Positions 1 to 64,000 of a stretch of 64,000 nt of DNA are shown piece by piece (the first letter of the stretch is position 1; every line of letters starts with the position of its first letter). Origin of the DNA: Prochlorococcus marinus str. MIT 1013 (GTDB lineage Bacteria; Cyanobacteriota; Cyanobacteriia; PCC-6307; Cyanobiaceae); the NCBI RefSeq assembly GCF_027359395.1, contig NZ_CP114778.1, positions 496,001 to 560,000 on the forward strand, given 5' to 3'. A program made the translations under genes and the position numbers. The notes under the pieces were generated by a model. The model made no database searches. It had not been told where the DNA came from and saw only the letters and a list, made by a program, of their open reading frames with translations.

Positions 1-25
1 TAGGCGAAAATATAAAGAAAGAGAA

Positions 26-235
26 ATGAAAAGAGTTTTCCAATTGAGAAGGTATCTTGAATGGAGAGATTTAACACCTGAAGAAAAGCTCTCAGCCAAA
101 AGATTCTTATTAATACCATTATTTGGATATTTAATAATTGGGATATTTAATCAGAACTTTTCGTTGATTGTTCTACTTCTAATTGGATATGTTCTTTATA
201 AAAAATTTGAAAAAGGGGGCATTATCAAGAAATAA
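26..235 (+). CDS. Small two-helix membrane protein, unknown function
   Basis: A 69-residue protein whose ATG is preceded by an AAGAAAGAGA purine run that can act as ribosome binding site. A charged N-terminus (RRYLEWRDLTPEEKLSAKR) is followed by two adjacent hydrophobic stretches (about residues 28-42 and 46-57) and a basic tail, so a small helical-hairpin inner or thylakoid membrane protein is likely. I recognise no family. It lies upstream of, and convergent with, the hli array. Confidence 0.55.
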   Translation: MKRVFQLRRYLEWRDLTPEEKLSAKRFLLIPLFGYLIIGIFNQNFSLIVLLLIGYVLYKKFEKGGIIKK

Positions 236-318
236 AAAAACTACGTTTTAGAGGAATAAAAAAGTCCCAACCGTAATAACAGAGAAGGAGCAATTTTTAT
301 TAGATCTTAAAGATAGGA

Positions 319-444
319 CTAAATAATCCCTGGAATAATCCAGCCAGTTAGTCCGTAGTTAATGACTGCAGCAAAGAAGCCCATCATCGCGAGACGACCA
401 TTCATTATTTCAGCTGTTTTCCAGTAGTTAGTTTCTTTGTTCAT
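319..444 (-). CDS. hli: High-light-inducible protein (Hli), 41 aa
   Basis: Single-helix chlorophyll a/b-binding-like protein of the thylakoid membrane. Members bind chlorophyll and carotenoid and protect the photosystems under light or nutrient stress. The canonical motif NGRLAMMG is present, and the C-terminus GWIIPGII is a variant of the TGQIIPG ending of Prochlorococcus and cyanophage Hli. It is the last gene of a five-gene minus-strand array. Its ATG shares one base with the TAA of the gene before it (TAATG at 442-446), so translation is probably coupled. A longer start at 504 would read the preceding hli gene in another frame and is rejected. Confidence 0.9.
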   Translation of the reverse strand: MNKETNYWKTAEIMNGRLAMMGFFAAVINYGLTGWIIPGII

Positions 445-593
445 TACACGAAACCTGGAATGATTTGACCTGTTGTTGCATATGCACCAACTAGAGCAAT
501 GCATCCAAATAATGCAGCATAGCCGTTAAGTCTTTCTGCAGTTACCTTTTCAGGATCAATGTTTCTGCTGTTGTTGTTGTTTTGAGTAGTCAT
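444..593 (-). CDS. hli: High-light-inducible protein (Hli), 49 aa
   Basis: An Hli with a hydrophilic N-terminus (MTTQNNNNSRN) followed by one transmembrane helix and the ending TGQIIPGFV, the form shared with cyanophage Hli. The pigment-binding motif reads ERLNGYAALFG, so the Arg of the usual NGRxAMxG is Tyr. In LHC-type helices this Arg forms the intermolecular ion pair with Glu, so pairing or pigment ligation may differ. The start overlaps the upstream stop as TAATG (591-595), and it is translationally coupled with both neighbours. Confidence 0.88.
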   Translation of the reverse strand: MTTQNNNNSRNIDPEKVTAERLNGYAALFGCIALVGAYATTGQIIPGFV

Positions 594-739
594 TACACAA
601 CACCTGGAATGATTTGACCTGTTGTTAGATATGCACCAATGAGTGCCCAGCATCCAACAAATGCTGCGTAGCCATTGAGTCTTTCAGCAATTACTTTGCC
701 TTCTTCAACTCTTGGAGTTTCAGTGGTTTGATTTTTCAT
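593..739 (-). CDS. hli: High-light-inducible protein (Hli), 48 aa
   Basis: Close paralogue of the next downstream gene: ERLNGYAAFVG motif, helix GCWALIGAYL, ending TTGQIIPGVV. It too has Tyr in place of the Arg of the Hli motif. ATG at 737-739 overlaps the upstream TAA (739-741) as TAATG. The DNA encoding the last 20 residues is nearly repeated in the neighbouring gene, which points to recent tandem duplication. Confidence 0.87.
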   Translation of the reverse strand: MKNQTTETPRVEEGKVIAERLNGYAAFVGCWALIGAYLTTGQIIPGVV

Positions 740-858
740 TAAACGACACCTGGAATAAGTTGACCGGTTGTTAGATAGATACCTGTTAGTAGAACGAATG
801 CCATCATGGCTGGTCTGCCGATGCTTCTTTCTAGGATTGTTTTGTTAGATGGTTGCAT
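739..858 (-). CDS. hli: Short Hli-like protein, 39 aa
   Basis: One-helix protein with motif LERSIGRPAMMAF and ending TTGQLIPGVV. The Arg and Met of the chlorophyll-binding motif are kept, but the Asn before GR, a pigment ligand in the family, is Ile and the Gly after AMM is Ala. The N-terminus is only about 9 residues. It starts 20 bases after the stop of the first hli gene and ends in a TAATG overlap with the next one, so it belongs to the same transcript. Confidence 0.82.
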   Translation of the reverse strand: MQPSNKTILERSIGRPAMMAFVLLTGIYLTTGQLIPGVV

Positions 859-878
859 TGTTATTGGTAGTTATTGGT

Positions 879-1085
879 TTAGAAAATTCCAGGAATGATT
901 TGACCTGTGGTGAAATATGAAATCAAAAGACTGATCATTCCGATCATTGCCCAACGGCCATTTGTCTTTTCAGCTTCTTCTGGATAGCTGGTGTAGTCCT
1001 CTACAAGCTGAGGCTGTGTTTCACGGCCAAAGATGTTTTGCTTGCCGTACTCAGTGATTACTTGAGAAGAAGATGAAGTCGTCAT
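879..1085 (-). CDS. hli: High-light-inducible protein (Hli), 68 aa, first gene of the array
   Basis: Promoter-proximal gene of the array. A roughly 38-residue hydrophilic N-terminal extension precedes the canonical motif EKTNGRWAMIG, a helix and the ending TTGQIIPGIF. The ATG at 1085 has no in-frame upstream alternative close by. The array promoter must lie in the 720-base gap toward psbA. Chlorophyll-binding photoprotection is established for the family; the role of the extension is unknown. Confidence 0.92.
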   Translation of the reverse strand: MTTSSSSQVITEYGKQNIFGRETQPQLVEDYTSYPEEAEKTNGRWAMIGMISLLISYFTTGQIIPGIF

Positions 1086-1808
1086 TACTGGAATTGCATT
1101 GATGTGAATAAATGTAAAGTATTGCTTTGGTAGTGCAAAGATACGGTCCGGTACGGCTTCTTCTAATCCTTAATAGAGATGAACCTCAAAAACTAAATAC
1201 AGCAACTAATTAGAGAGATATTAATCCAGTGATTAGATTTATTGATGATTCTGATAAGTATAAATAGCCCAAAATGGTTAGCACTACTTCAACCGTCCTA
1301 CAGCTATTGAGTGTTTCTATTTTTGTTTATAACTATCTATACAACTTGAAAAAACCAAACGTTTAGTCATACTTGCAATCAACAAAACTACTGCTACAAA
1401 ACCAATCGTTTTATGGAATCTATCTGCACTTCTTCTATTATCAGGTGCTAATGAAGTTGGCATAACACTATTCGCCTAGGTAATAGTGTAAAAACTCAAA
1501 TATTTCGAACTAAATAATTAAAGAAATAAAAGATCAGACAAGAAAAGTTGCTTGATAAATTTCTACATTTATAAATTTGAGTAAAAATTTGCTTAACTTC
1601 TATTTTACTTATCAATCAGGCCATTAGCTGGCAAGAGAACTTATCGAATAAGAAAAAATTATTCACCTAAACAGATTTACTAATTTCCATTAACCAAATT
1701 TTGGTGAGTTTACCCATCCTAGATATCTTATTTAGAAGCTAAATTTGGTCCGTCAGATTTTCTGATCTTACTTAATGCCCTTACGGGCAAAACAAAACGT
1801 TCTTATTC
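1086..1808. promoter_or_regulatory. Divergent control region between the hli array and psbA
   Basis: About 720 bases with no intact gene separate the two divergent photosystem transcripts and must hold both promoters. Directly before psbA are two small perfect hairpins: TCAGA-TTT-TCTGA at 1753-1765 and TGCCC-TTAC-GGGCA at 1776-1789. The second ends 19 bases before the psbA ATG and probably lies in the leader RNA. No Shine-Dalgarno sequence is seen at psbA. Exact start sites cannot be read from sequence. Confidence 0.5.
1364..1479 (+). pseudogene. Decayed copy of the 37-aa LWNLPALLL membrane peptide family
   Basis: The frame ending at TAG 1477-1479 reads PIVLWNLSALLLLSGANEVG before a diverged end, clearly related to the intact peptides at 9380-9493 and 43717-43830 (VLILWNLPALLLLAGAFQIG). 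No ATG, GTG or TTG occurs in frame before the hydrophobic part, so this copy is probably dead. Confidence 0.5.
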
Positions 1809-2891
1809 ATGACCACCATTCAGCAGCAACGTTCTTCGTTGCTCAAAGGTTGGCCACAATTCTGCGAGTGGGTTACTTCCACCAACAACCGTATCTATGT
1901 CGGTTGGTTCGGTGTATTGATGATCCCTTGCCTTCTTGCGGCAACAACTTGTTTCATCGTTGCATTTATCGCTGCTCCTCCAGTTGATATCGACGGTATC
2001 CGTGAGCCAGTAGCTGGTTCATTTATGTATGGAAACAACATCATTTCTGGTGCTGTTGTTCCTTCAAGTAACGCTATCGGCCTTCACTTCTACCCAATCT
2101 GGGAAGCAGCAACTCTTGATGAGTGGCTATATAACGGCGGCCCTTACCAGCTTGTAATCTTCCACTTCCTTATTGGTATCTCTGCATACATGGGACGTCA
2201 GTGGGAGCTTTCATACCGTTTAGGTATGCGCCCATGGATCTGTGTTGCTTACTCAGCTCCTGTATCAGCAGCTTTCGCTGTATTCCTTGTTTACCCATTC
2301 GGTCAGGGTTCATTCTCTGATGGTATGCCTCTAGGAATCTCTGGAACATTCAACTTCATGTTCGTTTTCCAGGCTGAGCACAACATCTTGATGCACCCAT
2401 TCCATATGGCTGGTGTAGCAGGTATGTTCGGTGGTGCTTTGTTCTCTGCAATGCACGGTTCTTTGGTTACTTCATCACTTATCCGTGAGACAACAGGACT
2501 TGATTCACAGAACTACGGTTACAAGTTTGGACAAGAAGAAGAGACATACAACATCGTTGCAGCTCATGGCTACTTCGGTCGTTTGATCTTCCAATATGCA
2601 AGCTTCAACAACAGCCGTAGCCTTCACTTCTTCTTGGCTTCATGGCCAGTGATTTGTGTTTGGTTGACATCTATGGGCATCTGCACCATGGCGTTCAACT
2701 TGAACGGTTTCAACTTCAACCAGTCTGTAGTTGATACTTCAGGCAAGGTTGTACCAACCTGGGGTGACGTACTTAACCGTGCAAACCTTGGTATGGAAGT
2801 AATGCACGAGCGTAATGCTCACAACTTCCCACTTGACCTAGCAGCTGCTGAGTCTACTTCTGTAGCTCTTGTTGCACCTGCAATCGGTTAA
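1809..2891 (+). CDS. psbA: Photosystem II reaction-centre protein D1
   Basis: 360-residue D1 subunit, which binds P680, the pheophytin, QB and most manganese-cluster ligands in the thylakoid membrane. Recognised by family landmarks in order: [84 protein letters not shown], and [13 protein letters not shown] with a C-terminal extension removed by CtpA after that Ala. There is one extra residue at the N-terminus. The position equivalent to 130 is Gln (GRQWELS), the D1:1 or low-light form, not the Glu of the high-light D1:2 form. The alternative frame starting at 1775 is a shadow. Confidence 0.99.
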
Positions 2892-2911
2892 GTCTTTAAC
2901 TTGATATTTCT

Positions 2912-2937
2912 AAAGCCCTCTTTGCGAGGGCTTTTTT
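2912..2937 (+). terminator. Rho-independent terminator of psbA
   Basis: Stem AAGCCCTC / GAGGGCTT with loop TTTGC, followed by a T run, 20 bases after the psbA stop. Confidence 0.9.
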
Positions 2938-3097
2938 GTCCTTTATTAGATTAGAGAAAACAAAAAGAGAGCAACTGAAAATTTACTATCAAATCTCTTT
3001 AACTATTAAGTCCTATTGCTCTGTCTCTATGGAAAACCTATAAGAGATTTATAAAGGAATGACTAATTAAGACTGAGCTTCCTAATGGTTCCGAGAA

Positions 3098-3724
3098 ATG
3101 AATATATCTAAATTTCTATTAATTGATGCAGCATTAGCAATTTCAGCAATACCTTTAATATTTTTGCTTCAAGGTGGGAAAAGAAAGTCTCCACTTTTAA
3201 CAAGCTCAAATAAAAAAGAACCCTTAGGAAAGTCTTCTATCAGACTACCAGATAAAGAAAAGCTTCTAGGACTGGAAATACTTGCAAAATATCAAGGTAG
3301 CGGAATTGAATTTTATTCGCTTATTGGAGATTGGAGGTTTGTCTCTGTATGGAAAAAAGACATCGACGAAGAAGATCCTATCTTTAGTTCATTGCTAAGA
3401 ATTTTCTCTGCGAAAATAGAGTTTAAAAAGGAAATCTCAACTGAGAATTCAACTAAATTTTCTGTTGTCACATCCATTCAATTTGGACTTTTCACCATCG
3501 AGTTTTCTGGTTCTGGTTGTTTAAAAGGTAAACAACCTTTATTACCATTCGTTTTTAACTTAATTGAACTTAAATCAGGTTCAAATATTTTATTAAGTAG
3601 ATCTCTTAAGGAACCCGAAGAAAAGGAAAAGTCATTTTTTGCCCTAATCGCATTAGAAGAAAATGGCAAATGGCTTTCAGCCAGAGGACAAGGAGGAGCG
3701 GTAGTGATTTGGTTGAGAGATTGA
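3098..3724 (+). CDS. Conserved membrane-anchored protein, possibly fibrillin (PAP)-like
   Basis: 208 residues. An N-terminal hydrophobic anchor (about 6-25) is followed by a Lys/Ser-rich linker and a soluble domain rich in beta strand. The domain has the landmarks GDWRFVSVW (about 77-85) and an ending WLSARGQGGAVVIWLR. Such a W-rich start plus a terminal glycine-rich strand recalls the lipocalin-like fold of plastid fibrillins, but this is only an impression. It is transcribed alone and followed by an inverted repeat. Confidence 0.6.
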   Translation: MNISKFLLIDAALAISAIPLIFLLQGGKRKSPLLTSSNKKEPLGKSSIRLPDKEKLLGLEILAKYQGSGIEFYSLIGDWRFVSVWKKDIDEEDPIFSSLLRIFSAKIEFKKEISTENSTKFSVVTSIQFGLFTIEFSGSGCLKGKQPLLPFVFNLIELKSGSNILLSRSLKEPEEKEKSFFALIALEENGKWLSARGQGGAVVIWLRD

Positions 3725-3731
3725 TTCAACT

Positions 3732-3767
3732 AGTGAAGAGTATAGGATAGTCTCCACTCTCTTCACT
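3732..3767 (+). terminator. Inverted repeat after the 3098-3724 gene
   Basis: Perfect 9-base arms AGTGAAGAG / CTCTTCACT around an 18-base loop, starting 7 bases after the stop codon. No long T run follows, so it may be an RNA stabiliser instead. Confidence 0.5.
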
Positions 3768-4150
3768 TGACTAAATCTAATATCTGAAATCCTATAGCGG
3801 TGTTTTTAAAGTTCATTTAGATAGATCACCTATCACTTCTAAAAGGCGAATTATAGTTAGCCATGTTAATGGTATAAAGAGTGTATTGAAACAGCTATAC
3901 CCAAAAAACCAACAACTAGAATTGGTGAGGAAGAAGGGAAAGTATACGTAGGAATTGAAATCATAATGAGCTATGAATGACCTTTCTAAAAGATATAATT
4001 ATTATTTGGTAGGTGTTTTTACGACAGTTAATCACGGTTACCTCTCCAATGATTCTCAGATCATCTATTTAGTCAAAAATACTCTTAATCTCACAAACCA
4101 CTGATTCATTTTTAAGATTAAAAGTCGTACTAAAAAAGGTGTTCATAACA
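3768..4150. other. Region without an intact gene
   Basis: I see only a short frame near 3885-3980 (KKPTTRIGEEEGKVYVGIEI) with no start codon. It looks like the tail of a lost gene. No repeat or RNA is evident. Confidence 0.3.
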
Positions 4151-4414
4151 TTATTCAACAAGCTCAAGCTTATAAACAATATCTTTGCAATTGTTTGCTT
4201 TGTCCCATTCTCTAGCAAATGGAGTATCAAGTATTTCTATAAAAGCTTCTAAGCTTGTGACGTTATAGAAGGAATGTGATTTATGATCATTGATTTTGTT
4301 TAAGTCATAGTCAATAACAACTCCATCACCATATTCCTTGACGAAATTTTTAATCGTTTCTTCATAGTATTCAAAGGAGCAATCAAACGTACATACAATA
4401 AATAGTCTTGCCAT
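4151..4414 (-). CDS. Small alpha-beta-barrel-like protein, 87 aa
   Basis: Paralogue of the equally long protein at 5954-6217. Both start with a strand (LFIVCTFDCSFE / LIISSFSCTFE), share a central NDHKxH motif and end NNCKDIVYxLELxE. The strand-helix-strand pattern, length and terminal strand fit a ferredoxin-like dimeric alpha-beta barrel. It lies 4 bases after the 4419-4805 gene, itself of an alpha-beta-barrel family, and is probably in one operon with it. No catalytic residue can be assigned. Confidence 0.7.
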   Translation of the reverse strand: MARLFIVCTFDCSFEYYEETIKNFVKEYGDGVVIDYDLNKINDHKSHSFYNVTSLEAFIEILDTPFAREWDKANNCKDIVYKLELVE

Positions 4415-4418
4415 TTAA

Positions 4419-4805
4419 TTAGACCCTGCTGTAACCAAGTTTGCTTTCAAAAATTTTCAATGGCAATCCAGTTGATCCCATTGCCGCTTTGCATTTTTCT
4501 CCAACAGTCCCATAAACCTCGACGGTAAAATTATCTCCAAGTTCTGCATGACACTGTAAATATTCCGCTACAGGTGGATTTGCTAAATGAGCAAGGAAAG
4601 CTTCGTCATTTTTATAAACTTCGGACCAAACGAAACAAAGAGGATTCTCGGGATCTTGATCAAAAGTATGGTGCAACATTCCTGGTTCTGAATCCTCAAC
4701 AGCCTTATCAGTTTTAGCGGCAAGTAATAAATATTCTTGAACCTTGTCTGGCTTCACTTGAATACGAGCAAGAAGAATAAAGGGTGTTTCGGCTCCGAAT
4801 GACAT
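4419..4805 (-). CDS. Antibiotic biosynthesis monooxygenase (ABM)-domain protein
   Basis: 128 residues from the ATG at 4805; a start 9 codons upstream at 4832 is equally open. The first part FILLARIQVKPDKVQEY, then EPGMLHHTFDQDPENP, FVWSEVYKNDEAFLAHL and the final HAELGD region match the ABM or dimeric alpha-beta-barrel family, in which a His and a Trp or Tyr line the pocket. Family members are monooxygenases, heme-degrading or detoxifying proteins; the substrate here is unknown. First gene of a pair with the gene at 4151-4414. Confidence 0.75.
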   Translation of the reverse strand: MSFGAETPFILLARIQVKPDKVQEYLLLAAKTDKAVEDSEPGMLHHTFDQDPENPLCFVWSEVYKNDEAFLAHLANPPVAEYLQCHAELGDNFTVEVYGTVGEKCKAAMGSTGLPLKIFESKLGYSRV

Positions 4806-5135
4806 TAATTTTTCTAGGTTAAAACTAACCATTGCATATTTCTTTTAAAAATGCTGTATTAGTTGGCCAACTCTTCAGGCTCTTCTGACATAAACATTTT
4901 TAATTTAAAAAGGTTCGGGTCTCCAAGTTGATGGCGTTTAAAACAAACAGAACAAAAATAATAATTCACCAAACTACCGGAGATGACAGGAAAAAGATAG
5001 CTGAGATATACCATTTAGTGAATCAGGTAGGATATTTTACTACCAACCGAACAGCGTTAATACTCAACTTTCTTTTTTACATAGACAAAATCTGTTTTCA
5101 GTTGCCAAAATATTTAAAAAGTCCTTACTTCGACT

Positions 5136-5300
5136 ATGGATTCTTATACAAAAGATACGCATAGGTACGCTTTTGAGCTAGTTAAAGCTGCAAGGACAAT
5201 GCCAGTCCATTTAGCTGAAAAGTTGCAACATATAAAACAATTGAGATTTAACTATCAGCTAAAGGCTTTAAGAAAAAGAATCAATAAAAGAATCACCTAA
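5136..5300 (+). CDS. 54-aa helical protein of the THRYAF family (three copies in window)
   Basis: A 54-residue charged, helical protein beginning MDSYTKDTHRYAFELVKAA. It aligns along its whole length, without gaps, with the genes at 44175-44339 and 45588-45752, all exactly 54 residues. This conservation across separate loci shows it is a real coding gene. No domain is recognised. The basic C-terminus (RKRINKRIT) could bind nucleic acid, but this is speculation. Confidence 0.75.
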   Translation: MDSYTKDTHRYAFELVKAARTMPVHLAEKLQHIKQLRFNYQLKALRKRINKRIT

Positions 5301-5344
5301 GGAGAGGCTATTAATATCATTTATTATTTTTGCTGTGTAGGTTT

Positions 5345-5704
5345 TTATGAAGTCCTCTCTTTAAATTGATCAGGTATTGGAAAATCTTCTCGTATTTGTT
5401 TTAAACGTTTTTTGTAAATAGTTTCGTAATCTGGATCACGACTTTTATAGGCGTTGTAATTTTGCCCTTCAAAATCTTCTTCTTTAATTAATTCTTCTAC
5501 TTGCTTAATAAGGTCTCTATAGATATCTGCTCCAATAATCTGATCTTTAGTAAGTTCGCTCCCATTAGAATCAGCGTATTGAATAATCCCTTTGTAAGTA
5601 AAAAGCCATTGCCTCCTTGCTAGTGGATCTAATGCGATAACTTCTTTGACTATAAAGGTTGTACAAAGTTTGAACTTTACTTCTAAATCGTTAGTTTCAA
5701 TCAC
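5345..5704 (-). CDS. Hypothetical soluble protein, 119 aa
   Basis: Mostly alpha-helical and rich in Lys, Glu and Tyr, with no signal peptide or membrane segment. Features visible are LDPLARRQWLFTYKGI near residue 27 and a C-terminal KRLKQIREDFPIP. Not recognised. It is the upstream neighbour of a 55-residue membrane peptide on the same strand. Confidence 0.6.
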   Translation of the reverse strand: MIETNDLEVKFKLCTTFIVKEVIALDPLARRQWLFTYKGIIQYADSNGSELTKDQIIGADIYRDLIKQVEELIKEEDFEGQNYNAYKSRDPDYETIYKKRLKQIREDFPIPDQFKERTS

Positions 5705-5740
5705 AAAGGAAGGAGCTTATCTTCCCTAAATTGTAGATAA

Positions 5741-5908
5741 CTATTTTGGAATTAATTCATACGGTTTGAATCCCTCAACAGGAATGGATATGATTTCATC
5801 TTCAGTTGAGTAATTTTGATTCATTTTTTTCTGCATCTCAGAATTACTCGCCAAAAAGAAAACACCAAGTGCAGCAATAAATGGGAAAAGGTTTTTTATT
5901 GTTTTCAT
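5741..5908 (-). CDS. 55-aa membrane peptide, paralogue of 48096-48209
   Basis: MKTIKNLFPFIAALGVFFLA: a single N-terminal helix followed by a polar tail. The first 30 residues align with the 37-residue peptide at 48096-48209 (VLPFLAALGVYFLALNS, then MNQ), which supports coding and a shared family. It may be a secreted or membrane-anchored peptide. Function unknown. Confidence 0.65.
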   Translation of the reverse strand: MKTIKNLFPFIAALGVFFLASNSEMQKKMNQNYSTEDEIISIPVEGFKPYELIPK

Positions 5909-5953
5909 TAGTTTTTTTCAGTAGAAAAGATCTCTAAACTCCAGAGAATTTAG

Positions 5954-6217
5954 TTATTCAATAAGTTCAAGAGTATAAACAATATCTTTGCAGTTATTTC
6001 TTTTGTCGAACTCTTTAGCTTCATCGCTTTCTAATGAGGCTCCAAATTTATTCATATCGGTGATATGAATTAACGTATGAGCTTTATGGTCATTTACTTT
6101 TACAAACTCATAGTCACTTACATAATCCTTAACCAAGCAACCAAAGAAATTCTCAGTAATTTCTTTTTCAAATTCTTCAAAAGTACAGCTAAAACTGGAA
6201 ATAATGAGGGTATTCAT
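5954..6217 (-). CDS. Small alpha-beta-barrel-like protein, 87 aa, paralogue of 4151-4414
   Basis: The same length and pattern as the 4151-4414 protein: N-terminal strand, NDHKAHTLIHITD core and the ending NNCKDIVYTLELIE. The two differ at most other positions, so the duplication is old. Transcribed in the same direction about 1.5 kb away with unrelated genes between. Confidence 0.7.
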   Translation of the reverse strand: MNTLIISSFSCTFEEFEKEITENFFGCLVKDYVSDYEFVKVNDHKAHTLIHITDMNKFGASLESDEAKEFDKRNNCKDIVYTLELIE

Positions 6218-6356
6218 AAAAAATGATCAGAACAATAGTTAGGGTTGTACTTTTTTATAGCATTTCTGTAAGGATAGACATATCTTTAGATTCTTCTGAC
6301 ATATCAGGAAATTTCATACTTTCAATACTAATAGAGTATGACGGTTGGGAATTTAA

Positions 6357-6683
6357 TTAGCCTTTCATAGCTTCTTCAATAATAGAAATCTCTCTGGTGT
6401 TTCTTCTATTTAGTCCACGCAGGTCTAATTGAAAGCGTATTACCTCCAATGCAAGTTTGTTAAATCGAAAGGTTGCTTGTACATATCCATGTGAGTAATC
6501 AGATTCAAAATATCCAAAACCCTTCAAGTCTTTTACGAGGATATAACTATCAAAAATTTTGCTATACCATCTTATCAGCATACTGTTGTCCATAATGTCA
6601 GCTATAGCTATACGAGATATAGTTTTAGCTCTTACAGCGAAGTAATCATTAAGGTCCTGGTAGATAGGCAAAAAGAATTTCAT
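6357..6683 (-). CDS. Hypothetical protein, 108 aa
   Basis: Soluble, mixed alpha/beta, rich in aromatic residues (KGFGYFESDYSHGYVQATFRF). No motif recognised and no signal sequence. It ends with a charged helix. Standing alone, it has only codon-pattern support. Confidence 0.5.
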   Translation of the reverse strand: MKFFLPIYQDLNDYFAVRAKTISRIAIADIMDNSMLIRWYSKIFDSYILVKDLKGFGYFESDYSHGYVQATFRFNKLALEVIRFQLDLRGLNRRNTREISIIEEAMKG

Positions 6684-6998
6684 TAACCCTTTCTAGCTGA
6701 TCTTTCTCAACTCATCTTCTTGCTATGAACAAAGTTATAAAAAGCAACCATATTAGTCACAAATAAATCAAGAGAATTAACACCATTGTTTGGAGTCATA
6801 TCTAAAACGGACAAACCTTAAACTTTAAAAACTCACCAATGAATTTCTTTAAAACCTCATTTGCTGTCAGCGATAGCTTTATCAAGTTCTTTTATAACTC
6901 TTGAACCTGCAAAGTCTAATGAGAAGATAGAAGTTACTCCATTATTAATTCAATCAACGAGGAGGACTTAGCGGTAAAAGACCTCATACCCAAGATAA

Positions 6999-7274
6999 AA
7001 AAAAGCTGAACTAAGACTTTTAAAAGTCAATATTCCAGTCGGATTAATGACTCCCTTACATATACATCCAGCACCAATACTGGTTTTTCTACAACAAGGA
7101 AAACTAAAACACTCAAGAGGTGAGACCATTAATTTTTTTAGCGCTGGAGAATCATTTATTGAAAGCGATAGTGGTTCTCCTTACTTATTTGAGAGCGTAG
7201 ACAAAAAGCCAGCGTTCTTTTTGTCGGTGTGTCATCTGCTACTGGTCTACCTACAACAATTAATAAATAGTTAG
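6999..7274 (+). pseudogene. Fragment of a cupin-domain protein
   Basis: The frame reads VNIPVGLMTPLHIHPAPILV then FLQQGKLKHSRGE and GESFIESDSG. The HIHP and turn glycines are typical of the first metal-binding motif of a cupin. The frame is open only from 6999, giving about 16 residues before the first ATG (7047). Its C-terminal end (LLLVYLQQLINS) no longer looks like a beta barrel, so both ends appear damaged. The 300 bases before it hold no intact gene. Confidence 0.5.
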
Positions 7275-7447
7275 TCCCAGTTTTTGCTATTAAAATAAAT
7301 TCAAATATTTATAAATCCTGAAACCAAGCAAGGGATATGAAAACGGATCTTTATCTCATAACATATGTAATATGTAATCTCAATTTTAAGGCTATAAAAA
7401 ACATAGGAAGCTAATCAGCTGCCACTAATCTATAGGACTATTGATCG

Positions 7448-7630
7448 ATGGTTTCATTTGCTAGAGCAAGAACAAGATCATTGCTATCAAGGCTGTGGCC
7501 TGCGACAGAAAAAAGCATTAACAATCAAACATTTGAGTCGCACAAGTCAAAAAAGCTGATTGAAGATATTGCCGAGCAAAACAAGTGTTTCTTGGAAGCA
7601 AGCAAGAATGGTGGAATGTGGTTTTCTTAG
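7448..7630 (+). CDS. Possible small protein, 60 aa
   Basis: Begins MVSFARARTRSLLSRLWPAT, basic and possibly amphipathic, followed by a polar part. No paralogue in the window and no recognised domain. Support is weak: open frame plus ATG only. Confidence 0.25.
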   Translation: MVSFARARTRSLLSRLWPATEKSINNQTFESHKSKKLIEDIAEQNKCFLEASKNGGMWFS

Positions 7631-7855
7631 AGCATTGACTTAAAGGCAGAGTTGAGACCTATCTCTGAATGATATCGGCGGAAGGTTAGGGCTGAGATAA
7701 AGCTCTCCAAAACAAGCTAATAGTTTTGGTTGAATTTATTTAATTAGAATATAAAAAATAGATAAAAAATTATTTGGGTGATTCATTAAATCAAGCAAAG
7801 CATTGAAACTTAAAATATCGAATTCTATAACAAGAAATAAATTATTGAAGATCAA

Positions 7856-8398
7856 TTATTTATTGGCCTCTTCCTCAATGTATTTTTTAAGGGTATAACC
7901 ATGACAATCAAATGGATATTCTGCCCTAGTCATCTCGCTTGCCTGAGTCTTATCAGCATCATTACCTCTAAATTTCCGACAATCACATATAAAGTCCATC
8001 TTGGTTCCATCCTTATAATCTTTCACTCTCGTATCTAGCCATTCTTTTGCTTGCTCAGGCATCTCATTACAAGCAATCCATGACCCCCAGAACAGTGCAT
8101 CAAACATTTGTATTGCTTCTGCTCTTTTATTTGGCCCTGCCAAGTCCTCACAAAAATTTCTTACTGGACAGTCTTTTCTACTGATATAAAACTTTTTAGC
8201 TTGATTCTCATAACCTCTTACATATATTTTTTTATTATTTACTGCGTCCAAAGCAGCGTTTAATTGATCTCCTCCGAATGTATTGGTTATTCTAGCTTTA
8301 TCAATTGATATCTGATCAGTAAGTTCCGTTTCACTTTCAGTAGCGATATCATCTCTTCTGACATCAAATTGTCCAAGCACTTCAATTTGTTCAGTCAT
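7856..8398 (-). CDS. DUF4326-like protein, long form, 180 aa
   Basis: One of three paralogues (with 10234-10662 and 44855-45277). Shared order: IEVLGxxDxRR start, KKFYISRKDCPVRN (first conserved box), a helix AIQMFDALFW, helix EWLDTRVKDYKDGTKMD, then ICDCRKFRG and the C-terminal PFDCHGYTLKKYIEE. The DUF4326 family has the same layout: R-x-x-P-x-x-NPF, helix, then C-x-C and CHG-x-x-L. This copy has an insertion of about 45 residues after the N-terminus. ATG 8398 aligns with the paralogues, so the start at 8413 is rejected. Enzymatic role unknown. Confidence 0.65.
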   Translation of the reverse strand: MTEQIEVLGQFDVRRDDIATESETELTDQISIDKARITNTFGGDQLNAALDAVNNKKIYVRGYENQAKKFYISRKDCPVRNFCEDLAGPNKRAEAIQMFDALFWGSWIACNEMPEQAKEWLDTRVKDYKDGTKMDFICDCRKFRGNDADKTQASEMTRAEYPFDCHGYTLKKYIEEEANK

Positions 8399-8458
8399 AT
8401 AGGTGCAACTCATCTTCCATTAGATTGAATGATTTTATTCTAATTTGTGCAAAACGAT

Positions 8459-8800
8459 CTATGGCTTAAAAAGAAAAGTCCTTTTAATTATTAATTCATG
8501 TCTCTTCCCAATTATTTCGTTTTTTGAAAGAACTTTTCCATTTCTAACTTGGTACTCTAATCCAATAAATTGATTGCTTAATTGATCCATTTGACAGACT
8601 CTTTTGGAAACTCTCTTTATTTTCCATTTCCTTTGCATTCCGCCATCAACTTGTTTCCAGTCTTTTATCCACATGAGGTAAGTTCCTCCCTCATGAACCC
8701 ATTTATCACATTCTCTTTTAGCCTCTATTTCGTCAAAAGCGTCTGCATTCAGAGAAAAAAAAAGACAAAAAAATATTGCGAAAAATAATGAGCGTTTCAT
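8459..8800 (-). CDS. Secreted small protein with signal peptide, 113 aa
   Basis: From ATG 8800: MKRSLFFAIFFCLFFSLNADA is a clear Sec signal peptide with an Ala-x-Ala cleavage site. The mature part is about 92 basic residues with two Cys (KRECDKW and RVCQMD), which could form one disulfide. Expected to be periplasmic. Not recognised. An upstream ATG at 8833 would spoil the signal sequence. Confidence 0.65.
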   Translation of the reverse strand: MKRSLFFAIFFCLFFSLNADAFDEIEAKRECDKWVHEGGTYLMWIKDWKQVDGGMQRKWKIKRVSKRVCQMDQLSNQFIGLEYQVRNGKVLSKNEIIGKRHELIIKRTFLFKP

Positions 8801-9005
8801 AAAGCAATGATGATTTGAAAGTTCATTTCTCAAACCAAATCAAGTCATGTAATCCAACTCTCAGATAAGAAAAAGATGAGTTTGCGCAACCATGTATTAA
8901 CTAGATTCTCAATATAAGTCAATTTGTTTCTTAAGTTTATATCAGATTAATTTTATAAATATTAGCTGACTTGTTGATGCTGCAATTACAACTAAAAAGC
9001 TATGA

Positions 9006-9155
9006 CTAATTGATTGTCACACCATTACAGTTAAAGCCACTGCACTGAAGCTTGAATAAGAGAGATAAAACATAATGATGGAAAGTTGGAAAAGCCTTAT
9101 CTAGGCCAATAAAAAAAATCAATAAAGAAATTAAAGTCATTGAAAGGTATTGCAT
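9006..9155 (-). CDS. Possible 49-aa membrane or secreted peptide
   Basis: MQYLSMTLISLLIFFIGLDK forms one hydrophobic helix, followed by a short tail with two Cys (LQCSGFNCNG). Start and stop are well defined, but there is no paralogue in the window, so coding is likely but unproven. Confidence 0.4.
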   Translation of the reverse strand: MQYLSMTLISLLIFFIGLDKAFPTFHHYVLSLLFKLQCSGFNCNGVTIN

Positions 9156-9238
9156 CCAATGAATTCCAAGACTATCTAATCCACGGTTATTAAAATCTTT
9201 GATATCAATTTAATTTTTGTAAAATCCTAACCCAAAAA

Positions 9239-9364
9239 TTATGTAGTTACTTTGATTAAGCGGGACTTTAGAAGAAATTTGTTTATGGAATACTTTATTG
9301 AAAGGATTTTTCCATAAATTCCATCTAAATGTTGAATTATCGGCTTAAAAGGATTCATGTCCAT
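9239..9364 (-). CDS. Possible 41-aa basic peptide
   Basis: MDMNPFKPIIQHLDGIYGK then a Lys-rich end. It sits 15 bases downstream of the 37-residue membrane peptide gene at 9380-9493 on the same strand. Only the open frame supports it. Confidence 0.3.
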   Translation of the reverse strand: MDMNPFKPIIQHLDGIYGKILSIKYSINKFLLKSRLIKVTT

Positions 9365-9379
9365 TGTCTTTTCCTAAAG

Positions 9380-9493
9380 CTAAACGATTACTGAAGTGCC
9401 AATTTGAAATGCACCAGCCAGGAGAAGTAACGCAGGAAGATTCCAAAGGATTAAAACTTTTAAAGCAGTTTTTTTATATGTTGCAGCATTCAT
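9380..9493 (-). CDS. 37-aa single-helix membrane peptide (LWNLPALLL family)
   Basis: MNAATYKKTALKVLILWNLP followed by ALLLLAGAFQ and an SVIV end. It aligns ungapped over 37 residues with 43717-43830, and more weakly with 48520-48630 and the decayed copy near 1370-1479. One membrane helix with a Trp-Asn-Leu-Pro kink. The leader is also conserved: GGTTAGCCCTACCC lies on the coding strand about 100 bases upstream in this gene and in 43717-43830. Function unknown. Confidence 0.75.
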   Translation of the reverse strand: MNAATYKKTALKVLILWNLPALLLLAGAFQIGTSVIV

Positions 9494-9630
9494 TTTGGTT
9501 TTAAAAATTAAGAGAAACTTAGAATTCAAACTTTGATGAGTGGAATATAAGAAAGTTTGTGGTTTGAGTTAGGTTCGGTCAGGGTAGGGCTAACCGTGAA
9601 ATTAATTTTTCTTCTGTATTTGAAAAACTA

Positions 9631-9747
9631 TTAGCCACGCATCATGTGAATTAGCAAACCCGTGAAAACAGCAAGTTTTCCAGCTACAAAATAAGGAATA
9701 AACTTTTTGATTATTGTTTTAGATATTTCTTTTATAGACTCAGTCAT
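9631..9747 (-). CDS. 38-aa membrane peptide
   Basis: MTESIKEISKTIIKKFIPYF then VAGKLAVFTGLLIHMMRG: an amphipathic basic N-terminus and one membrane helix. ATG overlaps the TGA of the upstream peptide gene (ATGA at 9744-9747), which implies coupled translation and supports both being real. Confidence 0.6.
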   Translation of the reverse strand: MTESIKEISKTIIKKFIPYFVAGKLAVFTGLLIHMMRG

Positions 9748-9860
9748 ATCAGACCTAAGCTACCAAAAGTGAAACCAACTCCGCAGAAGAAAGCAAATTC
9801 AGCTAAATCTCTGCATCCTGATGGGATAGAATTTAATGCAACGTTAATTCGTTGAGCCAT
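9744..9860 (-). CDS. 38-aa peptide, first of a coupled pair
   Basis: MAQRINVALNSIPSGCRDLA followed by a Phe/Gly-rich hydrophobic end (EFAFFCGVGFTFG). Overlaps the next gene by ATGA. Not recognised. The downstream partner is also a single-helix peptide. Confidence 0.55.
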   Translation of the reverse strand: MAQRINVALNSIPSGCRDLAEFAFFCGVGFTFGSLGLI

Positions 9861-9998
9861 TTGACCTTGTACTCGCAGGTGAATGTGAAAAGTTACTATA
9901 AAATTAAGAACAAATACTCAGACACGTGACAGTTCAAAGGTGGGGTTTTCGAGAATTAGTTCAACTTATGATTCAGAATCTCTTTGTTTTCACCATAG

Positions 9999-10115
9999 TT
10001 ATAGAAAACTGGCAAAGAAAGCAATCCAAAAATAATTCCATAGAGCAGCATCCTTTAATAGCTCTTTCCCGTTATCTTTCTTTGTATACCAAATCCTGAA
10101 TGGAAATAGCTTCAT
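9999..10115 (-). CDS. 38-aa membrane peptide
   Basis: MKLFPFRIWYTKKDNGKELL then KDAALWNYFWIAFFASFL: one aromatic-rich helix at the C-terminus. A clean open frame with ATG but no paralogue seen in the window. Confidence 0.45.
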   Translation of the reverse strand: MKLFPFRIWYTKKDNGKELLKDAALWNYFWIAFFASFL

Positions 10116-10233
10116 AAAAACATCATGCAGCTTAACTTTTTAAATTGTTTGACTTTCAAATAACAGTTATGCCTCAAAGAATAGATCACATATATTTGGC
10201 AAGTCCCTCAAAAGTTGGGAGGTAGTTTCTCTA

Positions 10234-10662
10234 CTAGATTTCTTTAGCTAAATATTCGATATAATTTTTCAAAGTAAAACCATGAGAATCATCATTACCT
10301 TTTACACACTCAATATCATCAATAAGGTCTAAATCATGTCCCGCCATTAGCTCCTTAACTCTGGCATTAAACCAATCCTTGAGGGGTTTCTCTATTGCAC
10401 CTTTTTGATGTTGAGACCATAAATAAGTATCAAAAGCTTTTACAGCATCCTCTCTGCTCCACTTTGGTAGACCAAGGAAATGATTTTTAACAGGACAATC
10501 TTTCCTATTGATGTAGTGCTTTTTAGCAGTCTTAGAAATTCCTCTTACGTACCGTTCTCCTGCATTTGTATTTTTAACTAACAACTGACCTGCTGTATTT
10601 TCATCTTTAACTTGAACCTCTCTTCTAAGATCCTTTTTACCTAAGACTTGTATTGGGTCCAT
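10234..10662 (-). CDS. DUF4326-like protein, 142 aa
   Basis: Short paralogue of 7856-8398. Boxes in order: DPIQVLGKKDLRR, KKHYINRKDCPVKNHF, SREDAVKAFDTYLW, DWFNARVKELMAGHDLDL, and SHGFTLKNYIEYLAKE. The CDCHG cysteines of the other two copies are absent here: the region reads DIECVKGNDDSHG, with one Cys, and the first CxC is lost. If those cysteines bind metal in the family, this copy would not. Confidence 0.65.
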   Translation of the reverse strand: MDPIQVLGKKDLRREVQVKDENTAGQLLVKNTNAGERYVRGISKTAKKHYINRKDCPVKNHFLGLPKWSREDAVKAFDTYLWSQHQKGAIEKPLKDWFNARVKELMAGHDLDLIDDIECVKGNDDSHGFTLKNYIEYLAKEI

Positions 10663-10801
10663 AACTAGTTAGCTTTTTTTAGGATGACTTAATTTCGATC
10701 GAAAATCATTGAATACATTTTTCCAGTAATTAATCACAAAATAAGGAATAGGTTTATTTAGGGGCATTTGTAAAGAGTGATACAAACATTATTTCTAGCA
10801 G

Positions 10802-11005
10802 CTAACCAATGTGAGACAGAATTTGTTTCACTTCCTCACCATGAACAAATTTGATTTCGCCTGAATCAATGTTTGCGACTTGAAAAAGTGGGGGGGGATC
10901 TGGGTCTATTGGTCCTCCAACAAATGAGAGAACTTTTGCAATCTCATCTTCTCCAACAAGAACAGTATCTGAAGGTTTAACTATTAGAAATTCAGGCTCA
11001 TTCAT
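10802..11005 (-). CDS. 67-aa protein of the GGxxDP/HGEE family
   Basis: A beta-rich protein: FLIVKPSDTVLVGEDEIAKV, then FVGGPIDPDPPPLFQVAN and SGEIKFVHGEEVKQIL. A second copy is the C-terminal half of the protein at 39343-39741, and a decayed third copy lies at 33760-33900. The strand pattern recalls small SH3-like barrels. Last gene of a four-gene operon; its ATG lies inside the end of the preceding membrane peptide gene. Confidence 0.7.
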   Translation of the reverse strand: MNEPEFLIVKPSDTVLVGEDEIAKVLSFVGGPIDPDPPPLFQVANIDSGEIKFVHGEEVKQILSHIG

Positions 11006-11159
11006 CTTTTTCTTTTTTCCCGTTTTTGATTAATGGGTTTTTTGGAAACAAGAAGGTGATTAATCGACCAAAGAAAAAACTTCCTAATAAAACGAAGCCA
11101 CCGCCACCAACATAGATAAGCATGTTTTCTTGTGTAGAGGATGCTAAGTTTGGAATCAT
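10998..11159 (-). CDS. 53-aa membrane peptide, coupled to its neighbours
   Basis: MIPNLASSTQENMLIYVGGG then GFVLLGSFFFGRLITFLFP and a basic end. One helix. It overlaps the downstream HGEE-family gene by 8 bases (10998-11005) and the upstream peptide by 4 (11156-11159). At 39343-39741 a similar membrane segment and the HGEE domain are one continuous protein, which suggests the two form a functional unit. Confidence 0.65.
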   Translation of the reverse strand: MIPNLASSTQENMLIYVGGGGFVLLGSFFFGRLITFLFPKNPLIKNGKKEKDE

Positions 11160-11248
11160 TCTTTTTTTAATTTTCTTGCTATTAAAACAAAAGATAATGC
11201 CGCTGATATAAGAACAATATCAATAATCAAGTGATAGTTGATATCCAT
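11156..11248 (-). CDS. 30-aa membrane peptide
   Basis: MDINYHLIIDIVLISAALSF followed by VLIARKLKKE, one helix with a basic C-terminus, the size of small photosystem or cytochrome subunits. Stop overlaps the next start (ATGA). The operon context supports it. Confidence 0.55.
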   Translation of the reverse strand: MDINYHLIIDIVLISAALSFVLIARKLKKE

Positions 11249-11250
11249 TC

Positions 11251-11376
11251 CTATTTAAGAAAAGGAAGAAATTTGCTGAAAGTTACAGGAAATGATCCAA
11301 CGACCAAAGCCAATAATCCAAGAACAACAGCCACGATCGCAGCATCTACTAAGAGATCTTTCCAGTTGTATTTCAT
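11251..11376 (-). CDS. 41-aa membrane peptide, first gene of a four-gene operon
   Basis: MKYNWKDLLVDAAIVAVVLG then LLALVVGSFPVTFSKFLPFLK. One helix. It is separated from the next gene by only 2 bases. A four-gene run of peptides of 41, 30, 53 and 67 residues suggests a small membrane complex; the function is unknown. Confidence 0.6.
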   Translation of the reverse strand: MKYNWKDLLVDAAIVAVVLGLLALVVGSFPVTFSKFLPFLK

Positions 11377-11496
11377 AAACCCATAATATTGCTTTCAGTG
11401 TTGAATTTTTATTGGCTTAAAGACGAATTGTCACGACTGAGATAAATACTGCATCACAGTCTAACTTACTTTCGATTCTGTACCCATAGTGATTTC

Positions 11497-11637
11497 TTAT
11501 AGCAAGAACCTATGATGATCCCCCATGCCATCAAGTGGGTAGTCGTTTTCAAACTGTTCAACAACTTTAGTTGAAACATTAAATTTACTAATTAAGATAG
11601 AGATCCTTTTGTTAATCAAACGAGCAATGAAAGCCAT
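11497..11637 (-). CDS. Possible 46-aa soluble protein
   Basis: MAFIARLINKRISILISKFN then VSTKVVEQFENDYPLDGMG and HHRFLL. Basic amphipathic start, acidic middle. No paralogue seen. Residue use is unlike random frames, but evidence is limited. Confidence 0.4.
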   Translation of the reverse strand: MAFIARLINKRISILISKFNVSTKVVEQFENDYPLDGMGDHHRFLL

Positions 11638-11816
11638 GAAACTTTTCAAATTGTGTTCGTTATAACGTCAAGCTAGACAGTTTCAAGTAGTTAATACGGA
11701 AAAGAAGTTTTAAATATCTATAACAAAAAAGTGCCTAAGGGTTTCTCAACCATTATTTGTTAATGGACTATTTACTAGACGAGTGTTATACATATTTTTG
11801 GACGAGCTTCGACACT

Positions 11817-12013
11817 CTTGCGTAATTTGTTTTTCTCTATCGACATTATTACTGACAGGTTGCACTAATACTGGAGGTGGAGGGAACTTTCCATTTGGTT
11901 GGAATCCATCTTTGCCTGGTCAGCCAGGAACTTTCACTTGTGATGGTGCTTCTCGTCAATATGCTTAATTCTATTGCGAGACAGGTGAGCACCCCAATAT
12001 GTGTGATCGCTAG
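11817..12013 (+). pseudogene. Broken lipoprotein gene, homologue of 45901-46110
   Basis: Compared with the intact lipoprotein at 45901-46110 (MRNLFF...LLTGC-GGGG...CDC), this copy has TTGCGTAATTTG at the equivalent of the start, then two bases fewer before the lipobox LLLTGC, so the signal peptide is out of frame. A TAA at 11966-11968 cuts the frame before the conserved end FYCETGEHPNMCDR, which stays open to TAG 12011-12013. Two independent lesions argue for a pseudogene. Confidence 0.75.
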
Positions 12014-12032
12014 GGAGTGGTCTATGACTTAA
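12009..12032 (+). pseudogene. Last codons of the small HTH protein (tail fragment)
   Basis: The frame overlapping the end of the broken lipoprotein reads AREWSMT-stop, matching the TARRWSMA-stop ending of other copies. In the intact lipoprotein locus (45.9 kb) the same HTH tail overlaps the lipoprotein end in the same way. Confidence 0.5.
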
Positions 12033-12243
12033 TCAATTGATAACCTTTCACGAGGTTATATAGCCCCCAACCAAAAGCTCCAAGTACAAGGCCATAAAAA
12101 ACAAATGGAACAATTGGATTTTTATACAAAAAAGACCTAACTTTTTTTTGAATGTTTTCTTTATCAAGCACGGGCAACTTTAACTCAACAGGTTTTTCTC
12201 TTGGAGGGAGTCCCAATTCTTTTCTTCTTTTAGCTTCTCCCAT
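12022..12243 (-). CDS. DUF2839 family protein, 73 aa
   Basis: Begins MGEAKRRKELGLPPREKP, the hallmark N-terminus of the cyanobacterial DUF2839 family, followed by a C-terminal membrane helix (about 47-68). A second copy lies at 29364-29546. The true start is ATG 12243; the frame stays open to 12447 but that extension has no family support. Function unknown. Confidence 0.85.
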   Translation of the reverse strand: MGEAKRRKELGLPPREKPVELKLPVLDKENIQKKVRSFLYKNPIVPFVFYGLVLGAFGWGLYNLVKGYQLIKS

Positions 12244-12338
12244 AAAAAAGAGGGCGTAATACTCTAAAGATAAATCGAAGTTGGCCTTTGGCTTATAAAG
12301 ATTTAGACGGTTTAATAAAAAAAGATCATTCATTAACC

Positions 12339-12493
12339 ATGAGTGAAAAAGTAAAGCAATTGAATATGAGGCCGCATGGGAATCTGTTTTAGATTGCATG
12401 GATGTGATGAAAGAAGAGTTCAGTTGGTCAAAAGATGTAATTGCCAAGATGATGAGAGAACTTGCTGAGAAAGTAGAAAGCGAAGAGGAATAA
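12339..12493 (+). pseudogene. Frameshifted small helical protein
   Basis: MSEKVKQ opens at 12339, but the protein-like sequence continues in another frame: YEAAWESVLDCMDVMKEEFS then KDVIAKMMRELAEKVES, ending at TAA 12491-12493. The pattern Cys-x5-KEE-x7-I-x-KM resembles the 54-residue protein at 32318-32482 and the 38-residue one at 44479-44595. A single base difference near 12350 would join the frames; alternatively translation starts at an internal ATG (12398). Confidence 0.4.
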
Positions 12494-12574
12494 GAATAGA
12501 CTAAAATTATTCCAACAAGTTAATGACATAGCCTCTGCTGACAACTGCTGGCTCAGGTGTAAGAAGTAAACAGG

Positions 12575-12597
12575 TCTCCCCTAAAAGGAGGTTTTTT
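12575..12597 (+). terminator. Weak terminator-like hairpin
   Basis: CTCC / GGAG stem with an A-rich loop followed by GTTTTTT, 80 bases after the small helical gene. The 200 bases up to 12795 hold nothing else that I recognise. Confidence 0.4.
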
Positions 12598-12795
12598 AAT
12601 GATGATATGAATCACAATCGTATTTAAGAATCAAACTTTTTGTGCAAGAAATATAAAAGTAAACTTATAACTCATAAAGATTCCCATGACATGGGTTCTC
12701 TTCTACTTTAGATTACGTTATTGACCTAAAAAAACTATAACAATAGATATAGCTGATAAATCCAATGTGCGAAGTGACACTGTTCTGATTTTTCT

Positions 12796-13113
12796 TTAAC
12801 TGGTAATCGATTTAATTGCTAAGAAAATATCTCTTAAACTTACGGGAATAAAAAACAATAAAGGCATATTAACCAAAATAGATATGGATATTTTCCTTTG
12901 ATTTTGAAGGATTGAGTTTAAAATAAGGACTAGTAAACTTGAATTTAGAATTAAAATAAATAAGTTACTAGCCAAAATAAAATGTTTACCTTCGCCGATT
13001 AAATTGATAAATACTATATAAAATACTAAAAGAAAGTAAGCTGCTATCGTTGATTGAAATGAAGTAAGTAATTTCAATCCATAAAAGCTTTTTTTAGGTA
13101 TCTTTATATTCAT
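12796..13113 (-). CDS. Membrane protein with three helices, 105 aa
   Basis: Hydrophobic segments near 18-38, 43-63 and 76-96 with a basic N-terminus. No motif. It lies downstream of the pilin gene in the same direction but is separated from it by a strong bidirectional hairpin, so it is probably a separate unit. Confidence 0.6.
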   Translation of the reverse strand: MNIKIPKKSFYGLKLLTSFQSTIAAYFLLVFYIVFINLIGEGKHFILASNLFILILNSSLLVLILNSILQNQRKISISILVNMPLLFFIPVSLRDIFLAIKSITS

Positions 13114-13155
13114 AATTGAGATGAGATTATGATTATTAAATTAAAAAATAAATAA

Positions 13156-13197
13156 AAAAAATTGGACATAAGAAAAAATTCTAATGTCCAATTTTTT
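13156..13197. terminator. Bidirectional terminator between pilin and membrane protein genes
   Basis: A perfect 14-base inverted repeat AAAAAATTGGACAT / ATGTCCAATTTTTT around a 14-base loop, which gives a T run on both strands. It lies 26 bases downstream of the pilin stop. Confidence 0.85.
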
Positions 13198-13222
13198 ATT
13201 CTTAGTATTTATGTTTATTGAA

Positions 13223-13741
13223 CTACCAAGTACCAGTACCAGCAGTCGCATCAGTAATAGTACATCCTAAAGCTCTGTTAGCGCTGCCTTCATTAGATCC
13301 TTGAGTACACGTTTTAGCTCCAGTTCCAGCGTCATATCTAAATTGAGCTAGATCTGTTGCGGCTGGGTTGCCACTTGCAACACCAGTTAATTGATAGACA
13401 TCGTTGTTATTGCAAGTATTCGTTGCATCTGCTGGAGCTTCTGCTACGGCCGCATAACCATTTGGAGCATAGGTTGCAGGTACGTAAACTTGATTATTAG
13501 GGTCAGAATCTAGAATTCTAACTGCACATTCCTTGACTAAGTTAGCAAGGGTAGTTTTGGCTCCTGCGACTCTAGCTTCTGCATTCAGACTCGTAAAAGA
13601 TGGGATAGCAATTGCAGCAAGAATAGCTAGAACAGCTACAACAACAACTAGTTCAATAAGTGAGAAGCCTTTCTCACCTGGTTTTTTACTTAAAACTTTT
13701 TTAGCGTGAGGGCTATTGAGATAAAGCTGAAAAGCAAGCAT
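13223..13741 (-). CDS. pilA: Type IV major-type pilin
   Basis: 172 residues. The prepilin cleavage motif G-FSLIELVVVVAVLAILA follows a 25-residue basic leader; cleavage is before Phe, with Glu5 conserved. A helix with NAEARVAGAKTTLANLVKEC leads to a variable C-terminal globular part with four more Cys (CNNN, KTCTQ, LGCT pattern), likely forming disulfides. It is the main structural subunit candidate of the pilus fibre. It is divergent from the prepilin peptidase gene that would process it. Confidence 0.9.
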   Translation of the reverse strand: MLAFQLYLNSPHAKKVLSKKPGEKGFSLIELVVVVAVLAILAAIAIPSFTSLNAEARVAGAKTTLANLVKECAVRILDSDPNNQVYVPATYAPNGYAAVAEAPADATNTCNNNDVYQLTGVASGNPAATDLAQFRYDAGTGAKTCTQGSNEGSANRALGCTITDATAGTGTW

Positions 13742-13872
13742 TGCTAGAAAAAAATTAGCTTATATATATTAACTATACTATAAAACTATTATAAGTCATT
13801 ACGTAAAATGCCATTTAACTCATTTGATAGTTATGCGGGTCTCATGAATAATAATTCGTTCTTAGGTCTCTA

Positions 13873-14694
13873 ATGAATTTGTTTTTTTTAGGAGTATTCG
13901 GCTTGTGTGTCGGCAGTTTTCTAAATGTAATTCTTTATCGCATGCCAAAGAATGAATCCATAGTAAAGCCTAGAAGTGCTTGTCCTAGTTGTAAAACTAA
14001 ATTGTCTTTTATAGAATTGATTCCAGTTATTAGTTGGCTTATTCAACTTGGAAAATGTAGACATTGTAAAGCCAAGATTAGTATAACTTATCCATCAATA
14101 GAAATCATTACATCAGTGTTATTTATAATGGCAATATTTTCAAAACCAACAATTCAAATCATTGACAATCAACTTATTCTTATCATTGCAGGATGCATGT
14201 TATATTCTATTATAATAATCTTAACTATATTTGATATAAAATTTTTCTGGTTACCTGATACTTTAACATTCTTAGGCATTTCAATTGGGATTTTCATTAA
14301 CATTTTACCATCTATTATATATCTTGATTACAATAAACTAATAACCCCCCTTAGTTATTTATTTTACTCAATTTCTGCATATTTTATTATTGCCTTTGTT
14401 GCTTTTTTATTGAAAAAGATTTTGAATAAACCAGCTATGGGGCTTGGAGATGCAAAGCTATCAGCAATGGTGTCTTCATGGTTAGGCTTAGAGGGGCTTG
14501 AATTAGTTCTAATGCTAACAATATTGACCAGTGGATTGTATAGCACATTAGGGTTGTTATTAGGTGTTTACAAGAGAGGAAGTGTAATTCCTCTTGGCAG
14601 CTTTATCTGCCTGAGTTTTGGAGCGGTTTGGTTCTTAGGTAATAATTTCTTTCTAGATATTTTAGATAGATTCCTCTGGTGGAGATATCTTTAG
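13873..14694 (+). CDS. pilD: Prepilin peptidase / N-methyltransferase
   Basis: 273 residues, polytopic. The N-terminal GSFLNVILYRMP and two CxxC pairs (CPSC near 37 and CRHC near 63) form the zinc-binding methylase part. The two catalytic Asp of type IV prepilin peptidases are seen in FDIKFFWLPD (about 120) and GLGDAKL (about 190). It cleaves the leaders of the pilins encoded around it and methylates Phe1. First gene of the plus-strand pilus run. Confidence 0.95.
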   Translation: MNLFFLGVFGLCVGSFLNVILYRMPKNESIVKPRSACPSCKTKLSFIELIPVISWLIQLGKCRHCKAKISITYPSIEIITSVLFIMAIFSKPTIQIIDNQLILIIAGCMLYSIIIILTIFDIKFFWLPDTLTFLGISIGIFINILPSIIYLDYNKLITPLSYLFYSISAYFIIAFVAFLLKKILNKPAMGLGDAKLSAMVSSWLGLEGLELVLMLTILTSGLYSTLGLLLGVYKRGSVIPLGSFICLSFGAVWFLGNNFFLDILDRFLWWRYL

Positions 14695-14752
14695 ACAACT
14701 ATCGCAAACTAGAAGAAATAGTCGAAGTATAAAATTTAAGCTAAAATTAGAA

Positions 14753-15241
14753 TTGATTATCTTTCAAAATAAATTGACAGCAATAAATCATAGAATAATA
14801 AATACAACTTTGCTTGCATTCACTGTTGTACTTGCAGGATGCTCCAAGCCTCCCGCTCGTATAGCTCAAACGGTTTTACCACCTCCAAGCGCCATTGAGA
14901 GCATTCAGGTTCCAGTCGAAAATAAACCAATAGACCTTGATTTACTTCCTTCAAAAGAGGAAGTAAATCAAGGAATTCTCTCAGGTAGAAATGATCCTTT
15001 CTCCTCGCCTTTAAGTCTAGATGCCCCTCTTGGATTTCAATTAAAAGGAATTATTGGATCTATTAATTATAAATTAGCCTATGTAGAGTATTACGATAAG
15101 GCAGGTATTCTAAGATTAGGAGATACTGGAGGCACTCAAACTAATTTGCTTCCCAAGGGATGGATAGTGAAAGATATAGATATTGAAAACGGATCATTGC
15201 ATTTAACAAGTAGAGGGATAGATGCAATAATTAAATTATGA
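14753..15241 (+). CDS. Pilus assembly lipoprotein, PilP/GspC-like
   Basis: 162 residues from a TTG start; no in-frame ATG precedes the lipobox LAGC (about 29-32). After a Pro-rich linker comes GRNDPFSSPLSLDAPLGF, then a beta domain with LKGIIG, LAYVEYYDKAGILRLGDTGG and a final I-x-L strand. This is the HR-type domain of PilP and GspC, which links the inner-membrane PilN/PilO proteins to the secretin. Its place beside the prepilin peptidase and PilB/T/C supports this role. Confidence 0.75.
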   Translation: MIIFQNKLTAINHRIINTTLLAFTVVLAGCSKPPARIAQTVLPPPSAIESIQVPVENKPIDLDLLPSKEEVNQGILSGRNDPFSSPLSLDAPLGFQLKGIIGSINYKLAYVEYYDKAGILRLGDTGGTQTNLLPKGWIVKDIDIENGSLHLTSRGIDAIIKL

Positions 15242-15369
15242 GATTACTTTATGATCTATAATGAATTTTTATCCAATTTCTTTTTTAATAACTTTATTTA
15301 CTGCTATGGTAAATATTGATTAATAAAAATATTTGCTTTTTAGAAAATTCTTGATTGATGGAAGACTAA

Positions 15370-16581
15370 ATGAAAAGTCAAAAATCAAAAAATCAATCCA
15401 TAAATAATTCAGGATTTACGATCCTAGAACTCTCCGTTGTTGTTGCGATTTTAAGTGCTCTAGCGTCTATATCAATACCAATCGTTTTTGACACAATTAA
15501 ATTAGCTAGAATTGATGAGGCTAAATCCATATTGAATAATGCTTTAGCAGATTGTTTTCAGTCAATTAGAACTGGAGACTCACTATCTGGATTATCTCCA
15601 TCAAGCAATGTTATTTCTGATAAGAGAATTTCATCTACTGGTTATAAAATCAAATCCACAGATACAACTTGTTCAAGCTTTTTCTTAACCCCTATTCAAT
15701 CTGATGATCAAATCTTGTATGAATTAGGTTTTACTTTGATTGAAGATGTCTCAACAGGGGAATATAAATCTACTCGTTTTGGTTTTCCAAGTGGGCCTAA
15801 AAGTTTAAGCTCTTGCGAAAATTGGGCTGGAATTAATTGCTCAGCAAACCAAGCTTTATTAGACCAAATTAATGCTGAAAAGATACTTGCAGAGGCAAGA
15901 GCAAATTGTAACTCTGACTTTAATACATGGTTAGAAACAAACCCAAGTGGGCCTAATCCATCAGATGCAAAAAAGTGGGTAGATCCGAATGGACCATGTA
16001 CATCTGAGACTTGTTGTAGTGGAGATACATATGCTTTTGAGGGAAGAGAAGTGTATACAGAAGAGGCTTATAACCGAGAATTAGAATTGAAATACGCGCA
16101 AGAATGTGCAGCAGAAAAACAAACTCAGATTGATAATAAAGCGACAGGTGCTTTTGATCTTGCTGCATGCGGCGGGACAAGATTTTATTTTTGTGACGGA
16201 GTACAAAAAGCTTCTCAGAATGATATACAGGCTTGTGAGGATCTAAAAAAGTCAACTGCATGTCAGCAAGATCTTGATCAAAAACTTAGTGCTCAAGATC
16301 CAGATGGTAAATGGACTCCTCCACATTCCCCTGGCCCAGGCGTATGTGCTGATTCTCTTTGGTTATGTAACGGTAAAAAACACATAACTGAAGCTGACTA
16401 TAAAGCTAATACTGAATGTCAACCTAAAGCTAAAACTCCACCACCCCCACCTACATGCCCTCCAGGATGCGGGAGAAATCCAGCTCCAGGATTTTGTGGA
16501 GCTGGCTCATATGGAACCATAAATAACCTTCCTGTTTGTAATGGTTACCCTCCATCATGTCCAAGGTTTGATTGTTATTAA
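15370..16581 (+). CDS. Large Cys-rich type IV pilin-like protein
   Basis: 403 residues, twice the usual pilin size. The leader ends G-FTILELSVVVAILSALASI, a prepilin motif with Glu5. Residues about 160-403 are a Cys-rich extension (over 20 Cys, with repeated EAY/ADYKAN-type units) ending in a Pro-rich tail (PPPPPTCPPGCG). Such an extension suggests a tip-located minor pilin or adhesin. It directly precedes the assembly ATPase. Confidence 0.85.
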   Translation: MKSQKSKNQSINNSGFTILELSVVVAILSALASISIPIVFDTIKLARIDEAKSILNNALADCFQSIRTGDSLSGLSPSSNVISDKRISSTGYKIKSTDTTCSSFFLTPIQSDDQILYELGFTLIEDVSTGEYKSTRFGFPSGPKSLSSCENWAGINCSANQALLDQINAEKILAEARANCNSDFNTWLETNPSGPNPSDAKKWVDPNGPCTSETCCSGDTYAFEGREVYTEEAYNRELELKYAQECAAEKQTQIDNKATGAFDLAACGGTRFYFCDGVQKASQNDIQACEDLKKSTACQQDLDQKLSAQDPDGKWTPPHSPGPGVCADSLWLCNGKKHITEADYKANTECQPKAKTPPPPPTCPPGCGRNPAPGFCGAGSYGTINNLPVCNGYPPSCPRFDCY

Positions 16582-16583
16582 TT

Positions 16584-18224
16584 ATGTATAAGATAGACAG
16601 AATTAGAGATCTAATAGACGAACATTTCTCTCTTCAATGGTGTAGAAATAATTTAATTATTCCATTAAGTGTAGAACCATCTTTACCTCCTGAAAAACCT
16701 GTTCTATTAATTGCTGTTGGAAATATTACTTTTTTAGGGACTATTGGAGAATTTATTAAAAATAAAGCATCAAGATCAGGTTATAAATGTATGTTTGTAG
16801 AAAAAGATACATCCCAAATTGAGCATCTACTTGATCAAGCGGCAAAAGAGAGAATATTTAGTAGTGAGGGATTAGAAAGTTTTTCTTTTTCCGATGATGA
16901 GTTATTGGATTCTCTTAAAGAAGCCTCAAATAGTAAAGATGAATATGATCAATATAGTTATGAATTTGATGATGAAAATGAAAATGAAGATGAAAGTGAA
17001 CCTGATTTATCTATAGAAATGCTTGGTAGTAAAATTCAACGCGCAGCAGCACAAATTTTAATTAAATCATGCAGAACAGGTGTTTCTGATATACATATTG
17101 AACCTCATAGTACTAATTTTCAAGTCAGACTAAGGAGTGATGGAGTGCTTCAAAAATATATTTCTATGCCTAGAAGTGCTGGACTTAAATTAACAGCCTG
17201 TTTAAAAAATATGGCAGGTATGGATATTGCAGAAAGAAGAGCCTCACAAGATGGAAAAATTCGAAGGGTTTTTGAAGGGACTCCCATGCAATTTAGGTGT
17301 TCTACTGCTCCAGCCAAATTTGGAGAGAAAACCGTATTAAGGATATTAAATAGCAGTACTGAAATATTAGATTTAGAATCACTTATTTCTAATGAGGAAA
17401 TTAGAAGTAAATTCAGGACTGTAATAAACCAACCTGATGGAATTATTATTGTTTCAGGACCAACTGGTTCAGGGAAATCAACAACTTTAGCGGCAGCTTT
17501 AAGAGAAAAAGATAATGGTGAATTAAATATAGTTACTGCTGAAGATCCTATTGAATATGATTTAGGTGGTGATATTCAACAGTTCCCGGTTATTAAAGCA
17601 AAAGGGCAAAATTTCGGTTTTTTATTAAGGACATTTCTTCGCCAGGACCCCGATGTCATTCTTATTGGTGAGACTAGGGACCCAGAAACTGCCGAGTCTT
17701 CAATGGATGCTGCTGAAACTGGACATCTTGTCTTTACCACGTTGCATGCAAGAAGTGCTTCTACATCCTTAACAAGGTTATTAGATATGGAGGTACCTCC
17801 ATATAAATTAACCTCTTCTTTGAAAGCTATATTAGCTCAAAGATTAATCAGGAGGGTTTGTCCTGAATGCAGCACTCAAAAAATAGCTGGTGATTATGAA
17901 CATAATTATGGAATTAAAAGAGGTCAAACAATTAGGAAGGCAACGGTATTAAATAGTGAAGAAAAAGAAAAAAGAAAAGCTGAAGGAAGCTTATGCTCAA
18001 GATGTTCTGGAACTGGTTATAAAGGAAGAATAGGAGTATATGAATTAATGATTCTTAATCGCAAGATTGCTGAAGCAATTAAGGCACGTAAATCAAATGC
18101 CGAGATTCAAGATTTAGCTGAACAAGAAGGGATGATAACTTTAAAAGATTATTGCGTTAATTTAATTCAAGATCAACAAACAACTATTTCAGAATTAAAA
18201 AAAATATGTAATAGTGAAGAATAA
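16584..18224 (+). CDS. pilB: Type IV pilus extension ATPase PilB (GspE family)
   Basis: 546 residues from ATG 16584, two bases after the pilin stop. An N-terminal domain is followed by an acidic linker (about 118-148), the N2 domain with VSDIHIEP, Walker A GPTGSGKSTT (about 292-301), Asp box and Walker B LIGETRDPETAE (about 360), and the zinc site CPEC...CSRC (about 426 and 471) typical of PilB/GspE. It powers pilus polymerisation at the cytoplasmic face together with PilC. Confidence 0.96.
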   Translation: MYKIDRIRDLIDEHFSLQWCRNNLIIPLSVEPSLPPEKPVLLIAVGNITFLGTIGEFIKNKASRSGYKCMFVEKDTSQIEHLLDQAAKERIFSSEGLESFSFSDDELLDSLKEASNSKDEYDQYSYEFDDENENEDESEPDLSIEMLGSKIQRAAAQILIKSCRTGVSDIHIEPHSTNFQVRLRSDGVLQKYISMPRSAGLKLTACLKNMAGMDIAERRASQDGKIRRVFEGTPMQFRCSTAPAKFGEKTVLRILNSSTEILDLESLISNEEIRSKFRTVINQPDGIIIVSGPTGSGKSTTLAAALREKDNGELNIVTAEDPIEYDLGGDIQQFPVIKAKGQNFGFLLRTFLRQDPDVILIGETRDPETAESSMDAAETGHLVFTTLHARSASTSLTRLLDMEVPPYKLTSSLKAILAQRLIRRVCPECSTQKIAGDYEHNYGIKRGQTIRKATVLNSEEKEKRKAEGSLCSRCSGTGYKGRIGVYELMILNRKIAEAIKARKSNAEIQDLAEQEGMITLKDYCVNLIQDQQTTISELKKICNSEE

Positions 18225-18245
18225 TTTTTTTAATTAATCAGATTA

Positions 18246-19292
18246 ATGACAATAGCAAGAAAAATAGTTGAATATGCAATTAATTCTGATTCTTCTGATA
18301 TTCATTTAGAAGAAAACTCGCCTATAGCGATTAGAAGTAATTCAGATATAAAAATAATTGATAAAGTCCTAGGATCTAATGATATGGATGCTCTTCTTCT
18401 TGAAATCTTAGGAGAAGAAAAATTATCTCAATTTAATAAAGATAATGATTTAGATACATCAATCGGACTTGAAGGCTTATCAAGGCTAAGAATAAATGCA
18501 TATGTTGCGAATGAGAAAAGATGTTTAACCCTAAGATTACTTCCTGACAATCTTCCAAAATGGTCTGACCTAGGATTGCCAGAAGCTTTTATAAACTTAT
18601 CAAAAAAACATAGAGGCTTAGTTCTTTGCACAGGTCCAACTGGATCTGGAAAGTCCACAAGTCTAGCAGCGTTTATTAATTGTATTTTAGAAACTCAAAA
18701 ACGACATATACTTACTATTGAAGATCCCATAGAATTTCAATTTTCTTCTACCAAAAATTCTATTATTCATCAGAGGGAAGTTAAAAGAGACACCGATTCA
18801 TTCGCAACTGCTCTAAGAGCCGCATTAAGAGAAGATCCTGATGTTATTTATATTGGAGAGATGAGAGATCTTGAAACAATTCAATTAGCAATTACGGCTG
18901 CTGAAACTGGTCATTTAGTTTTAGGAACTTTGCATACATCTTCAGCGGCAAAAACAGTAGAAAGAATTGTTGATGTTTTCCCTGCTGACCAACAAGAACA
19001 AGCGAGATTACAAGTCTCAACTTCTTTGGCTGGTATTATGTCTCAAACATTATGTAAAAATACAAAAGGTAAGAGATCATTAGGTTATGAAATTTTAATC
19101 AATACTAATGCGATTTCAAATTTGATTAGAGAAAAAAAGGTTAGTCAAATATACTCCCAACTTCAAACTGGAAGTAATGAGGGGATGAATACCTTAGAGC
19201 AATGTTTACAAAGTTTATTAGATCAAAAGCTTATCACTCCTTCAGAAGCTATCTCAAAAGCTTCAAACCCTAAAGCAATAAATATTATTTAA
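18246..19292 (+). CDS. pilT: Type IV pilus retraction ATPase PilT
   Basis: 348 residues, shorter than PilB and without the zinc domain. SSDIHLEENSP at the N-terminus, Walker A GPTGSGKSTS (about 130) and Walker B YIGEMRDLETI (about 203), followed by TAAETGHLVLGTLHT, all PilT hallmarks. It drives retraction, so these pili are expected to be dynamic. It starts 21 bases after pilB and ends 2 bases before pilC. Confidence 0.95.
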   Translation: MTIARKIVEYAINSDSSDIHLEENSPIAIRSNSDIKIIDKVLGSNDMDALLLEILGEEKLSQFNKDNDLDTSIGLEGLSRLRINAYVANEKRCLTLRLLPDNLPKWSDLGLPEAFINLSKKHRGLVLCTGPTGSGKSTSLAAFINCILETQKRHILTIEDPIEFQFSSTKNSIIHQREVKRDTDSFATALRAALREDPDVIYIGEMRDLETIQLAITAAETGHLVLGTLHTSSAAKTVERIVDVFPADQQEQARLQVSTSLAGIMSQTLCKNTKGKRSLGYEILINTNAISNLIREKKVSQIYSQLQTGSNEGMNTLEQCLQSLLDQKLITPSEAISKASNPKAINII

Positions 19293-19294
19293 TT

Positions 19295-20440
19295 ATGGTA
19301 AAGTATTCATACAAATCAAGTCTTATATCACAATCAACTGGAGAAAAAGGTTTATCTAATTCAAGAAAATATATAAAGATAAATGATTCTAAGACATTAA
19401 AAGTTAAGCAAGCTGATCTACTGATATTTTTTAGACAGTTGGCAGTAATTCTTCAAAGTGGTGTTCCACTTGCTCAAGGTATAGAATTATTAGCAGAAAA
19501 TACTAGATCAGAAAAATTCTCTTGGGTTCTTTTCAATGTTTCAGATAGATTAAAATCTGGTGATGAATTATCTTTGTGTCTTAATGATTATCCAAAATGC
19601 TTTGCTCCAATAACAATTGGACTTATTAAAGCAGGAGAGGCAGGAGGAATACTTGATAAAGTTTTAGATCGAATTGCAATACTTATAGAAGAACAGGAGA
19701 AGATCAAAAGCCAGATCACAGGTGCATTAATTTATCCAGTAATAATTCTTGTATTGGCTATATCCGTAAGCTTAGGACTCTTAATATTTATTGTCCCTAA
19801 ATTTGAACTAATGTTCAAGAGTTTCAATGCTGAGTTACCTGGGTTAACTAAATTTATGCTTGCATTATCGAGAATAGTCGTTTCAAATTTCTTCTTAATA
19901 GGCGCCCCGATTGTTATTTTAATAATACTATTTATATTCAAGCAGTATTATTCAACAACTACTGGTAAAAGGTTTATAGATAACTTGATACTTCGAATTC
20001 CTTTATTTGGAGAGCTAATATTAAGAAGTGAAATTGCATCTTTTTGTGATACTTTATCAACATTAATGAATGCTGGAATTCCTATAGTTGAAGGATTAGA
20101 AAGATGTCGTTTAGCTAGTGGAAACCAAGCTATAAAAGATATAATTGCAAACTCAGTTATAGAAGTAACACAAGGAAATGATCTTAGTCTATCATTAAAA
20201 TCTAATAATATTTTACCTAAATTAGTACCATCCATGGTTCGGATAGGAGAAGAAAGTGGAGAATTAGGATTTATGTTAGATAATTTATCTAAGTTCTATA
20301 AAAGGGAAGTAGAAAATACAGTTTCATCACTAACAAAAGCAATGGAACCAGCTGTAATTATTGTTATAGCTGGAATAGTAGGAACAATAGTTGTATCTCT
20401 TTATTTACCTATGTTTGAAATAATAACAGTCGTAAAGTAA
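19295..20440 (+). CDS. pilC: Inner-membrane platform protein PilC
   Basis: 381 residues with two GspF (T2SF) domains. The first begins FFRQLAVILQSGVPLAQGIE and the second FCDTLSTLMNAGIPIVEGLE. Three membrane helices are found at about 150-170, 195-220 and 350-375. It couples PilB or PilT to pilin insertion. End of the plus-strand operon, meeting the opposing operon 10 bases later. Confidence 0.95.
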   Translation: MVKYSYKSSLISQSTGEKGLSNSRKYIKINDSKTLKVKQADLLIFFRQLAVILQSGVPLAQGIELLAENTRSEKFSWVLFNVSDRLKSGDELSLCLNDYPKCFAPITIGLIKAGEAGGILDKVLDRIAILIEEQEKIKSQITGALIYPVIILVLAISVSLGLLIFIVPKFELMFKSFNAELPGLTKFMLALSRIVVSNFFLIGAPIVILIILFIFKQYYSTTTGKRFIDNLILRIPLFGELILRSEIASFCDTLSTLMNAGIPIVEGLERCRLASGNQAIKDIIANSVIEVTQGNDLSLSLKSNNILPKLVPSMVRIGEESGELGFMLDNLSKFYKREVENTVSSLTKAMEPAVIIVIAGIVGTIVVSLYLPMFEIITVVK

Positions 20441-20449
20441 TTTTTAAAA

Positions 20450-22117
20450 TTAAAAATCTGGCATCTCAAAATCATCTGACTTGAACTGACCTGATTTTGT
20501 TGAGTTGTTATTATCTTCTTCATTCTTATATTCTCTCAGTTCTTGATTATTTGATTCCTCATTGTCTGAAAGATTAATACTGGGCCATTTCTCTTCTTCA
20601 TTTATATCTTTAGACCTTGTTTCTATTGATTTATTATCTTCTTCATTCTTATTTTCTCTCAGTGCTTGATTATTTGATTCCTCATTGTCTGAAAGATTAA
20701 TACTGGGCCATTTCTCTTCTTCATTTAAAGAAGCTATCAAACTATTCTCATTATCTTTATTAATTAATTGATCATTTTCTTTATCTAATTTTAGATCTTT
20801 TATATCAGTATCTAATATTAATTCTTCTTCAGAAAGATCTTCTTCAGAGTCTATTAAATTGTTTTTATTAGCTTGTAGTGAATTTGGAGCTGTTGTTAAT
20901 AATTCTGGGCTACTTGAATTTAAAAGCTGTTGTTCTATATCTTTAGTAGATGAATATTCTAATAAATAGTTATTGTCATAAGTATCTGGTAATGATTTTC
21001 TTATAATTTCTCGCTCTAATCCCTTATTTCTTAAAGTAACATCGATCAAACCTAATCCTGAGCCTATAATATTTGTATAATTATGTATATTATTACCATA
21101 TTGGATATTTACTTTCCCTACATATTTTGAAAGGTTTGCTACTAAAACATTAACTGAAAGATTAAATTCTGATTTTAATAATTTAGAAAGATTGGGATGC
21201 AAGCTATTTGGACCACAAATTATAATTTTCTTCCATTTCGCGTTAATATTAATCTTTTGAAAATCTTTCATCTTTGCTTCTAATTCATAACATAAGATCT
21301 GAATATCCATTTTAGAAAGACTAATATTCTCATCAACATCATTTTCATCTTTTGAATCTTGTGTTTTATTCTGATCTTTAATGGCAGCTATTTTTGAAAT
21401 CTCCATATGAGTGTATGTTGAATATATGCTTAAATGAGTACAATCACTATTCATATCAAGAACAATGAGATATTCATCTTCTAATAAATTTCTTATTTCA
21501 GAAAAATATAATCTTGAATGACATGTAAAAGCTAATTCAATATCAGTTAATTCTAAATCAGCTAAATCTAATGTTTTAATGATTTGATTGGTTATCTTTT
21601 TTGGAATACTTGAAAGAAAATAACCTTTATGTATCTGACCATTTATTTTTCTAATTTGAAAGTTTTCAATCAAGGCAAAGTCAGTTTGGCGAATTGGGAT
21701 AGGCATTTTATATTCTGTTTTAGGATCCAATAAATATTCCCTAACATTTTCCTCATTAACACTTTCTGGTAAAAATATTGTTTTAGTATAAGCAGCCTCT
21801 GGGGGGATAATAACTCTTACCTTATGGGCAAATATTCCTTCATTCGAAACAAGATTCTTTAATAATCCTGCCATTAAATCTGGGTTTGTAGGGGCACCTC
21901 TATCAATGGCCGTTTCATCATCAATTTCGATACTATTTAGAAAGCTAAAATCAACTTCGTCAGATTTTAGCTTTGCTAATCCATAATTTAAAGAGTTTTT
22001 TGTGAATTCAAAAATAAGTTGGCTACTTGTTATTTTCTTTCTAATATTTTCAAAATAATTATTTATAGGTGAAGTATCAATACCAAAAAATAAACTTTGC
22101 TTTGTGGGTGTTTGCAT
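20450..22117 (-). CDS. PilM-like actin-fold pilus protein with acidic repeat tail
   Basis: 555 residues. The N-terminal 390 residues have PilM-like features: an early FEFTKNSLNYGLAKL strand pair, then VRVIIPPEAAYTKTIFLPES, LDLADLELTDIELAF, LIVLDMNSDCTHLSIYS and KIIICGPNSLHPNLS, the phosphate-binding pattern of the actin/FtsA fold. The last 150 residues are low-complexity, acidic, and include two near-identical copies of a 39-residue unit centred on EEEKWPSINLSDNEESNNQ. PilM recruits PilN at the cytoplasmic face. It is last in the operon, whereas pilM is usually first. Confidence 0.7.
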   Translation of the reverse strand: MQTPTKQSLFFGIDTSPINNYFENIRKKITSSQLIFEFTKNSLNYGLAKLKSDEVDFSFLNSIEIDDETAIDRGAPTNPDLMAGLLKNLVSNEGIFAHKVRVIIPPEAAYTKTIFLPESVNEENVREYLLDPKTEYKMPIPIRQTDFALIENFQIRKINGQIHKGYFLSSIPKKITNQIIKTLDLADLELTDIELAFTCHSRLYFSEIRNLLEDEYLIVLDMNSDCTHLSIYSTYTHMEISKIAAIKDQNKTQDSKDENDVDENISLSKMDIQILCYELEAKMKDFQKININAKWKKIIICGPNSLHPNLSKLLKSEFNLSVNVLVANLSKYVGKVNIQYGNNIHNYTNIIGSGLGLIDVTLRNKGLEREIIRKSLPDTYDNNYLLEYSSTKDIEQQLLNSSSPELLTTAPNSLQANKNNLIDSEEDLSEEELILDTDIKDLKLDKENDQLINKDNENSLIASLNEEEKWPSINLSDNEESNNQALRENKNEEDNKSIETRSKDINEEEKWPSINLSDNEESNNQELREYKNEEDNNNSTKSGQFKSDDFEMPDF

Positions 22118-22123
22118 GATTTC

Positions 22124-22705
22124 TTAATAATTACAGAATGAACTTGGTCTACAAAAAATCTTTCGTAATGGAATTTTTGTAGTTGAGATTTCATTATTTA
22201 AACCCAATAAAAAGTAAATTCCTGGCTTGGCATTTGAATTGTTTTCTATCAGTTCTGATAATGAACTTTCTCTAAGAGGTGTTGAACGAAGGCAAATTGC
22301 ATAACCTGATCCACCTGGAGTCCAATTACCAGCTGAAGGAATAGTACTACTTACAGGAAGTTGCCAACTTAAATTTGGCGTGAATGAACAACCTAATGGT
22401 AAGTCACCTTCTTTAGATGATTCTATTGAAGATATTTTAGATAAGCTTATTGATGGTTGAGCAAGAACATCTGCATACCTGTCAAGGAATAACGAAAGGT
22501 TATATTGATCATTAATTGCATTTCTAGGAATACCACTTACTTTGCTGTTATCATCATTATTTCCTAGATATCGCATACTAAGTTCAGTTATTAATATGCT
22601 TACGGTAAGAAATAGTACTAACATATAAATTGCTACAATCATTTCAATAACTGTCATTCCTGAATCATGAGGATTGAAATTTTTTCTTGAATTTATAAAA
22701 TTCAT
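22124..22705 (-). CDS. Minor pseudopilin, 193 aa
   Basis: The leader ends DSG-MTVIEMIVAIYMLVLFLT: a type IV pilin-like N-terminus with Met at +1 in place of Phe and Glu at +5. The soluble part has several Cys. The start overlaps the stop of the upstream small gene (ATGA at 22702-22705). It probably belongs to the minor-pilin priming complex (PilW/GspJ type by position). Confidence 0.75.
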   Translation of the reverse strand: MNFINSRKNFNPHDSGMTVIEMIVAIYMLVLFLTVSILITELSMRYLGNNDDNSKVSGIPRNAINDQYNLSLFLDRYADVLAQPSISLSKISSIESSKEGDLPLGCSFTPNLSWQLPVSSTIPSAGNWTPGGSGYAICLRSTPLRESSLSELIENNSNAKPGIYFLLGLNNEISTTKIPLRKIFCRPSSFCNY

Positions 22706-22908
22706 AATTTCTGAGGAAATTGTTTAATATTGCTATTTAAAATATCAACTTCACTTATTCTTCCAGAACCTTTTATGATCTCTAGCTCATCCTTTGTCAA
22801 GGGGAATCTTATAGACCCTTTAATAATAGTTTCAGTTACCTGAATTGCAAGTAATAAACTTGTTGTCGCTAATAATGCAATTATACTACCGATTAATGAT
22901 TGAAGCAT
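22702..22908 (-). CDS. Short pilin-like membrane protein, 68 aa
   Basis: Begins with the hydrophobic helix SLIGSIIALLATTSLLLAIQ and has a short soluble part. There is no recognisable G/FxxxE cleavage site, so it is a degenerate or leaderless pilin-like subunit (PilV/GspI by position). Coupled by overlap to the following pseudopilin. Confidence 0.6.
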   Translation of the reverse strand: MLQSLIGSIIALLATTSLLLAIQVTETIIKGSIRFPLTKDELEIIKGSGRISEVDILNSNIKQFPQKL

Positions 22909-22912
22909 TTTA

Positions 22913-23404
22913 TTAAAGACTATATTCGAATAAGCATTTTTCAGTTCCTTTTAAACTACATGAATAAAAAGTTACTGGAGTACTTGAGCTTGGATTATTT
23001 ATAAATATTAATCGATGATTACCTGAATATAAAGCACAAGTATTTTCTTGAGATGGTTGAGTAACATGTAATCTATAATTAGATAATTCATTATGATTCT
23101 TTAAAATATTATAAATTTCTTGATATTGTTCTTCGGTACCTGGGAAATTAGTAGGATCATTAGTAACTCCACTAACAATTTTCAGACAGGCCTCTTGAGC
23201 TTTATCAATTTTATCAGAATGATTTTTTAAGATATTTAGTATAGTTCTCTCACTTAATTTATTATTGTTTTTGGATATTTTTAATGAATCAGGCATTTTA
23301 ATAGAATAATAAGGTTGAATTCTCCTTATTCCAAATGAGAGCTCAAATATTGCAAATGTCATTGATAACATTGCAGTTCCAAGTAATGAGTATATAAATA
23401 TCAT
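22913..23404 (-). CDS. Pilin-like protein, 163 aa
   Basis: Short leaderless start MIFIYSLLGTAMLSMTFAIFELSFGIRR with a hydrophobic N-terminal helix but Glu further in than in pilins. The soluble domain has four Cys. Position among pseudopilins and just after PilO suggests a minor pilin. Family assignment uncertain. Confidence 0.55.
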   Translation of the reverse strand: MIFIYSLLGTAMLSMTFAIFELSFGIRRIQPYYSIKMPDSLKISKNNNKLSERTILNILKNHSDKIDKAQEACLKIVSGVTNDPTNFPGTEEQYQEIYNILKNHNELSNYRLHVTQPSQENTCALYSGNHRLIFINNPSSSTPVTFYSCSLKGTEKCLFEYSL

Positions 23405-23412
23405 TTAATCAA

Positions 23413-24042
23413 TTAGTTAGAGTTGCCATGCATTTCTACTTTTATATTCATTGATGTAATATTATTATTACTTTCATCTATAATATCAGATCTCTTTAAA
23501 TTCTCTTTTAAATCAATTTCTTTTATAATTATAAATGACTCTATGTTCTCTAGGTCACTAATAAACCTAGCCAGATCAGGATAAATTCCTTCAATTGATA
23601 TATCGAATTCCTGAGTGAATTGACCTGCAAGGATCAAGGAATCTTTTGAATTGTCTATTTTAGATTTAATTTTCTTCTCGCTTGGCTTTATTTCTTTAAT
23701 ATATATATTATGTTTATTAGCAATCATTTCGATCTTAACTATAATTGTATCTAAGCTTATGCTTCCCACAATGATTTTATTTATTCTATTTTCTTGATCT
23801 TTTATTAAATATTTAGTTTTTTTAAGCTTTTCAACTCTAGATTCTAATGGTTTGATATATGATAATTTCTCTTCCAATACCTTTATATTACTCCTTGATA
23901 CATTTATAAGTGATATTTCAGGAAAGATACCAAAGATTAAGATTAAAAGAGATATGGACAATCCAGATAATATCGGAATAATTAATGAAGCGTTTTCAGG
24001 ATTTATAAATCCTTTTCCATTATTTAAAAATTTATCTTTCAT
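23413..24042 (-). CDS. pilO: Pilus alignment protein PilO-like
   Basis: 209 residues: one N-terminal helix (about 18-40), a coiled coil (SNIKVLEEKLSYIKPLESRVEKLKK region) and a ferredoxin-like C-terminal domain containing EFDISIEGIYPDLARFISDLE, the PilO/GspM signature layout. It forms the periplasmic PilN-PilO scaffold. ATG overlaps the end of pilN by 4 bases. Confidence 0.8.
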   Translation of the reverse strand: MKDKFLNNGKGFINPENASLIIPILSGLSISLLILIFGIFPEISLINVSRSNIKVLEEKLSYIKPLESRVEKLKKTKYLIKDQENRINKIIVGSISLDTIIVKIEMIANKHNIYIKEIKPSEKKIKSKIDNSKDSLILAGQFTQEFDISIEGIYPDLARFISDLENIESFIIIKEIDLKENLKRSDIIDESNNNITSMNIKVEMHGNSN

Positions 24043-24728
24043 TTTATGAGCCCCTCTCCTCTAATATATTTTATTCTATTAGCAAAGCCATAAGCCTTTG
24101 ACTTTATTAAATATTTTTCTAATTCTGATCCTTTTAGATTGTTATATTTAACTTCAATTATAAATTTTGTTTCTTGATACTCACTACTTGAAGATATATA
24201 AATCCATATTCTTTTTAATGTAATGCTGTCTTTATCAAAAAGTTGAGATTCTTTTAACTTTAACATAAAAGAATTTATATTTCTTAGTCCATCTTCCTCA
24301 GGAGCAGCTCCTTTGATTTGAAGTATATCATCTGTAATTTTTAATCCTTCTAATTTTATTACTTTAGGAAGTAACTTACTAATGCTTTGAAGTAAAGCAG
24401 TAGCTGATTTCTTTGATAAAAGAACTTTAGCTTTATTTGTATTTTTTGCGTAACCAGTTCTTACATCTGAAAGAAGTCTACTGTGAATTAATATTAATTC
24501 ATCATACACTCTTGATTGTGCTAAAAGTGTTCTTTCATTTGCTTGTTTGCTTCTTGCATAAGTCCATAAATAAAGATAGGTAAGTAGAGAAAATATAATT
24601 GTAATAAAGGCAATGATCTTACCTTTTTTTCTTATCGAGCTGATATTTTGACTAGATAACTTTGATAAATTACTTTCTTTTCTTCTTTGTTCTAATAAAT
24701 CTAATTCCTTCCAATTTACTAAGTTCAT
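24039..24728 (-). CDS. pilN: Pilus alignment protein PilN-like
   Basis: 229 residues. The N-terminus MNLVNWKELDLLEQRR matches the short cytoplasmic PilM-binding segment of PilN (usually INLLPWRE). There follow one helix (about 37-55), a coiled coil and a ferredoxin-like domain with LLQSISKLLPKVIKLEGLKI. It lies between pilQ and pilO, the standard order M-N-O-Q being here inverted. Confidence 0.82.
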   Translation of the reverse strand: MNLVNWKELDLLEQRRKESNLSKLSSQNISSIRKKGKIIAFITIIFSLLTYLYLWTYARSKQANERTLLAQSRVYDELILIHSRLLSDVRTGYAKNTNKAKVLLSKKSATALLQSISKLLPKVIKLEGLKITDDILQIKGAAPEEDGLRNINSFMLKLKESQLFDKDSITLKRIWIYISSSSEYQETKFIIEVKYNNLKGSELEKYLIKSKAYGFANRIKYIRGEGLIK

Positions 24729-24732
24729 TATA

Positions 24733-26406
24733 TTATTCCTCTTGTAATTCTCTTTTAATAGTTGGTGAAGGTTTATATACTTGTGTTGTAGTATCTATTG
24801 AATCAGTAATTATTTTAGGTGTAACCATAATAATTAATTCTCTGTTCTCATTGGTTTTACCTTGAGATTTAAATACATTACCAATTATTGGTAAATCTCC
24901 AAGAATTGGGAGCTTTGAAGTGGTTTCAGATTCCAAACTTTGTAAAACTCCAGTTAATATTAATGTTTGTCCATCTTTAACTCTGACTGTTCCAGTATCT
25001 AATTTCCTTGCATTTAACGTGTAATAATTTCCACACATTGGGTTATTATATACATCACTAATTGCGGTTAAGCTTGGGCTAAGTGAGAATGTAACGTAAC
25101 CATTGTCATCAATTTTATGTACTTTAGCTGCTAATTCTAAACCTGCTGTTTCAAATCCAGCTACACATTTATCTGATTCTCCTTCCTCACCTTTGCTGTA
25201 AGTAAAATTAGTTATAATATTACTTCCAACAGATATAAAAGATTCATTAGCCGCTGATCTCCCCACTCCCTCAAGCGGCTCTGAACTTTCGTTTAGAATA
25301 AGAGTTGGACTGGCTAAAGTATTTGAACTTCTAGATCTTATATTCGAGACAAGGCTATCGTAAAATCCACCATCAGGATAACCTCTTCCTGGATTATTTT
25401 CAGGCTTGGCAGAAGAAATGTTTGCTGCTGGAAGTAATGACCCAAATACAGCCGCTAATGAACCATTGTTATTAATAATGAATGTATTACCTGTTCTTAG
25501 TGAAAAGCTATTATCTAGGCCTTCTTCCTCACTTAATTTTACATCAATAATCTTTACAGATAATGCAACTTGTCTTTGCCTAACATCTAATTGCTTTAAA
25601 TATTTTTCAGCAACTTCAATTAAACTAGGCTCTCCAATTAAAGTGATTTGATTTAATCTTGAATCTGTTGTACCAGTAAGACCTTTAAGTGGACCTGTTG
25701 AAGCAGAATATGTTTCTACATTTGATAATGATTGAGATATTGAGGTCTTTGAACTAGAAGTAGACGTACCTCCTCCACTTGAGGTGTTTGTTGTTATGAT
25801 TTTAACTTTGCTAATTGAAGCTCCTAAACTTGCAAGATAATCAGCTGCAGAGTCAGCTGAAGCCTGATTTAATCTATAAACTTTAGAAAGCTTAGAATCA
25901 AAACTTAATCCTAGAACATTTGGACCAATCAAAAGTAAATTATTTTGCCTTTTAGCCTGTAATCCTGCTGAAAGTAAAATACTATTTATAGAAATAGAGT
26001 AGTCTTCATTGTCCAAACTTAAAGTAACTTTTCTTTCATTAGAGTTCTTAGATTTTGAACCTTTTGCAACTTCATCCTCAACAAACACAAAACCGTAACC
26101 ACCAAGTTTGGAAATTTCTTTTAGTATATCTTTTGAATTTGCATCTTTAAGTTTTAAAGTGATTTTTGGGCCATTTAAATTTATGTAGCCCCTGTTTTTT
26201 AGAAAATTATCATGACTAGAAATATTATGGCGTGTTCGTGCTCGTGTTTTTTTTGTCAGTCCTTCATTTGATTTTGATTGTTCTAATTTTTGATTGCTAG
26301 TCAAATTATCCTTGACATATTGTGCCCTATTTTCTAAAGGACATAGTAAAAGATAAACAGTCAGTATAGAGCTAGTTAAAAACTTCTTTTTAGTCAAAAT
26401 AATCAA
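24733..26406 (-). CDS. pilQ: Outer-membrane secretin PilQ
   Basis: 557 residues with a signal peptide (SSILTVYLLLCPLENRAQ), an N-domain (about 75-150: ITLKLKDANSKDILKEISKLGGYGFVF is its start), a Ser/Gly-rich insertion near 205-230, and the secretin domain with VRVKDGQTLILTGVL and the signature LPILGDLPIIGNVFKS near 505-520. It forms the outer-membrane gate for the pilus. First gene of the minus-strand assembly operon. Confidence 0.95.
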   Translation of the reverse strand: MIILTKKKFLTSSILTVYLLLCPLENRAQYVKDNLTSNQKLEQSKSNEGLTKKTRARTRHNISSHDNFLKNRGYINLNGPKITLKLKDANSKDILKEISKLGGYGFVFVEDEVAKGSKSKNSNERKVTLSLDNEDYSISINSILLSAGLQAKRQNNLLLIGPNVLGLSFDSKLSKVYRLNQASADSAADYLASLGASISKVKIITTNTSSGGGTSTSSSKTSISQSLSNVETYSASTGPLKGLTGTTDSRLNQITLIGEPSLIEVAEKYLKQLDVRQRQVALSVKIIDVKLSEEEGLDNSFSLRTGNTFIINNNGSLAAVFGSLLPAANISSAKPENNPGRGYPDGGFYDSLVSNIRSRSSNTLASPTLILNESSEPLEGVGRSAANESFISVGSNIITNFTYSKGEEGESDKCVAGFETAGLELAAKVHKIDDNGYVTFSLSPSLTAISDVYNNPMCGNYYTLNARKLDTGTVRVKDGQTLILTGVLQSLESETTSKLPILGDLPIIGNVFKSQGKTNENRELIIMVTPKIITDSIDTTTQVYKPSPTIKRELQEE

Positions 26407-26503
26407 TTAAGCAAACTGACTATATCGCATATTTTGACTAGAAGCTTATAAGAATATTTTGATTTCTTTAAGTAACAGAGATTAGAGATAAGTACTGGCC
26501 GAT

Positions 26504-26704
26504 TTATTTAAATAGTTTGTTAAAAGGAGGGAACCCAAGCAAAGAACCAAAAAGAGCATAAGCCAAACCTCCGTTCAAGGCAGTCGCAAACCATTCTTCA
26601 TCTTCCCAAAAATCAAATCCTTGACGTAGAAAAATAAGTCCTAAATAGCCAACAACTAACACGAAAATATTTTGAAGCGAGTGGTTTTTAAATATGGGTT
26701 TCAT
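26504..26704 (-). CDS. Small membrane protein, 66 aa
   Basis: From ATG 26704 (an upstream ATG at 26728 is also open): MKPIFKNHSLQNIFVLVVGY, one helix, the polar loop QGFDFWEDEEWF, then a second hydrophobic segment. It lies between a pilin gene and pilQ on the same strand. Role unknown. Confidence 0.55.
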   Translation of the reverse strand: MKPIFKNHSLQNIFVLVVGYLGLIFLRQGFDFWEDEEWFATALNGGLAYALFGSLLGFPPFNKLFK

Positions 26705-26787
26705 GAATCCTAAAATTCGAATTTGCAAAAATAGTTAATTCTCACTCTTATTAAAGCATTTTTTTAAATTGAAAAAACAACTTGTCT

Positions 26788-27345
26788 CTATTGACATTTA
26801 GGTATCGGATTACCATCGTCACCAGTCATAACTTCACCAGCCGTCCAAGCTGGTCCTTGATAAAAACTATTACTCCAAGCATAGATATATCTTGGAGAAT
26901 TTTGGGAAACGCAACCCCAAACTGATGGGTTTTGGGATGTAGGACCTGTATTGTTAAATCTCCAAGCACTTGCTCTAAGTTGCCCATTTTGAAGGTAATA
27001 ACCTAATAAATATTGGCCATCTACAATTACTCTTTCATTGCCATTACAAACGGATCCATAGCTCGCACAAGTTGCTAAACCACTTTGAGCGAGCTGATCT
27101 CCATAACCTGAAACCTGCTGAAATTCAGCCCAAGAATTTGGATACCTTAGATTTTTTACATAAAAAATCATACCCGCTTTTAATAAGGCTTCTACTTGTG
27201 AAATAGCAACTGCTTGTCTCGCTCTTGTATTCAAAGAAGCGAACCTTGGGATAGAGATAGAGGCAAGAATTGCCAAAACAGCTACTACAACAACCAACTC
27301 AATCAGTGAAAAGCCATCTTCCTGCTTATTGCTTTTAACAAACAT
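26788..27345 (-). CDS. Type IV pilin, 185 aa
   Basis: Very short leader (10 residues) then G-FSLIELVVVVAVLAILAS, identical over the helix start to the pilin at 13223-13741, so both should enter the same fibre machinery. The C-terminal part differs, with Cys at CASYGSVC, WGCV and a terminal KCQ. It lies at the far end of the pilus locus. Confidence 0.9.
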   Translation of the reverse strand: MFVKSNKQEDGFSLIELVVVVAVLAILASISIPRFASLNTRARQAVAISQVEALLKAGMIFYVKNLRYPNSWAEFQQVSGYGDQLAQSGLATCASYGSVCNGNERVIVDGQYLLGYYLQNGQLRASAWRFNNTGPTSQNPSVWGCVSQNSPRYIYAWSNSFYQGPAWTAGEVMTGDDGNPIPKCQ

Positions 27346-27658
27346 AAAATTAATAACTGTTTAGATGAAAAAACTATTGATATCATTCTGCAAAACATAT
27401 TAAGCTAAGAAAACTGTTTAATAAGCAAAAGAAATAAATACCAAATACTTAAAAAAAAAAACGCAATGAACTAAACAAGTCAAAGTCGCAAGACTGAATG
27501 GATTCTCACTATTTACTACCAGAATTTATTTTTTAAAAGAATTAGTAATCTTGAGGTTGAAAATGGAAATAATACTCTTTGTTTCTATACCAGGACCTTA
27601 GGTATTTATAAAGTGATTTAGTTTCGCATCATTGTCGTCTTCTTTTTTCTTAATTGCT
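27346..27658. other. Intergenic region with no recognised feature
   Basis: A+T-rich, 313 bases, upstream of the pilin gene at 26788-27345, so it should contain that gene's promoter. No repeat or hairpin stands out. Confidence 0.3.
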
Positions 27659-27805
27659 TTATTTAACAGAACTGTCTTCATTGTGAAAAGCCTCTGCCAT
27701 TAAGGGGATTAAGGCTGTTTCTATTTGTTCTTCTGTTTTGAAGCCAAGGACCTCTGCAGATTCTTTACCTAACGAGATAACAATAGGTTCGACTGAATTA
27801 ATCAT
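27659..27805 (-). CDS. 48-aa soluble protein
   Basis: MINSVEPIVISLGKESAEVL then GFKTEEQIETALIPLMAEAF, an acidic alpha/beta peptide with an ATG start. Composition is that of a real protein, but no paralogue is in the window and no family is recognised. Confidence 0.5.
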   Translation of the reverse strand: MINSVEPIVISLGKESAEVLGFKTEEQIETALIPLMAEAFHNEDSSVK

Positions 27806-28028
27806 TAGTTGATTAGTTGTTTTTAATTAATCTGTATGGAAATTACCTCTAAAACATTTGATATTAAAAGTTTTGTGTTGATCAGAAGTTAATTTTGAAT
27901 TGAACGGTGCAATTCGTTTTCTGGAATTTGGATTATGATAGAAATTGGTTCTCTGGGTTGTTGTAATCCCTTAAATCAGGGGAATGACTATTGACCATAA
28001 ATTAAAAGCTCGTTTTACAGTCGATTGG

Positions 28029-28055
28029 AGGTAGGGGGCTCTTAGCCCCCTACCT
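28029..28055. terminator. Bidirectional hairpin
   Basis: A perfect 12-base inverted repeat AGGTAGGGGGCT / AGCCCCCTACCT with loop CTT, 10 bases downstream of the 28066-28446 gene (minus). Probably its terminator. Confidence 0.7.
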
Positions 28056-28065
28056 TTATTAACAT

Positions 28066-28446
28066 TTATTTTTTACCTTCTGTCAGACGGAAATTCCAAT
28101 TTGTATATGGAGTGCGAATTGCTTTTAGCCTTTGATATGAATCAGATTCATAGCATTTAATAACAGCATCCTTACCTTTTGGATGTCTTGCAATCACAGT
28201 TAGTGGGCCACCATCTCCCTTTTTGCTTCCTTCTCTAATATCTGTATTTTTATCTAGAACCAATGTAGTTAAACCACATTTTTTGGTAACCATATGGACA
28301 TTTTGAAAATAATCTTTAGCTGCTTCTCTGTTTTTTGTAGTACCTGTAATTACTACATATCCCGCAGTGCCAGATTTAGAAAGTTGAGAACCTACAACAA
28401 TTCCTATGGCCATTGCCATAACTCCCACAATCGCAGTTTTTTTCAT
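28066..28446 (-). CDS. DUF1330-like protein with N-terminal anchor, 126 aa
   Basis: From ATG 28446: MKKTAIVGVMAMAIGIVVGS is a membrane anchor or signal sequence. The rest (GYVVITGTTKNREAAKDYFQ, then GPLTVIARHPKGKDAVIKCYESDSYQRLKAIR) has the DUF1330 pattern, a dimeric alpha-beta barrel, where the segment Y-x-S-x-x-Y-x-x-L is typical. Exported or membrane-tethered DUF1330 proteins are unusual. Function unknown. Confidence 0.7.
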   Translation of the reverse strand: MKKTAIVGVMAMAIGIVVGSQLSKSGTAGYVVITGTTKNREAAKDYFQNVHMVTKKCGLTTLVLDKNTDIREGSKKGDGGPLTVIARHPKGKDAVIKCYESDSYQRLKAIRTPYTNWNFRLTEGKK

Positions 28447-28522
28447 TTGAATTATTAAAGATCCCTGGAAGGATATCCTATTTTTCAATAAGGTGCCCAC
28501 CTCCCAACTGTTGAGGTGAAAG

Positions 28523-28696
28523 CTATACTGGTCTTCCCGTTATTACACTGTGAAAAGCAGGATTGAATTTATAGAAAAGGAAAATAACTAAAAAAAGAAC
28601 ATTTAATCCAGTAAAGACACCAAACTGAATCCACAAAAATGTCCGGCTTACACCAGGATTATCAAATCCTGCATCAACACGAAATGTATTTGCCAT
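28523..28696 (-). CDS. 57-aa membrane peptide
   Basis: MANTFRVDAGFDNPGVSRTF then one long helix LWIQFGVFTGLNVLFLVIFLF and a short tail. A well-formed small protein upstream of, and in line with, the DUF1330-like gene. Not recognised. Confidence 0.6.
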   Translation of the reverse strand: MANTFRVDAGFDNPGVSRTFLWIQFGVFTGLNVLFLVIFLFYKFNPAFHSVITGRPV

Positions 28697-28989
28697 TTTA
28701 GATAAGGTATTTATTTAGGTATAGACCAACTTCTAATCGTTGTCGGGGAGATATTATGAATAGTTATAAACTACTCCAGTTCCATCCCATAAAAGCAAAA
28801 TCTAATAAGCCGTAATAAGTTTAGTCTCTAATGCCGATACAAAAAGCAATTGCTTAGGCCTTCTTTTCTTTTTCTTGATTTAATTCGAAGCAACCTTTTA
28901 GATAAAATATTGGAAGTTAAATGGTTCTCTAATATTTATATACAAAACAGATGAAATATGTAAAAATTTTCTAAATTATATTTTTGTTG

Positions 28990-29286
28990 ATGGCTAAAGG
29001 TTTTTGGCTCGTTACTACCACAGTTACTAATCCTGCTTTTGCTGAATATGTTGAAGCCTTTCAACCTTGGGTTAACTCAGTAGGTGGCTCAGTCTTTGCG
29101 AAGGATTTGGAGGGACAAACTGTCGAAGGGAAGGGCGGGAAACTAGCCGTTATTATTGAGTTTTCATCAAAGCAAGCTGCAATTGATGCTTACAACAGTT
29201 CGGAATATCAAGAACTAAGCAAGTTACGTTGGGCTAATTCAATCGATACCAATATCACCATCATGGATAGCGGAGTAACTCATTAA
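28990..29286 (+). CDS. DUF1330 family protein, 98 aa
   Basis: MAKGFWLVTTTVTNPAFAEY, then VFAKDLEGQTVEGKGGKLAVIIEFSSKQAAIDAYNSSEYQEL in pieces typical of DUF1330: the strand-loop-strand with E-F and the Y-x-S-x-E-Y-x-x-L helix. Cytosolic. Start at 28990 is preferred over 28984, two codons earlier. Divergent from the anchored DUF1330-like gene 300 bases away. Confidence 0.85.
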   Translation: MAKGFWLVTTTVTNPAFAEYVEAFQPWVNSVGGSVFAKDLEGQTVEGKGGKLAVIIEFSSKQAAIDAYNSSEYQELSKLRWANSIDTNITIMDSGVTH

Positions 29287-29363
29287 CAAAAATAGATTAC
29301 TTGTATAGTTGATACTCGCTTGACAGTAGATTTATCTTCTGGAATTAATCTTTTTAACTCACT

Positions 29364-29546
29364 ATGGGAGAAGCCAAAAGAAGACAAGAGTTGGGATTGC
29401 CTCCTAGAGAAAAGAAAAAAAAGAATGAAGAAAAGAAAGCTGGTTTCATGAACAATCTTTCAGCAAAATATCCTTTTTTGCCCTTCATCCTCGGTGGTGT
29501 TCTCTTAACTGTTCTCATAGTTGATCTTGTGAATTACTACAAATAA
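29364..29546 (+). CDS. DUF2839 family protein, 60 aa
   Basis: MGEAKRRQELGLPPREKKKK then a Lys/Glu-rich linker and a C-terminal membrane helix. Its first 18 residues are almost identical to those of 12022-12243, whereas the rest has diverged. Confidence 0.85.
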   Translation: MGEAKRRQELGLPPREKKKKNEEKKAGFMNNLSAKYPFLPFILGGVLLTVLIVDLVNYYK

Positions 29547-29675
29547 AAGGATTGCTTGAAAAAGTTCTCGTCTTGGTTTTGCTGAGAGTCATCAAAAACA
29601 ACTAAAGGTTTCTAAGCAAATCACTGCAAAGAAAAAACAGTAGTGTAAATACAAGAAAGTCTTATTTTTTTCTGT

Positions 29676-30725
29676 CTATCGACCATCACATATTACAACT
29701 GAATTCTGATTGAGAGTGCTTCCATTATTTTCATTAGTAGAAACAGATGACAGATTAACTCGATTGCTTTCGGCACTATCCCAAGTGCTCAAGGTAGGGA
29801 ATGCCCATGGTTTTTTATCGTTCAAAGGGACACTGGAAATAGGTGTAATACCTTTGCCATCTACTGTCTTATCAACTGACATACTAATTTGATCGATCTC
29901 AGTGCCTTTTGAGGAGTAGATATTAAATGTATAAGGATTATCTGGGTCTACTTCTGCACTAAATTCTCCATCTGATGCGTTAATGACATCAACAGCTTTT
30001 TGAGCAAAAGGGTTCAACCATTCTCTACCATGCTTTGATGGATCATGATAGTAAGTAATTGTGGTCTGCACATCATCAACAAGCCAAGTTTTATCTCCAA
30101 CAATTATAGTTACAGGTTGCAAAATCAAATCAACTGTATCGCCATCATTTATGACTCCTGATCCTAGCCAACCAATTGCAAAGTCTACTCTTCCTAAATT
30201 GTTAGATCTAGCTTCTCTACAAGAAAGGCCACTATCAGGACCAAATAAAACAGACTTGTTACTATTAGAACTGACACATATCATTCCTAAGCACTCCGTA
30301 AAGTTAGTACCTGTTACTCCTTTAAAGCTATAAGTCAACTCATTATTATTAGTCGCCAATATAAAAGTAGGCAATTGATCCGGTTCATTAGGTATTGCAC
30401 GAATCAAGCCAGTTCCTAATGCTCCATTACAGCTGCTAGAAATATCTGATTCAATCTCATATGACTGCAGATTACTGGTCACAAATGTTGCAACGTCTCC
30501 TCCGTCTTCTTTTCCTTTAACAGCACATTCCATTTGAATTTGCTTCAAAGCAGTCAAAGCACTCATTGCCTTGGCTTTGCGAGTAATGCAGCCAAATGTT
30601 GGCAGAGTAATGCTGGCTAATACAGCCAGCACAGAGACAATGACCACTAATTCAATTAAAGAAAAGCCTTCTCCTTTATTTCTAGAGAACTTCTTCAAAA
30701 TTATGTGCTGTAATTCTTGCTCCAT
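29676..30725 (-). CDS. Large type IV pilin-like protein, 349 aa
   Basis: The leader ends GEG-FSLIELVVIVSVLAVLAS, a canonical prepilin site, followed by a long variable globular part with Cys pairs (CAVKG, SSCNG, ECLGMIC, SCREA, final ICDGR). Third pilin with the same N-terminal helix; its size suggests a minor or adhesive pilin. Located 2.3 kb beyond the main cluster, separated by DUF1330 and DUF2839 genes. Confidence 0.88.
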   Translation of the reverse strand: MEQELQHIILKKFSRNKGEGFSLIELVVIVSVLAVLASITLPTFGCITRKAKAMSALTALKQIQMECAVKGKEDGGDVATFVTSNLQSYEIESDISSSCNGALGTGLIRAIPNEPDQLPTFILATNNNELTYSFKGVTGTNFTECLGMICVSSNSNKSVLFGPDSGLSCREARSNNLGRVDFAIGWLGSGVINDGDTVDLILQPVTIIVGDKTWLVDDVQTTITYYHDPSKHGREWLNPFAQKAVDVINASDGEFSAEVDPDNPYTFNIYSSKGTEIDQISMSVDKTVDGKGITPISSVPLNDKKPWAFPTLSTWDSAESNRVNLSSVSTNENNGSTLNQNSVVICDGR

Positions 30726-30729
30726 CTAG

Positions 30730-30912
30730 TCAATCTAGATTATTTATGTCATATGTAAATATATGCGTCATTTCAGACAAGGCTGCAATGGAGATAAACA
30801 TCCACAAAGTTTTTCTAAGGAATGTCAAAGCAGGTATTAATTGCAAATTGATAGTTCTTCCATCCCCTGATACCCCCTCAATAGGACTGTTAGTCCAATC
30901 GTTTAGATACAT
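30730..30912 (-). CDS. Possible small protein upstream of the pilin
   Basis: MYLNDWTNSPIEGVSGDGRT then a hydrophobic segment (LTFLRKTLWMFISIAALS). It ends 4 bases before the pilin start on the same strand, which would fit an operon. No paralogue; start choice uncertain (the frame is open to 30960). Confidence 0.35.
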   Translation of the reverse strand: MYLNDWTNSPIEGVSGDGRTINLQLIPALTFLRKTLWMFISIAALSEMTHIFTYDINNLD

Positions 30913-30960
30913 TTTTTGATTGGAATGGTTTCGATTATTAAATATTGCCAACACTAACAA

Positions 30961-31367
30961 TTTATCAGGATTTGAATTTAAATTTTTTCATTGCTCTTAT
31001 CTAAACAAGATTAGAAGGAGAATCTTCAAAAGAGTCTTTGTTAGCCAATTTCAACTACAATTTGTATTACGTTCTACTATTTTCCGAAAATGATTGATTG
31101 ACAATTCAACTGGCGCCTAGAAAGGATTATCCTCATCGCATGACTTTGTACTGTTCTTATTGTTTATTTAATGCTTTTTATCTAGGCCTTAGAAAATAAT
31201 AAAACCATAATTAAAAGTAATAGAAAATATTAGTGGGCGTGAAAAAGGATTGGTGATATTTAAGGCGTTAGTCCTACAAATCTTAGGTATTGCATATTAC
31301 TTGAGCACTCTTGACATATAATTAGAATTTCTTAGTCTTCTTTTATATTTCTGATAATTTTTAAAGG
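30961..31367. other. Intergenic region with no recognised gene
   Basis: About 400 A+T-rich bases containing only very short frames, such as a 19-codon one near 31140. No hairpin or repeat noticed. Confidence 0.3.
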
Positions 31368-31586
31368 ATGACTTTTGCTACGACCTATAGCTATAGCGAC
31401 AGACAAATTTTTGATATTAAGACTTTAATGGAAGGAATTAGATTTATTATTGTTAATTCTATTTTAGCCTTTATTTTTTTATTTCTTTCTGTTGAAGAAC
31501 TTGAATGGGCAACATTCTCATATAGGGAGAGAATTACAGATAAGGTTATTGACGAAACATCATGGAATATAAAAACATTAATTTAA
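31368..31586 (+). CDS. Possible single-helix membrane protein, 72 aa
   Basis: MTFATTYSYSDRQIFDIKTL, then the helix FIIVNSILAFIFLFLSVEEL, then a polar tail. ATG preceded by AAAGG. Unrecognised. Confidence 0.4.
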   Translation: MTFATTYSYSDRQIFDIKTLMEGIRFIIVNSILAFIFLFLSVEELEWATFSYRERITDKVIDETSWNIKTLI

Positions 31587-31871
31587 TTCTGAGCTACTTT
31601 ATTATCCCTTGTACTATAAAAGCTTTTATTAGCAATCAATCTTAAGGAATTACAGCAAGAAATAATAATCCCTAAGCAATATAACACTACCTTACTTTTG
31701 TAACACTCACGTAGTAAATATCTTCAATCTTCTTCCTACTCCAACCATAAGAGCAATGTCATGAGGAGTAGAAATATTTCACAGACTTTTTGAATGCGTC
31801 GAGAAATTTGCAATTATTAGAATTAAAGTAGTTCTAATTTTGTGCAGCAAGTCTAGTTATCAGAAATACTA

Positions 31872-32249
31872 ATGACAAATAAGAAGACAGTAACAAAAAC
31901 TCTTGCATCTTATGACAGACAAATCAGAAAGGGAATGGGCTTTTGGATAAAGCATCGTCCATCTCGTTGGGGATATTTTCTACCTGAAAGATTTTTAAGA
32001 CCTTTACTCAAATTTATGAAGACGAAAGGTGTTAAAAAATTGATACTAATATTTGCTTTTATTTTTAGCTTGATATTTGTTGGAGTTATACCAACTTTAA
32101 GTTTTATCTGGTCAAATATTTTCAGGCTATGGTTGATTCTCCTTTTTATCCCATTGATTTATTGGACATTAGCAATTACTTCCGTATACACGAGGGTGGT
32201 TGCTCATGGAGTTTATGAATTCATAAGGGCTTTTCTTGTTGATTCGTAG
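31872..32249 (+). CDS. Membrane protein with two helices, 125 aa
   Basis: A basic N-terminal half (SYDRQIRKGMGFWIKHRPSRW) is followed by two hydrophobic helices (about 55-78 and 83-108). No motif recognised. Length and composition support a true gene. Confidence 0.6.
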   Translation: MTNKKTVTKTLASYDRQIRKGMGFWIKHRPSRWGYFLPERFLRPLLKFMKTKGVKKLILIFAFIFSLIFVGVIPTLSFIWSNIFRLWLILLFIPLIYWTLAITSVYTRVVAHGVYEFIRAFLVDS

Positions 32250-32317
32250 AATCTGTAGTATACAAAATCAGTCCATATAGACCTAGAAGTGTTCAGACCA
32301 TCTTTTACTATCTAAGT

Positions 32318-32482
32318 ATGGAATCATCCAATTGGGAACCTACAGAAGAAGAACGGGAAGTAATGGAAGTGGTTTGGATGCAAGTGAAATGTGCATGCGA
32401 GAAATTAAAAGAAGAGACAAATGCTCGAAATAAACACATTGTGAAAATGCTTAAAGAAATGGCTGATTGTTATTACTCATGA
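32318..32482 (+). CDS. 54-aa helical protein
   Basis: MESSNWEPTEEEREVMEVVW then CACEKLKEETNARNKHIVKM and LKEMADCYYS. It shares its helical pattern with the frameshifted gene at 12339-12493 and with 44479-44595. Cytosolic. Role unknown. Confidence 0.6.
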   Translation: MESSNWEPTEEEREVMEVVWMQVKCACEKLKEETNARNKHIVKMLKEMADCYYS

Positions 32483-32531
32483 ACAATATTGAAGGCTCTA
32501 ATAGTTATGTCGACGAAAATATAGAAGTCAA

Positions 32532-32954
32532 ATGAACCTAACGATTAATTCTAAGCTTGAAATACCCGTCAGCGAGATACAGTGGAGATTCTCTAGGTCA
32601 TCAGGAGCAGGTGGACAGAACGTAAATAAAACAGACAGTCGAGTTGAAATTGTATTTAACGTATCTGAATCAAAAACTTTAACTCAATTCCAGAAACATA
32701 GGATCTCAATTCAAAATGAAGTAAAGCTCATTAATGGTTGTATATGCATAGCTGTTCAGAATAAGAGAACTCAATATAAGAATAGACAATTGGCTTTAAG
32801 TAGACTTGCTTCAACCTTAAGAGAACTTTTAAAGCCACCTCCAAAGAAGAGAAGGGAAACTATACCTACACGCTCATCACAGAGGAAGAGGATTGAGTCA
32901 AAGAAGAAACGAGGTGAATTAAAGAAGAACAGACAATCAAAAAGAGATTATTGA
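32532..32954 (+). CDS. arfB: Peptidyl-tRNA hydrolase ArfB (YaeJ-like)
   Basis: 140 residues. RFSRSSGAGGQNVNKTDSRVE contains the catalytic GGQ of release-factor domain proteins, without the codon-recognition domains, and a long Lys/Arg-rich C-terminal tail (KKRRETIPTR...SKKKRGELKK) that inserts in the ribosomal mRNA channel. ArfB rescues ribosomes stalled on non-stop mRNA. Placed among small unknown genes. Confidence 0.92.
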   Translation: MNLTINSKLEIPVSEIQWRFSRSSGAGGQNVNKTDSRVEIVFNVSESKTLTQFQKHRISIQNEVKLINGCICIAVQNKRTQYKNRQLALSRLASTLRELLKPPPKKRRETIPTRSSQRKRIESKKKRGELKKNRQSKRDY

Positions 32955-33485
32955 AAAACAATTAATAGATCGCCGAAAAAATATCTCCTGCTTCATTAAT
33001 CTTTAATCTCAGAAGTCTATGCAGTCCCTGGAGATCATCCAATTTTATTCTTTAGCTGCTGCCTCCAACATCGACTCTTTGAAGTCTGATGATCTCCATG
33101 AGCAATAGACGTTGATGGAGATGACAAATATGTATCGTCCACAATGCCTGTCACAGCAATAGTTTAAATGTTGCCATGCAATGTAAATGCTAGCTAAAAG
33201 TATGTGTTTAAGAGTGTCTTCTTCGAAATACTCCTATTTCTCTAATGAGTTTAATACTTCTGGTGAAGTACTTATTGGTTTTGATTCGAAGGCATTGCCA
33301 GAGTGTTAGCTAAGACCATGTCAGAAAAAGCTAATAAGTTGGATCTATAAAGGTTATGAGAAGAAGTAATGTTGCAACAGTTCATCTCAATGGATGAGAA
33401 TGAATTATCTGATCTTTTATGACATGCACAACCAACTTCGCACACTTGAGATTTAAAACTTCAATAAAATTTTCTTTTTCAAATT
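32955..33485. other. Region without intact gene
   Basis: About 530 bases with many stops in all frames. The only structure is an imperfectly spaced inverted repeat GGAGATCATC (about 33030) and GATGATCTCC (about 33089). Confidence 0.3.
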
Positions 33486-33689
33486 ATGCATTTTCTTTTT
33501 GGTCTTACTCTCTCTGAGATGGGAATAAGCTCGTTATTACTTGTCATAATAATTTCTTTTAGCATTTTATTTGTTGTTGCCTTTGGCCTTAGCTCCAGAA
33601 ATATGGATAGTGATGGAATTATGAATTGGATGATGAAAAAGCCAGAAGACTGGATAGGGAAAAAAAGTCATAAAGTATCAGGCAAATAG
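33486..33689 (+). CDS. Single-helix membrane protein, 67 aa
   Basis: A long hydrophobic segment (ISSLLLVIIISFSILFVVAFG) is followed by a polar C-terminus NWMMKKPEDWIGKKSHK. Convincing composition, no family recognised. Confidence 0.55.
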   Translation: MHFLFGLTLSEMGISSLLLVIIISFSILFVVAFGLSSRNMDSDGIMNWMMKKPEDWIGKKSHKVSGK

Positions 33690-33759
33690 AGTGGGTTTGA
33701 CTCCATATAGCTTCCATTGCACGATTGAATAAAGATATTCATGCTGTCGAGGCTCACCA

Positions 33760-33900
33760 GATCTCTTTCAAATGGCAAATTATATTCTGGAGAAATTCAT
33801 TGAATTCATGGTGAGGAAGTTACCAAGATAGTTAGTGAATATCGAACAAAAATTAAAAAGCCATTCTCGTTTTAGGAGTAAATACAACAAACAGCAGCAA
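33760..33900 (+). pseudogene. Decayed copy of the HGEE / poly-Gln gene
   Basis: Reads SGEIH-stop-IHGEEVTKIVSEYRTKIKKP and then diverges. This matches the intact gene at 39343-39741 (SGEIRWIHGEEVTEIVSEY) except for a TGA replacing the Trp codon. The CAA/CAG-rich tail is still visible near 33890. It is followed by a degenerate copy of the repeated RNA-like element, as in the intact locus. Confidence 0.65.
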
Positions 33901-33914
33901 AAAAAAGATAGGAG

Positions 33915-34165
33915 AATACGACCTCAAGGGAAAATCAGGTTTAAAGAGGTTCTTACTAAATTCTATTCACGTTGATGGTGTAATACGTAAGCATCATCAA
34001 TTAAAGCAGGAGACAGTCGGTGAAATAGTGTTCCGTGCTAAGCCAAAGCAGAGGAGGGAGGTCTGTCACTTCTCCTGATAATTCGAAGGGTTAGATGGTC
34101 AACCTCTTCTCTTCGAAAACTACCTCACAGAATATTTAGTTAACCCTCCTAACAAAAGAATTTTC
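33915..34165 (+). ncRNA. Degenerate copy of the repeated RNA-like element
   Basis: Aligns with the element at 38941-39205 (opposite strand). Shared pieces are TTAAAGAGGTTCTTACTAAA against a similar stretch there, GTAATACG-AAGCATCATCAA, the arm GGAGACAGTCG-TGAAAT-GTGTTCC, and AGTTAACCCTCC near the end. The terminator stem is broken, so this copy is probably inactive. Confidence 0.45.
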
Positions 34166-34191
34166 TTTTGCCTAGTATTCTTCTTAATCAG

Positions 34192-34425
34192 ATGGCTGGA
34201 ATGATTGATTTTATTGAGAATATTCATTTTGCTGCTGATGTATGGGCTGGGAATATTCAAAACGAGATGGATGCTAGGTATCAAGAAAAGTCAATGCTTA
34301 CAAATCTTTTTACCGAACATAAGTTTTTGGGTTGGGCTGGACTTCTTTCAATCTTCGTAGCGATTTGCGCAATATTTTATTTCCAATTTCAAGCATGGGA
34401 ACAAGAAGATCAAGAACAAAAATAA
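34192..34425 (+). CDS. Membrane protein, 77 aa
   Basis: From ATG 34192 (an ATG at 34168 is also open): MAGMIDFIENIHFAADVWAG, a polar region, then a helix (GWAGLLSIFVAICAIFYF) and an acidic Gln-rich tail. Unrecognised. Confidence 0.55.
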   Translation: MAGMIDFIENIHFAADVWAGNIQNEMDARYQEKSMLTNLFTEHKFLGWAGLLSIFVAICAIFYFQFQAWEQEDQEQK

Positions 34426-34601
34426 AAATAACCTGCTAAGCCCTAGACTAGCTGACAAAAATAGCTGATCTTACCAAATAAAATTAAGCAAACTTTTTTC
34501 AGCTCCATCTAAATTTTTATATCTATTAAATAATGTTTTATTGGTATCTAACGCCCTGATAAAAAAAGGATTTCAATCAGAGTAGTAGATGAAGTTTATT
34601 G

Positions 34602-34775
34602 TCAAACGCTCATTTGCTTTTGCAGCACAAGTGCTTCTGCATTTCTTCTTTGAGCTTCTAACTTTGCTTCTTGCTTTGCTGGAGAGGTGTATTCAGTGAG
34701 CTTAGTCATAAGGTCGAGAGTTGTATGAGTGATGATCTCTGGGTAAATAGACGGCGAATGTAGCGTGGAGTTCAT
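34602..34775 (-). CDS. 57-aa helical protein
   Basis: MNSTLHSPSIYPEIITHTTL then DLMTKLTEYTSPAKQEAKLE and an Ala/Arg/Gln-rich helix. Soluble and helical, with a sound ATG. No paralogue found. Confidence 0.5.
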   Translation of the reverse strand: MNSTLHSPSIYPEIITHTTLDLMTKLTEYTSPAKQEAKLEAQRRNAEALVLQKQMSV

Positions 34776-35035
34776 CTTACTTGGTACAAGATTGCACTAA
34801 ATATGGTGCTATTAATCCCAAATGGAATCGGAATTTACACTTATTCGCAAACAGAAAACTGAATTAATATGAAATCGCACATCATTTTGAAAAATAGCTT
34901 TTTCAAGGCACAAAAAATACTGATCTAAGTTTGCCCATTTCTTTACTATTGCAATCGGTTGTCAACTGTCTTTGTTTTTGAAAACCTCAGGAAAACATTC
35001 TTGGATATAGAGTTTTTTTACCGTTCATTAATAAT

Positions 35036-35224
35036 GTGTCTAATCTTACCTCTCGAGGACTCTCGAAAAAAAGAGTCTTAAAAGCAGAAAGACTACAGAG
35101 AGCTCAACTTGCAGCATTTAAGAAAGGAGTATTTACTTCTTACAAATCTTCAGTTTTCGAGGATAGACAAAAGCAAGCTCTGAAGAAGTTGCAGCAATGG
35201 AGTCTTAAGTCAGAATTGAATTAA
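35036..35224 (+). CDS. Basic 62-aa protein
   Basis: GTG start; SNLTSRGLSKKRVLKAERLQ then a Lys/Arg/Gln-rich helical rest. The strong positive charge suggests nucleic-acid binding. Support is composition only. Confidence 0.4.
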   Translation: MSNLTSRGLSKKRVLKAERLQRAQLAAFKKGVFTSYKSSVFEDRQKQALKKLQQWSLKSELN

Positions 35225-35328
35225 ATTCTGATGTCATTCGAATAACTAGGAAGTAGTACTTGAGTAAAAGCCGAGGTGTTGAAATCACAAGGAATCAAGT
35301 AGAACAAAGTTATCCGAATAGGAGGTTT

Positions 35329-35493
35329 ATGAAGCTAAGAACTCCATTTTCTGTCATCAAAAATGCGATGAGTGATATTCGAGTCATGCATAATTTCAAT
35401 GACGCAATCCCTGATGAAACCAGAGAGAAGTTTTGGAAAGAAGAATGTGAAATCCATCCAACTTCGTCAACATGCAAAGTTTATGACGACTAA
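35329..35493 (+). CDS. CP12-like small protein (C-terminal motif only), 54 aa
   Basis: Starts at ATG 35329 with a strong GGAGG three bases upstream, in preference to an open TTG frame from 35260. The ending FWKEECEIHPTSSTCKVYDD has the C-x8-C-x-x-YDD pattern of the CP12 C-terminus, the part that binds glyceraldehyde-3-phosphate dehydrogenase under oxidising conditions. The N-terminal CP12 cysteine pair and the PRK-binding AWD-VEEL motif are absent. It may therefore regulate GAPDH alone, or be a derived protein; inference from the tail. Confidence 0.55.
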   Translation: MKLRTPFSVIKNAMSDIRVMHNFNDAIPDETREKFWKEECEIHPTSSTCKVYDD

Positions 35494-35508
35494 TAAAACA
35501 AAGATTTA

Positions 35509-35691
35509 ATGGACCCGTTAGATCCTGCCATTCAAAGTACAGCTGTAACAGGAGTTAAGCCTTTATTAACTCTGGCGATATTTGCTGGAGTAGGCTCTTT
35601 TTTCCTTGGAGCACTTGTTACTGCTATTAGAAGAGGAATGAAAGAAGACAGTTGGTTCAAATCCAACAAAGAAGAAAAAGAGCAAGACTAA
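35509..35691 (+). CDS. 60-aa single-helix membrane protein
   Basis: MDPLDPAIQSTAVTGVKPLL then a helix (TLAIFAGVGSFFLGALVTAI) and a charged tail. It lies 15 bases after the CP12-like gene and is probably cotranscribed. Confidence 0.6.
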   Translation: MDPLDPAIQSTAVTGVKPLLTLAIFAGVGSFFLGALVTAIRRGMKEDSWFKSNKEEKEQD

Positions 35692-35773
35692 GCAATTGGT
35701 TTTTTAAGCCTTTAATTTATACAAGACAAATTGGAGTCGATAAAATACAAATGGAGTTCTTTGATGAGTTTAA

Positions 35774-35896
35774 ATAATAGGTGGTATTATTCCTAAATTG
35801 ATTGGATTAGCATTTTTTAGTGGGGTGATTATTTATTTCGATCAAACCAGAGAAGGAAAAGTTAGACCAGAAGAAAAAGATCCTCCTCACCAATAA
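35774..35896 (+). pseudogene. Start-less small membrane protein, copy 1
   Basis: The frame reads IIGGIIPKLIGLAFFSGVII then a polar tail ending HQ-stop, with no ATG, GTG or TTG at its beginning. It parallels the next frame (IIGGIVPNLITFG), so the two derive from one gene. Confidence 0.4.
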
Positions 35897-35901
35897 AAAA
35901 G

Positions 35902-35927
35902 ATTATTTGAGCTAAAGCTCAAATAAT
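35902..35927. terminator. Perfect hairpin between the two IIGG frames
   Basis: ATTATTTGAGC / GCTCAAATAAT with loop TAAA. Confidence 0.55.
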
Positions 35928-36012
35928 TGGTGGCATAGTTCCCAACCTGATTACTTTTGGACTATCTATTGGTGCGATTGGCTATTTTGCTCTAACTGGA
36001 AAAATGGCTTAG
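35923..36012 (+). pseudogene. Start-less small membrane protein, copy 2
   Basis: IIGGIVPNLITFGLSIGAIG then YFALTGKMA-stop. Starts inside the hairpin arm and lacks an initiation codon. Tandem relative of 35774-35896. The following 100 bases hold another short start-less frame (EVWSGPGGKIAKPMG). Confidence 0.4.
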
Positions 36013-36120
36013 ATATTCTGGTTGGGAAAAAAGAATTAACAGGTATAGAAGTTTGGTCTGGGCCTGGTGGCAAGATTGCAAAACCTATGGGGTTAGCCTT
36101 TACTGCTCTTAGTCAATGAT

Positions 36121-36252
36121 CTATGACCTAGAAAGTTTATGGATAGCCTTATCAGCCTTTTTTAAAATTTTTAGAGCCTCTTTTCTAGAAGTACAAGCAT
36201 CCGCTTTAGCTTGTAGTTTTAAAACTTTAGCGTTTTGTTTATCTAAGTTCAT
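36121..36252 (-). CDS. 43-aa basic helical protein
   Basis: MNLDKQNAKVLKLQAKADAC then TSRKEALKILKKADKAIHKL: a highly charged amphipathic helix with one Cys. Coding is plausible by composition. Confidence 0.45.
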   Translation of the reverse strand: MNLDKQNAKVLKLQAKADACTSRKEALKILKKADKAIHKLSRS

Positions 36253-36357
36253 CCGACATTGGATAAAAACGAAGAAGTAAACTAGCAGCTTTAGGCCCTA
36301 ACCGAGGGAAGCTGAATCGTAAGGTTCTCTAATTTGTATTTTTTGAGCTTTGCAATA

Positions 36358-36665
36358 GAAACCCCCTATTTAATAGGGGGTTTCTAACTTCAATAGTTAC
36401 TCAAAGCTCCTTATTGGAGTCTCAGAGTGAATTGGTTAAGCCCGGTATGTAGGAAATGCAAGGCTAAGATTTTTTATCAAGGAAATCGGAGAGCTACCTT
36501 TAATAAATTTGCGAGCAAAGAGACAGGATTTCAACGTCTGTCCCCTCCGCTGACTTGAGCTTGAAAGCAACGTGTCTTTAGAAGAAGTTAATAGCTCAGT
36601 CGTGAGAAGAATCAAATTGAAGTTCTCTAAAACTGATGTTCGGTTAAGGTAGTGCTTTCCTACTC
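36358..36665 (-). ncRNA. Repeated RNA-like element, copy A
   Basis: In the minus direction it begins near GGAAAGCACTACC, runs through CCGAACATCAG, the hairpin GACAG-ACGTTGAAATC-CTGTC (36522-36542) and CCTTGCATTTCCTACATACC, and ends in the strong hairpin AACCCCCTATT / AATAGGGGGTT followed by TCTATTGC. The same ordered blocks recur at 38941-39205 and 49358-49692. The reading frames are not conserved between copies, which argues for an RNA. It is divergent from the small CxxC gene at 36715. Confidence 0.6.
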
Positions 36666-36714
36666 CCTTTTCAAAGATTGGGGGAGTAGACCAAAGGTGT
36701 ATCAAGGAGGGCTT

Positions 36715-36867
36715 ATGAAACTCTTTACTCCTTTTTCCATTCCTCAAAAAGACAACTGCGATTGTTGCAGGAATAAAACTAATAAAAGAAGAAAAGTTGA
36801 GATTCTATTTTTAGATCAATTATTTAAATTCCTCTATAGGGATAGGTTTAATTATGTTTTCGACTGA
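36715..36867 (+). CDS. 50-aa CxxC protein (MKLF family)
   Basis: MKLFTPFSIPQKDNCDCCRN then KTNKRRKVE, FLDQLFKFLYR and an end VFD. The gene at 48195-48347 encodes a protein of the same 50 residues' length with C15 and C18, the basic KTNKR stretch and LDQLFK-LYR-RF--VFD conserved, so it is truly coding. AGGAGG lies 5 bases upstream of the ATG. The Cys pair may bind metal or be redox active. Both copies lie divergent from a copy of the RNA-like element. Confidence 0.75.
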   Translation: MKLFTPFSIPQKDNCDCCRNKTNKRRKVEILFLDQLFKFLYRDRFNYVFD

Positions 36868-36949
36868 CCTAGGTCTATAAAAATGAAAACCATTCAAGGC
36901 CAGATAAACATTGATGTTCTATGGACAAAATAGTAACGGAGTATTTGCA

Positions 36950-37477
36950 ATGCGTTTAAATTTTGTTCCTACTCACGTTTTCCGTGAAACACCTCAAGTA
37001 TCGTTCTTCGATGCAGGAGTAAAAGGATCCAATGGCTCTGATGTAGTCATTCATCACGGCAATGCCATCTCACCCCCAAACGATGGTGATTTTGAGCAGT
37101 ATTACGTACATCGACATCAAATTGATCACAATTTAGTGATCGAAGGTAGCCGTATTTTTACTTTGATAAATCCTGAATGGGAAGAACCTTATCACATTGT
37201 TTATTTAAATCGTGCCATGGGTGCACTTCAAATTCCTGTCGGAACATTTCATCGATCAATCTCTAATTATGAAGGAAGTATTGTTCTAAACCAAGCTATA
37301 AGAGATGAAAAATTTAATCCTAAAAATGAATTTACACCTGTTAGCTTAAGAGACAGAAAAGATTTACAAGAAACTCAAAAGAAAAATCCTGTTTACTGGT
37401 TTTGGGAAAAAGATCAAATAAAAAGAATTAAGTTAGATTCAATTCAATCTAAGGAAAAAGTTTTAAATAAACTTTAG
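36950..37477 (+). CDS. Cupin-fold protein, 175 aa
   Basis: Start ATG 36950 with GGAG upstream; the frame is open to 36911. Cupin features: HHGNAISPP, QYYVHRHQIDHNLVIEGSRI (first box with His residues and Glu) and VPVGTFHRSISN-like IPVGTFHRS (second box). This is a beta-barrel metal-dependent protein, possibly an isomerase or dioxygenase; the substrate is unknown. Followed by a terminator of the GACTTAGGTC type also found after two other genes of this island. Confidence 0.7.
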   Translation: MRLNFVPTHVFRETPQVSFFDAGVKGSNGSDVVIHHGNAISPPNDGDFEQYYVHRHQIDHNLVIEGSRIFTLINPEWEEPYHIVYLNRAMGALQIPVGTFHRSISNYEGSIVLNQAIRDEKFNPKNEFTPVSLRDRKDLQETQKKNPVYWFWEKDQIKRIKLDSIQSKEKVLNKL

Positions 37478-37572
37478 GGAAATTTAAGAGGAAATTTAAA
37501 ATCCAATATAAGCTCAACTCCTATGAAAGAAAGTAATATAAGTTGATAGCCAATTACCCATCTAAATAACTG

Positions 37573-37597
37573 GGTCTGATTTAGGTCAGCCCTTTTT
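37573..37597 (+). terminator. Terminator of the cupin gene (TTAGGTCAG type)
   Basis: GGGTCTGA-TTTAGG-TCAGCCC followed by a T run. It overlaps the last codons of the opposing gene 37581-37781. Very similar hairpins occur at 41246 and 41702. Confidence 0.7.
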
Positions 37598-37781
37598 TAT
37601 TTTTTTTCATGCTGTCTCTAGCATTTGAATCATTTTCTAATGTTGTATTAATCAAACCTTGGAAGTCTCCAAAGGCAGAGGCGATACCAAACATCACGAT
37701 AAAACTTAAACCAGCAACAATCGTCACAATCCAAGTACCTGTTCCCATATTGAGTGGTACTGCAAATAAAGGACTAGGCAT
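37581..37781 (-). CDS. 66-aa single-helix membrane protein
   Basis: MPSPLFAVPLNMGTGTWIVT then a helix (IVAGLSFIVMFGIASAFG) and a polar basic tail. It has the size and character of photosystem accessory subunits, but no family is recognised. Its 3' end overlaps the cupin terminator. Confidence 0.6.
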   Translation of the reverse strand: MPSPLFAVPLNMGTGTWIVTIVAGLSFIVMFGIASAFGDFQGLINTTLENDSNARDSMKKNKKGLT

Positions 37782-38048
37782 TCAAAAATCATTTACTAAT
37801 AAAACACCATAAAGAGTTTTGGTTGTTTAACGGTTCCTTCTGTATGAAAAGAAATAAACAATTCAAAAGACAGATAGGTAAATAAAGAAAACTCCTATTG
37901 GGTTTAAACCTGTCACCGATGAAATTTGAGTCCAAATAGTATTGATCAAAAATCACACCATATCCAAGCATGTGATCAAAAACTCCCTAGCTTCTGAAGT
38001 ACCAAGACAGGACAAATCCAATGAAAGCTAAACTGCGAATATTGCCAT

Positions 38049-38291
38049 CTATCTTTTTTCCTTTTTCATATCGTAATTAAATTTGGTAGAAGCTTTGTTG
38101 CCTTGCCAACTAAGAGTGCCTTGATACATGTCCTCACCTTGTAAATATCTAATTGCCTCATCCGACATTGGATCAGGTGAAGGTGCTTCAACTATTTCCT
38201 CTTGAGGCATTGGCTCAACATCTTCTGCTTGAGCTGCAAAAGGGCGAAGAAACAAAAGAAGACAAAGAACAAAAGAAAAGCATTTTTTCAT
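38049..38291 (-). CDS. Secreted 80-aa protein, paralogue of 44596-44862
   Basis: Signal peptide MKKCFSFVLCLLLFLRPFAA with cleavage near AQAED. The mature part has an acidic Pro/Glu stretch, then LQGEDMYQGTLSWQGNKAST and a basic end. The paralogue at 44596-44862 shares the signal, the PMT/S-x-EAI/QL stretch, GEEMYIGE-W-GNK-STK and the K-rich end. Periplasmic, function unknown. Confidence 0.75.
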   Translation of the reverse strand: MKKCFSFVLCLLLFLRPFAAQAEDVEPMPQEEIVEAPSPDPMSDEAIRYLQGEDMYQGTLSWQGNKASTKFNYDMKKEKR

Positions 38292-38326
38292 TGTTATTCT
38301 GAGAATTTCTATATAAAAGAGGAATT

Positions 38327-38620
38327 TTATGTTTTTTCAATTGGTGCCATTGTTAATCCTTTGCTGATTAGTTGCTGATGATATAGCTCTGCCTGTTCAA
38401 GGGGGCCTCTCCATACTTCCGCCAAACCTTCCCTATCTACTTCGACGGCAAGTAACCATGATCTTTTTTCACTCATTCCTGGGATGATTGCCACAAGACA
38501 ATTTGCTACATGTTCAAACGTATTAAAATTATCATCAAGGACTATTATCCTTGCTTCTGGATATTTTCTTTTTGTTGTCTTTGGATCTAAGACTGTAGTT
38601 GAAGTAGTTTCTTGATCCAT
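38327..38620 (-). CDS. clpS: ATP-dependent Clp protease adaptor ClpS
   Basis: 97 residues from ATG 38620 (an ATG at 38644 is also open). YPEARIIVLDDNFNTFEHVA matches the ClpS beta strand and the N-degron-binding DD(N/D)-F-x-T-x-E-x-V motif. GMSEKRSWLLAVEVDREGLA is the following conserved helix and strand. ClpS delivers N-end-rule substrates to ClpC. The first few codons of this gene are duplicated at 49201. Confidence 0.88.
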   Translation of the reverse strand: MDQETTSTTVLDPKTTKRKYPEARIIVLDDNFNTFEHVANCLVAIIPGMSEKRSWLLAVEVDREGLAEVWRGPLEQAELYHQQLISKGLTMAPIEKT

Positions 38621-38665
38621 AAAAATGGGGGCCAATGCCCCCAAGATAAATCAACTCTCGACCTA

Positions 38666-38815
38666 TTAAGTGTTTAAGTCGAATTTTGATTCAGTAGTCT
38701 TAACTGGAATTGGATTATTTGCTAAAGAATCATCTCCTGAGGAAGCTTGAAAAACAACTCCAGCCCCACCTATCAATAAAACTGCGAACATGATTGCGTG
38801 ATATGCAGTAAACAT
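38666..38815 (-). CDS. 49-aa membrane peptide MFTAYH family, copy 1
   Basis: MFTAYHAIMFAVLLIGGAGV then VFQASSGDDSLANNP and a Thr/Glu/Lys tail. Nearly identical to 49006-49158, including 100 bases upstream. One membrane helix. Directly upstream of clpS in the same direction. Confidence 0.7.
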   Translation of the reverse strand: MFTAYHAIMFAVLLIGGAGVVFQASSGDDSLANNPIPVKTTESKFDLNT

Positions 38816-38879
38816 TTTCTAAAATCTAAACTTATAAAAATCTAATCAGTTGAGATGTAGCAGTGATGTAGTACAAAGC

Positions 38880-38933
38880 GAATGTTTCTGGGGTGTTTCT
38901 CCTACTACTGCTAGGCGGTGGTCGATGGCGTAA
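38880..38933 (+). pseudogene. HTH protein tail fragment
   Basis: ECFWGVSPTTARRWSMA-stop: the C-terminal recognition-helix part of the small HTH protein seen complete at 46147-46293. Divergent from the MFTAYH gene, as in the copy at 48888-48945. Confidence 0.5.
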
Positions 38934-38940
38934 AACTATG

Positions 38941-39205
38941 CAAAAGAAAACCCCCACGATGGAGGGTTAACTGAAAACTATGTAAAGAAGTTTTTCAAGG
39001 GGAAAGATTAAACATTCCAACACTTCGGGTTCTCAAAAAAGTGCAGACTTAATGACCTTTTTGAATTCCCAAGAGAGGACAGGATTTCGATGACCGTCCC
39101 CCGATCTTGCTTGATGATGCTTCCGTATTACGCCATTAAATTGTTAATAATTTAAAAAGAACTTCTCTAGTCCGAATTTTCGCTTGAGGTAGTGCTTTCC
39201 AAACT
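38941..39205 (-). ncRNA. Repeated RNA-like element, copy B
   Basis: Minus direction: GGAAAGCACTACCTCAAGCG, then GTAATACGGAAGCATCATCA, the hairpin arm GGGACGGTCATCGAAATCCTGTCC (39077-39101), CTGCACTTTTTT, and the terminator CCCTCCATCGTGGGGG followed by TTTTCTTTTGC. It lies downstream of the HGEE/poly-Gln gene, from which it is separated by the hairpin at 39301-39332. Confidence 0.6.
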
Positions 39206-39222
39206 TTGCTTGTTTTCTGGGT

Positions 39223-39339
39223 TGATGTTCACCTATAAATGAATAGAGGCCAAACCTCATCAAGACATAATTGACTTTATATAGTACGAGTCGATTAATA
39301 ACCCCTCTAGTTATTGGAATTTCTAGAGGGGTTTCTTGT
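39223..39339 (-). repeat. About 110-bp inverted duplicate (second copy 49226-49345, plus)
   Basis: Almost identical over roughly 100 bases on opposite strands, containing the hairpin ACCCCTCTAG / CTAGAGGGGT (39301-39332 and 49233-49264), the stretch ATTAATCGACTCGTACTATA and ATTATGTCTTGATGAGGTTT. The hairpin may end upstream transcripts, and TACTATA could serve as a -10 box for the RNA-like element. Confidence 0.8.
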
Positions 39340-39342
39340 TTG

Positions 39343-39741
39343 TTATTGCTGTTGCTGTTGTTGCTGCTGTATTTGCTCGTAAAAAGTAGAGGGCTTTTTA
39401 ATTGTTGTCCGATATTCACTAACTATCTCGGTAACTTCCTCACCATGAATCCAGCGGATTTCGCCAGAATCCACATTTGCGATCTGAAAAAGTGTCGGTG
39501 TGCCTGGATCTCGTGAACCACCTATAAATGTGAGAACTTTTCCTATTTGATCCGCCTCGTATAAGACAGCGTCACCCGGTCTGACTTTTAAAAATAAAGG
39601 TTTATCCATAAATTCATTCTGTCCAAATCCATCAATCATGGGAAGTATCCTTTTAGACCAATTTCGAAGTCTGTTAAATAAAGTAGTTTCAGACAGTATT
39701 TGACTAAGAATTAAAGCTATCACTGGGGAGTAAAGACTCAT
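39343..39741 (-). CDS. Membrane-anchored HGEE-family protein with poly-Gln end
   Basis: 132 residues from ATG 39741 (a longer start at 39768 is open). N-terminal hydrophobic segment SLYSPVIALILSQILS, then MDKPLFLKVRPGDAVLYEAD, FIGGSRDPGTPTLFQIANV and SGEIRWIHGEEVTEIVSEY, homologous to the whole 67-residue protein at 10802-11005. It ends in 8 Gln in a row encoded by CAA/CAG. Here membrane segment and domain are fused; at 10.8-11.2 kb they are two overlapping genes. Confidence 0.7.
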   Translation of the reverse strand: MSLYSPVIALILSQILSETTLFNRLRNWSKRILPMIDGFGQNEFMDKPLFLKVRPGDAVLYEADQIGKVLTFIGGSRDPGTPTLFQIANVDSGEIRWIHGEEVTEIVSEYRTTIKKPSTFYEQIQQQQQQQQ

Positions 39742-39987
39742 GAGATCCCTCTGAGATAACAGTCTCACTTTCCAATTAAAAAAGACAGGCTGGTAAACCT
39801 GTCTCTGACTGATCGGGGCGACAGAATTCGAAACTTCGACCTAGTGCTCCCAAAGTCTTGGTTCTCATCCAGTGAGAACGGTAATATTCAATCTATTACT
39901 GTAATCTTAGACTGTATACTTCTCCATGAGACTGTAAACCTACGACCACTAAAGGGTGCTTTTACACTCAAGTGAGTGTAGAAATAA
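39742..39987. repeat. Direct repeat 1, attachment-site-like
   Basis: About 246 bases matching 42060-42308 in the same orientation with scattered differences. Contents in order: GAGATCCC...GTCTCA, hairpin AGACAGG / CCTGTCT, the 3' half of tRNA-Pro (minus strand), AGTGAGA-CGGTAATAT, and GACCACTAAAGG with the inverted repeat ACACTCA / TGAGTGT (about 39963-39980). This copy has no integrase after it. Confidence 0.85.
39813..39858 (-). tRNA. tRNA-Pro(UGG) 3' half, degenerate fragment
   Basis: In the minus direction: CTTTGGGAGCACTAGGTCG, then a mutated T-arm AAGTTTCGAATTCTGTCGC and CCCGA. The anticodon loop TTTGGGA keeps anticodon UGG. No 5' half (D-arm, acceptor strand) is present, so it is not a functional tRNA but an integration footprint. 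Confidence 0.75.
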
Positions 39988-40045
39988 GGCAGTCCAAAAG
40001 CATTATCGATTTGGTGATTAAACTAGGCAACCACTTTCAAATCAG

Positions 40046-40141
40046 ATGAAAAACATTTCTAAAGTTATTGCAATCGGAATTGTTGCGATCTTTGTTCTTT
40101 CTGCATTTGCAGGATTATTCGGGACTCTTTTATCAAGCTAA
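40046..40141 (+). CDS. 31-aa membrane peptide
   Basis: MKNISKVIAIGIVAIFVLSA then FAGLFGTLLSS: one helix. First of a run of five closely spaced small plus-strand genes (40046-40855). Confidence 0.5.
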   Translation: MKNISKVIAIGIVAIFVLSAFAGLFGTLLSS

Positions 40142-40152
40142 TCAATCTCGTC

Positions 40153-40326
40153 ATGATTTATAAAATCGTTAGGCATGATAAAGAATCTGATGATATTACT
40201 GACCAATCATTTATCAGTTATGACGAGGCATACGATCTATTAGAAGAAATATATTCCGATGTTTGTTGTTCTGATGCTGATTATGGGGACCGTCCCTATT
40301 ATGAAATTATTGAGGTAAAAGAATGA
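40153..40326 (+). CDS. 57-aa acidic soluble protein
   Basis: MIYKIVRHDKESDDITDQSF then ISYDEAYDLLEEIYSDVCCS and YYEIIEVKE. The pattern strand, S-Y-D-E-A helix, terminal strand resembles small phage-type proteins. It overlaps the next gene by 4 bases (ATGA). Confidence 0.55.
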   Translation: MIYKIVRHDKESDDITDQSFISYDEAYDLLEEIYSDVCCSDADYGDRPYYEIIEVKE

Positions 40327-40463
40327 AAATTATAGATAGGCATAAGCAACTAATTGCTTGGTATAAAAAGAAGATTGGTGTGACTGATTATGGATTACTT
40401 TGGCTTGTCTTTTTCAAAGGAGTATTTGTAGCTCTAGTACTAGAAAGATTGATTGTTCACTAA
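40323..40463 (+). CDS. 46-aa single-helix membrane protein
   Basis: MKIIDRHKQLIAWYKKKIGV then TDYGLLWLVFFKGVFVALVL and ERLIVH. Stop TAA directly abuts the ATG of the next gene. Coupled within the small-protein operon. Confidence 0.55.
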   Translation: MKIIDRHKQLIAWYKKKIGVTDYGLLWLVFFKGVFVALVLERLIVH

Positions 40464-40670
40464 ATGTTTAATCAAGACGTCCTATTGGAATATCTAAGTT
40501 CACCTGAGGGGATTAATAAAATTATTGTAGGAATAATCATAGCTGGAGCCATTAATGCAATTTTCATTACCTATAGCGTTAGAAGTACTTATGGAGCTGC
40601 AAAAAAAGAAAGAGAAAAACTAAAAATTCAACAAGCTAAAATTGATAAATTATCACCGACACAAGAATAG
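40464..40670 (+). CDS. 68-aa membrane protein with coiled-coil tail
   Basis: N-terminal soluble part, a helix (GINKIIVGIIIAGAINAIFI) and a Lys-rich coiled tail. Follows the previous stop without spacing. Confidence 0.55.
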   Translation: MFNQDVLLEYLSSPEGINKIIVGIIIAGAINAIFITYSVRSTYGAAKKEREKLKIQQAKIDKLSPTQE

Positions 40671-40675
40671 ATTAT

Positions 40676-40855
40676 ATGCCTCTTTTAAATCTATGGAGAA
40701 GAACATCAAGAGGTAGACGTTTAAATATTAAACGTGTCATTTTATTCCCTGTAATCGTTTATGCAGCCTATATTTTTATTGATAGCTTTATGCCTTTGTT
40801 TATGGTTGGATTTGTAGTTTGGTTGTTGTATAGCTGGTATGGGAATAGGAGGTAG
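40676..40855 (+). CDS. 59-aa membrane protein
   Basis: MPLLNLWRRTSRGRRLNIKR, strongly basic, then two short hydrophobic segments (VILFPVIVYAAYIFI and LFMVGFVVWLLY). Last of the five-gene run. Confidence 0.55.
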   Translation: MPLLNLWRRTSRGRRLNIKRVILFPVIVYAAYIFIDSFMPLFMVGFVVWLLYSWYGNRR

Positions 40856-40920
40856 GTTCAACAAAATTTCGTTCAAACAATACGAAATATGTTCTAATTA
40901 CTGAGTCTTATTAATTAAAA

Positions 40921-41184
40921 ATGAAGGTAGCAACTCGGATCGTCTTTAAGATCAGCAACACTTTCTCTGAATGGGCGAAAGCATTTGATGATGATCGCGC
41001 CAATCAAGAAGCCGCAGGGATAAAAGCAATCTTTCGAGGTGTCAGCGAAACAGATTCTTCCACTGTGATGGCAATCCTTGAGGCTGAGCCAGGAGTTTTA
41101 GGCAAGTACATGGAAGGAAACAAAGATGTAGAAGCTTCTGGTCACATTATTGGTAGTGAAGAATTTTCAAATTGGATGGCATAA
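40921..41184 (+). CDS. DUF3764-like alpha-beta-barrel protein, 87 aa
   Basis: MKVATRIVFKISNTFSEWAK, then KAIFRGVSETDSSTVMAILE and a final SEEFSNWMA. Strand-helix-strand-strand pattern of a dimeric alpha-beta barrel, with the F-R-G core and terminal IIGSE that I associate with the picocyanobacterial DUF3764 family. Ends before a TTAGGTCAG-type terminator. Confidence 0.65.
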   Translation: MKVATRIVFKISNTFSEWAKAFDDDRANQEAAGIKAIFRGVSETDSSTVMAILEAEPGVLGKYMEGNKDVEASGHIIGSEEFSNWMA

Positions 41185-41245
41185 AAACACATTAATCGCA
41201 CTAATCTTTAACTGGTTGAAAGCCGATTGCTATCCGAACCAGTTG

Positions 41246-41270
41246 GACTGACTTAGGTCAGTCTTTTTTA
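41246..41270 (+). terminator. Terminator (GACTGAC-TTAG-GTCAGTC)
   Basis: A perfect 7-base stem followed by TTTTTT, about 60 bases after the DUF3764-like gene; nearly the same sequence as at 37573 and 41702. Confidence 0.85.
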
Positions 41271-41384
41271 TTGGTTGATGACTTGGATGGGTTTGGAAGA
41301 AAAGTAACTGTCAAAGGGTGATCATCTTGACAAGCAACTAAGACAAAATTCGTTTAGAAGAATCAGGTCTATAAAAAACAATTT

Positions 41385-41657
41385 ATGCTCTACATACAGC
41401 ATTGGAAATTCAAGCCTGGTTATCACCAAAAGGGTGCAGAAAAATTTTTAGCAACTGGAGCTCCCTATGCTGGAGCAGAAATGCTAGGTCGCTATCACGC
41501 ACCTGGATCTCTTGAAGGTTGGATCCTAGTTAAAGCAGAAGATCCAAAAGCACTTTATGAGCATTCAGCGCAATGGGCTGAATATCTAGATTGGGAAACC
41601 ACTCCAGTATTTACAGATGAAGAAGCGGGTCCAATTTGCGCAAAAATCTACGGTTAA
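41385..41657 (+). CDS. DUF3303-like alpha-beta-barrel protein, 90 aa
   Basis: MLYIQHWKFKPGYHQKGAEK, then GAEMLGRYHAPGSLEGWILV and YEHSAQWAEYLDWETTPVF. The opening strand with H-W, GRYHAPGS-x-GW and the W-x-x-x-L-x-x-x-x-P-V-x-x helix-strand are hallmarks of DUF3303, a dimeric alpha-beta-barrel family. Function unknown. Own terminator. Confidence 0.75.
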   Translation: MLYIQHWKFKPGYHQKGAEKFLATGAPYAGAEMLGRYHAPGSLEGWILVKAEDPKALYEHSAQWAEYLDWETTPVFTDEEAGPICAKIYG

Positions 41658-41701
41658 ACCAAAAACGAATCAATTACACCTGATGGTTAATTGAATAAAT
41701 T

Positions 41702-41727
41702 GGGCTGACTTAGGTCAGTCCTTTTTA
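41702..41727 (+). terminator. Terminator (GGCTGAC-TTAG-GTCAGTCC)
   Basis: A 7-8 base stem followed by TTTTTATT, 45 bases after the DUF3303-like gene. Third member of the shared terminator type. Confidence 0.85.
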
Positions 41728-41728
41728 T

Positions 41729-41872
41729 TCAATTAACCATCATATAGAAAAGAAATCCTGCGAGAATGGTTGATTTTGCACCAATGCCATAAGCAATTAT
41801 CTTTCCAAATCTTGCACCTTTGGAATAATTAGACCAATGATTATAAGCCTTATCACAAGAAGTAATTTCTAA
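41729..41872 (-). pseudogene. Truncated membrane protein remnant
   Basis: The frame ITSCDKAYNHWSNYSKGARF then GKIIAYGIGAKSTILAGFLF ends at TGA 41729-41731 but has no start codon after an upstream stop. Looks like the C-terminal part of a lost gene. Confidence 0.35.
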
Positions 41873-42059
41873 TTAGAGAAAAGGTTTAGCGAGAAAAGGA
41901 AGTTGCTATGCACTACACCTCCCTTAACTCTCACTGGATCAATGGTCACTGATTACAAAATATAACTAGAAATTCTTTGTTCCTATAGGACTGTTGAGGT
42001 AGGGCTAACAAGCACAGAAAGTTCAAAACCATTGCTAACAAATACAAGTAACTATTCGG

Positions 42060-42308
42060 GAGATCCCGCTGAGATCCCAGTCTCATTTACCCATTACAAA
42101 AGACAGGCTGGGGAACCTGTCTCTGACTGATCGGGGCGACAGGATTCGAACCTGCGACCTTGTGCTCGTAAAGCCCACGTTCTCCCCTAGTGAGATCCGT
42201 AATATAAAAGTTTTGAAGTTAATGTTTCTAATGCTACTCAGACCCTAAGACTTACTACTAATGACCACTAAAGGTTGATTTTACACTCAACTGCGTGTAA
42301 AAAAAATA
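42060..42308. repeat. Direct repeat 2, attachment-site-like, next to the integrase
   Basis: Partner of 39742-39987: the same order of hairpin AGACAGG / CCTGTCT (42101-42122), tRNA-Pro 3' half on minus, AGTGAGA-CCGTAATAT, GACCACTAAAGG and TTTACACTCA-CTGCGTGTAAA. It ends 27 bases before the integrase start, as expected for an att region. Confidence 0.85.
42131..42176 (-). tRNA. tRNA-Pro 3' half, fragment with intact T-arm
   Basis: Minus direction: AAGGTCGCAGGTTCGAATCC then TGTCGCCCCGA, a perfect T-arm and acceptor 3' strand of tRNA-Pro. The anticodon loop is altered to TTTACGA. There is no 5' half, so it is an attachment footprint rather than a working tRNA. Confidence 0.75.
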
Positions 42309-42335
42309 AGTAGTAGCAACCGAGTGCTCTCTTAA

Positions 42336-43583
42336 TTGCCGAAAGCAGCCTCAGAAAGTTGGGTAAAGGATTTCAGGAAATCTGTTAAAGCTTCATGTCC
42401 AAAAGGTTGGCTCGTTATGGCTGGAAGGAAGGAAAGCATGAGAGTTCAAGTCTGGAAGAATAAAAAAGTTATTGGTGACGTATCTATTCCATACAAATGG
42501 GAAGAAAAATTTTGGCCTGACGCATTACTAAGAATTAGATCGGCAGCAAAAGCTTATGAAGAATCAAAGCAGAGACTAGATATAAAAACTTGCTTCAATA
42601 TTGCTCAAACAGTTTCAAACAATACTGAAATTAATTGGGAAGAATCAATCGAAGCTTATAGGGAATTTAAAAAAGATCTTGTAAAAGATTCGACATGGCG
42701 TAACAAATATCACCCTGTCTTTAACAACGTAATCAATGCCACTAGAAATACTTCCAAAGCACCTTTAAATGGGCCAGCACTTTGCAAGGTTGCACTTAAG
42801 CAATGGCAACAAGGAACACCGATAAGAAGACACATGCGCCTAGCCCTTTTTGGGTTTCTTCGGTTTTGTGTTCAGGAACAGCAGTTCGAGTCCACGTGGT
42901 TGCCCCCAGCCGTAACAGATAAAGATTTAGTCACTACTAAAAAGAGAGTTGGTTATCCATTAACTGATTCACAAATTCTCCGATTATTAGATTCTTTCCC
43001 AGCAGATGAAATTGGTAATAAATGGAGGTTTGCTTTTCAATGTATAGCTGTTTATGGCCTAAGACCTGAGGACCTCCGAACAATCCATACCCGTAATGGT
43101 GGACAAGAAATTTGGACTAATTACCAAAAGTCCAGAGGTGGAAAGAAAGGAGAAAAGACAGAGGCTAGACGTTTATATCCCCTGCTGGTCCATGACATTG
43201 ATGGTCCCATTAACTGGCATCTAAAAGAGCAATTAGCGATATGTGAAAAGGAAGGTTTGAATCTACTTCCTCCACTTGGAAAAGAAGGAAATGCTGGCGA
43301 TGCTTGTAGAACTTATTTAAGTCGCAGAAAAGTTTGGCAGGCTATCAGAAAAGAAGTTTCCAGGGAAAATCAAGAATTAACTGCTTACAGCTTTCGTCAT
43401 AGATATGCCTACTGCGGTCACAATCGACCTAAAGCAGATGGAAGTTATAGAGCGCTAAAACAAATTGCTGATGCAATGGGTCATACATTAGATACTCATC
43501 TTTTGAGCTATTCCAGATTCCAAACGAAAGATCTAGCTAGTGCTTTTGACGAAACCTCACTCCTAGTAAAAGGAACATATTGA
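42336..43583 (+). CDS. Tyrosine recombinase (integrase)
   Basis: 415 residues from a TTG start; no ATG lies near in frame. An N-terminal basic arm, then a core-binding part and the catalytic domain. Box I Arg is in YGLRPEDL (about 242), box II YSFRHRYAYCGH (about 353, with Tyr where the first His is often found), then MGHTLDTHLLSYSRF carrying the late His and the nucleophilic Tyr (about 392). It integrates or excises DNA by strand exchange, presumably at tRNA-Pro given the adjoining repeat. It seems intact. Confidence 0.92.
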   Translation: MPKAASESWVKDFRKSVKASCPKGWLVMAGRKESMRVQVWKNKKVIGDVSIPYKWEEKFWPDALLRIRSAAKAYEESKQRLDIKTCFNIAQTVSNNTEINWEESIEAYREFKKDLVKDSTWRNKYHPVFNNVINATRNTSKAPLNGPALCKVALKQWQQGTPIRRHMRLALFGFLRFCVQEQQFESTWLPPAVTDKDLVTTKKRVGYPLTDSQILRLLDSFPADEIGNKWRFAFQCIAVYGLRPEDLRTIHTRNGGQEIWTNYQKSRGGKKGEKTEARRLYPLLVHDIDGPINWHLKEQLAICEKEGLNLLPPLGKEGNAGDACRTYLSRRKVWQAIRKEVSRENQELTAYSFRHRYAYCGHNRPKADGSYRALKQIADAMGHTLDTHLLSYSRFQTKDLASAFDETSLLVKGTY

Positions 43584-43716
43584 TTCATAAGAAAAATTTA
43601 TTCAACGGTTAGCCCTACCCCGATCTAATCACAGAAAAAGAAGGCAGCTTTTAAATTTAAATATCGGTGATTCTGGTCTGCGTTTCACTGAAAAACATTC
43701 TCTCCACTAATTAGAA

Positions 43717-43830
43717 ATGACTGCTGCAAGCTATAAATCTACTGCTATAAAAGTTTTGGTTCTTTGGAATCTGCCTGCATTACTTTTAGTTGCTGGAGCA
43801 TTTCAAGTTTGTTCATCTGTAATCGTATAA
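43717..43830 (+). CDS. 37-aa single-helix membrane peptide (LWNLPALLL family)
   Basis: MTAASYKSTAIKVLVLWNLP then ALLLVAGAFQVCSSVIV; an ungapped match to 9380-9493 with about 70% identical residues. The upstream CGGTTAGCCCTACCC block is also shared. Followed 6 bases later by a PsaJ-like gene. Confidence 0.75.
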   Translation: MTAASYKSTAIKVLVLWNLPALLLVAGAFQVCSSVIV

Positions 43831-43836
43831 AATATT

Positions 43837-43980
43837 ATGAAATCGTTTTTTAAAATATTTCGAACTAAATGGTTTAGATCAGCGCCAGTTGTTGCAACAA
43901 TTTTTATGTCGATCACAGCTACCAACATCATTGTTTTTAATTACTTTTTTCAAGATCTTTTATTTCATCCAATGTCCTAA
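43837..43980 (+). CDS. PsaJ-like protein, 47 aa
   Basis: [20 protein letters not shown] then a helix and [13 protein letters not shown]. The APVVA and F-F-x-DLLFHP-MS elements are those of photosystem I subunit IX (PsaJ), which also has a single helix. Differences are Asn-Tyr in place of the usual Asn-Arg-Phe region and a polar helix start. It is probably a divergent second psaJ, since psaJ is normally next to psaF, which is not here. Confidence 0.65.
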
Positions 43981-43982
43981 AA

Positions 43983-44063
43983 GTGAATAAGCGTATACAG
44001 TTCTTTTTGATTTCAAAGATAACAATATTCACAGCCATTGCTTATTCGGGCGTCATGGCTTAA
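43983..44063 (+). CDS. Possible 26-aa membrane peptide
   Basis: GTG start two bases after the PsaJ-like stop; NKRIQFFLISKITIFTAIAY then SGVMA. Tight spacing suggests coupling, but the start codon is weak. Confidence 0.3.
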   Translation: MNKRIQFFLISKITIFTAIAYSGVMA

Positions 44064-44174
44064 ATCAAATGCATCGAAGCTCGTCCATATATACAAATAC
44101 TGAGTTAAGTCATAGAAAACGTCTATTATTATCCTTTATCAAAAGAGACATAGTGTTCGTGCAATAGTGCACTT

Positions 44175-44339
44175 CTAAGTGATTCTTCTGTTGATTCTTT
44201 TTCTCAATTCATTTAATTGAACGTTGAATCTTAATTGCTTTATATGATCAAGCTTTTCAGCCATATCTACAGGCATTGTTCGAGCGGCTTTAACTAAAGC
44301 GAAAGCGTACCTATGTGTATCTTTAGGAAAAGAGTCCAT
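44175..44339 (-). CDS. 54-aa THRYAF-family helical protein, copy 2
   Basis: MDSFPKDTHRYAFALVKAAR then TMPVDMAEKLDHIKQLRFNV and a basic end RKRINRRIT. Closest to the copy at 5136-5300; all three have the same length. Confidence 0.75.
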   Translation of the reverse strand: MDSFPKDTHRYAFALVKAARTMPVDMAEKLDHIKQLRFNVQLNELRKRINRRIT

Positions 44340-44478
44340 AGTCGAAGTAAGGACTTATATACTCACTCAAGCGAAAACGATAACCAGTTGTCCATAGGTA
44401 TATAAAATTTGAGTATTAGTGCCGAGAGCAATAAAAGAGAGTTTTGACCTTTAATAGAAAAATCGGCCCATTAAATGT

Positions 44479-44595
44479 ATGACTAGAAAAGAATTTATGG
44501 ATAAGTTCTTTGATCTTTGCAAGGATGCTCAAGAAGAAATTCCACCAAATGTGATCGCAGAAATTCTCAGAGATTATGCAGATAGGTTGGATTAG
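44479..44595 (+). CDS. 38-aa helical protein
   Basis: MTRKEFMDKFFDLCKDAQEE then IPPNVIAEILRDYADRLD. Acidic, helical, related in pattern to 32318-32482. Stop TAG abuts the next ATG (TAGATG), giving a three-gene operon with 44596-44862 and 44855-45277. Confidence 0.6.
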   Translation: MTRKEFMDKFFDLCKDAQEEIPPNVIAEILRDYADRLD

Positions 44596-44862
44596 ATGAA
44601 AAAACTCTTTGCTTTGGTTTTTGGTCTTTTTTTGTTTTTCAGTCCTTTGGCAGTAGAAGCAGAAGAGGTTGCGATAATACCCCAAGTGGAAATAGCTGAA
44701 GTACTTGCTCTTGAGCCAATGACCGAAAAGCAATTAAACGATTTATTTGGAGAGGAAATGTATATAGGAGAAACTGATTGGCGAGGTAACAAGGTTTCAA
44801 CTAAAAGGGATTACAACAAGAAAAAGAAAAATAGAGAGGACAGCCCGACCTCAAATGACTGA
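44596..44862 (+). CDS. Secreted 88-aa protein, paralogue of 38049-38291
   Basis: Signal peptide MKKLFALVFGLFLFFSPLAV with cleavage near VEAEE, then an acidic linker, GEEMYIGETDWRGNKVSTKR and a Lys-rich end extended by 8 residues relative to the paralogue. Overlaps the DUF4326-like gene by 8 bases. Likely periplasmic. Confidence 0.75.
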   Translation: MKKLFALVFGLFLFFSPLAVEAEEVAIIPQVEIAEVLALEPMTEKQLNDLFGEEMYIGETDWRGNKVSTKRDYNKKKKNREDSPTSND

Positions 44863-45277
44863 ACCTGAAGTCCATCCAAAGAAATATTTTGACCAAATAG
44901 AGGTGTTTGGCTCCATGGAGAAGCGTTCATGGATCCATGGTCCAAACTCACCCAAGAGATTCTTTATAAATGAACCAAAATGCCCTGTAAGAAACCCCTT
45001 CGACAGAATCGATGGAGTTGTAAGGGAAGAGGGAATAAAAATGTTTGATAGTTTGATTTGGCAGAGTTGGGATGAAGATGGAAATATTCCAAAAGCAGCT
45101 AAAAAGTGGTTTGAAGCAAGAGTGAAAGAGTTTAAAGCTGGAACAGATATTGATCTTGTTTGTAACTGTCGAAGATTTAGAGGTCAAGATAATGCAGTAG
45201 GTCTACAAGCTAAATACCCTTGCGATTGTCATGGCTATACATTGAAAAAATATATTGAATTTTTAGCAAACAATTAG
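44855..45277 (+). CDS. DUF4326-like protein, 140 aa
   Basis: Third paralogue: FDQIEVFGSMEKRSW, KRFFINEPKCPVRNPFDRID (with the NPF of DUF4326), REEGIKMFDSLIW, WFEARVKEFKAGTDIDLVCN then C-R-R, and PCDCHGYTLKKYIEFLANN. This copy keeps all box cysteines. Co-expressed with a secreted protein and a small helical protein. No activity can be assigned. Confidence 0.7.
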   Translation: MTEPEVHPKKYFDQIEVFGSMEKRSWIHGPNSPKRFFINEPKCPVRNPFDRIDGVVREEGIKMFDSLIWQSWDEDGNIPKAAKKWFEARVKEFKAGTDIDLVCNCRRFRGQDNAVGLQAKYPCDCHGYTLKKYIEFLANN

Positions 45278-45337
45278 TAACACTATTTCCTTTAACCTAG
45301 TCTTCAAGCAATAGAGCACCTCCTCACAGTTGCAGGT

Positions 45338-45384
45338 CGGTCGAAAACGAAATCAAATCTATCCCTGTAAAGGAATTTAAATAG
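45338..45384 (-). pseudogene. 3' remnant of a third MKLF-family gene
   Basis: LFKFLYRDRFDFVFDR in frame on minus, matching the last 14 residues of the 36715 and 48195 proteins. A stop precedes it and the rest is missing. Confidence 0.5.
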
Positions 45385-45587
45385 TTAGAGAATGCAGCTG
45401 TTCCAGAGAAAGAAGTACGCTTACACCAACCGTTATCAAGGACGAAGAGACCTTAAGTTCTTTTGCCATTGTGGAGAGGTAACTCTTGATTTATTTGTAT
45501 CGCACGCATTTTTAGGGTGCCGCATCCTCCGATACATTTTTGCAGCAGCAATAAAAGAAGAGAGAGGCTATTTGCCTCCCTCGCTGC

Positions 45588-45752
45588 TTAATTAAATTTT
45601 TTATTGATTCTTATCTTTAATGCTTCGGCTTGATAATTGCTTCTTATTTCCGTTAGGTGGGGGAGCTTTTCGGCTATATCAACAGCCATTTCTCTTGCTG
45701 CCTTTACTAGCTCGAAAGCATACCTATGAGTTTCTTTTTTGTAAGAATCCAT
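45588..45752 (-). CDS. 54-aa THRYAF-family helical protein, copy 3
   Basis: MDSYKKETHRYAFELVKAAR then EMAVDIAEKLPHLTEIRSNY and KIRINKKFN. The N-terminal half is strongly conserved with the other copies, the C-terminal half less so. Confidence 0.72.
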   Translation of the reverse strand: MDSYKKETHRYAFELVKAAREMAVDIAEKLPHLTEIRSNYQAEALKIRINKKFN

Positions 45753-45851
45753 AGTCGAAGTAAGGATTAAGGTAATATTTTGATGAAAAAGATAACCATT
45801 AGTAAATGAATAAAATTACTCAGATTGTTCATACGGTAACAAAAGTAACCG

Positions 45852-45912
45852 TTAAGCCATAGACCACTGCTTAGCAGTAGTTGGGCTAACTCCATAAATA
45901 TCAGCAATCACA
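45852..45912 (-). pseudogene. HTH protein tail, overlapping the lipoprotein end
   Basis: VIADIYGVSPTTAKQWSMA-stop. Overlaps the last codons of the lipoprotein 45901-46110 in another frame. The N-terminal part is missing. Confidence 0.5.
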
Positions 45913-46110
45913 TAGGTGTGGGTGTTCTCCAGTTGCACAATAGTCTGACGTTGAACCTCCACTACCTGTTACACCCTCACAAGTGTATTCACCTGCACCA
46001 CCTGTATCCATAAAATCGAAAGCACCTATTCCATAACCGCTACCCCCGCCTCCAGCACCAATACATCCAGTCAGTAATACCGCTATGGGTAGAAAAAATA
46101 AATTACGCAA
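45901..46110 (-). CDS. Small lipoprotein, 69 aa
   Basis: MRNLFFLPIAVLLTGCIGAG: a type II signal peptide with lipobox LTGC, then a Gly-rich stretch, FTCEG-like EYTCEGVTG and the end YCATGEHPHLCDC. Four Cys in the mature part could form disulfides. A broken homologue lies at 11817-12013. Expected in the outer or inner membrane, facing the periplasm. Confidence 0.7.
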   Translation of the reverse strand: MRNLFFLPIAVLLTGCIGAGGGGSGYGIGAFDFMDTGGAGEYTCEGVTGSGGSTSDYCATGEHPHLCDC

Positions 46111-46146
46111 AAGTGTCGAAGCCTATCCTCTTATACAAACACTTGT

Positions 46147-46293
46147 TTAATCCATAGACCACCTTCTAACAGTGGGCAGGGAAACCCCGTAAATATGTGA
46201 GGTTTTCTTCCAGCTCCAAACATATTTTCCATACCTGTTAATTCTTGTTTTCTTGGTATCTAACGACCAGATAAACAGCATTAGTTGAACCAT
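46147..46293 (-). CDS. Small helix-turn-helix protein, 48 aa
   Basis: MVQLMLFIWSLDTKKTRINR then YVWSWKKTSHIYGVSLPTVRRWSMD. The last 25 residues form an HTH (helix KKTSHI, turn YGVS, recognition helix LPTVRRWS). It is the most complete copy of a unit whose tail recurs at five other places. The start at 46293 is a guess; the frame is open to 46470. Confidence 0.5.
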   Translation of the reverse strand: MVQLMLFIWSLDTKKTRINRYGKYVWSWKKTSHIYGVSLPTVRRWSMD

Positions 46294-46402
46294 AAGCACA
46301 ACACAAAGCAACGCCAAAACACATGGAAAGGTGTCATTAGTTTGAAAGAGTGCTTTTATGTCGAGTGAGGACTTATGCCCTACGACTTCGATTCGTTCTT
46401 TT

Positions 46403-46903
46403 ATGCGCCGCCTTTTATTTGTTGCCCTGACAGCTGGGCTTCTATCACCTACCGCCGCGATTGCAGACACCTATGATGCACTCTGCAATGACAATAATTG
46501 TCAAATAACTATTAATGAATCTGGTTTGGCTGGTCCTCAGGGCTTAATTGCTAAAGAAAAAATTACTCAATGGTATAGAGGTGGAGATGAATACAACCTT
46601 GCTTCAGGTGCTACTGGAGGTGCTGCTGGAGGTACGGTTGGATTGGCTGTTGGTACTGCAGCTTGTATGACTGGAGTATTTTGTCCAGTAGCATTGGCCG
46701 TTGGTGTGTTTGGAGGAGGGAAAACAGGTGCAAGATTAGGTAATGGGAAAAATGTCTTTTTTACTGTGATGGGACAACAAGATGATGGTTCAAATTACGT
46801 TCAAAGTTTTAGATTTTTAAATAAGAGAACAGCAAAAAAACTTCAAAAAGAATTAATTAAATTCACTGGGTTGCAAATGGGACAAGTTAAATCTTCTGGA
46901 TAA
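46403..46903 (+). CDS. Secreted Gly-rich protein, 166 aa
   Basis: From ATG 46403: signal peptide MRRLLFVALTAGLLSPTAAI with cleavage after IAD or AIA. Two Cys, then a glycine-zipper-like hydrophobic region (GATGGAAGGTVGLAVGTAAC and VFCPVALAVGVFGGG), then a charged C-terminal domain. Glycine zippers insert into or associate with membranes. Function unknown. Followed 14 bases later by another secreted protein. Confidence 0.65.
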   Translation: MRRLLFVALTAGLLSPTAAIADTYDALCNDNNCQITINESGLAGPQGLIAKEKITQWYRGGDEYNLASGATGGAAGGTVGLAVGTAACMTGVFCPVALAVGVFGGGKTGARLGNGKNVFFTVMGQQDDGSNYVQSFRFLNKRTAKKLQKELIKFTGLQMGQVKSSG

Positions 46904-46917
46904 CTATCTGTATAAGA

Positions 46918-47319
46918 ATGAAACGCCTACTACTTGCACCGTTAATATTTGGAATTGCTGTACCTATTAATGCTGGAATCTATTACTACCCCTCTTATCA
47001 AGATGGAATAGAAGTTCGTTGCAAAGATGGCAAGCCTAAGCACCTTGTAGAAATCTCTAAGTCTGGTAGAGGACTGAAATTAGAGGGATATGGAGAAGAT
47101 CAATACTCATGGCCGATAACTTATTTATTTCCAGAAGCCTCAGACGAAAAATATAAATACTTCCCTTCTACTGCTGGTACTCAATGCAGTTATCGAAAAC
47201 TCGATGAAAAAGAAAAGAACTCATTAATTCTCAAAGCCTTCAAGACTTGTGTTGGCATTGAAGGAACACCTGAAGAGAGAATAGAAAAAAGTAAAAAGTA
47301 TTGCTTTGGGTGGAATTAG
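46918..47319 (+). CDS. Secreted protein, 133 aa
   Basis: Signal peptide MKRLLLAPLIFGIAVPINAG, mature part beta-rich with four Cys (VRCKDG, TQCSYR, KTCVG, KYCFG), likely two disulfides. Second gene of a pair with 46403-46903. Confidence 0.65.
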   Translation: MKRLLLAPLIFGIAVPINAGIYYYPSYQDGIEVRCKDGKPKHLVEISKSGRGLKLEGYGEDQYSWPITYLFPEASDEKYKYFPSTAGTQCSYRKLDEKEKNSLILKAFKTCVGIEGTPEERIEKSKKYCFGWN

Positions 47320-47335
47320 ATGAAACGCTTCCTCC

Positions 47336-47440
47336 TTAAGCCATAGACCACCGCCAAGCGGTAGTTGGACTAACTCCATAAATTCCAGCAACCTTTTTCC
47401 AACTCCACTTATTACTCTGGTTTGTATAAATAATCAGCCA
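47336..47440 (-). pseudogene. HTH protein remnant
   Basis: Minus frame reads IIYTNQSNKWSWKKVAGIYG then VSPTTAWRWSMA-stop, with no start codon. Same C-terminal HTH as 46147-46293. Confidence 0.5.
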
Positions 47441-47494
47441 TTAAAGCGAATCACTCTTTATGCTCTTACGAACAAAAAAATTCTCTTTTTAAAA

Positions 47495-47710
47495 GTGACT
47501 GAAATTAATTCTGAAGTGTTAACTCAATCAGAGAAACCCGTGGACTTTAATACCACCAAAAAACAAGAAGGTTTTTTATCTAATATATTTTCTCTTATGA
47601 ATAAGAACCCCAACTACAAAATGTTGGGAGCACTTGGAATAATGCTAGTGAATTTTTCTGTCTGCGTAACAATCGCTAATTGGCTAAAACATTCAAGTCT
47701 GGTCTCCTAA
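47495..47710 (+). CDS. 71-aa single-helix membrane protein
   Basis: GTG start; polar N-terminus with QEGFLSNIFSLMNKNPNYKM then a helix LGALGIMLVNFSVCVTIA. Pattern reminiscent of light-harvesting-like one-helix proteins but without a chlorophyll motif. 31 bases before the Nif11 gene. Confidence 0.5.
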   Translation: MTEINSEVLTQSEKPVDFNTTKKQEGFLSNIFSLMNKNPNYKMLGALGIMLVNFSVCVTIANWLKHSSLVS

Positions 47711-47740
47711 GGGGCAAAAAGTTTAGTCATAATGAAGACC

Positions 47741-48007
47741 ATGGCACTACAGCAACTAAAGGCTTTTCTTACAGAGCTTCAAAAAAATAAAGAATTACTC
47801 AACGCTATAAGAGTTGCTGCTACCGCAAATGAAATTGCAGAAATAGCATCGGGATTTGGTTATCAATTTTCAGGTGATGAATTAAAAGCGGCCTCAAAAG
47901 AAAATATTGCTGGTGTAAAAATTAAGAAACAAGACACATCTCCCTCTTATAGCTTTGGCGAGAGTGGAATAGATCCTAATGAAAGAAATTATAGAAGTGG
48001 TAACTAA
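47741..48007 (+). CDS. Nif11-like leader-peptide-family protein, 88 aa
   Basis: From ATG 47741: MALQQLKAFLTELQKNKELL, AIRVAATANEIAEIASGFGY and FSGDELKAASKENIAG. This matches the Nif11 domain (helix LxxFLxxxxxxxxL, then A-x-x-x-E-x-x-x-x-A-x-x-x-G-Y/F-x-F-x-x-x-E-L). Nif11 domains serve as leaders of modified peptides, for example in picocyanobacteria. The C-terminal 28 residues contain no Cys, so it is not a lanthipeptide precursor of the usual kind; no modifying enzyme is in the window. Confidence 0.75.
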   Translation: MALQQLKAFLTELQKNKELLNAIRVAATANEIAEIASGFGYQFSGDELKAASKENIAGVKIKKQDTSPSYSFGESGIDPNERNYRSGN

Positions 48008-48096
48008 TGGGAATAGCAATCACATATGTCATTGCAAATCTTGCAGTGCTGGGATTATTTTTTTATGTCACTTATCGAATGACCAGAAAAAGCTAA
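48007..48096 (+). CDS. 29-aa membrane peptide
   Basis: MGIAITYVIANLAVLGLFFY then VTYRMTRKS. Starts on the last base of the Nif11 gene's stop (TAATG) and ends in a TAATG overlap with the next peptide, so three genes are coupled. Confidence 0.65.
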   Translation: MGIAITYVIANLAVLGLFFYVTYRMTRKS

Positions 48097-48209
48097 TGAA
48101 TCACTTAAAAGCTGTTTTGCCATTTTTAGCGGCACTTGGTGTTTACTTCTTGGCACTTAATTCGTCGATGTATCAACAAATGAATCAACCCCACTCAGTC
48201 GAAAACTAA
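48096..48209 (+). CDS. 37-aa membrane peptide, paralogue of 5741-5908
   Basis: MNHLKAVLPFLAALGVYFLA then LNSSMYQQMNQPHSVEN. Conserved with 5741-5908 over the helix and the M-x-x-x-MNQ tail. Its 3' end overlaps that of the opposing MKLF-family gene by 15 bases. Confidence 0.65.
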   Translation: MNHLKAVLPFLAALGVYFLALNSSMYQQMNQPHSVEN

Positions 48210-48347
48210 ATCAAATCTACCCCTGTAGAGAGTTTTAAATAGTTGATCTAAAAATGGGTTTTCAGCTTCTTTTCTTTTATTAGTTTTAATCCTGCAAAGA
48301 TCGCAGTTGTCTTTTTTGGGGATAGTGAAGGGAGTAAAGAGTTTCAT
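48195..48347 (-). CDS. 50-aa CxxC protein (MKLF family), copy 2
   Basis: MKLFTPFTIPKKDNCDLCRI then KTNKRKEAE, FLDQLFKTLYRGRF and VFD. The same length and pattern as 36715-36867, with C15-x-x-C18. An AGGAGG site is 5 bases upstream. A fragment of the RNA-like element (48400-48431, GGAAAACACTACCC...CCGAACATCA) lies divergently upstream, as in the first copy. Confidence 0.75.
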   Translation of the reverse strand: MKLFTPFTIPKKDNCDLCRIKTNKRKEAENPFLDQLFKTLYRGRFDLVFD

Positions 48348-48519
48348 TAAGTCCTCCTTTCTTACACCTTTGGTCTAATCCTTCTTATTATTGGTTGGTA
48401 GTAGGAAAACACTACCCAAACCGAACATCATTACTTCAAGAATACTTTTTATATTTATCGCATCGGTGAATGGAATGTTCATCCCCTGTCTCACCGAAAA
48501 ACTTTCACCCCATACCGCA

Positions 48520-48630
48520 ATGACTTCAATAAATAATTCTTCAGCAGCTAAGTTCCTAGCTCTTTTTTGTATCCCTGCGCTAATCCTTGCATCAGGATCC
48601 ATTGATGTAGCTACTTCTGTAATCGTTTAA
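48520..48630 (+). CDS. 36-aa membrane peptide (LWNLPALLL family, divergent)
   Basis: MTSINNSSAAKFLALFCIPA then LILASGSIDVATSVIV. The Pro in the helix and the TSVIV end match 9380-9493 and 43717-43830. The start at 48520 aligns with those copies. Confidence 0.6.
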   Translation: MTSINNSSAAKFLALFCIPALILASGSIDVATSVIV

Positions 48631-48638
48631 TTAGCACA

Positions 48639-48773
48639 ATGCCTAAAAATTTTTCACCTGATTTTTACGAATCCATCCTTGAAGCTTCAGACAAGGGAGA
48701 GCTTTGGGGAATAGAAAATAGTGATTTAACCCCGCTAGAAATTCAGTTGCTTCTTTCTCATGACTTCAGCTGA
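48639..48773 (+). CDS. 44-aa acidic soluble protein
   Basis: MPKNFSPDFYESILEASDKG then ELWGIENSDLTPLEIQLLLS. Overlaps the next small gene by 14 bases. Unrecognised. Confidence 0.5.
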   Translation: MPKNFSPDFYESILEASDKGELWGIENSDLTPLEIQLLLSHDFS

Positions 48774-48876
48774 TAAAGCAGCATTCGAAAAGAAGGCTTT
48801 TAAGCTTCTTCCTTTTCTTATTTTGGGAAAAATTATATTTGCCACTTGGTTTATTTCCTACTTGGTGCAACTCTAA
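48760..48876 (+). CDS. 38-aa membrane peptide
   Basis: MTSADKAAFEKKAFKLLPFL then ILGKIIFATWFISYLVQL. Charged start plus one helix. Overlap with the preceding gene suggests coupling. Confidence 0.5.
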   Translation: MTSADKAAFEKKAFKLLPFLILGKIIFATWFISYLVQL

Positions 48877-48887
48877 TTTTATTAGTC

Positions 48888-48945
48888 TTTGCCATAGGCC
48901 ACCGCTTAGCAGTAGTAGGAGAAACACCCCAGAAACATTCGCTTT
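48888..48945 (-). pseudogene. HTH protein tail fragment, stop codon lost
   Basis: Minus frame ECFWGVSPTTAKRWPMAK continues past the usual stop. Almost identical DNA to 38880-38933 in inverted orientation; both lie divergent from an MFTAYH gene. Confidence 0.5.
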
Positions 48946-49005
48946 GTACTACATCACTGCAATATCTCAACTGACTAGATTTTTCATAAGTATAGGTTTT
49001 AGAAA

Positions 49006-49158
49006 ATGTTTACTGCATATCACGCAATCATGTTCGCAGTTTTATTGATAGGTGGGGCTGGAGTTATTTTCCAAGCCTCCTCAGGAGATGATTCTTTAGC
49101 AAATAATCCAATTCCAGTTAAGGCTACTGAATCAAAATTCGACTTAAACACTTACTAG
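49006..49158 (+). CDS. 50-aa membrane peptide MFTAYH family, copy 2
   Basis: MFTAYHAIMFAVLLIGGAGV then IFQASSGDDSLANNP and KFDLNTY. Differs from 38666-38815 in a few residues plus one extra Tyr at the end. Part of a larger inverted duplication. Confidence 0.7.
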   Translation: MFTAYHAIMFAVLLIGGAGVIFQASSGDDSLANNPIPVKATESKFDLNTY

Positions 49159-49200
49159 GACGACAGTCGATTTATCTTGGGAGCATTGGCTCCCATTTTT

Positions 49201-49224
49201 ATGGATCAAGTAAAAACAGGTTAA
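49201..49224 (+). pseudogene. clpS: 5' fragment of clpS
   Basis: ATGGATCAAG and the preceding 40 bases (CATTGGC-CCCATTTTT) match the clpS start region at 38610-38660. After three codons the sequence diverges (MDQVKTG-stop). Confidence 0.6.
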
Positions 49225-49357
49225 AACAAGAAACCCCTCTAGAAATTCCAATAACTAGAGGGGTTATTAATCGACTCGTACTATATAAAGTCAATTATGT
49301 CTTGATGAGGTTTGGCCTCAATTAAATATATAGGTGAAATCAGGTTAGAAAACAAGT

Positions 49358-49692
49358 AAAGCTTGGGAAGCACTACCTCAACCGAACATCAGTTTAATTA
49401 AATTCTTTTTAGATTCTTATCACACAAGTGCGAGTAACAAGGTTAAAAACTGTGTTGCGGATCAAGCTCTAGTCAGAGAGGGGGACAGTCGTCGAAATCC
49501 TGTCCCTTTGCTCGCAAACAATAAAAAAAAGTTCATTAGGTCTGCACTTTTTTTATGTAAACAAACACTCAGGTTAAGCCTTGCATTTTCCTACATACCG
49601 GGCATAACCAGTCTCTTCAACACATTGATTAGGCGCTTTGAGTAACTATTAAAGTTAGTTAGCCCCCTCTTAAAAAAGGGGGTTTTCTATTG
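49358..49692 (+). ncRNA. Repeated RNA-like element, copy C (best preserved)
   Basis: Order: GGGAAGCACTACCTCAACCG, AACATCAG, hairpin GGGACAG-TCGTCGAAATC-CTGTCCC (49482-49506), TTTGCTCGCAAA, CTGCACTTTTTT, CCTTGCATTTTCCTACATAC, CTTTGAGTAACTATT, and the terminator CCCCCTCTTAAAAAAGGGGG followed by TTTTCTATTGC. A possible promoter lies in the conserved block upstream. Compared with copies A and B, the stems are kept while other bases vary. No known RNA family is recognised. Confidence 0.6.
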
Positions 49693-49707
49693 CCAATAAA
49701 TCAATAC

Positions 49708-49826
49708 TCAGTTGCTATGCATATGTTTTCGATCATCGCCTAAACCACATAACTCGATCAATGCTCTTGCATTACTAGCAACAGAAGCTGTTCGCCCTAA
49801 GACAAGACTTTTTTGAATGGCACTTT
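49708..49826 (-). pseudogene. Possible gene remnant without start codon
   Basis: Minus frame AIQKSLVLGRTASVASNARA then LIELCGLGDDRKHMHSN-stop looks protein-like, but no initiation codon lies in front of it. Confidence 0.3.
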
Positions 49827-49940
49827 GATGTAAGTTTCAATGCTTTTTGTCAGTTGAAAAACTAAAGTTAGTTCTAATTTTTACTGGGTTTTGTGCGTTA
49901 TTGGCTAATCCTTTTATATGTAATTCGTTAGCATTATCTT

Positions 49941-50276
49941 TTGATACGTCCGGTTCCCATCGTGCTTCAACAGTCAAAGCTAAAAATTATTGAGCAAATT
50001 ATTGAAGAGTGGATTTATTGCTATCCAAGCAGAACCCTTTCACAAGAAAAAATCGAAATCCTAAAAGAACAACATTATCAAAATCTAAGAGATGATATGA
50101 GAGGAGTTGTAAGTGGAATCGTTTCAGCCCCGGCATGGATTTGTCGGGAGATTGACTTAGAGGAAGGGGCTAATTGGTTCTTAGTAGTAGCGACTTGCTT
50201 GGATTTAATCCACTCCAATAAAGATGGGAAAATAATCACTAAATATACTGATCATTTTCATAACAACCTTGGCTGA
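49941..50276 (+). CDS. Hypothetical protein, 111 aa
   Basis: TTG start. Helical with QQSKLKIIEQIIEEWIYCYP, PSRTLSQEKIEILKEQHYQN and GGVVSGIVSAPAWICREI-like middle (RGVVSGIVSAPAWICREID). No domain recognised. It marks the end of the mosaic island. Confidence 0.55.
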   Translation: MIRPVPIVLQQSKLKIIEQIIEEWIYCYPSRTLSQEKIEILKEQHYQNLRDDMRGVVSGIVSAPAWICREIDLEEGANWFLVVATCLDLIHSNKDGKIITKYTDHFHNNLG

Positions 50277-50462
50277 TCAATAATTGTCAGTTTTTTTCAG
50301 TCCCTAACTACCTAAGGGCTGTTATCAGTAACAAGATTGATTGGTTTTTAAATTAACTTTCCTGTCGCTAGCTTTTAGAAAACTGGGACATATGTATTTT
50401 GTTGATTTTTTATACATCAAGAGATCATCCTTTTTAGCTATAAATGATTTTTATTTAAACCA

Positions 50463-50819
50463 ATGTGGTCTAACATTCGCCTTTCTATTTATGGCGTAAC
50501 TGCACTAGCTGGATTGATTTGGCCTTTTTATTTCATAGCGAAATTTGTCAGTCAGGTTCAAAGTGGTTCTGTCGGAAGCTCAATCATCGAAATAGCTAAT
50601 ACTTTTATTGATGGAGCTTGGGCAACACCAACATCTGGTTTTGTTTCTGCTGATACAGCAGTTTTATTAATTGGAATATTTTCTTTCTATGCTGCCGAGG
50701 GTAAAAGACTGCAAATGAAATTGTGGGGTATTTACTTCCCTCTTACTTTTTTCATTTCATTAGCTTTCTCATTTGGTGCTTTCATGTTTATGAGAGAAAG
50801 AACAATCAATGGCGATTAG
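50463..50819 (+). CDS. DUF2834 family membrane protein, 118 aa
   Basis: Helices near 8-28, 62-80 and 88-110. The segment TPTSGFVSADTAVLLIGIFS and the ending ISLAFSFGAFMFMRER match DUF2834 (TPAVSSLSADL... FPLFLYMRER type). Role unknown, common in cyanobacteria. Confidence 0.75.
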   Translation: MWSNIRLSIYGVTALAGLIWPFYFIAKFVSQVQSGSVGSSIIEIANTFIDGAWATPTSGFVSADTAVLLIGIFSFYAAEGKRLQMKLWGIYFPLTFFISLAFSFGAFMFMRERTINGD

Positions 50820-50855
50820 AAAACTAAAGATAAAGATTATTGTCTTTGGCTTTAA

Positions 50856-51212
50856 TTACTTTTCATTATTCGCTTCATAAGCAAGACCATTTTGTTTGGC
50901 ATATCGATTTGCGAAACGCATGAATCTATTAAAATCTCTTTGTGATCTCCAACAGTAAATAGCTTCTATAGCAGTATATTTCCCGTTTTTTTTTGAAACA
51001 GCGATATTTATTTCTCTAGTAGTTATTCTCCCTTCTTCGTCAATTAAATACATTCCTTCTATTTCCTTGAAATCATCTGACATTAATGCGTCAGGACTAT
51101 TAAATCTGAAAAAAGCTTGTCCTGTTTCTCCATCATTGCTTTTTGTAAGCCTTATTTCTGGAATAACTTTTTCGTCGACACCGTTAAAAAATTGTATCGC
51201 AACATCCTTCAT
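50856..51212 (-). CDS. psb28: Photosystem II assembly protein Psb28
   Basis: 118 residues. AIQFFNGVDEKVIPEIRLTK, GQAFFRFNSPDAL, GMYLIDEEGRITTREI, AIYCWRSQRDFNRFMRFANR and YAKQNGLAY match Psb28 over its whole length. It binds the cytoplasmic side of PSII assembly intermediates. Convergent with the DUF2834 gene. Confidence 0.93.
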   Translation of the reverse strand: MKDVAIQFFNGVDEKVIPEIRLTKSNDGETGQAFFRFNSPDALMSDDFKEIEGMYLIDEEGRITTREINIAVSKKNGKYTAIEAIYCWRSQRDFNRFMRFANRYAKQNGLAYEANNEK

Positions 51213-51432
51213 CCACTTTTCTTGATTTATTTTTTACTTTAAATGCTTTTTTAGAGAGAACTTTAGAGAATGTCATTGAATACATCGATATGTAGTCGCT
51301 ATTACTATCAGAGAATCTTCTAAAATAATTAAATTAGTAAGTTTATTAAAATTAAGCATTTCAAAAATTTCAATAAGTTAATGATTACAATGGTTTCTCA
51401 GAGTAAATTCGTTTGACCTTTTGTACTAAATC

Positions 51433-52134
51433 ATGAATAAATATTTTGATCAGCCAATTGTTATACTTGGTGGTTTCTTGATTGACGGTAGTGCCTATAA
51501 GGAAATGACAGAATATATTAAAAGTAGAATAAATAACAAAGTAGTAATAGTTCCAGTAAATAAAATTGAGTGGCTTAGTACTAATTGGTCATTTGGTTGG
51601 AAGAATATTCTTGATAAAGTTGAAAAAATAGTGACAGAATTATCGAAAGAATCGTCTACGAATAAAGTCACTTTGATAGGTCATAGCTCTGGCGGGATGA
51701 TCCTCAGATTGTATTTATCAGATCTTTTATTTAGTCGGAAGATCTACAATGGGAAGGATTATGCCAATTGCTTAATTACACTAGGAAGTCCTAATCAAGC
51801 AAAAAGGGCCACCTATCTACGTAATTTTGTAAGTTCTAAATTGCCAGGTAGTTTCTATAGCGCAGACGTTAGTTATATATCTGTTGCTGGTGAATTAGAC
51901 TTGAACGGACCTATTGCGACAAAGACATCAGTGAACTTAAGCAAGTCATCTTATAGGGCCTTGAATGGAAATGGAGATGTTATTGGAGATGGACTAGTCC
52001 CTAGAGATTCAGCATTACTAATTGGCTCAAAACAGGTAGTGATGAAAGAAACAGCACATGGAAAAGCTTTTGGTAAGGATTGGTATGGCTCTAAAAATAA
52101 AGTTGAAGAATGGTTGAATAAATCATCGGAATGA
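51433..52134 (+). CDS. Alpha/beta hydrolase (lipase-like)
   Basis: 233 residues. PIVILGGFLIDGSAYKEM is the first strand and oxyanion region. Nucleophile elbow GHSSGG (about 84-89) with Ser, then TLGSPNQAKRATYLRNFV, GDGLVP with the likely Asp (about 187) and ETAHGKAFG with the His (about 209). Similar cyanobacterial proteins are annotated as lipases or as conserved hydrolases; the substrate is unknown. Confidence 0.85.
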   Translation: MNKYFDQPIVILGGFLIDGSAYKEMTEYIKSRINNKVVIVPVNKIEWLSTNWSFGWKNILDKVEKIVTELSKESSTNKVTLIGHSSGGMILRLYLSDLLFSRKIYNGKDYANCLITLGSPNQAKRATYLRNFVSSKLPGSFYSADVSYISVAGELDLNGPIATKTSVNLSKSSYRALNGNGDVIGDGLVPRDSALLIGSKQVVMKETAHGKAFGKDWYGSKNKVEEWLNKSSE

Positions 52135-52286
52135 AATGGTAATAATTCTAAGTAATATAAATGGTTTTCTCTTTGTAAAAATTGACTTAAGATAAATACT
52201 AGAAGATCATATATACACTAGATGTGTAGCAATTAAGCAAACAAAGAGATAAAAGAAAAACTATATTTGTAATTTGTATTTTTGAG

Positions 52287-52475
52287 ATGGAATTAGATCC
52301 AATTACTAAATGGTTGGTAAGGATTTCTTCATCAATCCTTATTTTTTTAGGATTAATACTTGTTATTGCGATACCACTTCTTGCCTTGAAGGCTAGCTCT
52401 GCAATTTCGTTAATACAAGAGACAATTCAGAGTGATTTAAAAGATATTCTTACTGGATTAATAGAGAAGCTTTAA
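52287..52475 (+). CDS. 62-aa membrane protein
   Basis: MELDPITKWLVRISSSILIF then a long helix to about residue 36 and an amphipathic end. No family recognised. Confidence 0.5.
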   Translation: MELDPITKWLVRISSSILIFLGLILVIAIPLLALKASSAISLIQETIQSDLKDILTGLIEKL

Positions 52476-52610
52476 AATTTTAGATAAACAAAAGAAACAA
52501 TAGATACATATCTATCTTTAATATTACACTGTCAATACTTAAGAGAATAAGCTTATTCTTTGAACTTTGATATTGTTTTTTGTAGTTTGTTAATAGGTAT
52601 TATTAATTTA

Positions 52611-52787
52611 ATGAGAAATAGAAAGAATATAGAAGATTTAATTACCTCTTCTCTGACAGAGCTTTTAACAAGATCATTAACCCTTGAAAGGAAAGACCAA
52701 ATCGCAATTTCTCAAGAATTTAAAGAATGGATTCATGGAGTAACCAAAGAGGAAGATATTTGGGTTATAAATCATCCAATCAAATAA
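52611..52787 (+). CDS. Hypothetical 58-aa protein
   Basis: MRNRKNIEDLITSSLTELLT then a polar helical rest with EFKEWIHGVTKEEDIWVINH. The frame is also open from a TTG at 52560. Weak evidence. The 250 bases up to 53039 hold no convincing gene. Confidence 0.4.
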   Translation: MRNRKNIEDLITSSLTELLTRSLTLERKDQIAISQEFKEWIHGVTKEEDIWVINHPIK

Positions 52788-53039
52788 TATGTAAAATTTA
52801 AATTTAATAATTTTATTTGCTGTTTATTTGTTTGTTCTCGTTTAATTTTGTATTTGTTTTCTCATTATTTCCAATAAGTAAATACATCATTGATTCCCAC
52901 ATGATTTATAAAAAAATTTCAAGGACTATATCTTATATTTCGATTTTAAATAAATTATTAGCTACAATTAAGTCAGTAAAATTTTACTATCAGAGCATAA
53001 ATATAAACTTTTAATTCTTTTTTTTAGACTCGTAAAGAA

Positions 53040-54617
53040 CTACGATCCACCCCAGCAAGTAATCTGAGGATTAATTCCTGTAGTTAATTTATCTGCCATA
53101 CGCAGTGCTAAAGCAATAATAGTTAGGCCATGACCAACACTGGGACAGCTTGGGAAAATACTTGAATCAACAATATATAAATTTTCCAGATCATGACATT
53201 TTCCATTCAAGTCTACAACTGAGGAATGTGGTGATGTACCCATTCGACATGTTCCACATGCATACCCCACAACACTTAGAGGAGCTGAACCTCTTGGATG
53301 AGTAGGAGTTCTGGTCACTACGGTTGTTCTCGAATCGCGTTCCATTTTATTTAAAGTATCTAACCATCTATAAACAAGTCGATCATGTGCCTCAAGATTA
53401 TTATGTATATAGTTAATTCGGATTTTATTGTCGTCAACCCAAACTCTATTTTCTGGGTCAGGTAATACTTCCGTCATTGCCCACCAAGTAATTGACCTAG
53501 AAGCTAGTCGTTTAAGTCCAAAATCTGGTATTAATTTTGTTATTAATGATAGGACAGGTGGGGATTCAGCAAATAACGTATCTTTCAGAACTCCACCCCC
53601 AGACTGGATATGGCCTAGAGGATAACTTACATTCATATCTCCCCAATAATAGTCATTCACACCAAATGATCTATTAAACAGTCCATTATTTTGTATATTA
53701 GCTCTTTGCAAAATACAAGTGAGCTGAAGATTCATCAGATTCCGGCCTACTTGACCTGAGCTATTACTTAACCCATTGGGATGCTTTGCTGTTTTAGAAT
53801 TCAACATTATCACCGGAGTATTAATGGCACCAGCTGCTAATACAACAATATCGGATGAGAATAACCAAATATCGTCATCTAATTTGACCTCTACACCTTT
53901 TATTGCTTTACCACTTGGATTGACATGTAGTTTTAGGACATTGGCATTGGTTTTTACATCTAGTCGGTTCTTATCAGAAGAATATAAACCAAATAATTGA
54001 GCATCTCCTCTAGGGAAAAAAGAACAATTTTCAAAATTATCATTGTCTTCATTTATTGAGTCAGGCCAGCTTATTGGCAAGTCATAAGGTTGGCATCCAT
54101 TTCTTATAAGTGACTCTCTAATTAACTCTAAAAATTTTTCTAATTTTCTTGGAGCATTGTTATATTTACTTTTTCGCGGAGGGTCTGTAGGGTCTATACC
54201 TCCTTGCCCATGAACATTAAACAGATTCTCGGCATGTTCGTAATATGGTTCAAGCTCCTCATAACTAAACGGCCAAGAGGGAGATATTCCCTCCTGCAGA
54301 GGCAATGAAAGAAAATCTTTTTCTCTCATTCGTTGCAAAACTGCACCCCAGATTTTTGTATTACCACCAAGTGCATAGGCTGTTTGAGGAGCGAAAGGAT
54401 CTCCATCTGGACCAAACCACTTTTCTCCTAAAGGGTGATATTTTGTTTTCCTGAATAAATCAGTACCTTTTATATTTTGATCTTCAAGAGGTAATTGACC
54501 TCCACGTTCAAGTAGTAGTACCCATTTACCTTGTCTACTCAACTCACTTGCAAGAGTAGAACCGCCTGCTCCACTTCCAACTATTATGCAGTCATAATGA
54601 TGATCATCTATAAACAT
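53040..54617 (-). CDS. GMC-family FAD oxidoreductase
   Basis: 525 residues. N-terminal FAD motif IVGSGAGGSTLASELSRQGK, middle region TAYALGGNTKIWGAVLQRMR, VVLAAGAINTP and C-terminal GMC domain ending VDSSIFPSCPSVGHGLTIIA. A CGTCRMG motif (about 460) precedes the last part, as in glucose/choline dehydrogenase-like enzymes. It oxidises an alcohol or sugar and passes electrons to quinone or oxygen. It lies 42 bases after the oxidase subunit III gene on the same strand and may feed that chain (inference). Confidence 0.88.
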   Translation of the reverse strand: MFIDDHHYDCIIVGSGAGGSTLASELSRQGKWVLLLERGGQLPLEDQNIKGTDLFRKTKYHPLGEKWFGPDGDPFAPQTAYALGGNTKIWGAVLQRMREKDFLSLPLQEGISPSWPFSYEELEPYYEHAENLFNVHGQGGIDPTDPPRKSKYNNAPRKLEKFLELIRESLIRNGCQPYDLPISWPDSINEDNDNFENCSFFPRGDAQLFGLYSSDKNRLDVKTNANVLKLHVNPSGKAIKGVEVKLDDDIWLFSSDIVVLAAGAINTPVIMLNSKTAKHPNGLSNSSGQVGRNLMNLQLTCILQRANIQNNGLFNRSFGVNDYYWGDMNVSYPLGHIQSGGGVLKDTLFAESPPVLSLITKLIPDFGLKRLASRSITWWAMTEVLPDPENRVWVDDNKIRINYIHNNLEAHDRLVYRWLDTLNKMERDSRTTVVTRTPTHPRGSAPLSVVGYACGTCRMGTSPHSSVVDLNGKCHDLENLYIVDSSIFPSCPSVGHGLTIIALALRMADKLTTGINPQITCWGGS

Positions 54618-54659
54618 TATTTTCTATCTTTATTTAGAATTTCCATAATTAATTAAATA

Positions 54660-55253
54660 CTATTGCCACACATAAATTAAGACGAATAAGATAATCCATA
54701 TCACATCTACAAAGTGCCAAAAAAGACTTACTGATTCAACACCCATTTCACCACTGTCATAATTACCTGGTATAAATGAACGTATTAACATTAAACCCAT
54801 TAGTAGTATTCCAGTTATTACATGTAATCCATGGAAACCAGTAAGTAAATAAAATAAGCTCCCAAACACTCCACTGCTTAAGCTGAAGCTTAATTCAGAC
54901 CATTCAAAATATTGACCATATACAAAATAAGATCCCATCAGCATAGTAACTAGCCAAACAATTCGGAATCCCCAATAATTCTTTTTATGTAAATACCTCT
55001 CAGCAAAATAAATAACGAAACTAGAACTTACTAAAATAATTGTATTTATTAAAGGCTCCCTTACAGCTATCCCACTAACACCATCAGGATACCAAGTAGG
55101 TGCAGTGAGTTTTAAAACTGCATATCCTACAAAAAAAGCAAAGAAAATAATACTTTCAGAACATAGGAAAATAATAAAACCCGTTAAATTATGTCCATCA
55201 TGTTTAACATGACCGGGAGTATGAAGTAATACTTCTGATTTAGTGGTAGTCAT
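54660..55253 (-). CDS. ctaE: Heme-copper oxidase subunit III
   Basis: 197 residues with five helices. LCSESIIFFAFFVGYAVLKL, FHGLHVITGILLMG and the ending WHFVDVIWIILFVLIYVW are the subunit III landmarks. It lies directly after subunit I with no spacing. Part of the alternative oxidase operon. Confidence 0.93.
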   Translation of the reverse strand: MTTTKSEVLLHTPGHVKHDGHNLTGFIIFLCSESIIFFAFFVGYAVLKLTAPTWYPDGVSGIAVREPLINTIILVSSSFVIYFAERYLHKKNYWGFRIVWLVTMLMGSYFVYGQYFEWSELSFSLSSGVFGSLFYLLTGFHGLHVITGILLMGLMLIRSFIPGNYDSGEMGVESVSLFWHFVDVIWIILFVLIYVWQ

Positions 55254-56945
55254 TTAACTATCATTCAAAGCTTTCGAAATATAAAACTCCTCATCAACAA
55301 CAAATGGTTTATTCAATCCATAATTATATGGCTCATTGAGTACTGTTGGGATGTCATCCTCAAAGTTTTCATGTGGAGGTGGTGATGGTAATAACCATTC
55401 AAGGCCAATTGCATTCCAGGGATTTGGAGGTGCCTTTTTGCCTCTAGACCATGAACTAACCATATTTAAAATAAAAGGTATAGACGCGACTCCTAGCATA
55501 AATGCTCCAATACTCGCTATTACATTCCAAATAGCAAACTCTGGATCATAAGAAGCGACTCTTCTTGGCATACCTAATAAGCCAGCCCAGTGCAAAGGCA
55601 ACCAATTAAGAGTTGCCCCAATAAATGTCAATGTAAAATGGACCTTTCCTAATCCTTCATAAAACATGCGACCGGTGAATTTTGGAAACCAGTGATAAAT
55701 TCCTGCAAAAATACCAAAAGCAATTGTGTTAAAAATGATGTAATGAAAATGGGCAACCACAAAGTATGTATTGCCCACATGAATATCAATAGGTACTGTG
55801 GCAAGCATCACACCAGTAATACCTCCAAAAATAAAATTAAAAAGTCCTCCTAAGCAAAACAACATAGGTGTATTTAATCTTAAATTGCCTCCCCAAAGAG
55901 TTGCTATCCATGCAAAAACCTTAACTCCAGTGGGCACAGCAATTAACATTGTTGTAAACATAAAAAGGTTTCTCATCCACATTGGCGTACCTGTATAAAA
56001 CATATGATGAACCCAAACGACTAGAGATAAAATAGTGATACCAAAGGAAGCCACGGCTACAAATTTATAGCCAAATAATGGTTTACGAGAATAAGTAGGA
56101 AATAATTCAGAAAAGATGCCAAATACTGGCAAAACCATCACATAGACGGCGGGATGTGAATAGAACCAAAAAAAGTGTTGAAATAAAACGGGATCGCCTC
56201 CAGTTTCTGGATTAAAAAAGCTTGTTCCGAAATTCAGATCAAAGAAGAGCATTATTGCTCCACCTGTAAGTGCTGGGAGCCCAAGAAGCTGAAGAATTTG
56301 CGCAGCTAAAACAGTCCAAATAAAAATAGGCATTTTAAAAAAGCCCATACCTGGAGCACGCATTGTAATTATCGTAGTTACGAAATTAATCGCACCCATG
56401 ATTGATGAAACACCTGATAGACCAATAGCTACTATCCACAACATTTGGCCATTTAGAAAATGGCCAAGTGGGTTTTGAATACTTACAGGTGGATATGACC
56501 ACCAACCGGAGGATGCAGGACCTCCTGGTACAAAAAAACTGGTTAATAAGACAATTGAAAAAACAGGAACCAACCAAAAAGCTAAAGCATTTAATTTCGG
56601 GAATGCCATGTCTGGAGCCCCAATCATGGGAGGTACCAGTAGATTCGTAAGGCCACTAAGTATGGGAAATAAGAACAGGAACAGCATCACAGTCCCGTGC
56701 ATTGTATAAAGACCGTTATAAACAGTCGGATCAAACAAATCGGATGGAGGCGTAATTAATTCTCCTCGAATCAACATGCCTAGTAATCCACCAAGCAATA
56801 AGAAAATTAAAGCTGTGACAATATATTGAATACCTATAACCTTTGCATCAGTATTGAATCCAAAGAATCTTCTCCAGTTATTTGGAGCTCCTGGGACCGG
56901 TTGATTAACTTTTATAATCCTTTCGTCGTAATTTGTTATTGTCAT
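55254..56945 (-). CDS. ctaD: Heme-copper oxidase subunit I, A2-type
   Basis: 563 residues, twelve helices. The heme His are in YTMHGTVM and HFHYI; CuB ligands in SHPAVYV, WVHHM; K-channel Lys in PTGVKVF. The helix VI motif reads FYSHPAVY: the D-channel Glu of A1-type enzymes (HPEVY) is Ala, and the Tyr-Ser pair before it defines the A2 type. It reduces O2 to water. Overlap-free tight spacing with subunits II and III shows one operon. Confidence 0.95.
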   Translation of the reverse strand: MTITNYDERIIKVNQPVPGAPNNWRRFFGFNTDAKVIGIQYIVTALIFLLLGGLLGMLIRGELITPPSDLFDPTVYNGLYTMHGTVMLFLFLFPILSGLTNLLVPPMIGAPDMAFPKLNALAFWLVPVFSIVLLTSFFVPGGPASSGWWSYPPVSIQNPLGHFLNGQMLWIVAIGLSGVSSIMGAINFVTTIITMRAPGMGFFKMPIFIWTVLAAQILQLLGLPALTGGAIMLFFDLNFGTSFFNPETGGDPVLFQHFFWFYSHPAVYVMVLPVFGIFSELFPTYSRKPLFGYKFVAVASFGITILSLVVWVHHMFYTGTPMWMRNLFMFTTMLIAVPTGVKVFAWIATLWGGNLRLNTPMLFCLGGLFNFIFGGITGVMLATVPIDIHVGNTYFVVAHFHYIIFNTIAFGIFAGIYHWFPKFTGRMFYEGLGKVHFTLTFIGATLNWLPLHWAGLLGMPRRVASYDPEFAIWNVIASIGAFMLGVASIPFILNMVSSWSRGKKAPPNPWNAIGLEWLLPSPPPHENFEDDIPTVLNEPYNYGLNKPFVVDEEFYISKALNDS

Positions 56946-56954
56946 AAATAATAT

Positions 56955-57887
56955 CTAACCTTCATGGGGTGAATCAGGGTTGCCAGGATCATTAACTTGT
57001 GGCGAAGGAGATGGTGAAATAGTTGCCCAACCTTTATCTCCTTTTTCTAGCCGCTTCTTGTAAAGAAATCCAGCCTGATTAAGACCATCAACTTGTACCT
57101 TTTTTACAGTTTTATTTATCCATTCCTGATAAGCATCTTTTGATTCAACAATGACATTAGTCTGATTTTGAGAAAAATAAGCTCCACTAAACATAGAATC
57201 TCTTAATCTGTAGATTCCTTTTCTAGTAGGAGTAAGACTATAAGAAATAATGCTTCCAGGGATAATATCTTGTTTCAAACGAAAAGCTGGTATGTAGAAT
57301 CCATGAATGACGTCCTTTGAAATCAACCGGAAATAAACTTTTTCATTTATGGGAATATGAAGTTCAGAAGAGGAGAAACCCTCAGGGTACTTAAATTCCC
57401 AACTCCATTGTCTAGAAATAACATCAATGAATGTACCTGCAGAAGCTTCGTTATTATCTAAGTATGTTGGTAATTCTTTTTGAGAATCATATTTTGTTTT
57501 TTCACCTAAGTTTTGCAAAGTAGTGTTGACCTTTGTTGAATAAATAGCTATTGCAATCACAAGGAAAAGAGGGACTAATGTCCACACAATCTCTAATTTG
57601 ACATTACCTTCAATAGGATCTCCGTAACTTTCGTCATATTTAGGGGCTCGATTAAACAATAAGACCCATCCAATTACTCCAGAACATCCTAGAAATATAA
57701 ATGTTCCAATGCCTGTTTCGAATGCAAATAGATTATCAACGTAAGGAGCCGCTTTTGATGCTTGTACAGGCAACCAGGAATATGACCAATTAGCCATTAA
57801 TTTGCTTAATATTAAGTCTATAAAAACAGCAAAAGTTATTCCTATTATGAGAGATATTTTTGGATTAATATAATCTTTTAAATTCAT
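56955..57887 (-). CDS. ctaC: Heme-copper oxidase subunit II without CuA site (ARTO-like)
   Basis: 310 residues, three N-terminal hydrophobic segments (the third EIVWTLVPLFLVIAIAIY), then the cupredoxin domain with SRQWSWEFKYPEGFSS and DVIHGFYIPAFRLKQDIIPG. Where cytochrome c oxidases have C-x-x-x-C-x-x-x-H-x-x-M, this protein reads RDSMFSGAYFSQNQ, with no Cys, His or Met ligand. So CuA is absent, as in quinol oxidases and the cyanobacterial alternative respiratory terminal oxidase (ARTO). The electron donor is probably quinol, not cytochrome c. Confidence 0.9.
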   Translation of the reverse strand: MNLKDYINPKISLIIGITFAVFIDLILSKLMANWSYSWLPVQASKAAPYVDNLFAFETGIGTFIFLGCSGVIGWVLLFNRAPKYDESYGDPIEGNVKLEIVWTLVPLFLVIAIAIYSTKVNTTLQNLGEKTKYDSQKELPTYLDNNEASAGTFIDVISRQWSWEFKYPEGFSSSELHIPINEKVYFRLISKDVIHGFYIPAFRLKQDIIPGSIISYSLTPTRKGIYRLRDSMFSGAYFSQNQTNVIVESKDAYQEWINKTVKKVQVDGLNQAGFLYKKRLEKGDKGWATISPSPSPQVNDPGNPDSPHEG

Positions 57888-57889
57888 TA

Positions 57890-58540
57890 TTATTGTAAGT
57901 AATTATCTAGTTCAAGACCATTAACTAATAACTGATCAGCTGTAATATGAACACCAAAATCACTTGCTAACCATGCTCCTAGACTTCCATGTAATCCCAT
58001 AACTAATAGAATAATAGTGCCTGAAAACAAATAGGCCCATGACACTTGTCTTCCAAAATCTTTTCTAAAAACAAATCTTTGATAACCTCTCCAGATTGTC
58101 ATTGTAATTAAAATAAATAAGATTAATACTCCACCTACTCCGTGCCAAAGCATGGTCGTAATAGCTCCTTGACCAATAATACTTTTTACATTCTCTATTG
58201 GAACAGCTAGCAGCATTTCAAAGAAGCCGGTCGCTACTGTAAAAAATGTTATAAAAGAGGCTGCAAGAATGTTATACCATCCAACATCATGAAAACCAAC
58301 TCTGGTTACTGGAAAAGCTAAAAATCTAAGTATTCTCTTTTCAAAAGGATAAAGTGCTCCTGCGAAATCAAAAGCAATCCCTATAGCAAATAGCCCAATA
58401 GTAAGATGAACTAAATTTGGGTGAATAGGTATCTGATATGGAAGATCATTCGGACCCAATGAATTTTTTATCTCTGTAATCGGAGATGAGATATTGTTTA
58501 AAAAATAAAAATATTTTGTGAATATATTATAGATTATCAT
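57890..58540 (-). CDS. DUF2231 membrane protein, 216 aa
   Basis: IPIHPNLVHLTIGLFAIGIA marks the DUF2231 first helix with its HP and H. Four to five helices follow, with MLWHGVGGVLILFI and a final MGLHGSLGAWL. Coupled to the upstream gene (TAATG at 58538-58542) and two bases from subunit II. DUF2231 proteins may bind heme through their His; here two of them precede an ARTO-type oxidase, suggesting an electron-input or assembly role. Confidence 0.8.
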   Translation of the reverse strand: MIIYNIFTKYFYFLNNISSPITEIKNSLGPNDLPYQIPIHPNLVHLTIGLFAIGIAFDFAGALYPFEKRILRFLAFPVTRVGFHDVGWYNILAASFITFFTVATGFFEMLLAVPIENVKSIIGQGAITTMLWHGVGGVLILFILITMTIWRGYQRFVFRKDFGRQVSWAYLFSGTIILLVMGLHGSLGAWLASDFGVHITADQLLVNGLELDNYLQ

Positions 58541-59061
58541 TATATTACCCCATCTCTAATTGCATTAACTACTGGAACTGTATGCAGTCCATAAATCCAA
58601 ACAAGTTTATCACCTAAATAAACTTGAACACATACAAGAAAAGCAAGTATTATATCAACAAATAAAAAACCAATAGATAGATTATTGGGGTTATTTTGTC
58701 GTGAGACATAACGCCATCCAGTGATAATTGAAAGGATCGCAGCTAATGACCAACCAATCGTACTGTGATAGTTCAAAATATCCTTTGAAGATCCATAAGG
58801 GTTTGCTAAACCTGCTTCAATTTGGCCAAAAATAATAGCAACAAAAATCGCAATAGTAGCGACTATTAAATTTAGAAAACTAACCTCAAAAAGATTAGAT
58901 CTTTTTTTTAAAATACCAATAATATCAAATACAACTGCTATCAAAGTCATGGCAATTACAAAGTGAACAATTATAGGATGTATTACATCGATCCAAGGAA
59001 GATTCTTTTCGTTCAGTTCTGGTAGCAGACTCATCACTACTAGATAAAGTTGCATATACAT
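58540..59061 (-). CDS. DUF2231 membrane protein, 173 aa, first gene of the oxidase operon
   Basis: IDVIHPIIVHFVIAMTLIAV, NYHSTIGWSLAAILSIITGW and YLGDKLVWIYGLHTVPV match DUF2231 along its length. Four helices with His positions suited to heme ligation. ATG 59061 or the Met at residue 3 could be the start. Confidence 0.82.
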   Translation of the reverse strand: MYMQLYLVVMSLLPELNEKNLPWIDVIHPIIVHFVIAMTLIAVVFDIIGILKKRSNLFEVSFLNLIVATIAIFVAIIFGQIEAGLANPYGSSKDILNYHSTIGWSLAAILSIITGWRYVSRQNNPNNLSIGFLFVDIILAFLVCVQVYLGDKLVWIYGLHTVPVVNAIRDGVI

Positions 59062-59170
59062 ATCATGTCAACTCAATTAAAAACGTCAATTTTTATTTGG
59101 ATCAATACTTTTCTTTATAGTAATTAAGATTAAATGGAATTAGTTGAATAAAATCTTAAATAACTAAATC

Positions 59171-59404
59171 TCAGGATTGAGGGTAAAGTCTAGCAATCTT
59201 TTTCTTTTGCTCTTTCAAAATCTGAATTTTCCTTGAATTCTGAGATTCATTTGAATACATCTCACGAATTGAGATGTATCCGACATAGAGCATCATTAGT
59301 GAGAAAATGAAACCTGTGACTAAAATGAGAAGTCCTACTACACCTTGTGGAGCTAGAATTTCTAATCCTAAACTTTCAGCAAAATACATCAAATAAATAG
59401 TCAT
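59171..59404 (-). CDS. 77-aa single-helix membrane protein
   Basis: N-terminal MTIYLMYFAESLGLEILAPQ, helix GLLILVTGFIFSLMMLYVGY, then a basic cytosolic tail with LKEQKKKIARLYP. 110 bases upstream of the DUF2231 pair on the same strand. Unrecognised. Confidence 0.55.
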   Translation of the reverse strand: MTIYLMYFAESLGLEILAPQGVVGLLILVTGFIFSLMMLYVGYISIREMYSNESQNSRKIQILKEQKKKIARLYPQS

Positions 59405-59566
59405 CTAAAAAAATAGTATAAAAATAATCAGAAAAGAACAAAATAAATGATTCACTTACGCATTAAAATTAATACATAAAGCTTTCTCCTCTTATAAATT
59501 AGGTGATTACACTCTTTTAATAATTCTTTTAATGATGGCAGCATAAATGTTTGACTTTGTTAATTG

Positions 59567-59764
59567 ATGAAAAAAATAAAAAAGACTTTATCAAAGGTGA
59601 AAAGAGAAATTGATTTCCAGGATATTGATAGGCAGCTTCTAGTAGGTTTCGAATGCAACCAATATGATAATGATAATAAAAAATTCCTTTCAATGATAAG
59701 AGAGCAAACCAATTCAGCCTTGGATAATAAAAAGTATTGGAATGCAAATATTAAAGTTGAATAG
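59567..59764 (+). CDS. Hypothetical 65-aa basic protein
   Basis: MKKIKKTLSKVKREIDFQDI then a polar part with DNKKFLSMIREQTNSALDNK. Soluble, no domain. A second Met immediately upstream (59564) is possible. Confidence 0.4.
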   Translation: MKKIKKTLSKVKREIDFQDIDRQLLVGFECNQYDNDNKKFLSMIREQTNSALDNKKYWNANIKVE

Positions 59765-59968
59765 GCTAAGTTTTTTAATTAATAATATCTATTTAGTCAG
59801 CAAACTGCCGAATATCAACTTATTACACACTTGACTCGAATTAAACGAGAATTATTCTTGAGCAAGGATTTTTAAAATGTATCAATTGTTAGTTTATTTT
59901 ATATAAAAATATATAGACAAAAAAATTATGACGGCAATGATAATGGAAATTCATATTTAGATAAACAA

Positions 59969-60154
59969 GTGTATTTTGAAGCTGAGGATCATGATCTCTT
60001 ACCAAGTAATGGAAAAGACTCTCATAAGAATCTAGAATATAGAAACTTTTTTATTAATCATTTAAATCAATCTTTTGCTATTTCTTCTCCTTTCGGCAGA
60101 TTGGTTTCATATATAAACGCATTTTTAGATAAATATGTAGAGATGAAGAATTAG
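59969..60154 (+). CDS. Possible 61-aa protein
   Basis: GTG start; YFEAEDHDLLPSNGKDSHKN then INHLNQSFAISSPFGRLVSY. Weak evidence, frame and composition only. Confidence 0.3.
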   Translation: MYFEAEDHDLLPSNGKDSHKNLEYRNFFINHLNQSFAISSPFGRLVSYINAFLDKYVEMKN

Positions 60155-60252
60155 AGATTTATTTATAGTTTGTATAAATATAACTCTTAAACGTATTAAT
60201 TGTTTATGCAAACTTTTTCAACACAGCATATAGTTTGATTAAAAATACTAAC

Positions 60253-60381
60253 ATGAATGAATTAATAACACCATTGCCAATTGATAAAGCTATGAATAAG
60301 CTTGACTTTCGAACTTTTTTTAAAGGTATTTGGACAGGAGTATTAATTTCTTTGATTGTTCATTCTTTAGCAAATCACTGA
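60253..60381 (+). CDS. 42-aa membrane peptide
   Basis: MNELITPLPIDKAMNKLDFR then TFFKGIWTGVLISLIVHSLA. Soluble start plus one helix. Convergent with 60403-60633. Confidence 0.5.
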   Translation: MNELITPLPIDKAMNKLDFRTFFKGIWTGVLISLIVHSLANH

Positions 60382-60402
60382 TAAATTATTTATAAACCCA
60401 AT

Positions 60403-60633
60403 TTAGAAAGGCTTTAAGACTCCCTTGCCTTCCTCATCTTTTTCATCTTCTAATTTGGAATCCATAGGCTCATATTCGAATTTCCCAAAGAAACCTGACA
60501 TAAGCCAAATAATTGAAGTTCCTATAGATATTATTAAACTCCCAAAACCGAGTATAAATAGTCCTTTAAATAATAAAATTAACCCTGTTGTTAAAAGTGC
60601 TAGAGAAAAATTAAATAAAATCTGAGGATTCAT
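60403..60633 (-). CDS. 76-aa membrane protein with two helices
   Basis: Hydrophobic segments at about 7-27 and 29-49 and an acidic C-terminal tail (MDSKLEDEKDEEGKG). Unrecognised; composition supports coding. Confidence 0.55.
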   Translation of the reverse strand: MNPQILFNFSLALLTTGLILLFKGLFILGFGSLIISIGTSIIWLMSGFFGKFEYEPMDSKLEDEKDEEGKGVLKPF

Positions 60634-60840
60634 TTAAATATTTTTTTTATATTTTAGTTTATAATCTTATTAATCATCAAATATCAATTGTTAGATTTAT
60701 AGTATTTTATGCTGAATTGTTTTATTTAATTGGAATATATATATCAAATTTTACCCTTAGATTAATTAATTTAAATCTATATTTAATTAACTTATGATTA
60801 TCCCCCTTATGGATTAATTTATCTGAAATTTATTACTATA

Positions 60841-60984
60841 ATGAAGTCAAATCAAGATAGGTATTTTAATTGTCTAGAACATTGTCACAACCATGAACAA
60901 TTTGAGACTCCAAAAAGAATTTGTCTAGCAACCTTAACTGATGATCCATTTGATAATCCAAAAGTAAGCATTGATCAAACCTGA
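60841..60984 (+). CDS. 47-aa His/Cys-containing protein
   Basis: MKSNQDRYFNCLEHCHNHEQ then FETPKRICLATLTDDPFDNP. The CLEHCHNH cluster could bind metal. 17 bases before 61002-61295, so perhaps an operon. Confidence 0.5.
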   Translation: MKSNQDRYFNCLEHCHNHEQFETPKRICLATLTDDPFDNPKVSIDQT

Positions 60985-61001
60985 TTTTTAAAATCAATTA
61001 T

Positions 61002-61295
61002 ATGATTTTTAATTTCAAAACAGTAATTGAAGATTATTGTGGAACAGGAAAACTCTCTGAGGAAGAAGTTGATTTCTTAGAGAGAGAACATATTAAAACC
61101 ATGAGTTCAATTTGTGAGACATCATCTCCATCAATTGCTCATTGGAATATCTGCGAAGCTTGTAATCTTAAACAGAGAAGTTTCTGGATTTCTTGTAATG
61201 CGTCAATACTTGATAAGATTAGGCCTGTTAAGACTGGGAAGCCAAGAGCTCATAAATTATTTGATGCTCTTTGTCTGTATAAGCTTTTAAACTAA
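61002..61295 (+). CDS. Hypothetical 97-aa protein
   Basis: MIFNFKTVIEDYCGTGKLSE, then an acidic helix and WNICEACNLKQRSFWISCNA with several Cys. Not recognised. It separates the oxidase region from the iron-transport genes. Confidence 0.55.
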   Translation: MIFNFKTVIEDYCGTGKLSEEEVDFLEREHIKTMSSICETSSPSIAHWNICEACNLKQRSFWISCNASILDKIRPVKTGKPRAHKLFDALCLYKLLN

Positions 61296-61478
61296 AAAAC
61301 TAATACTATTTTTCAAATGCTTTATTTTCAATCATCCTCACAATAATTTAATTAGATTTGACTCTTTTAATAGGTTTTATTCTGTAAGAACCATCAAGCT
61401 TAAAAGTCAAGCATGTAATATTTGTACATTGCATAAATATTAGAAGAACTATCGTAAAGTTGAAATAATTTTTTTCAG

Positions 61479-62498
61479 GTGTCCTATCAAAAGTTTTTAA
61501 ACTTATTTAGAGAAAAGAATAAATTTAACGCCTTTCTTCTTTTAGCATTTATTTCTTTAGTCATAGTTCTGTCTTTAAGTAGAGGTTCGGTTGAATTAAG
61601 TAGTCATGAATTAATCAAAGCATTCTTGAGAGAAGGTGATTTAACTAATCAAATTATTTTTTGGGAACTCAGGCTCCCTAGATTAATTGCTTCTTTACTT
61701 GTTGGCTCGGCTTTAGGTATGTCTGGAGCTCTCCTACAAGGAATGCTAAGAAATGGGTTGGCAAGTCCTTACTTGCTCGGTATCTCTGCAGGCTCGGGGT
61801 TAGTAATTGTTCTGTTAATAAGCATGGGTTTATGGCTCTCTTGGATACCTATTGCTGCATGGATAGGAGCTATTATTACGACCTTAATCGTCTACTGTTT
61901 AGCAAAATCAGGGACTTCCATATCAGTAGAAAGATTGATTCTTGCAGGGGTTGCCTTAAGTAGCCTTTTTGGGTCTATTCAGTCAATGCTTCTTCTACAA
62001 ACAGAAGATGGACGAGTTCAAGCTGCTTTGACTTGGTTAATAGGTAGTCTTAATTCCAGAGGGTGGACTGAAATCAAGTTAGCTGGACCACCAATCGTCT
62101 TTGCTTTAGTTGTGGGATTATTACTCTCAAGACAATTGAATTTATTAGGCTTGGGAGATGAATTATCTGTAGGTTTAGGAAATTCTTTATTTCGTTCAAG
62201 ATGCTTGATTGGTGCATCTGCAACTCTATTAGCTGCAAGTTCAGTTAGCGTTGGTGGCTTGATTGGATTTGTAGGTTTGATTGTTCCCCATGCGACACGA
62301 TTTTTATTTGGCACAGATTACAGAGTTGTTTTGCCCTTCTCAGCTTTGTTAGGTGCCTTTACACTTAGTTCGGCCGATTTGATTGCAAGATCAGGAACTA
62401 TTGAATTGCCTGTTGGAATCATCACATCATTATTAGGTGCCCCAATTTTTATAGTCTTATTGTATAAAAGACAAAAATCCTTAACTAGTCTGAGATAG
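61479..62498 (+). CDS. FecCD-family ABC transporter permease for iron complexes
   Basis: 339 residues from a GTG start. About nine helices, with family landmarks LRLPRLIASLLVGSALGMSG, ALLQGMLRNGLASPYLLGIS, GLIVPHATRFLFGTDYR and LPVGIITSLLGAPIFIVLLY. Transports siderophore-iron, heme or cobalamin across the inner membrane. Six bases before the ATPase gene. The substrate-binding protein is not in the window. Confidence 0.94.
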   Translation: MSYQKFLNLFREKNKFNAFLLLAFISLVIVLSLSRGSVELSSHELIKAFLREGDLTNQIIFWELRLPRLIASLLVGSALGMSGALLQGMLRNGLASPYLLGISAGSGLVIVLLISMGLWLSWIPIAAWIGAIITTLIVYCLAKSGTSISVERLILAGVALSSLFGSIQSMLLLQTEDGRVQAALTWLIGSLNSRGWTEIKLAGPPIVFALVVGLLLSRQLNLLGLGDELSVGLGNSLFRSRCLIGASATLLAASSVSVGGLIGFVGLIVPHATRFLFGTDYRVVLPFSALLGAFTLSSADLIARSGTIELPVGIITSLLGAPIFIVLLYKRQKSLTSLR

Positions 62499-62503
62499 AC
62501 GTA

Positions 62504-63280
62504 ATGACACTAATAACAAAAGATTTCTCTACCGGTTATGAAGAAAATAAAATCATTAAATCGATAAGTCTCTCATTGGAGAAATCTGAGTGGTTAGGGA
62601 TTATTGGAGCCAATGGATCAGGTAAATCCACTTTTTTAAAAGGTATTAGCCGCATACTTGATGCACATACAGGTATTGCTTATTTAGATGGGTATGATAT
62701 TCATCATAGTTCTACAAAAGAAATCGCAAAAAAGATCTCTGTATTACCTCAACAAAATAGCTCAAATTTATCTTTAACGGTCTATGAATTGGTCTGCCTT
62801 GGGCGTTCCCCTCATAAAGAATGGTGGGAATTAGATCTTGATGAAAACGACTATTTTGAAGTTGAAAGATCTATTGCCTTAACTGATATGACCTGTTTAA
62901 AAGAAACGCCTATATATGCGTTGTCTGGTGGTCAACGTCAACGAGCTTTTCTTTCTCTTGCGCTTGCACAAGATGCAAAAACCCTTTTATTGGACGAACC
63001 AACAACTTTTTTAGATCTTCGTTATCAACTTCAATTTTTTGATTTACTAAAAAGACTTAATAATGAGCAAGCACTTTCAATTATTACTGTTATTCATGAC
63101 TTAAACTTGGCTGCGAGATATTGTGATCGGATTGCAATTCTTAAAGACGGCGAATTATTAGCTATCGACAAACCTAGAGAAGTTCTTACTGAAGAGCTAA
63201 TGAAACAAGCTTTTCAAGTTGAGACTTGCCAAATAGAGACTCCTATTGGTCTTCAAATATGTACAATTAAATCTTCCTGA
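62504..63280 (+). CDS. FecE-family ABC transporter ATPase for iron complexes
   Basis: 258 residues. Walker A GANGSGKST, Q-loop VLPQQNSSNLSLTVYELVCL (GRSPH follows, typical of the iron-complex family), signature LSGGQRQR, Walker B LLLDEPTTFLDL, and H-loop VIHDLNLAARYCDR. Energises the FecCD permease; directly downstream in the same operon. Confidence 0.95.
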   Translation: MTLITKDFSTGYEENKIIKSISLSLEKSEWLGIIGANGSGKSTFLKGISRILDAHTGIAYLDGYDIHHSSTKEIAKKISVLPQQNSSNLSLTVYELVCLGRSPHKEWWELDLDENDYFEVERSIALTDMTCLKETPIYALSGGQRQRAFLSLALAQDAKTLLLDEPTTFLDLRYQLQFFDLLKRLNNEQALSIITVIHDLNLAARYCDRIAILKDGELLAIDKPREVLTEELMKQAFQVETCQIETPIGLQICTIKSS

Positions 63281-63480
63281 AAGTGCAGAATTAATTGATC
63301 CACAGACATAGACGTATAGCTTTATACCTGAAAGAGAATCTAATAGCACCTTATATTTTATTTATTGGTATTACGAATCTTTTGTCTGGTTTATTTGTAT
63401 AGATCGATACTCTTTTAAAAAGTCTTTGATTACGTTTACGTCTATAAAAATAGGTATATATCTTGTTGTGTGAGGCAAGG
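63281..63480 (+). promoter_or_regulatory. Upstream region of the TonB-dependent receptor
   Basis: 200 A+T-rich bases between the ATPase and the receptor. An iron-dependent (Fur) operator would be expected, but I see no convincing Fur box. Confidence 0.3.
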
Positions 63481-64000
63481 GTGAAACTTTTTTCTAAGCT
63501 GCTGGTTATTCCTGCGGCAATTTCTTTTTTAGGTTCTTCTGCGGCAATTGCATTAGAAGTTGAAACAAATTCTTCTAAAGGATTTGAAGTTAACTCAAAA
63601 AGAAATTCAACTTTAATTGCTCAAGTAGAGCAGGAAGATATAGCGGGAAAACTTAAAATTACAGTTACTGGTACTAAGACACCAAGAGCAACCTCTGAAT
63701 ATCCAGGAAGTGTAACTGTAATAGAAGGAGAGGAAATATACTCAAATCAGTCTCCTACTTTAAGAAATTTATTAAAGGATGTACCTGGTGTTAGTACAAA
63801 GAAATTCACTCAAAGTGGAGTAAGGGGAATAACAAGTCAAGAAGACGTAAATATTAGGGGAATGAATGGCGATAGAGTCTTAATGCAAGTTGATGGAATA
63901 AGACTACCTACTTATTCCTATGGAAGTTATTACACATTTGGCAGAGGTAGTTATGTAGATTTCAATACACTCAAATCAGTTGAAGTTCTGAAAGGTCCCG
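63481..64000 (+). CDS. TonB-dependent outer-membrane receptor (5' part)
   Basis: From GTG 63481: signal peptide KLFSKLLVIPAAISFLGSSA, a linker, then the plug domain with ITVTGTKTPRATSEYPGSVT, LRNLLKDVPGVS, VNIRGMNGDRVLMQVDGIRL and FNTLKSVEVLKGP, where the window ends. It imports iron complexes across the outer membrane using TonB energy. 200 bases separate it from the ATPase gene, so it probably has its own promoter. Rare in Prochlorococcus. Confidence 0.93.
   Translation, partial: MKLFSKLLVIPAAISFLGSSAAIALEVETNSSKGFEVNSKRNSTLIAQVEQEDIAGKLKITVTGTKTPRATSEYPGSVTVIEGEEIYSNQSPTLRNLLKDVPGVSTKKFTQSGVRGITSQEDVNIRGMNGDRVLMQVDGIRLPTYSYGSYYTFGRGSYVDFNTLKSVEVLKGP

Follow-up and report, generated by a model that had tools for sequence, protein, structure and literature searches.

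In this work we describe copies of a repeat, found in mobile islands of one Prochlorococcus group, that contain a fragment of the start of the photosystem gene psbC in reversed orientation. The reading that we favour, by a modest preference and on the basis of sequence comparison, is that these copies (class A) encode a trans-acting antisense RNA, which would pair with the psbD–psbC mRNA near the psbC start and most likely lower CP43 synthesis. We put forward more tentatively, with somewhat less than even expectation, the broader idea that islands act as a kit for small RNAs, in which one promoter and head pair is combined with varied 3' parts, and that one such joining made a psbC brake in a single step, which mobile islands then spread through the clade, so that horizontally transferred DNA sets CP43 synthesis in the host.

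The window, that is the whole stretch of 64,000 nucleotides analysed here, holds two class A copies, referred to by their first positions, 36358 and 49358 (Table 1). The segment of the 49358 copy (about 78 nt) matches the minus strand of the psbC (CP43) start at G000:C1:766224-766301, 220 kb distant, and psbC is the sole gene outside the family matched by this segment in its own genome at E values up to 0.05; the psbD–psbC identity was assigned from reading of the translation. Among the 75 family heads found in the genus, BLAST places the segment in 26, in antisense orientation in all 26 and in sense orientation in none, the antisense strand of class A copies being set by the terminator and the orientation (class counts besides this BLAST-based 26 are approximate: text signatures placed L202 in class A and L185 in 'other'). 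As for a trans-acting antisense RNA, the predicted product is encoded away from its putative target and has specific complementarity to it. In each of 20 class A copies (of the 24, all but those of G011, G026, G033 and G038), the duplex calculated with the psbC of the same genome lies between -70.1 and -117.0 kcal/mol, while none of 200 random window pieces falls below -44.4 kcal/mol. The 36358 copy gives -91.2 kcal/mol, and the 49358 copy forms 34 unbroken pairs with psbC.

Table 1. Positions of the repeat copies, their parts and their neighbours in the window
Feature	Position	Strand	Basis or remark
Class A copy (49358)	49358-49692	plus	carries psbC-antisense segment
Its promoter module	49358..49423	plus	profile match; box GGGAAGCACTACCTCAACCGAACATCAG, probable -10 TAGATT (49410-49415)
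Its head, two stem-loops	49427..49517	plus	model R1, pair counts; second stem GGGACAG (49482-49488) / CTGTCCC (49500-49506)
Its psbC-antisense segment	49577..49654	plus	90% identity, E 5.8e-22; psbC nt +12 to +89, counted from GTG at L006 1490
Its intrinsic terminator	49661..49692	plus	8 pairs, stem 49661-49684, T-rich tail
Class A copy (36358)	36358-36665	minus	carries psbC-antisense segment
Its promoter module	36602..36667	minus	profile match
Its head	36509..36598	minus	alignment; E 8.6e-22 with model R1 (itself among R1 training heads)
Its psbC-antisense segment	36388..36467	minus	more diverged: 63/77 aligned positions equal own psbC
Its terminator	36362..36379	minus	terminator-like site
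Class B copy (38941)	38941..39207	minus	promoter module, other-type head, GGAATGTTTAATC hairpin region, terminator 38949-38968; without psbC segment
Decayed class B copy (33904)	33904..34172	plus	promoter module by profile match
Promoter module alone	48398..48463	plus	profile match; precedes small ORFs (MTSINNSSAAKFLALFCIPALILASGSIDVATSVIV and others)
Yfr13, divergent to 38941 copy	39246..39319	plus	Rfam RF02364, 64.7 bits
Yfr13, divergent to 49358 copy	49246..49319	minus	Rfam RF02364, 64.7 bits
Island integrase gene	42336..43583	plus	PHROGs phrog_1, E 1.3e-11

A class A gene is laid out as a putative promoter common to the family, a two-hairpin head, the reversed psbC fragment and an intrinsic terminator. 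We infer that these genes are transcribed, and from the putative start the RNA would be some 220-280 nt long, with 277 and 257 nt predicted for the class A copies of the window. First contact would be made by a hairpin loop, with the core CAUUUCCUAC, on GUAGGAAAUG in psbC, and pairing would then spread into a long RNA–psbC duplex that could hinder psbC initiation or expose the psbD–psbC mRNA to RNase, leaving less CP43. Because the promoter is also that of the tiny-gene operons of the islands, the RNA is probably switched together with them. All of the pairing evidence would fit equally well if the same RNA paired with the psbD–psbC mRNA and protected or boosted its expression. Pairing would start 12 nt past the start codon, within the usual footprint of an initiating ribosome, which points to hindrance. 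A positive antisense effect has been proposed in the same clade, for the atpF cis-antisense RNA of NATL2A (as described in PMC7368042), and we regard such an outcome as unlikely, although it is the best placed of the alternatives to a lowering of CP43 synthesis.

The covariance-model search suggested with the original prediction found the 75 heads spread over 31 of the 41 genomes of the genus, with up to four copies per genome; model R1 found no head in the other 10 of the 41, several of which are incomplete, and the head model had no match in 276 sampled genomes of other genera. One of the copies outside the window lies at G002:C1:1081836-1082168 (minus). In the window, the three good copies and the decayed copy were recovered where they had been placed, and CTGCACTTTTTT is indeed present in two of them, 38941 and 49358. 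The repeat described as one RNA with shared ordered blocks is real but modular: one head is joined to several 3' parts, and the class B copies 38941 and 33904 have the promoter and head common to the family and different 3' ends. Supposed to be a 5' fragment of the RNA, the stretch 48400-48431 turned out to be part of a promoter ahead of a small-protein ORF. The psbC antisense, the adjoining Yfr13 genes and the exchange of parts between family copies, upstream as well as downstream, were not in that first description. That the islands contain a structured family, apparently non-coding and closed by a terminator, is supported.

Another reading takes each unit for a leader that acts in cis through an attenuator: the 3' parts, among them the psbC antisense, would set how much transcription reads through into the small gene that follows; in a variant, the psbC mRNA itself might be the signal that opens the terminator. 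Some heads (classes C and E) run directly into small ORFs, or precede a terminator and then a gene, and an intact MNL(D/E)KQ ORF lies about 100 nt past the terminator in 12 of the 24 class A copies. However, 10 of the 24 (two, at a contig end or with a broken ORF, were not judged) are followed by DNA that has no relation to the most frequent neighbour, some copies running into a gene on the opposite strand, so that no single cis gene goes with class A. By position, classes C and E stand before one kind of gene, and class A as a whole does not; we hold an attenuator to be improbable.

A third reading, which we rate as equally improbable, is that the psbC segment is a passive relic and that selection acts on the promoter and head. 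One base is absent from 24 of 24 aligned class A copies and present in 19 of 19 psbC genes, and this common loss indicates a single capture without later recopying, which is counted both for the antisense RNA and for a relic. Also in agreement with a relic are the lack of clear tracking, the copies being not clearly closer to their own psbC allele than to others, the lack of a clear wobble bias (17 unique transitions keep G-U pairing vs 12 that break it) and the drift of the segment middle (column identity 0.66), which is strongest in the subtype of the 36358 copy. Against it, and for the antisense RNA, the segment as a whole is better conserved than the spacer, helix 1, linker and terminator taken together (0.82 vs 0.71; 0 of 10,000 permutations), and its two ends reach 0.88-0.89 in 20-nt windows, nearly the level of the promoter box (0.89; head hairpin 0.86, both above the whole segment); in these figures region limits were set by eye, columns are interdependent, and L026, whose 5' end is cut, was left out. 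In weighing the proposed antisense RNA, we counted against it the restriction of the segment to 26 of 75 heads, the higher conservation of promoter box and head and the middle drift, and likewise the lack of a clear G-U bias, the lack of clear tracking of own psbC and the 10 of 41 headless genomes.

The GGACAG/CTGTCC hairpin of the original prediction is present, but its stem is really GGGACAG/CTGTCCC, closing a loop of 11 nt (UCGUCGAAAUC in the 49358 copy) and not of 7 nt; with up to three mismatches the pattern has three matches in the window and none in 100 shuffles. Model R1 was built from 22 heads, among them those of the 49358 and 36358 copies; its alignment omits two copies that have the other type of head, and the 38941 and 33904 copies fall below its threshold. 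The head hairpins have covariation support: the score of 0.158 compares with 0.125 for shuffles, none of 500 reaching it, and with no more than 0.082 when the structure is slid, and one pair is AU in 13 sequences and UA in 8. On the other hand, the number of pairs changed on both sides, 5, does not exceed that of shuffles (3.5; 110 of 500 as many). RNAalifold on the whole class A alignment retained only 21 pairs, and the 38941 copy folds no better than its shuffles, 37 of 200 of which do as well (z -0.86).

The first block of the layout, GAAAGCACTACC, had been taken as part of the RNA and is probably a promoter instead; the same module precedes small-protein ORFs without a head, which suggests that many tiny island genes have one promoter module in common. 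The module is conserved by profile match, though it is not a sigma-70 consensus, and a sigma-70 scan found no site in that of the 49358 copy. Terminator-like sites close all three good copies, as had been noted. The neighbouring integrase has PHROGs support and lacks Pfam support. A light-inducible identity for the small island proteins was not upheld, those that were tried having no Pfam or PHROGs family.

Several other identities were rejected. The longest ORFs of the 24 class A copies differ in position and length (13 to 58 codons), so that reading frames are indeed not preserved, and changes in the segment fall on all codon positions (75, 71 and 96, of 624 each), which argues that it is not kept as a protein; a protein-coding origin is ruled out on both counts. 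Among Rfam families, only Yfr13 reaches its gathering score in the window; with E values of up to 1 allowed, positions 33800-50000 gave nothing convincing over the copies, and an anti-hemB match below threshold (49612-49690; 26.2 bits vs a cut-off of 49.5) was taken as chance. A tRNA or tmRNA origin was dismissed, with zero ARAGORN genes in the window or in nine loci, as was a phage source, with zero matches in 50,697 phage records at E 0.01; exact scans of IMG/VR for two patterns found neither. As regards a MITE-like reading, neighbouring DNA differs between copies. For host targets of class B, the 3' part consensus has a best match outside the family of 17 nt (E 0.83), and the best two of the 38941 copy are of 20 and 27 nt (E 0.08), the 27-nt match lying, in sense orientation, in what looks like a gene for DNA polymerase I. 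With up to two mismatches, GGAATGTTCAAYC occurs at 2 forward and 7 reverse places, against 2 and 2 in the control, and it was set aside as a candidate common site.

If functional, class A would clearly exemplify how a trans-acting antisense RNA can arise in mobile DNA from a captured, reversed fragment of a host gene; antisense parts both long and short, two types of head and several different 3' parts can still be seen as intermediates. Such an RNA would directly tie mobile islands to photosystem II control in a very abundant phototroph, and it names psbC as an exact, testable target.

The isiA gene is a relative of psbC in the CP43 family. Like IsrR (RF01419), which is antisense to isiA, the class A RNA would be directed against a CP43-family gene; IsrR is encoded opposite its target, whereas class A lies 220 kb from psbC. 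The IsrR model matches no copy at gathering score and no window copy at E up to 1, and IsrR matches fall inside psbC itself (L006, L034), outside the copies. Like Yfr13 and Yfr106-108 of NATL2A, described as Prochlorococcus small RNAs confined to certain clades (PMC2518516, PMC7368042), the family is restricted in range. Yfr13 is the divergent neighbour of several copies, its matches adjoining them on the other strand, and the copies do not match its model (RF02364). One of Yfr106-108 may be identical to a family copy. For Yfr28 and ppc, pairing in vitro was examined by a primer-extension stop test in PMC7368042. Yfr2 of MED4 likewise acts in trans as a small RNA, and mRNAs of photosystem II were pulled down with it; according to PMC6778093 it is conserved widely in cyanobacteria and its targets come from pull-down, whereas the present family matches its putative target through a 78-nt copy of it. 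In cyanophage S-PM2, too, a mobile element has an antisense RNA, CfrI, that is linked to a gene of photosystem II (psbA), but it is reported as cis-encoded beside the phage psbA (PMC12197685), and no copy of the present family was found in the 50,697 phage records. RNA-257 of Sulfolobus solfataricus, from work on transposon-derived trans-acting antisense RNAs, is a further parallel: in both cases paralogous RNAs of mobile DNA, putative ones in class A, have extended complementarity to a distant host mRNA. As presented in PMC3674436, RNA-257 is archaeal and its pairing site is the 3' UTR of an mRNA for a phosphate transporter, whereas the class A RNA would target the start of a bacterial photosystem gene, with a head that is common to other RNAs and leaders.

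All five copies of the element in the window, three good, one decayed and one short, lie where the original prediction had placed them, and the hairpin pattern recurs three times in the window and in none of 100 shuffles. The genome of MIT 1013 (a single contig of 2,046,712 bases) holds further copies, among them the four listed in the table. The stretch 49577-49654 of the 49358 copy has one further match in its own genome (90%, E 5.8e-22), which falls at the start of psbC, the gene for CP43, within the psbD-psbC operon (locus L006, genes named from translations). With the psbC start taken as the GTG at L006 1490, which has GAGGAGG nine bases ahead of it, the matched stretch covers nt +12 to +89 counted from that GTG, and the terminator-ending strand of the 49358 copy is antisense to psbC. 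In the 36358 copy the segment is present in a more diverged form: of its 77 aligned positions, 63 agree with the psbC of that genome. It is absent from the copies at 38941 and 33904.

Coordinates of the RNA copies and of other features (L-numbers are fetched loci; C1 is the contig of the genome, G000)
Feature	Location	Strand
Good copy	window 36358-36665	-
Good copy	window 38941-39205	-
Good copy	window 49358-49692	+
Decayed copy	window 33904-34170	+
Short copy	window 48400-48431	
Further copies	G000 595545-595859; 598908-599220; 604229-604367; 1044036-1044196	
psbC segment of the 49358 copy	window 49577-49654	
Its match in psbC	G000:C1:766224-766301	-
Putative promoter block before headless gene	window 48398	
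Putative promoter module before very-small-protein operons	L057 824, 6551, 13629; L058 6692, 13690; window 48401	
Inverted, reordered blocks	window 38608-39341; 48891-49323	
Direct repeats	window 39729-39987; 42047-42306	
Sub-threshold tRNA match	window 42131-42188	-
Repeat D1 (among other places)	window 45852-45907; 47336-47391; 48887-48942	
Glutamine-II riboswitches	L003 1130-1185; L005 1186-1241; L016 1125-1182; L057 11687-11744	
ClpS adaptor gene	window 38327-38644	
Secretin and pilin-like genes	window 24733-30725	

BLAST with the 49358 copy matched 37 of the 41 genomes of the genus, a figure that includes psbC itself. A covariance model built from heads only (22 sequences, 90 positions, 19 pairs) was run on 300 genomes of the family. 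It had matches in 20, each of them one of the 24 sampled from the window's genus; the 276 sampled from other genera gave no match. Within the genus it matched 31/41 genomes (15 of the 17 well-completed ones), with 75 heads as the sum of matches. The exact hairpin pattern was found in 18 stretches of named records, 18/18 from Prochlorococcus single-cell genomes; the clade carrying the family is presumably low-light I. The psbC segment follows 26 of the 75 heads (class A), spread over 21 genomes, and is antisense in 26/26. By rough signatures, an approximate count in which class A comes out one head too high, about 17 of the 75 heads have a GGAATGTTCA hairpin (class B), 8 have a terminator followed by an MDMNP gene (class C), 3 serve MYGVNEA-type genes as leaders (class E) and some 20 fall outside these groups.

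A base present in 19/19 psbC sequences of the clade is missing from 24/24 aligned copies. The remaining carriers, L187 and L191, are by reading also one base short at this site, in L187 not necessarily the same base. The psbC match is longer in L181, L187 and L191 (101-106 nt), so the captured piece measured at least 101-106 nt and is partly gone from most copies. These three loci have the second head type, which is joined to the short psbC segment in one case, L174. At the level of sequence, these comparisons establish that the psbC segments have one origin.

The best reading of class A is a trans-acting antisense RNA that lowers CP43 synthesis: the putative RNA would bind the psbD-psbC mRNA behind the psbC start, with loop contact probably starting the pairing, and the bound RNA would reduce synthesis of the protein. 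The potential to pair and the conservation of the segment are established from sequence comparison. The predicted duplex with psbC of the same genome reaches -70.1 to -117.0 kcal/mol in 20/20 copies tested, versus mean values between -21 and -26 kcal/mol for 200 random window pieces, which never fell below -44.4 kcal/mol. As alternatives, the antisense RNA might protect the psbD-psbC mRNA, or the unit might act in cis as a leader. Two observations count against selected pairing: unique transitions in the segment keep G-U pairs in 17 cases and break them in 12, and copies are not clearly nearer to their own psbC than to other psbC. The last alternative, that the segment is a passive relic, has to be weighed against its mean column identity of 0.82 (76 columns) versus 0.71 in the spacer, helix 1, linker and terminator (156 columns), a difference reached in 0/10,000 permutations of columns that are not independent, in regions drawn by eye. 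Conservation is higher still in the promoter box (0.89) and the head hairpin (0.86). Within the segment, in 20-nt windows, its ends are conserved (0.88-0.89) and its middle is not (0.66).

The head consists of two stem-loops, and in 24 class A sequences this structure is paired in 89.8% of cells versus 87.6% in shuffles (0/500 as high). The covariation score in these sequences is 0.158 versus 0.125 in shuffles (0/500) and at most 0.082 when slid. One two-state pair supplies much of this signal, and counts of this kind are inflated by relatedness among the sequences. Pairs changed on both sides do not stand out (5 versus 3.5 in shuffles, 110/500). A head model from one type also matches the other (E about 1e-7 to 1e-4). 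The segment itself can form a hairpin GCC-loop-GGC around CAUUUCCUAC, with an inner stem paired in 79% of cells, and a second one, CUUURA-GUAACUA-UUAAAG, paired in 96%. The 49358 (z -2.92) and 36358 (z -3.95) copies have lower folding energies than their shuffles; the 38941 copy does not (z -0.86).

The putative promoter block, GGAAAGC(C/A)CTACCTCAACCGAACATCAG followed about 14-18 nt downstream by TTCTTTTTANATT, also precedes headless genes, in the window and in small-protein operons of other genomes, and its 20-nt version occurs at 8 places in the genome with at most 3 mismatches, versus 0 for the reversed control. We read it as a predicted promoter or activator site; a simple sigma-70 scan gave no site there. 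Many of the very-small-protein operons that it precedes have a second leader hairpin in common, TCGGTGA...TCACCGA, whose loop contains GGAATGTTCAAYC; this motif occurs in class B RNAs as well.

All six Yfr13 (RF02364) genes found, two in the window and four in L050, L057 and L058, are divergent beside a copy, and the ten loci scanned gave no Yfr13 match beside other copies. Two window stretches share blocks 94-99% identical in inverted orientation. Relative to the RNA copy, the block of small ORFs and the one with Yfr13 change sides from one stretch to the other; this change in block order suggests module recombination. The integrase gene is preceded by direct repeats (180 and 64 nt, 77-78%) that are possible attachment sites, and one contains a tRNA match of 24.5 bits (cut-off 29). 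The dispersed short repeat D1, CATAGACCACCGCC...GCAGTAGTTGG, also lies behind class B terminators in other genomes. Glutamine-II riboswitches occur near island RNA copies, a ClpS gene (PF02617, E 2.7e-11) lies in the island near the 38941 copy, and the secretin and pilin-like genes (PF00263, PF07963) probably serve a type IV pilus or secretion.

Among the matches listed from the open-licence PMC literature, titles and abstract starts gave no trans-encoded psbC antisense RNA. The RNAs Yfr106-108 have been reported in NATL2A (PMC7368042), and the RNA described here may already have been detected among them.
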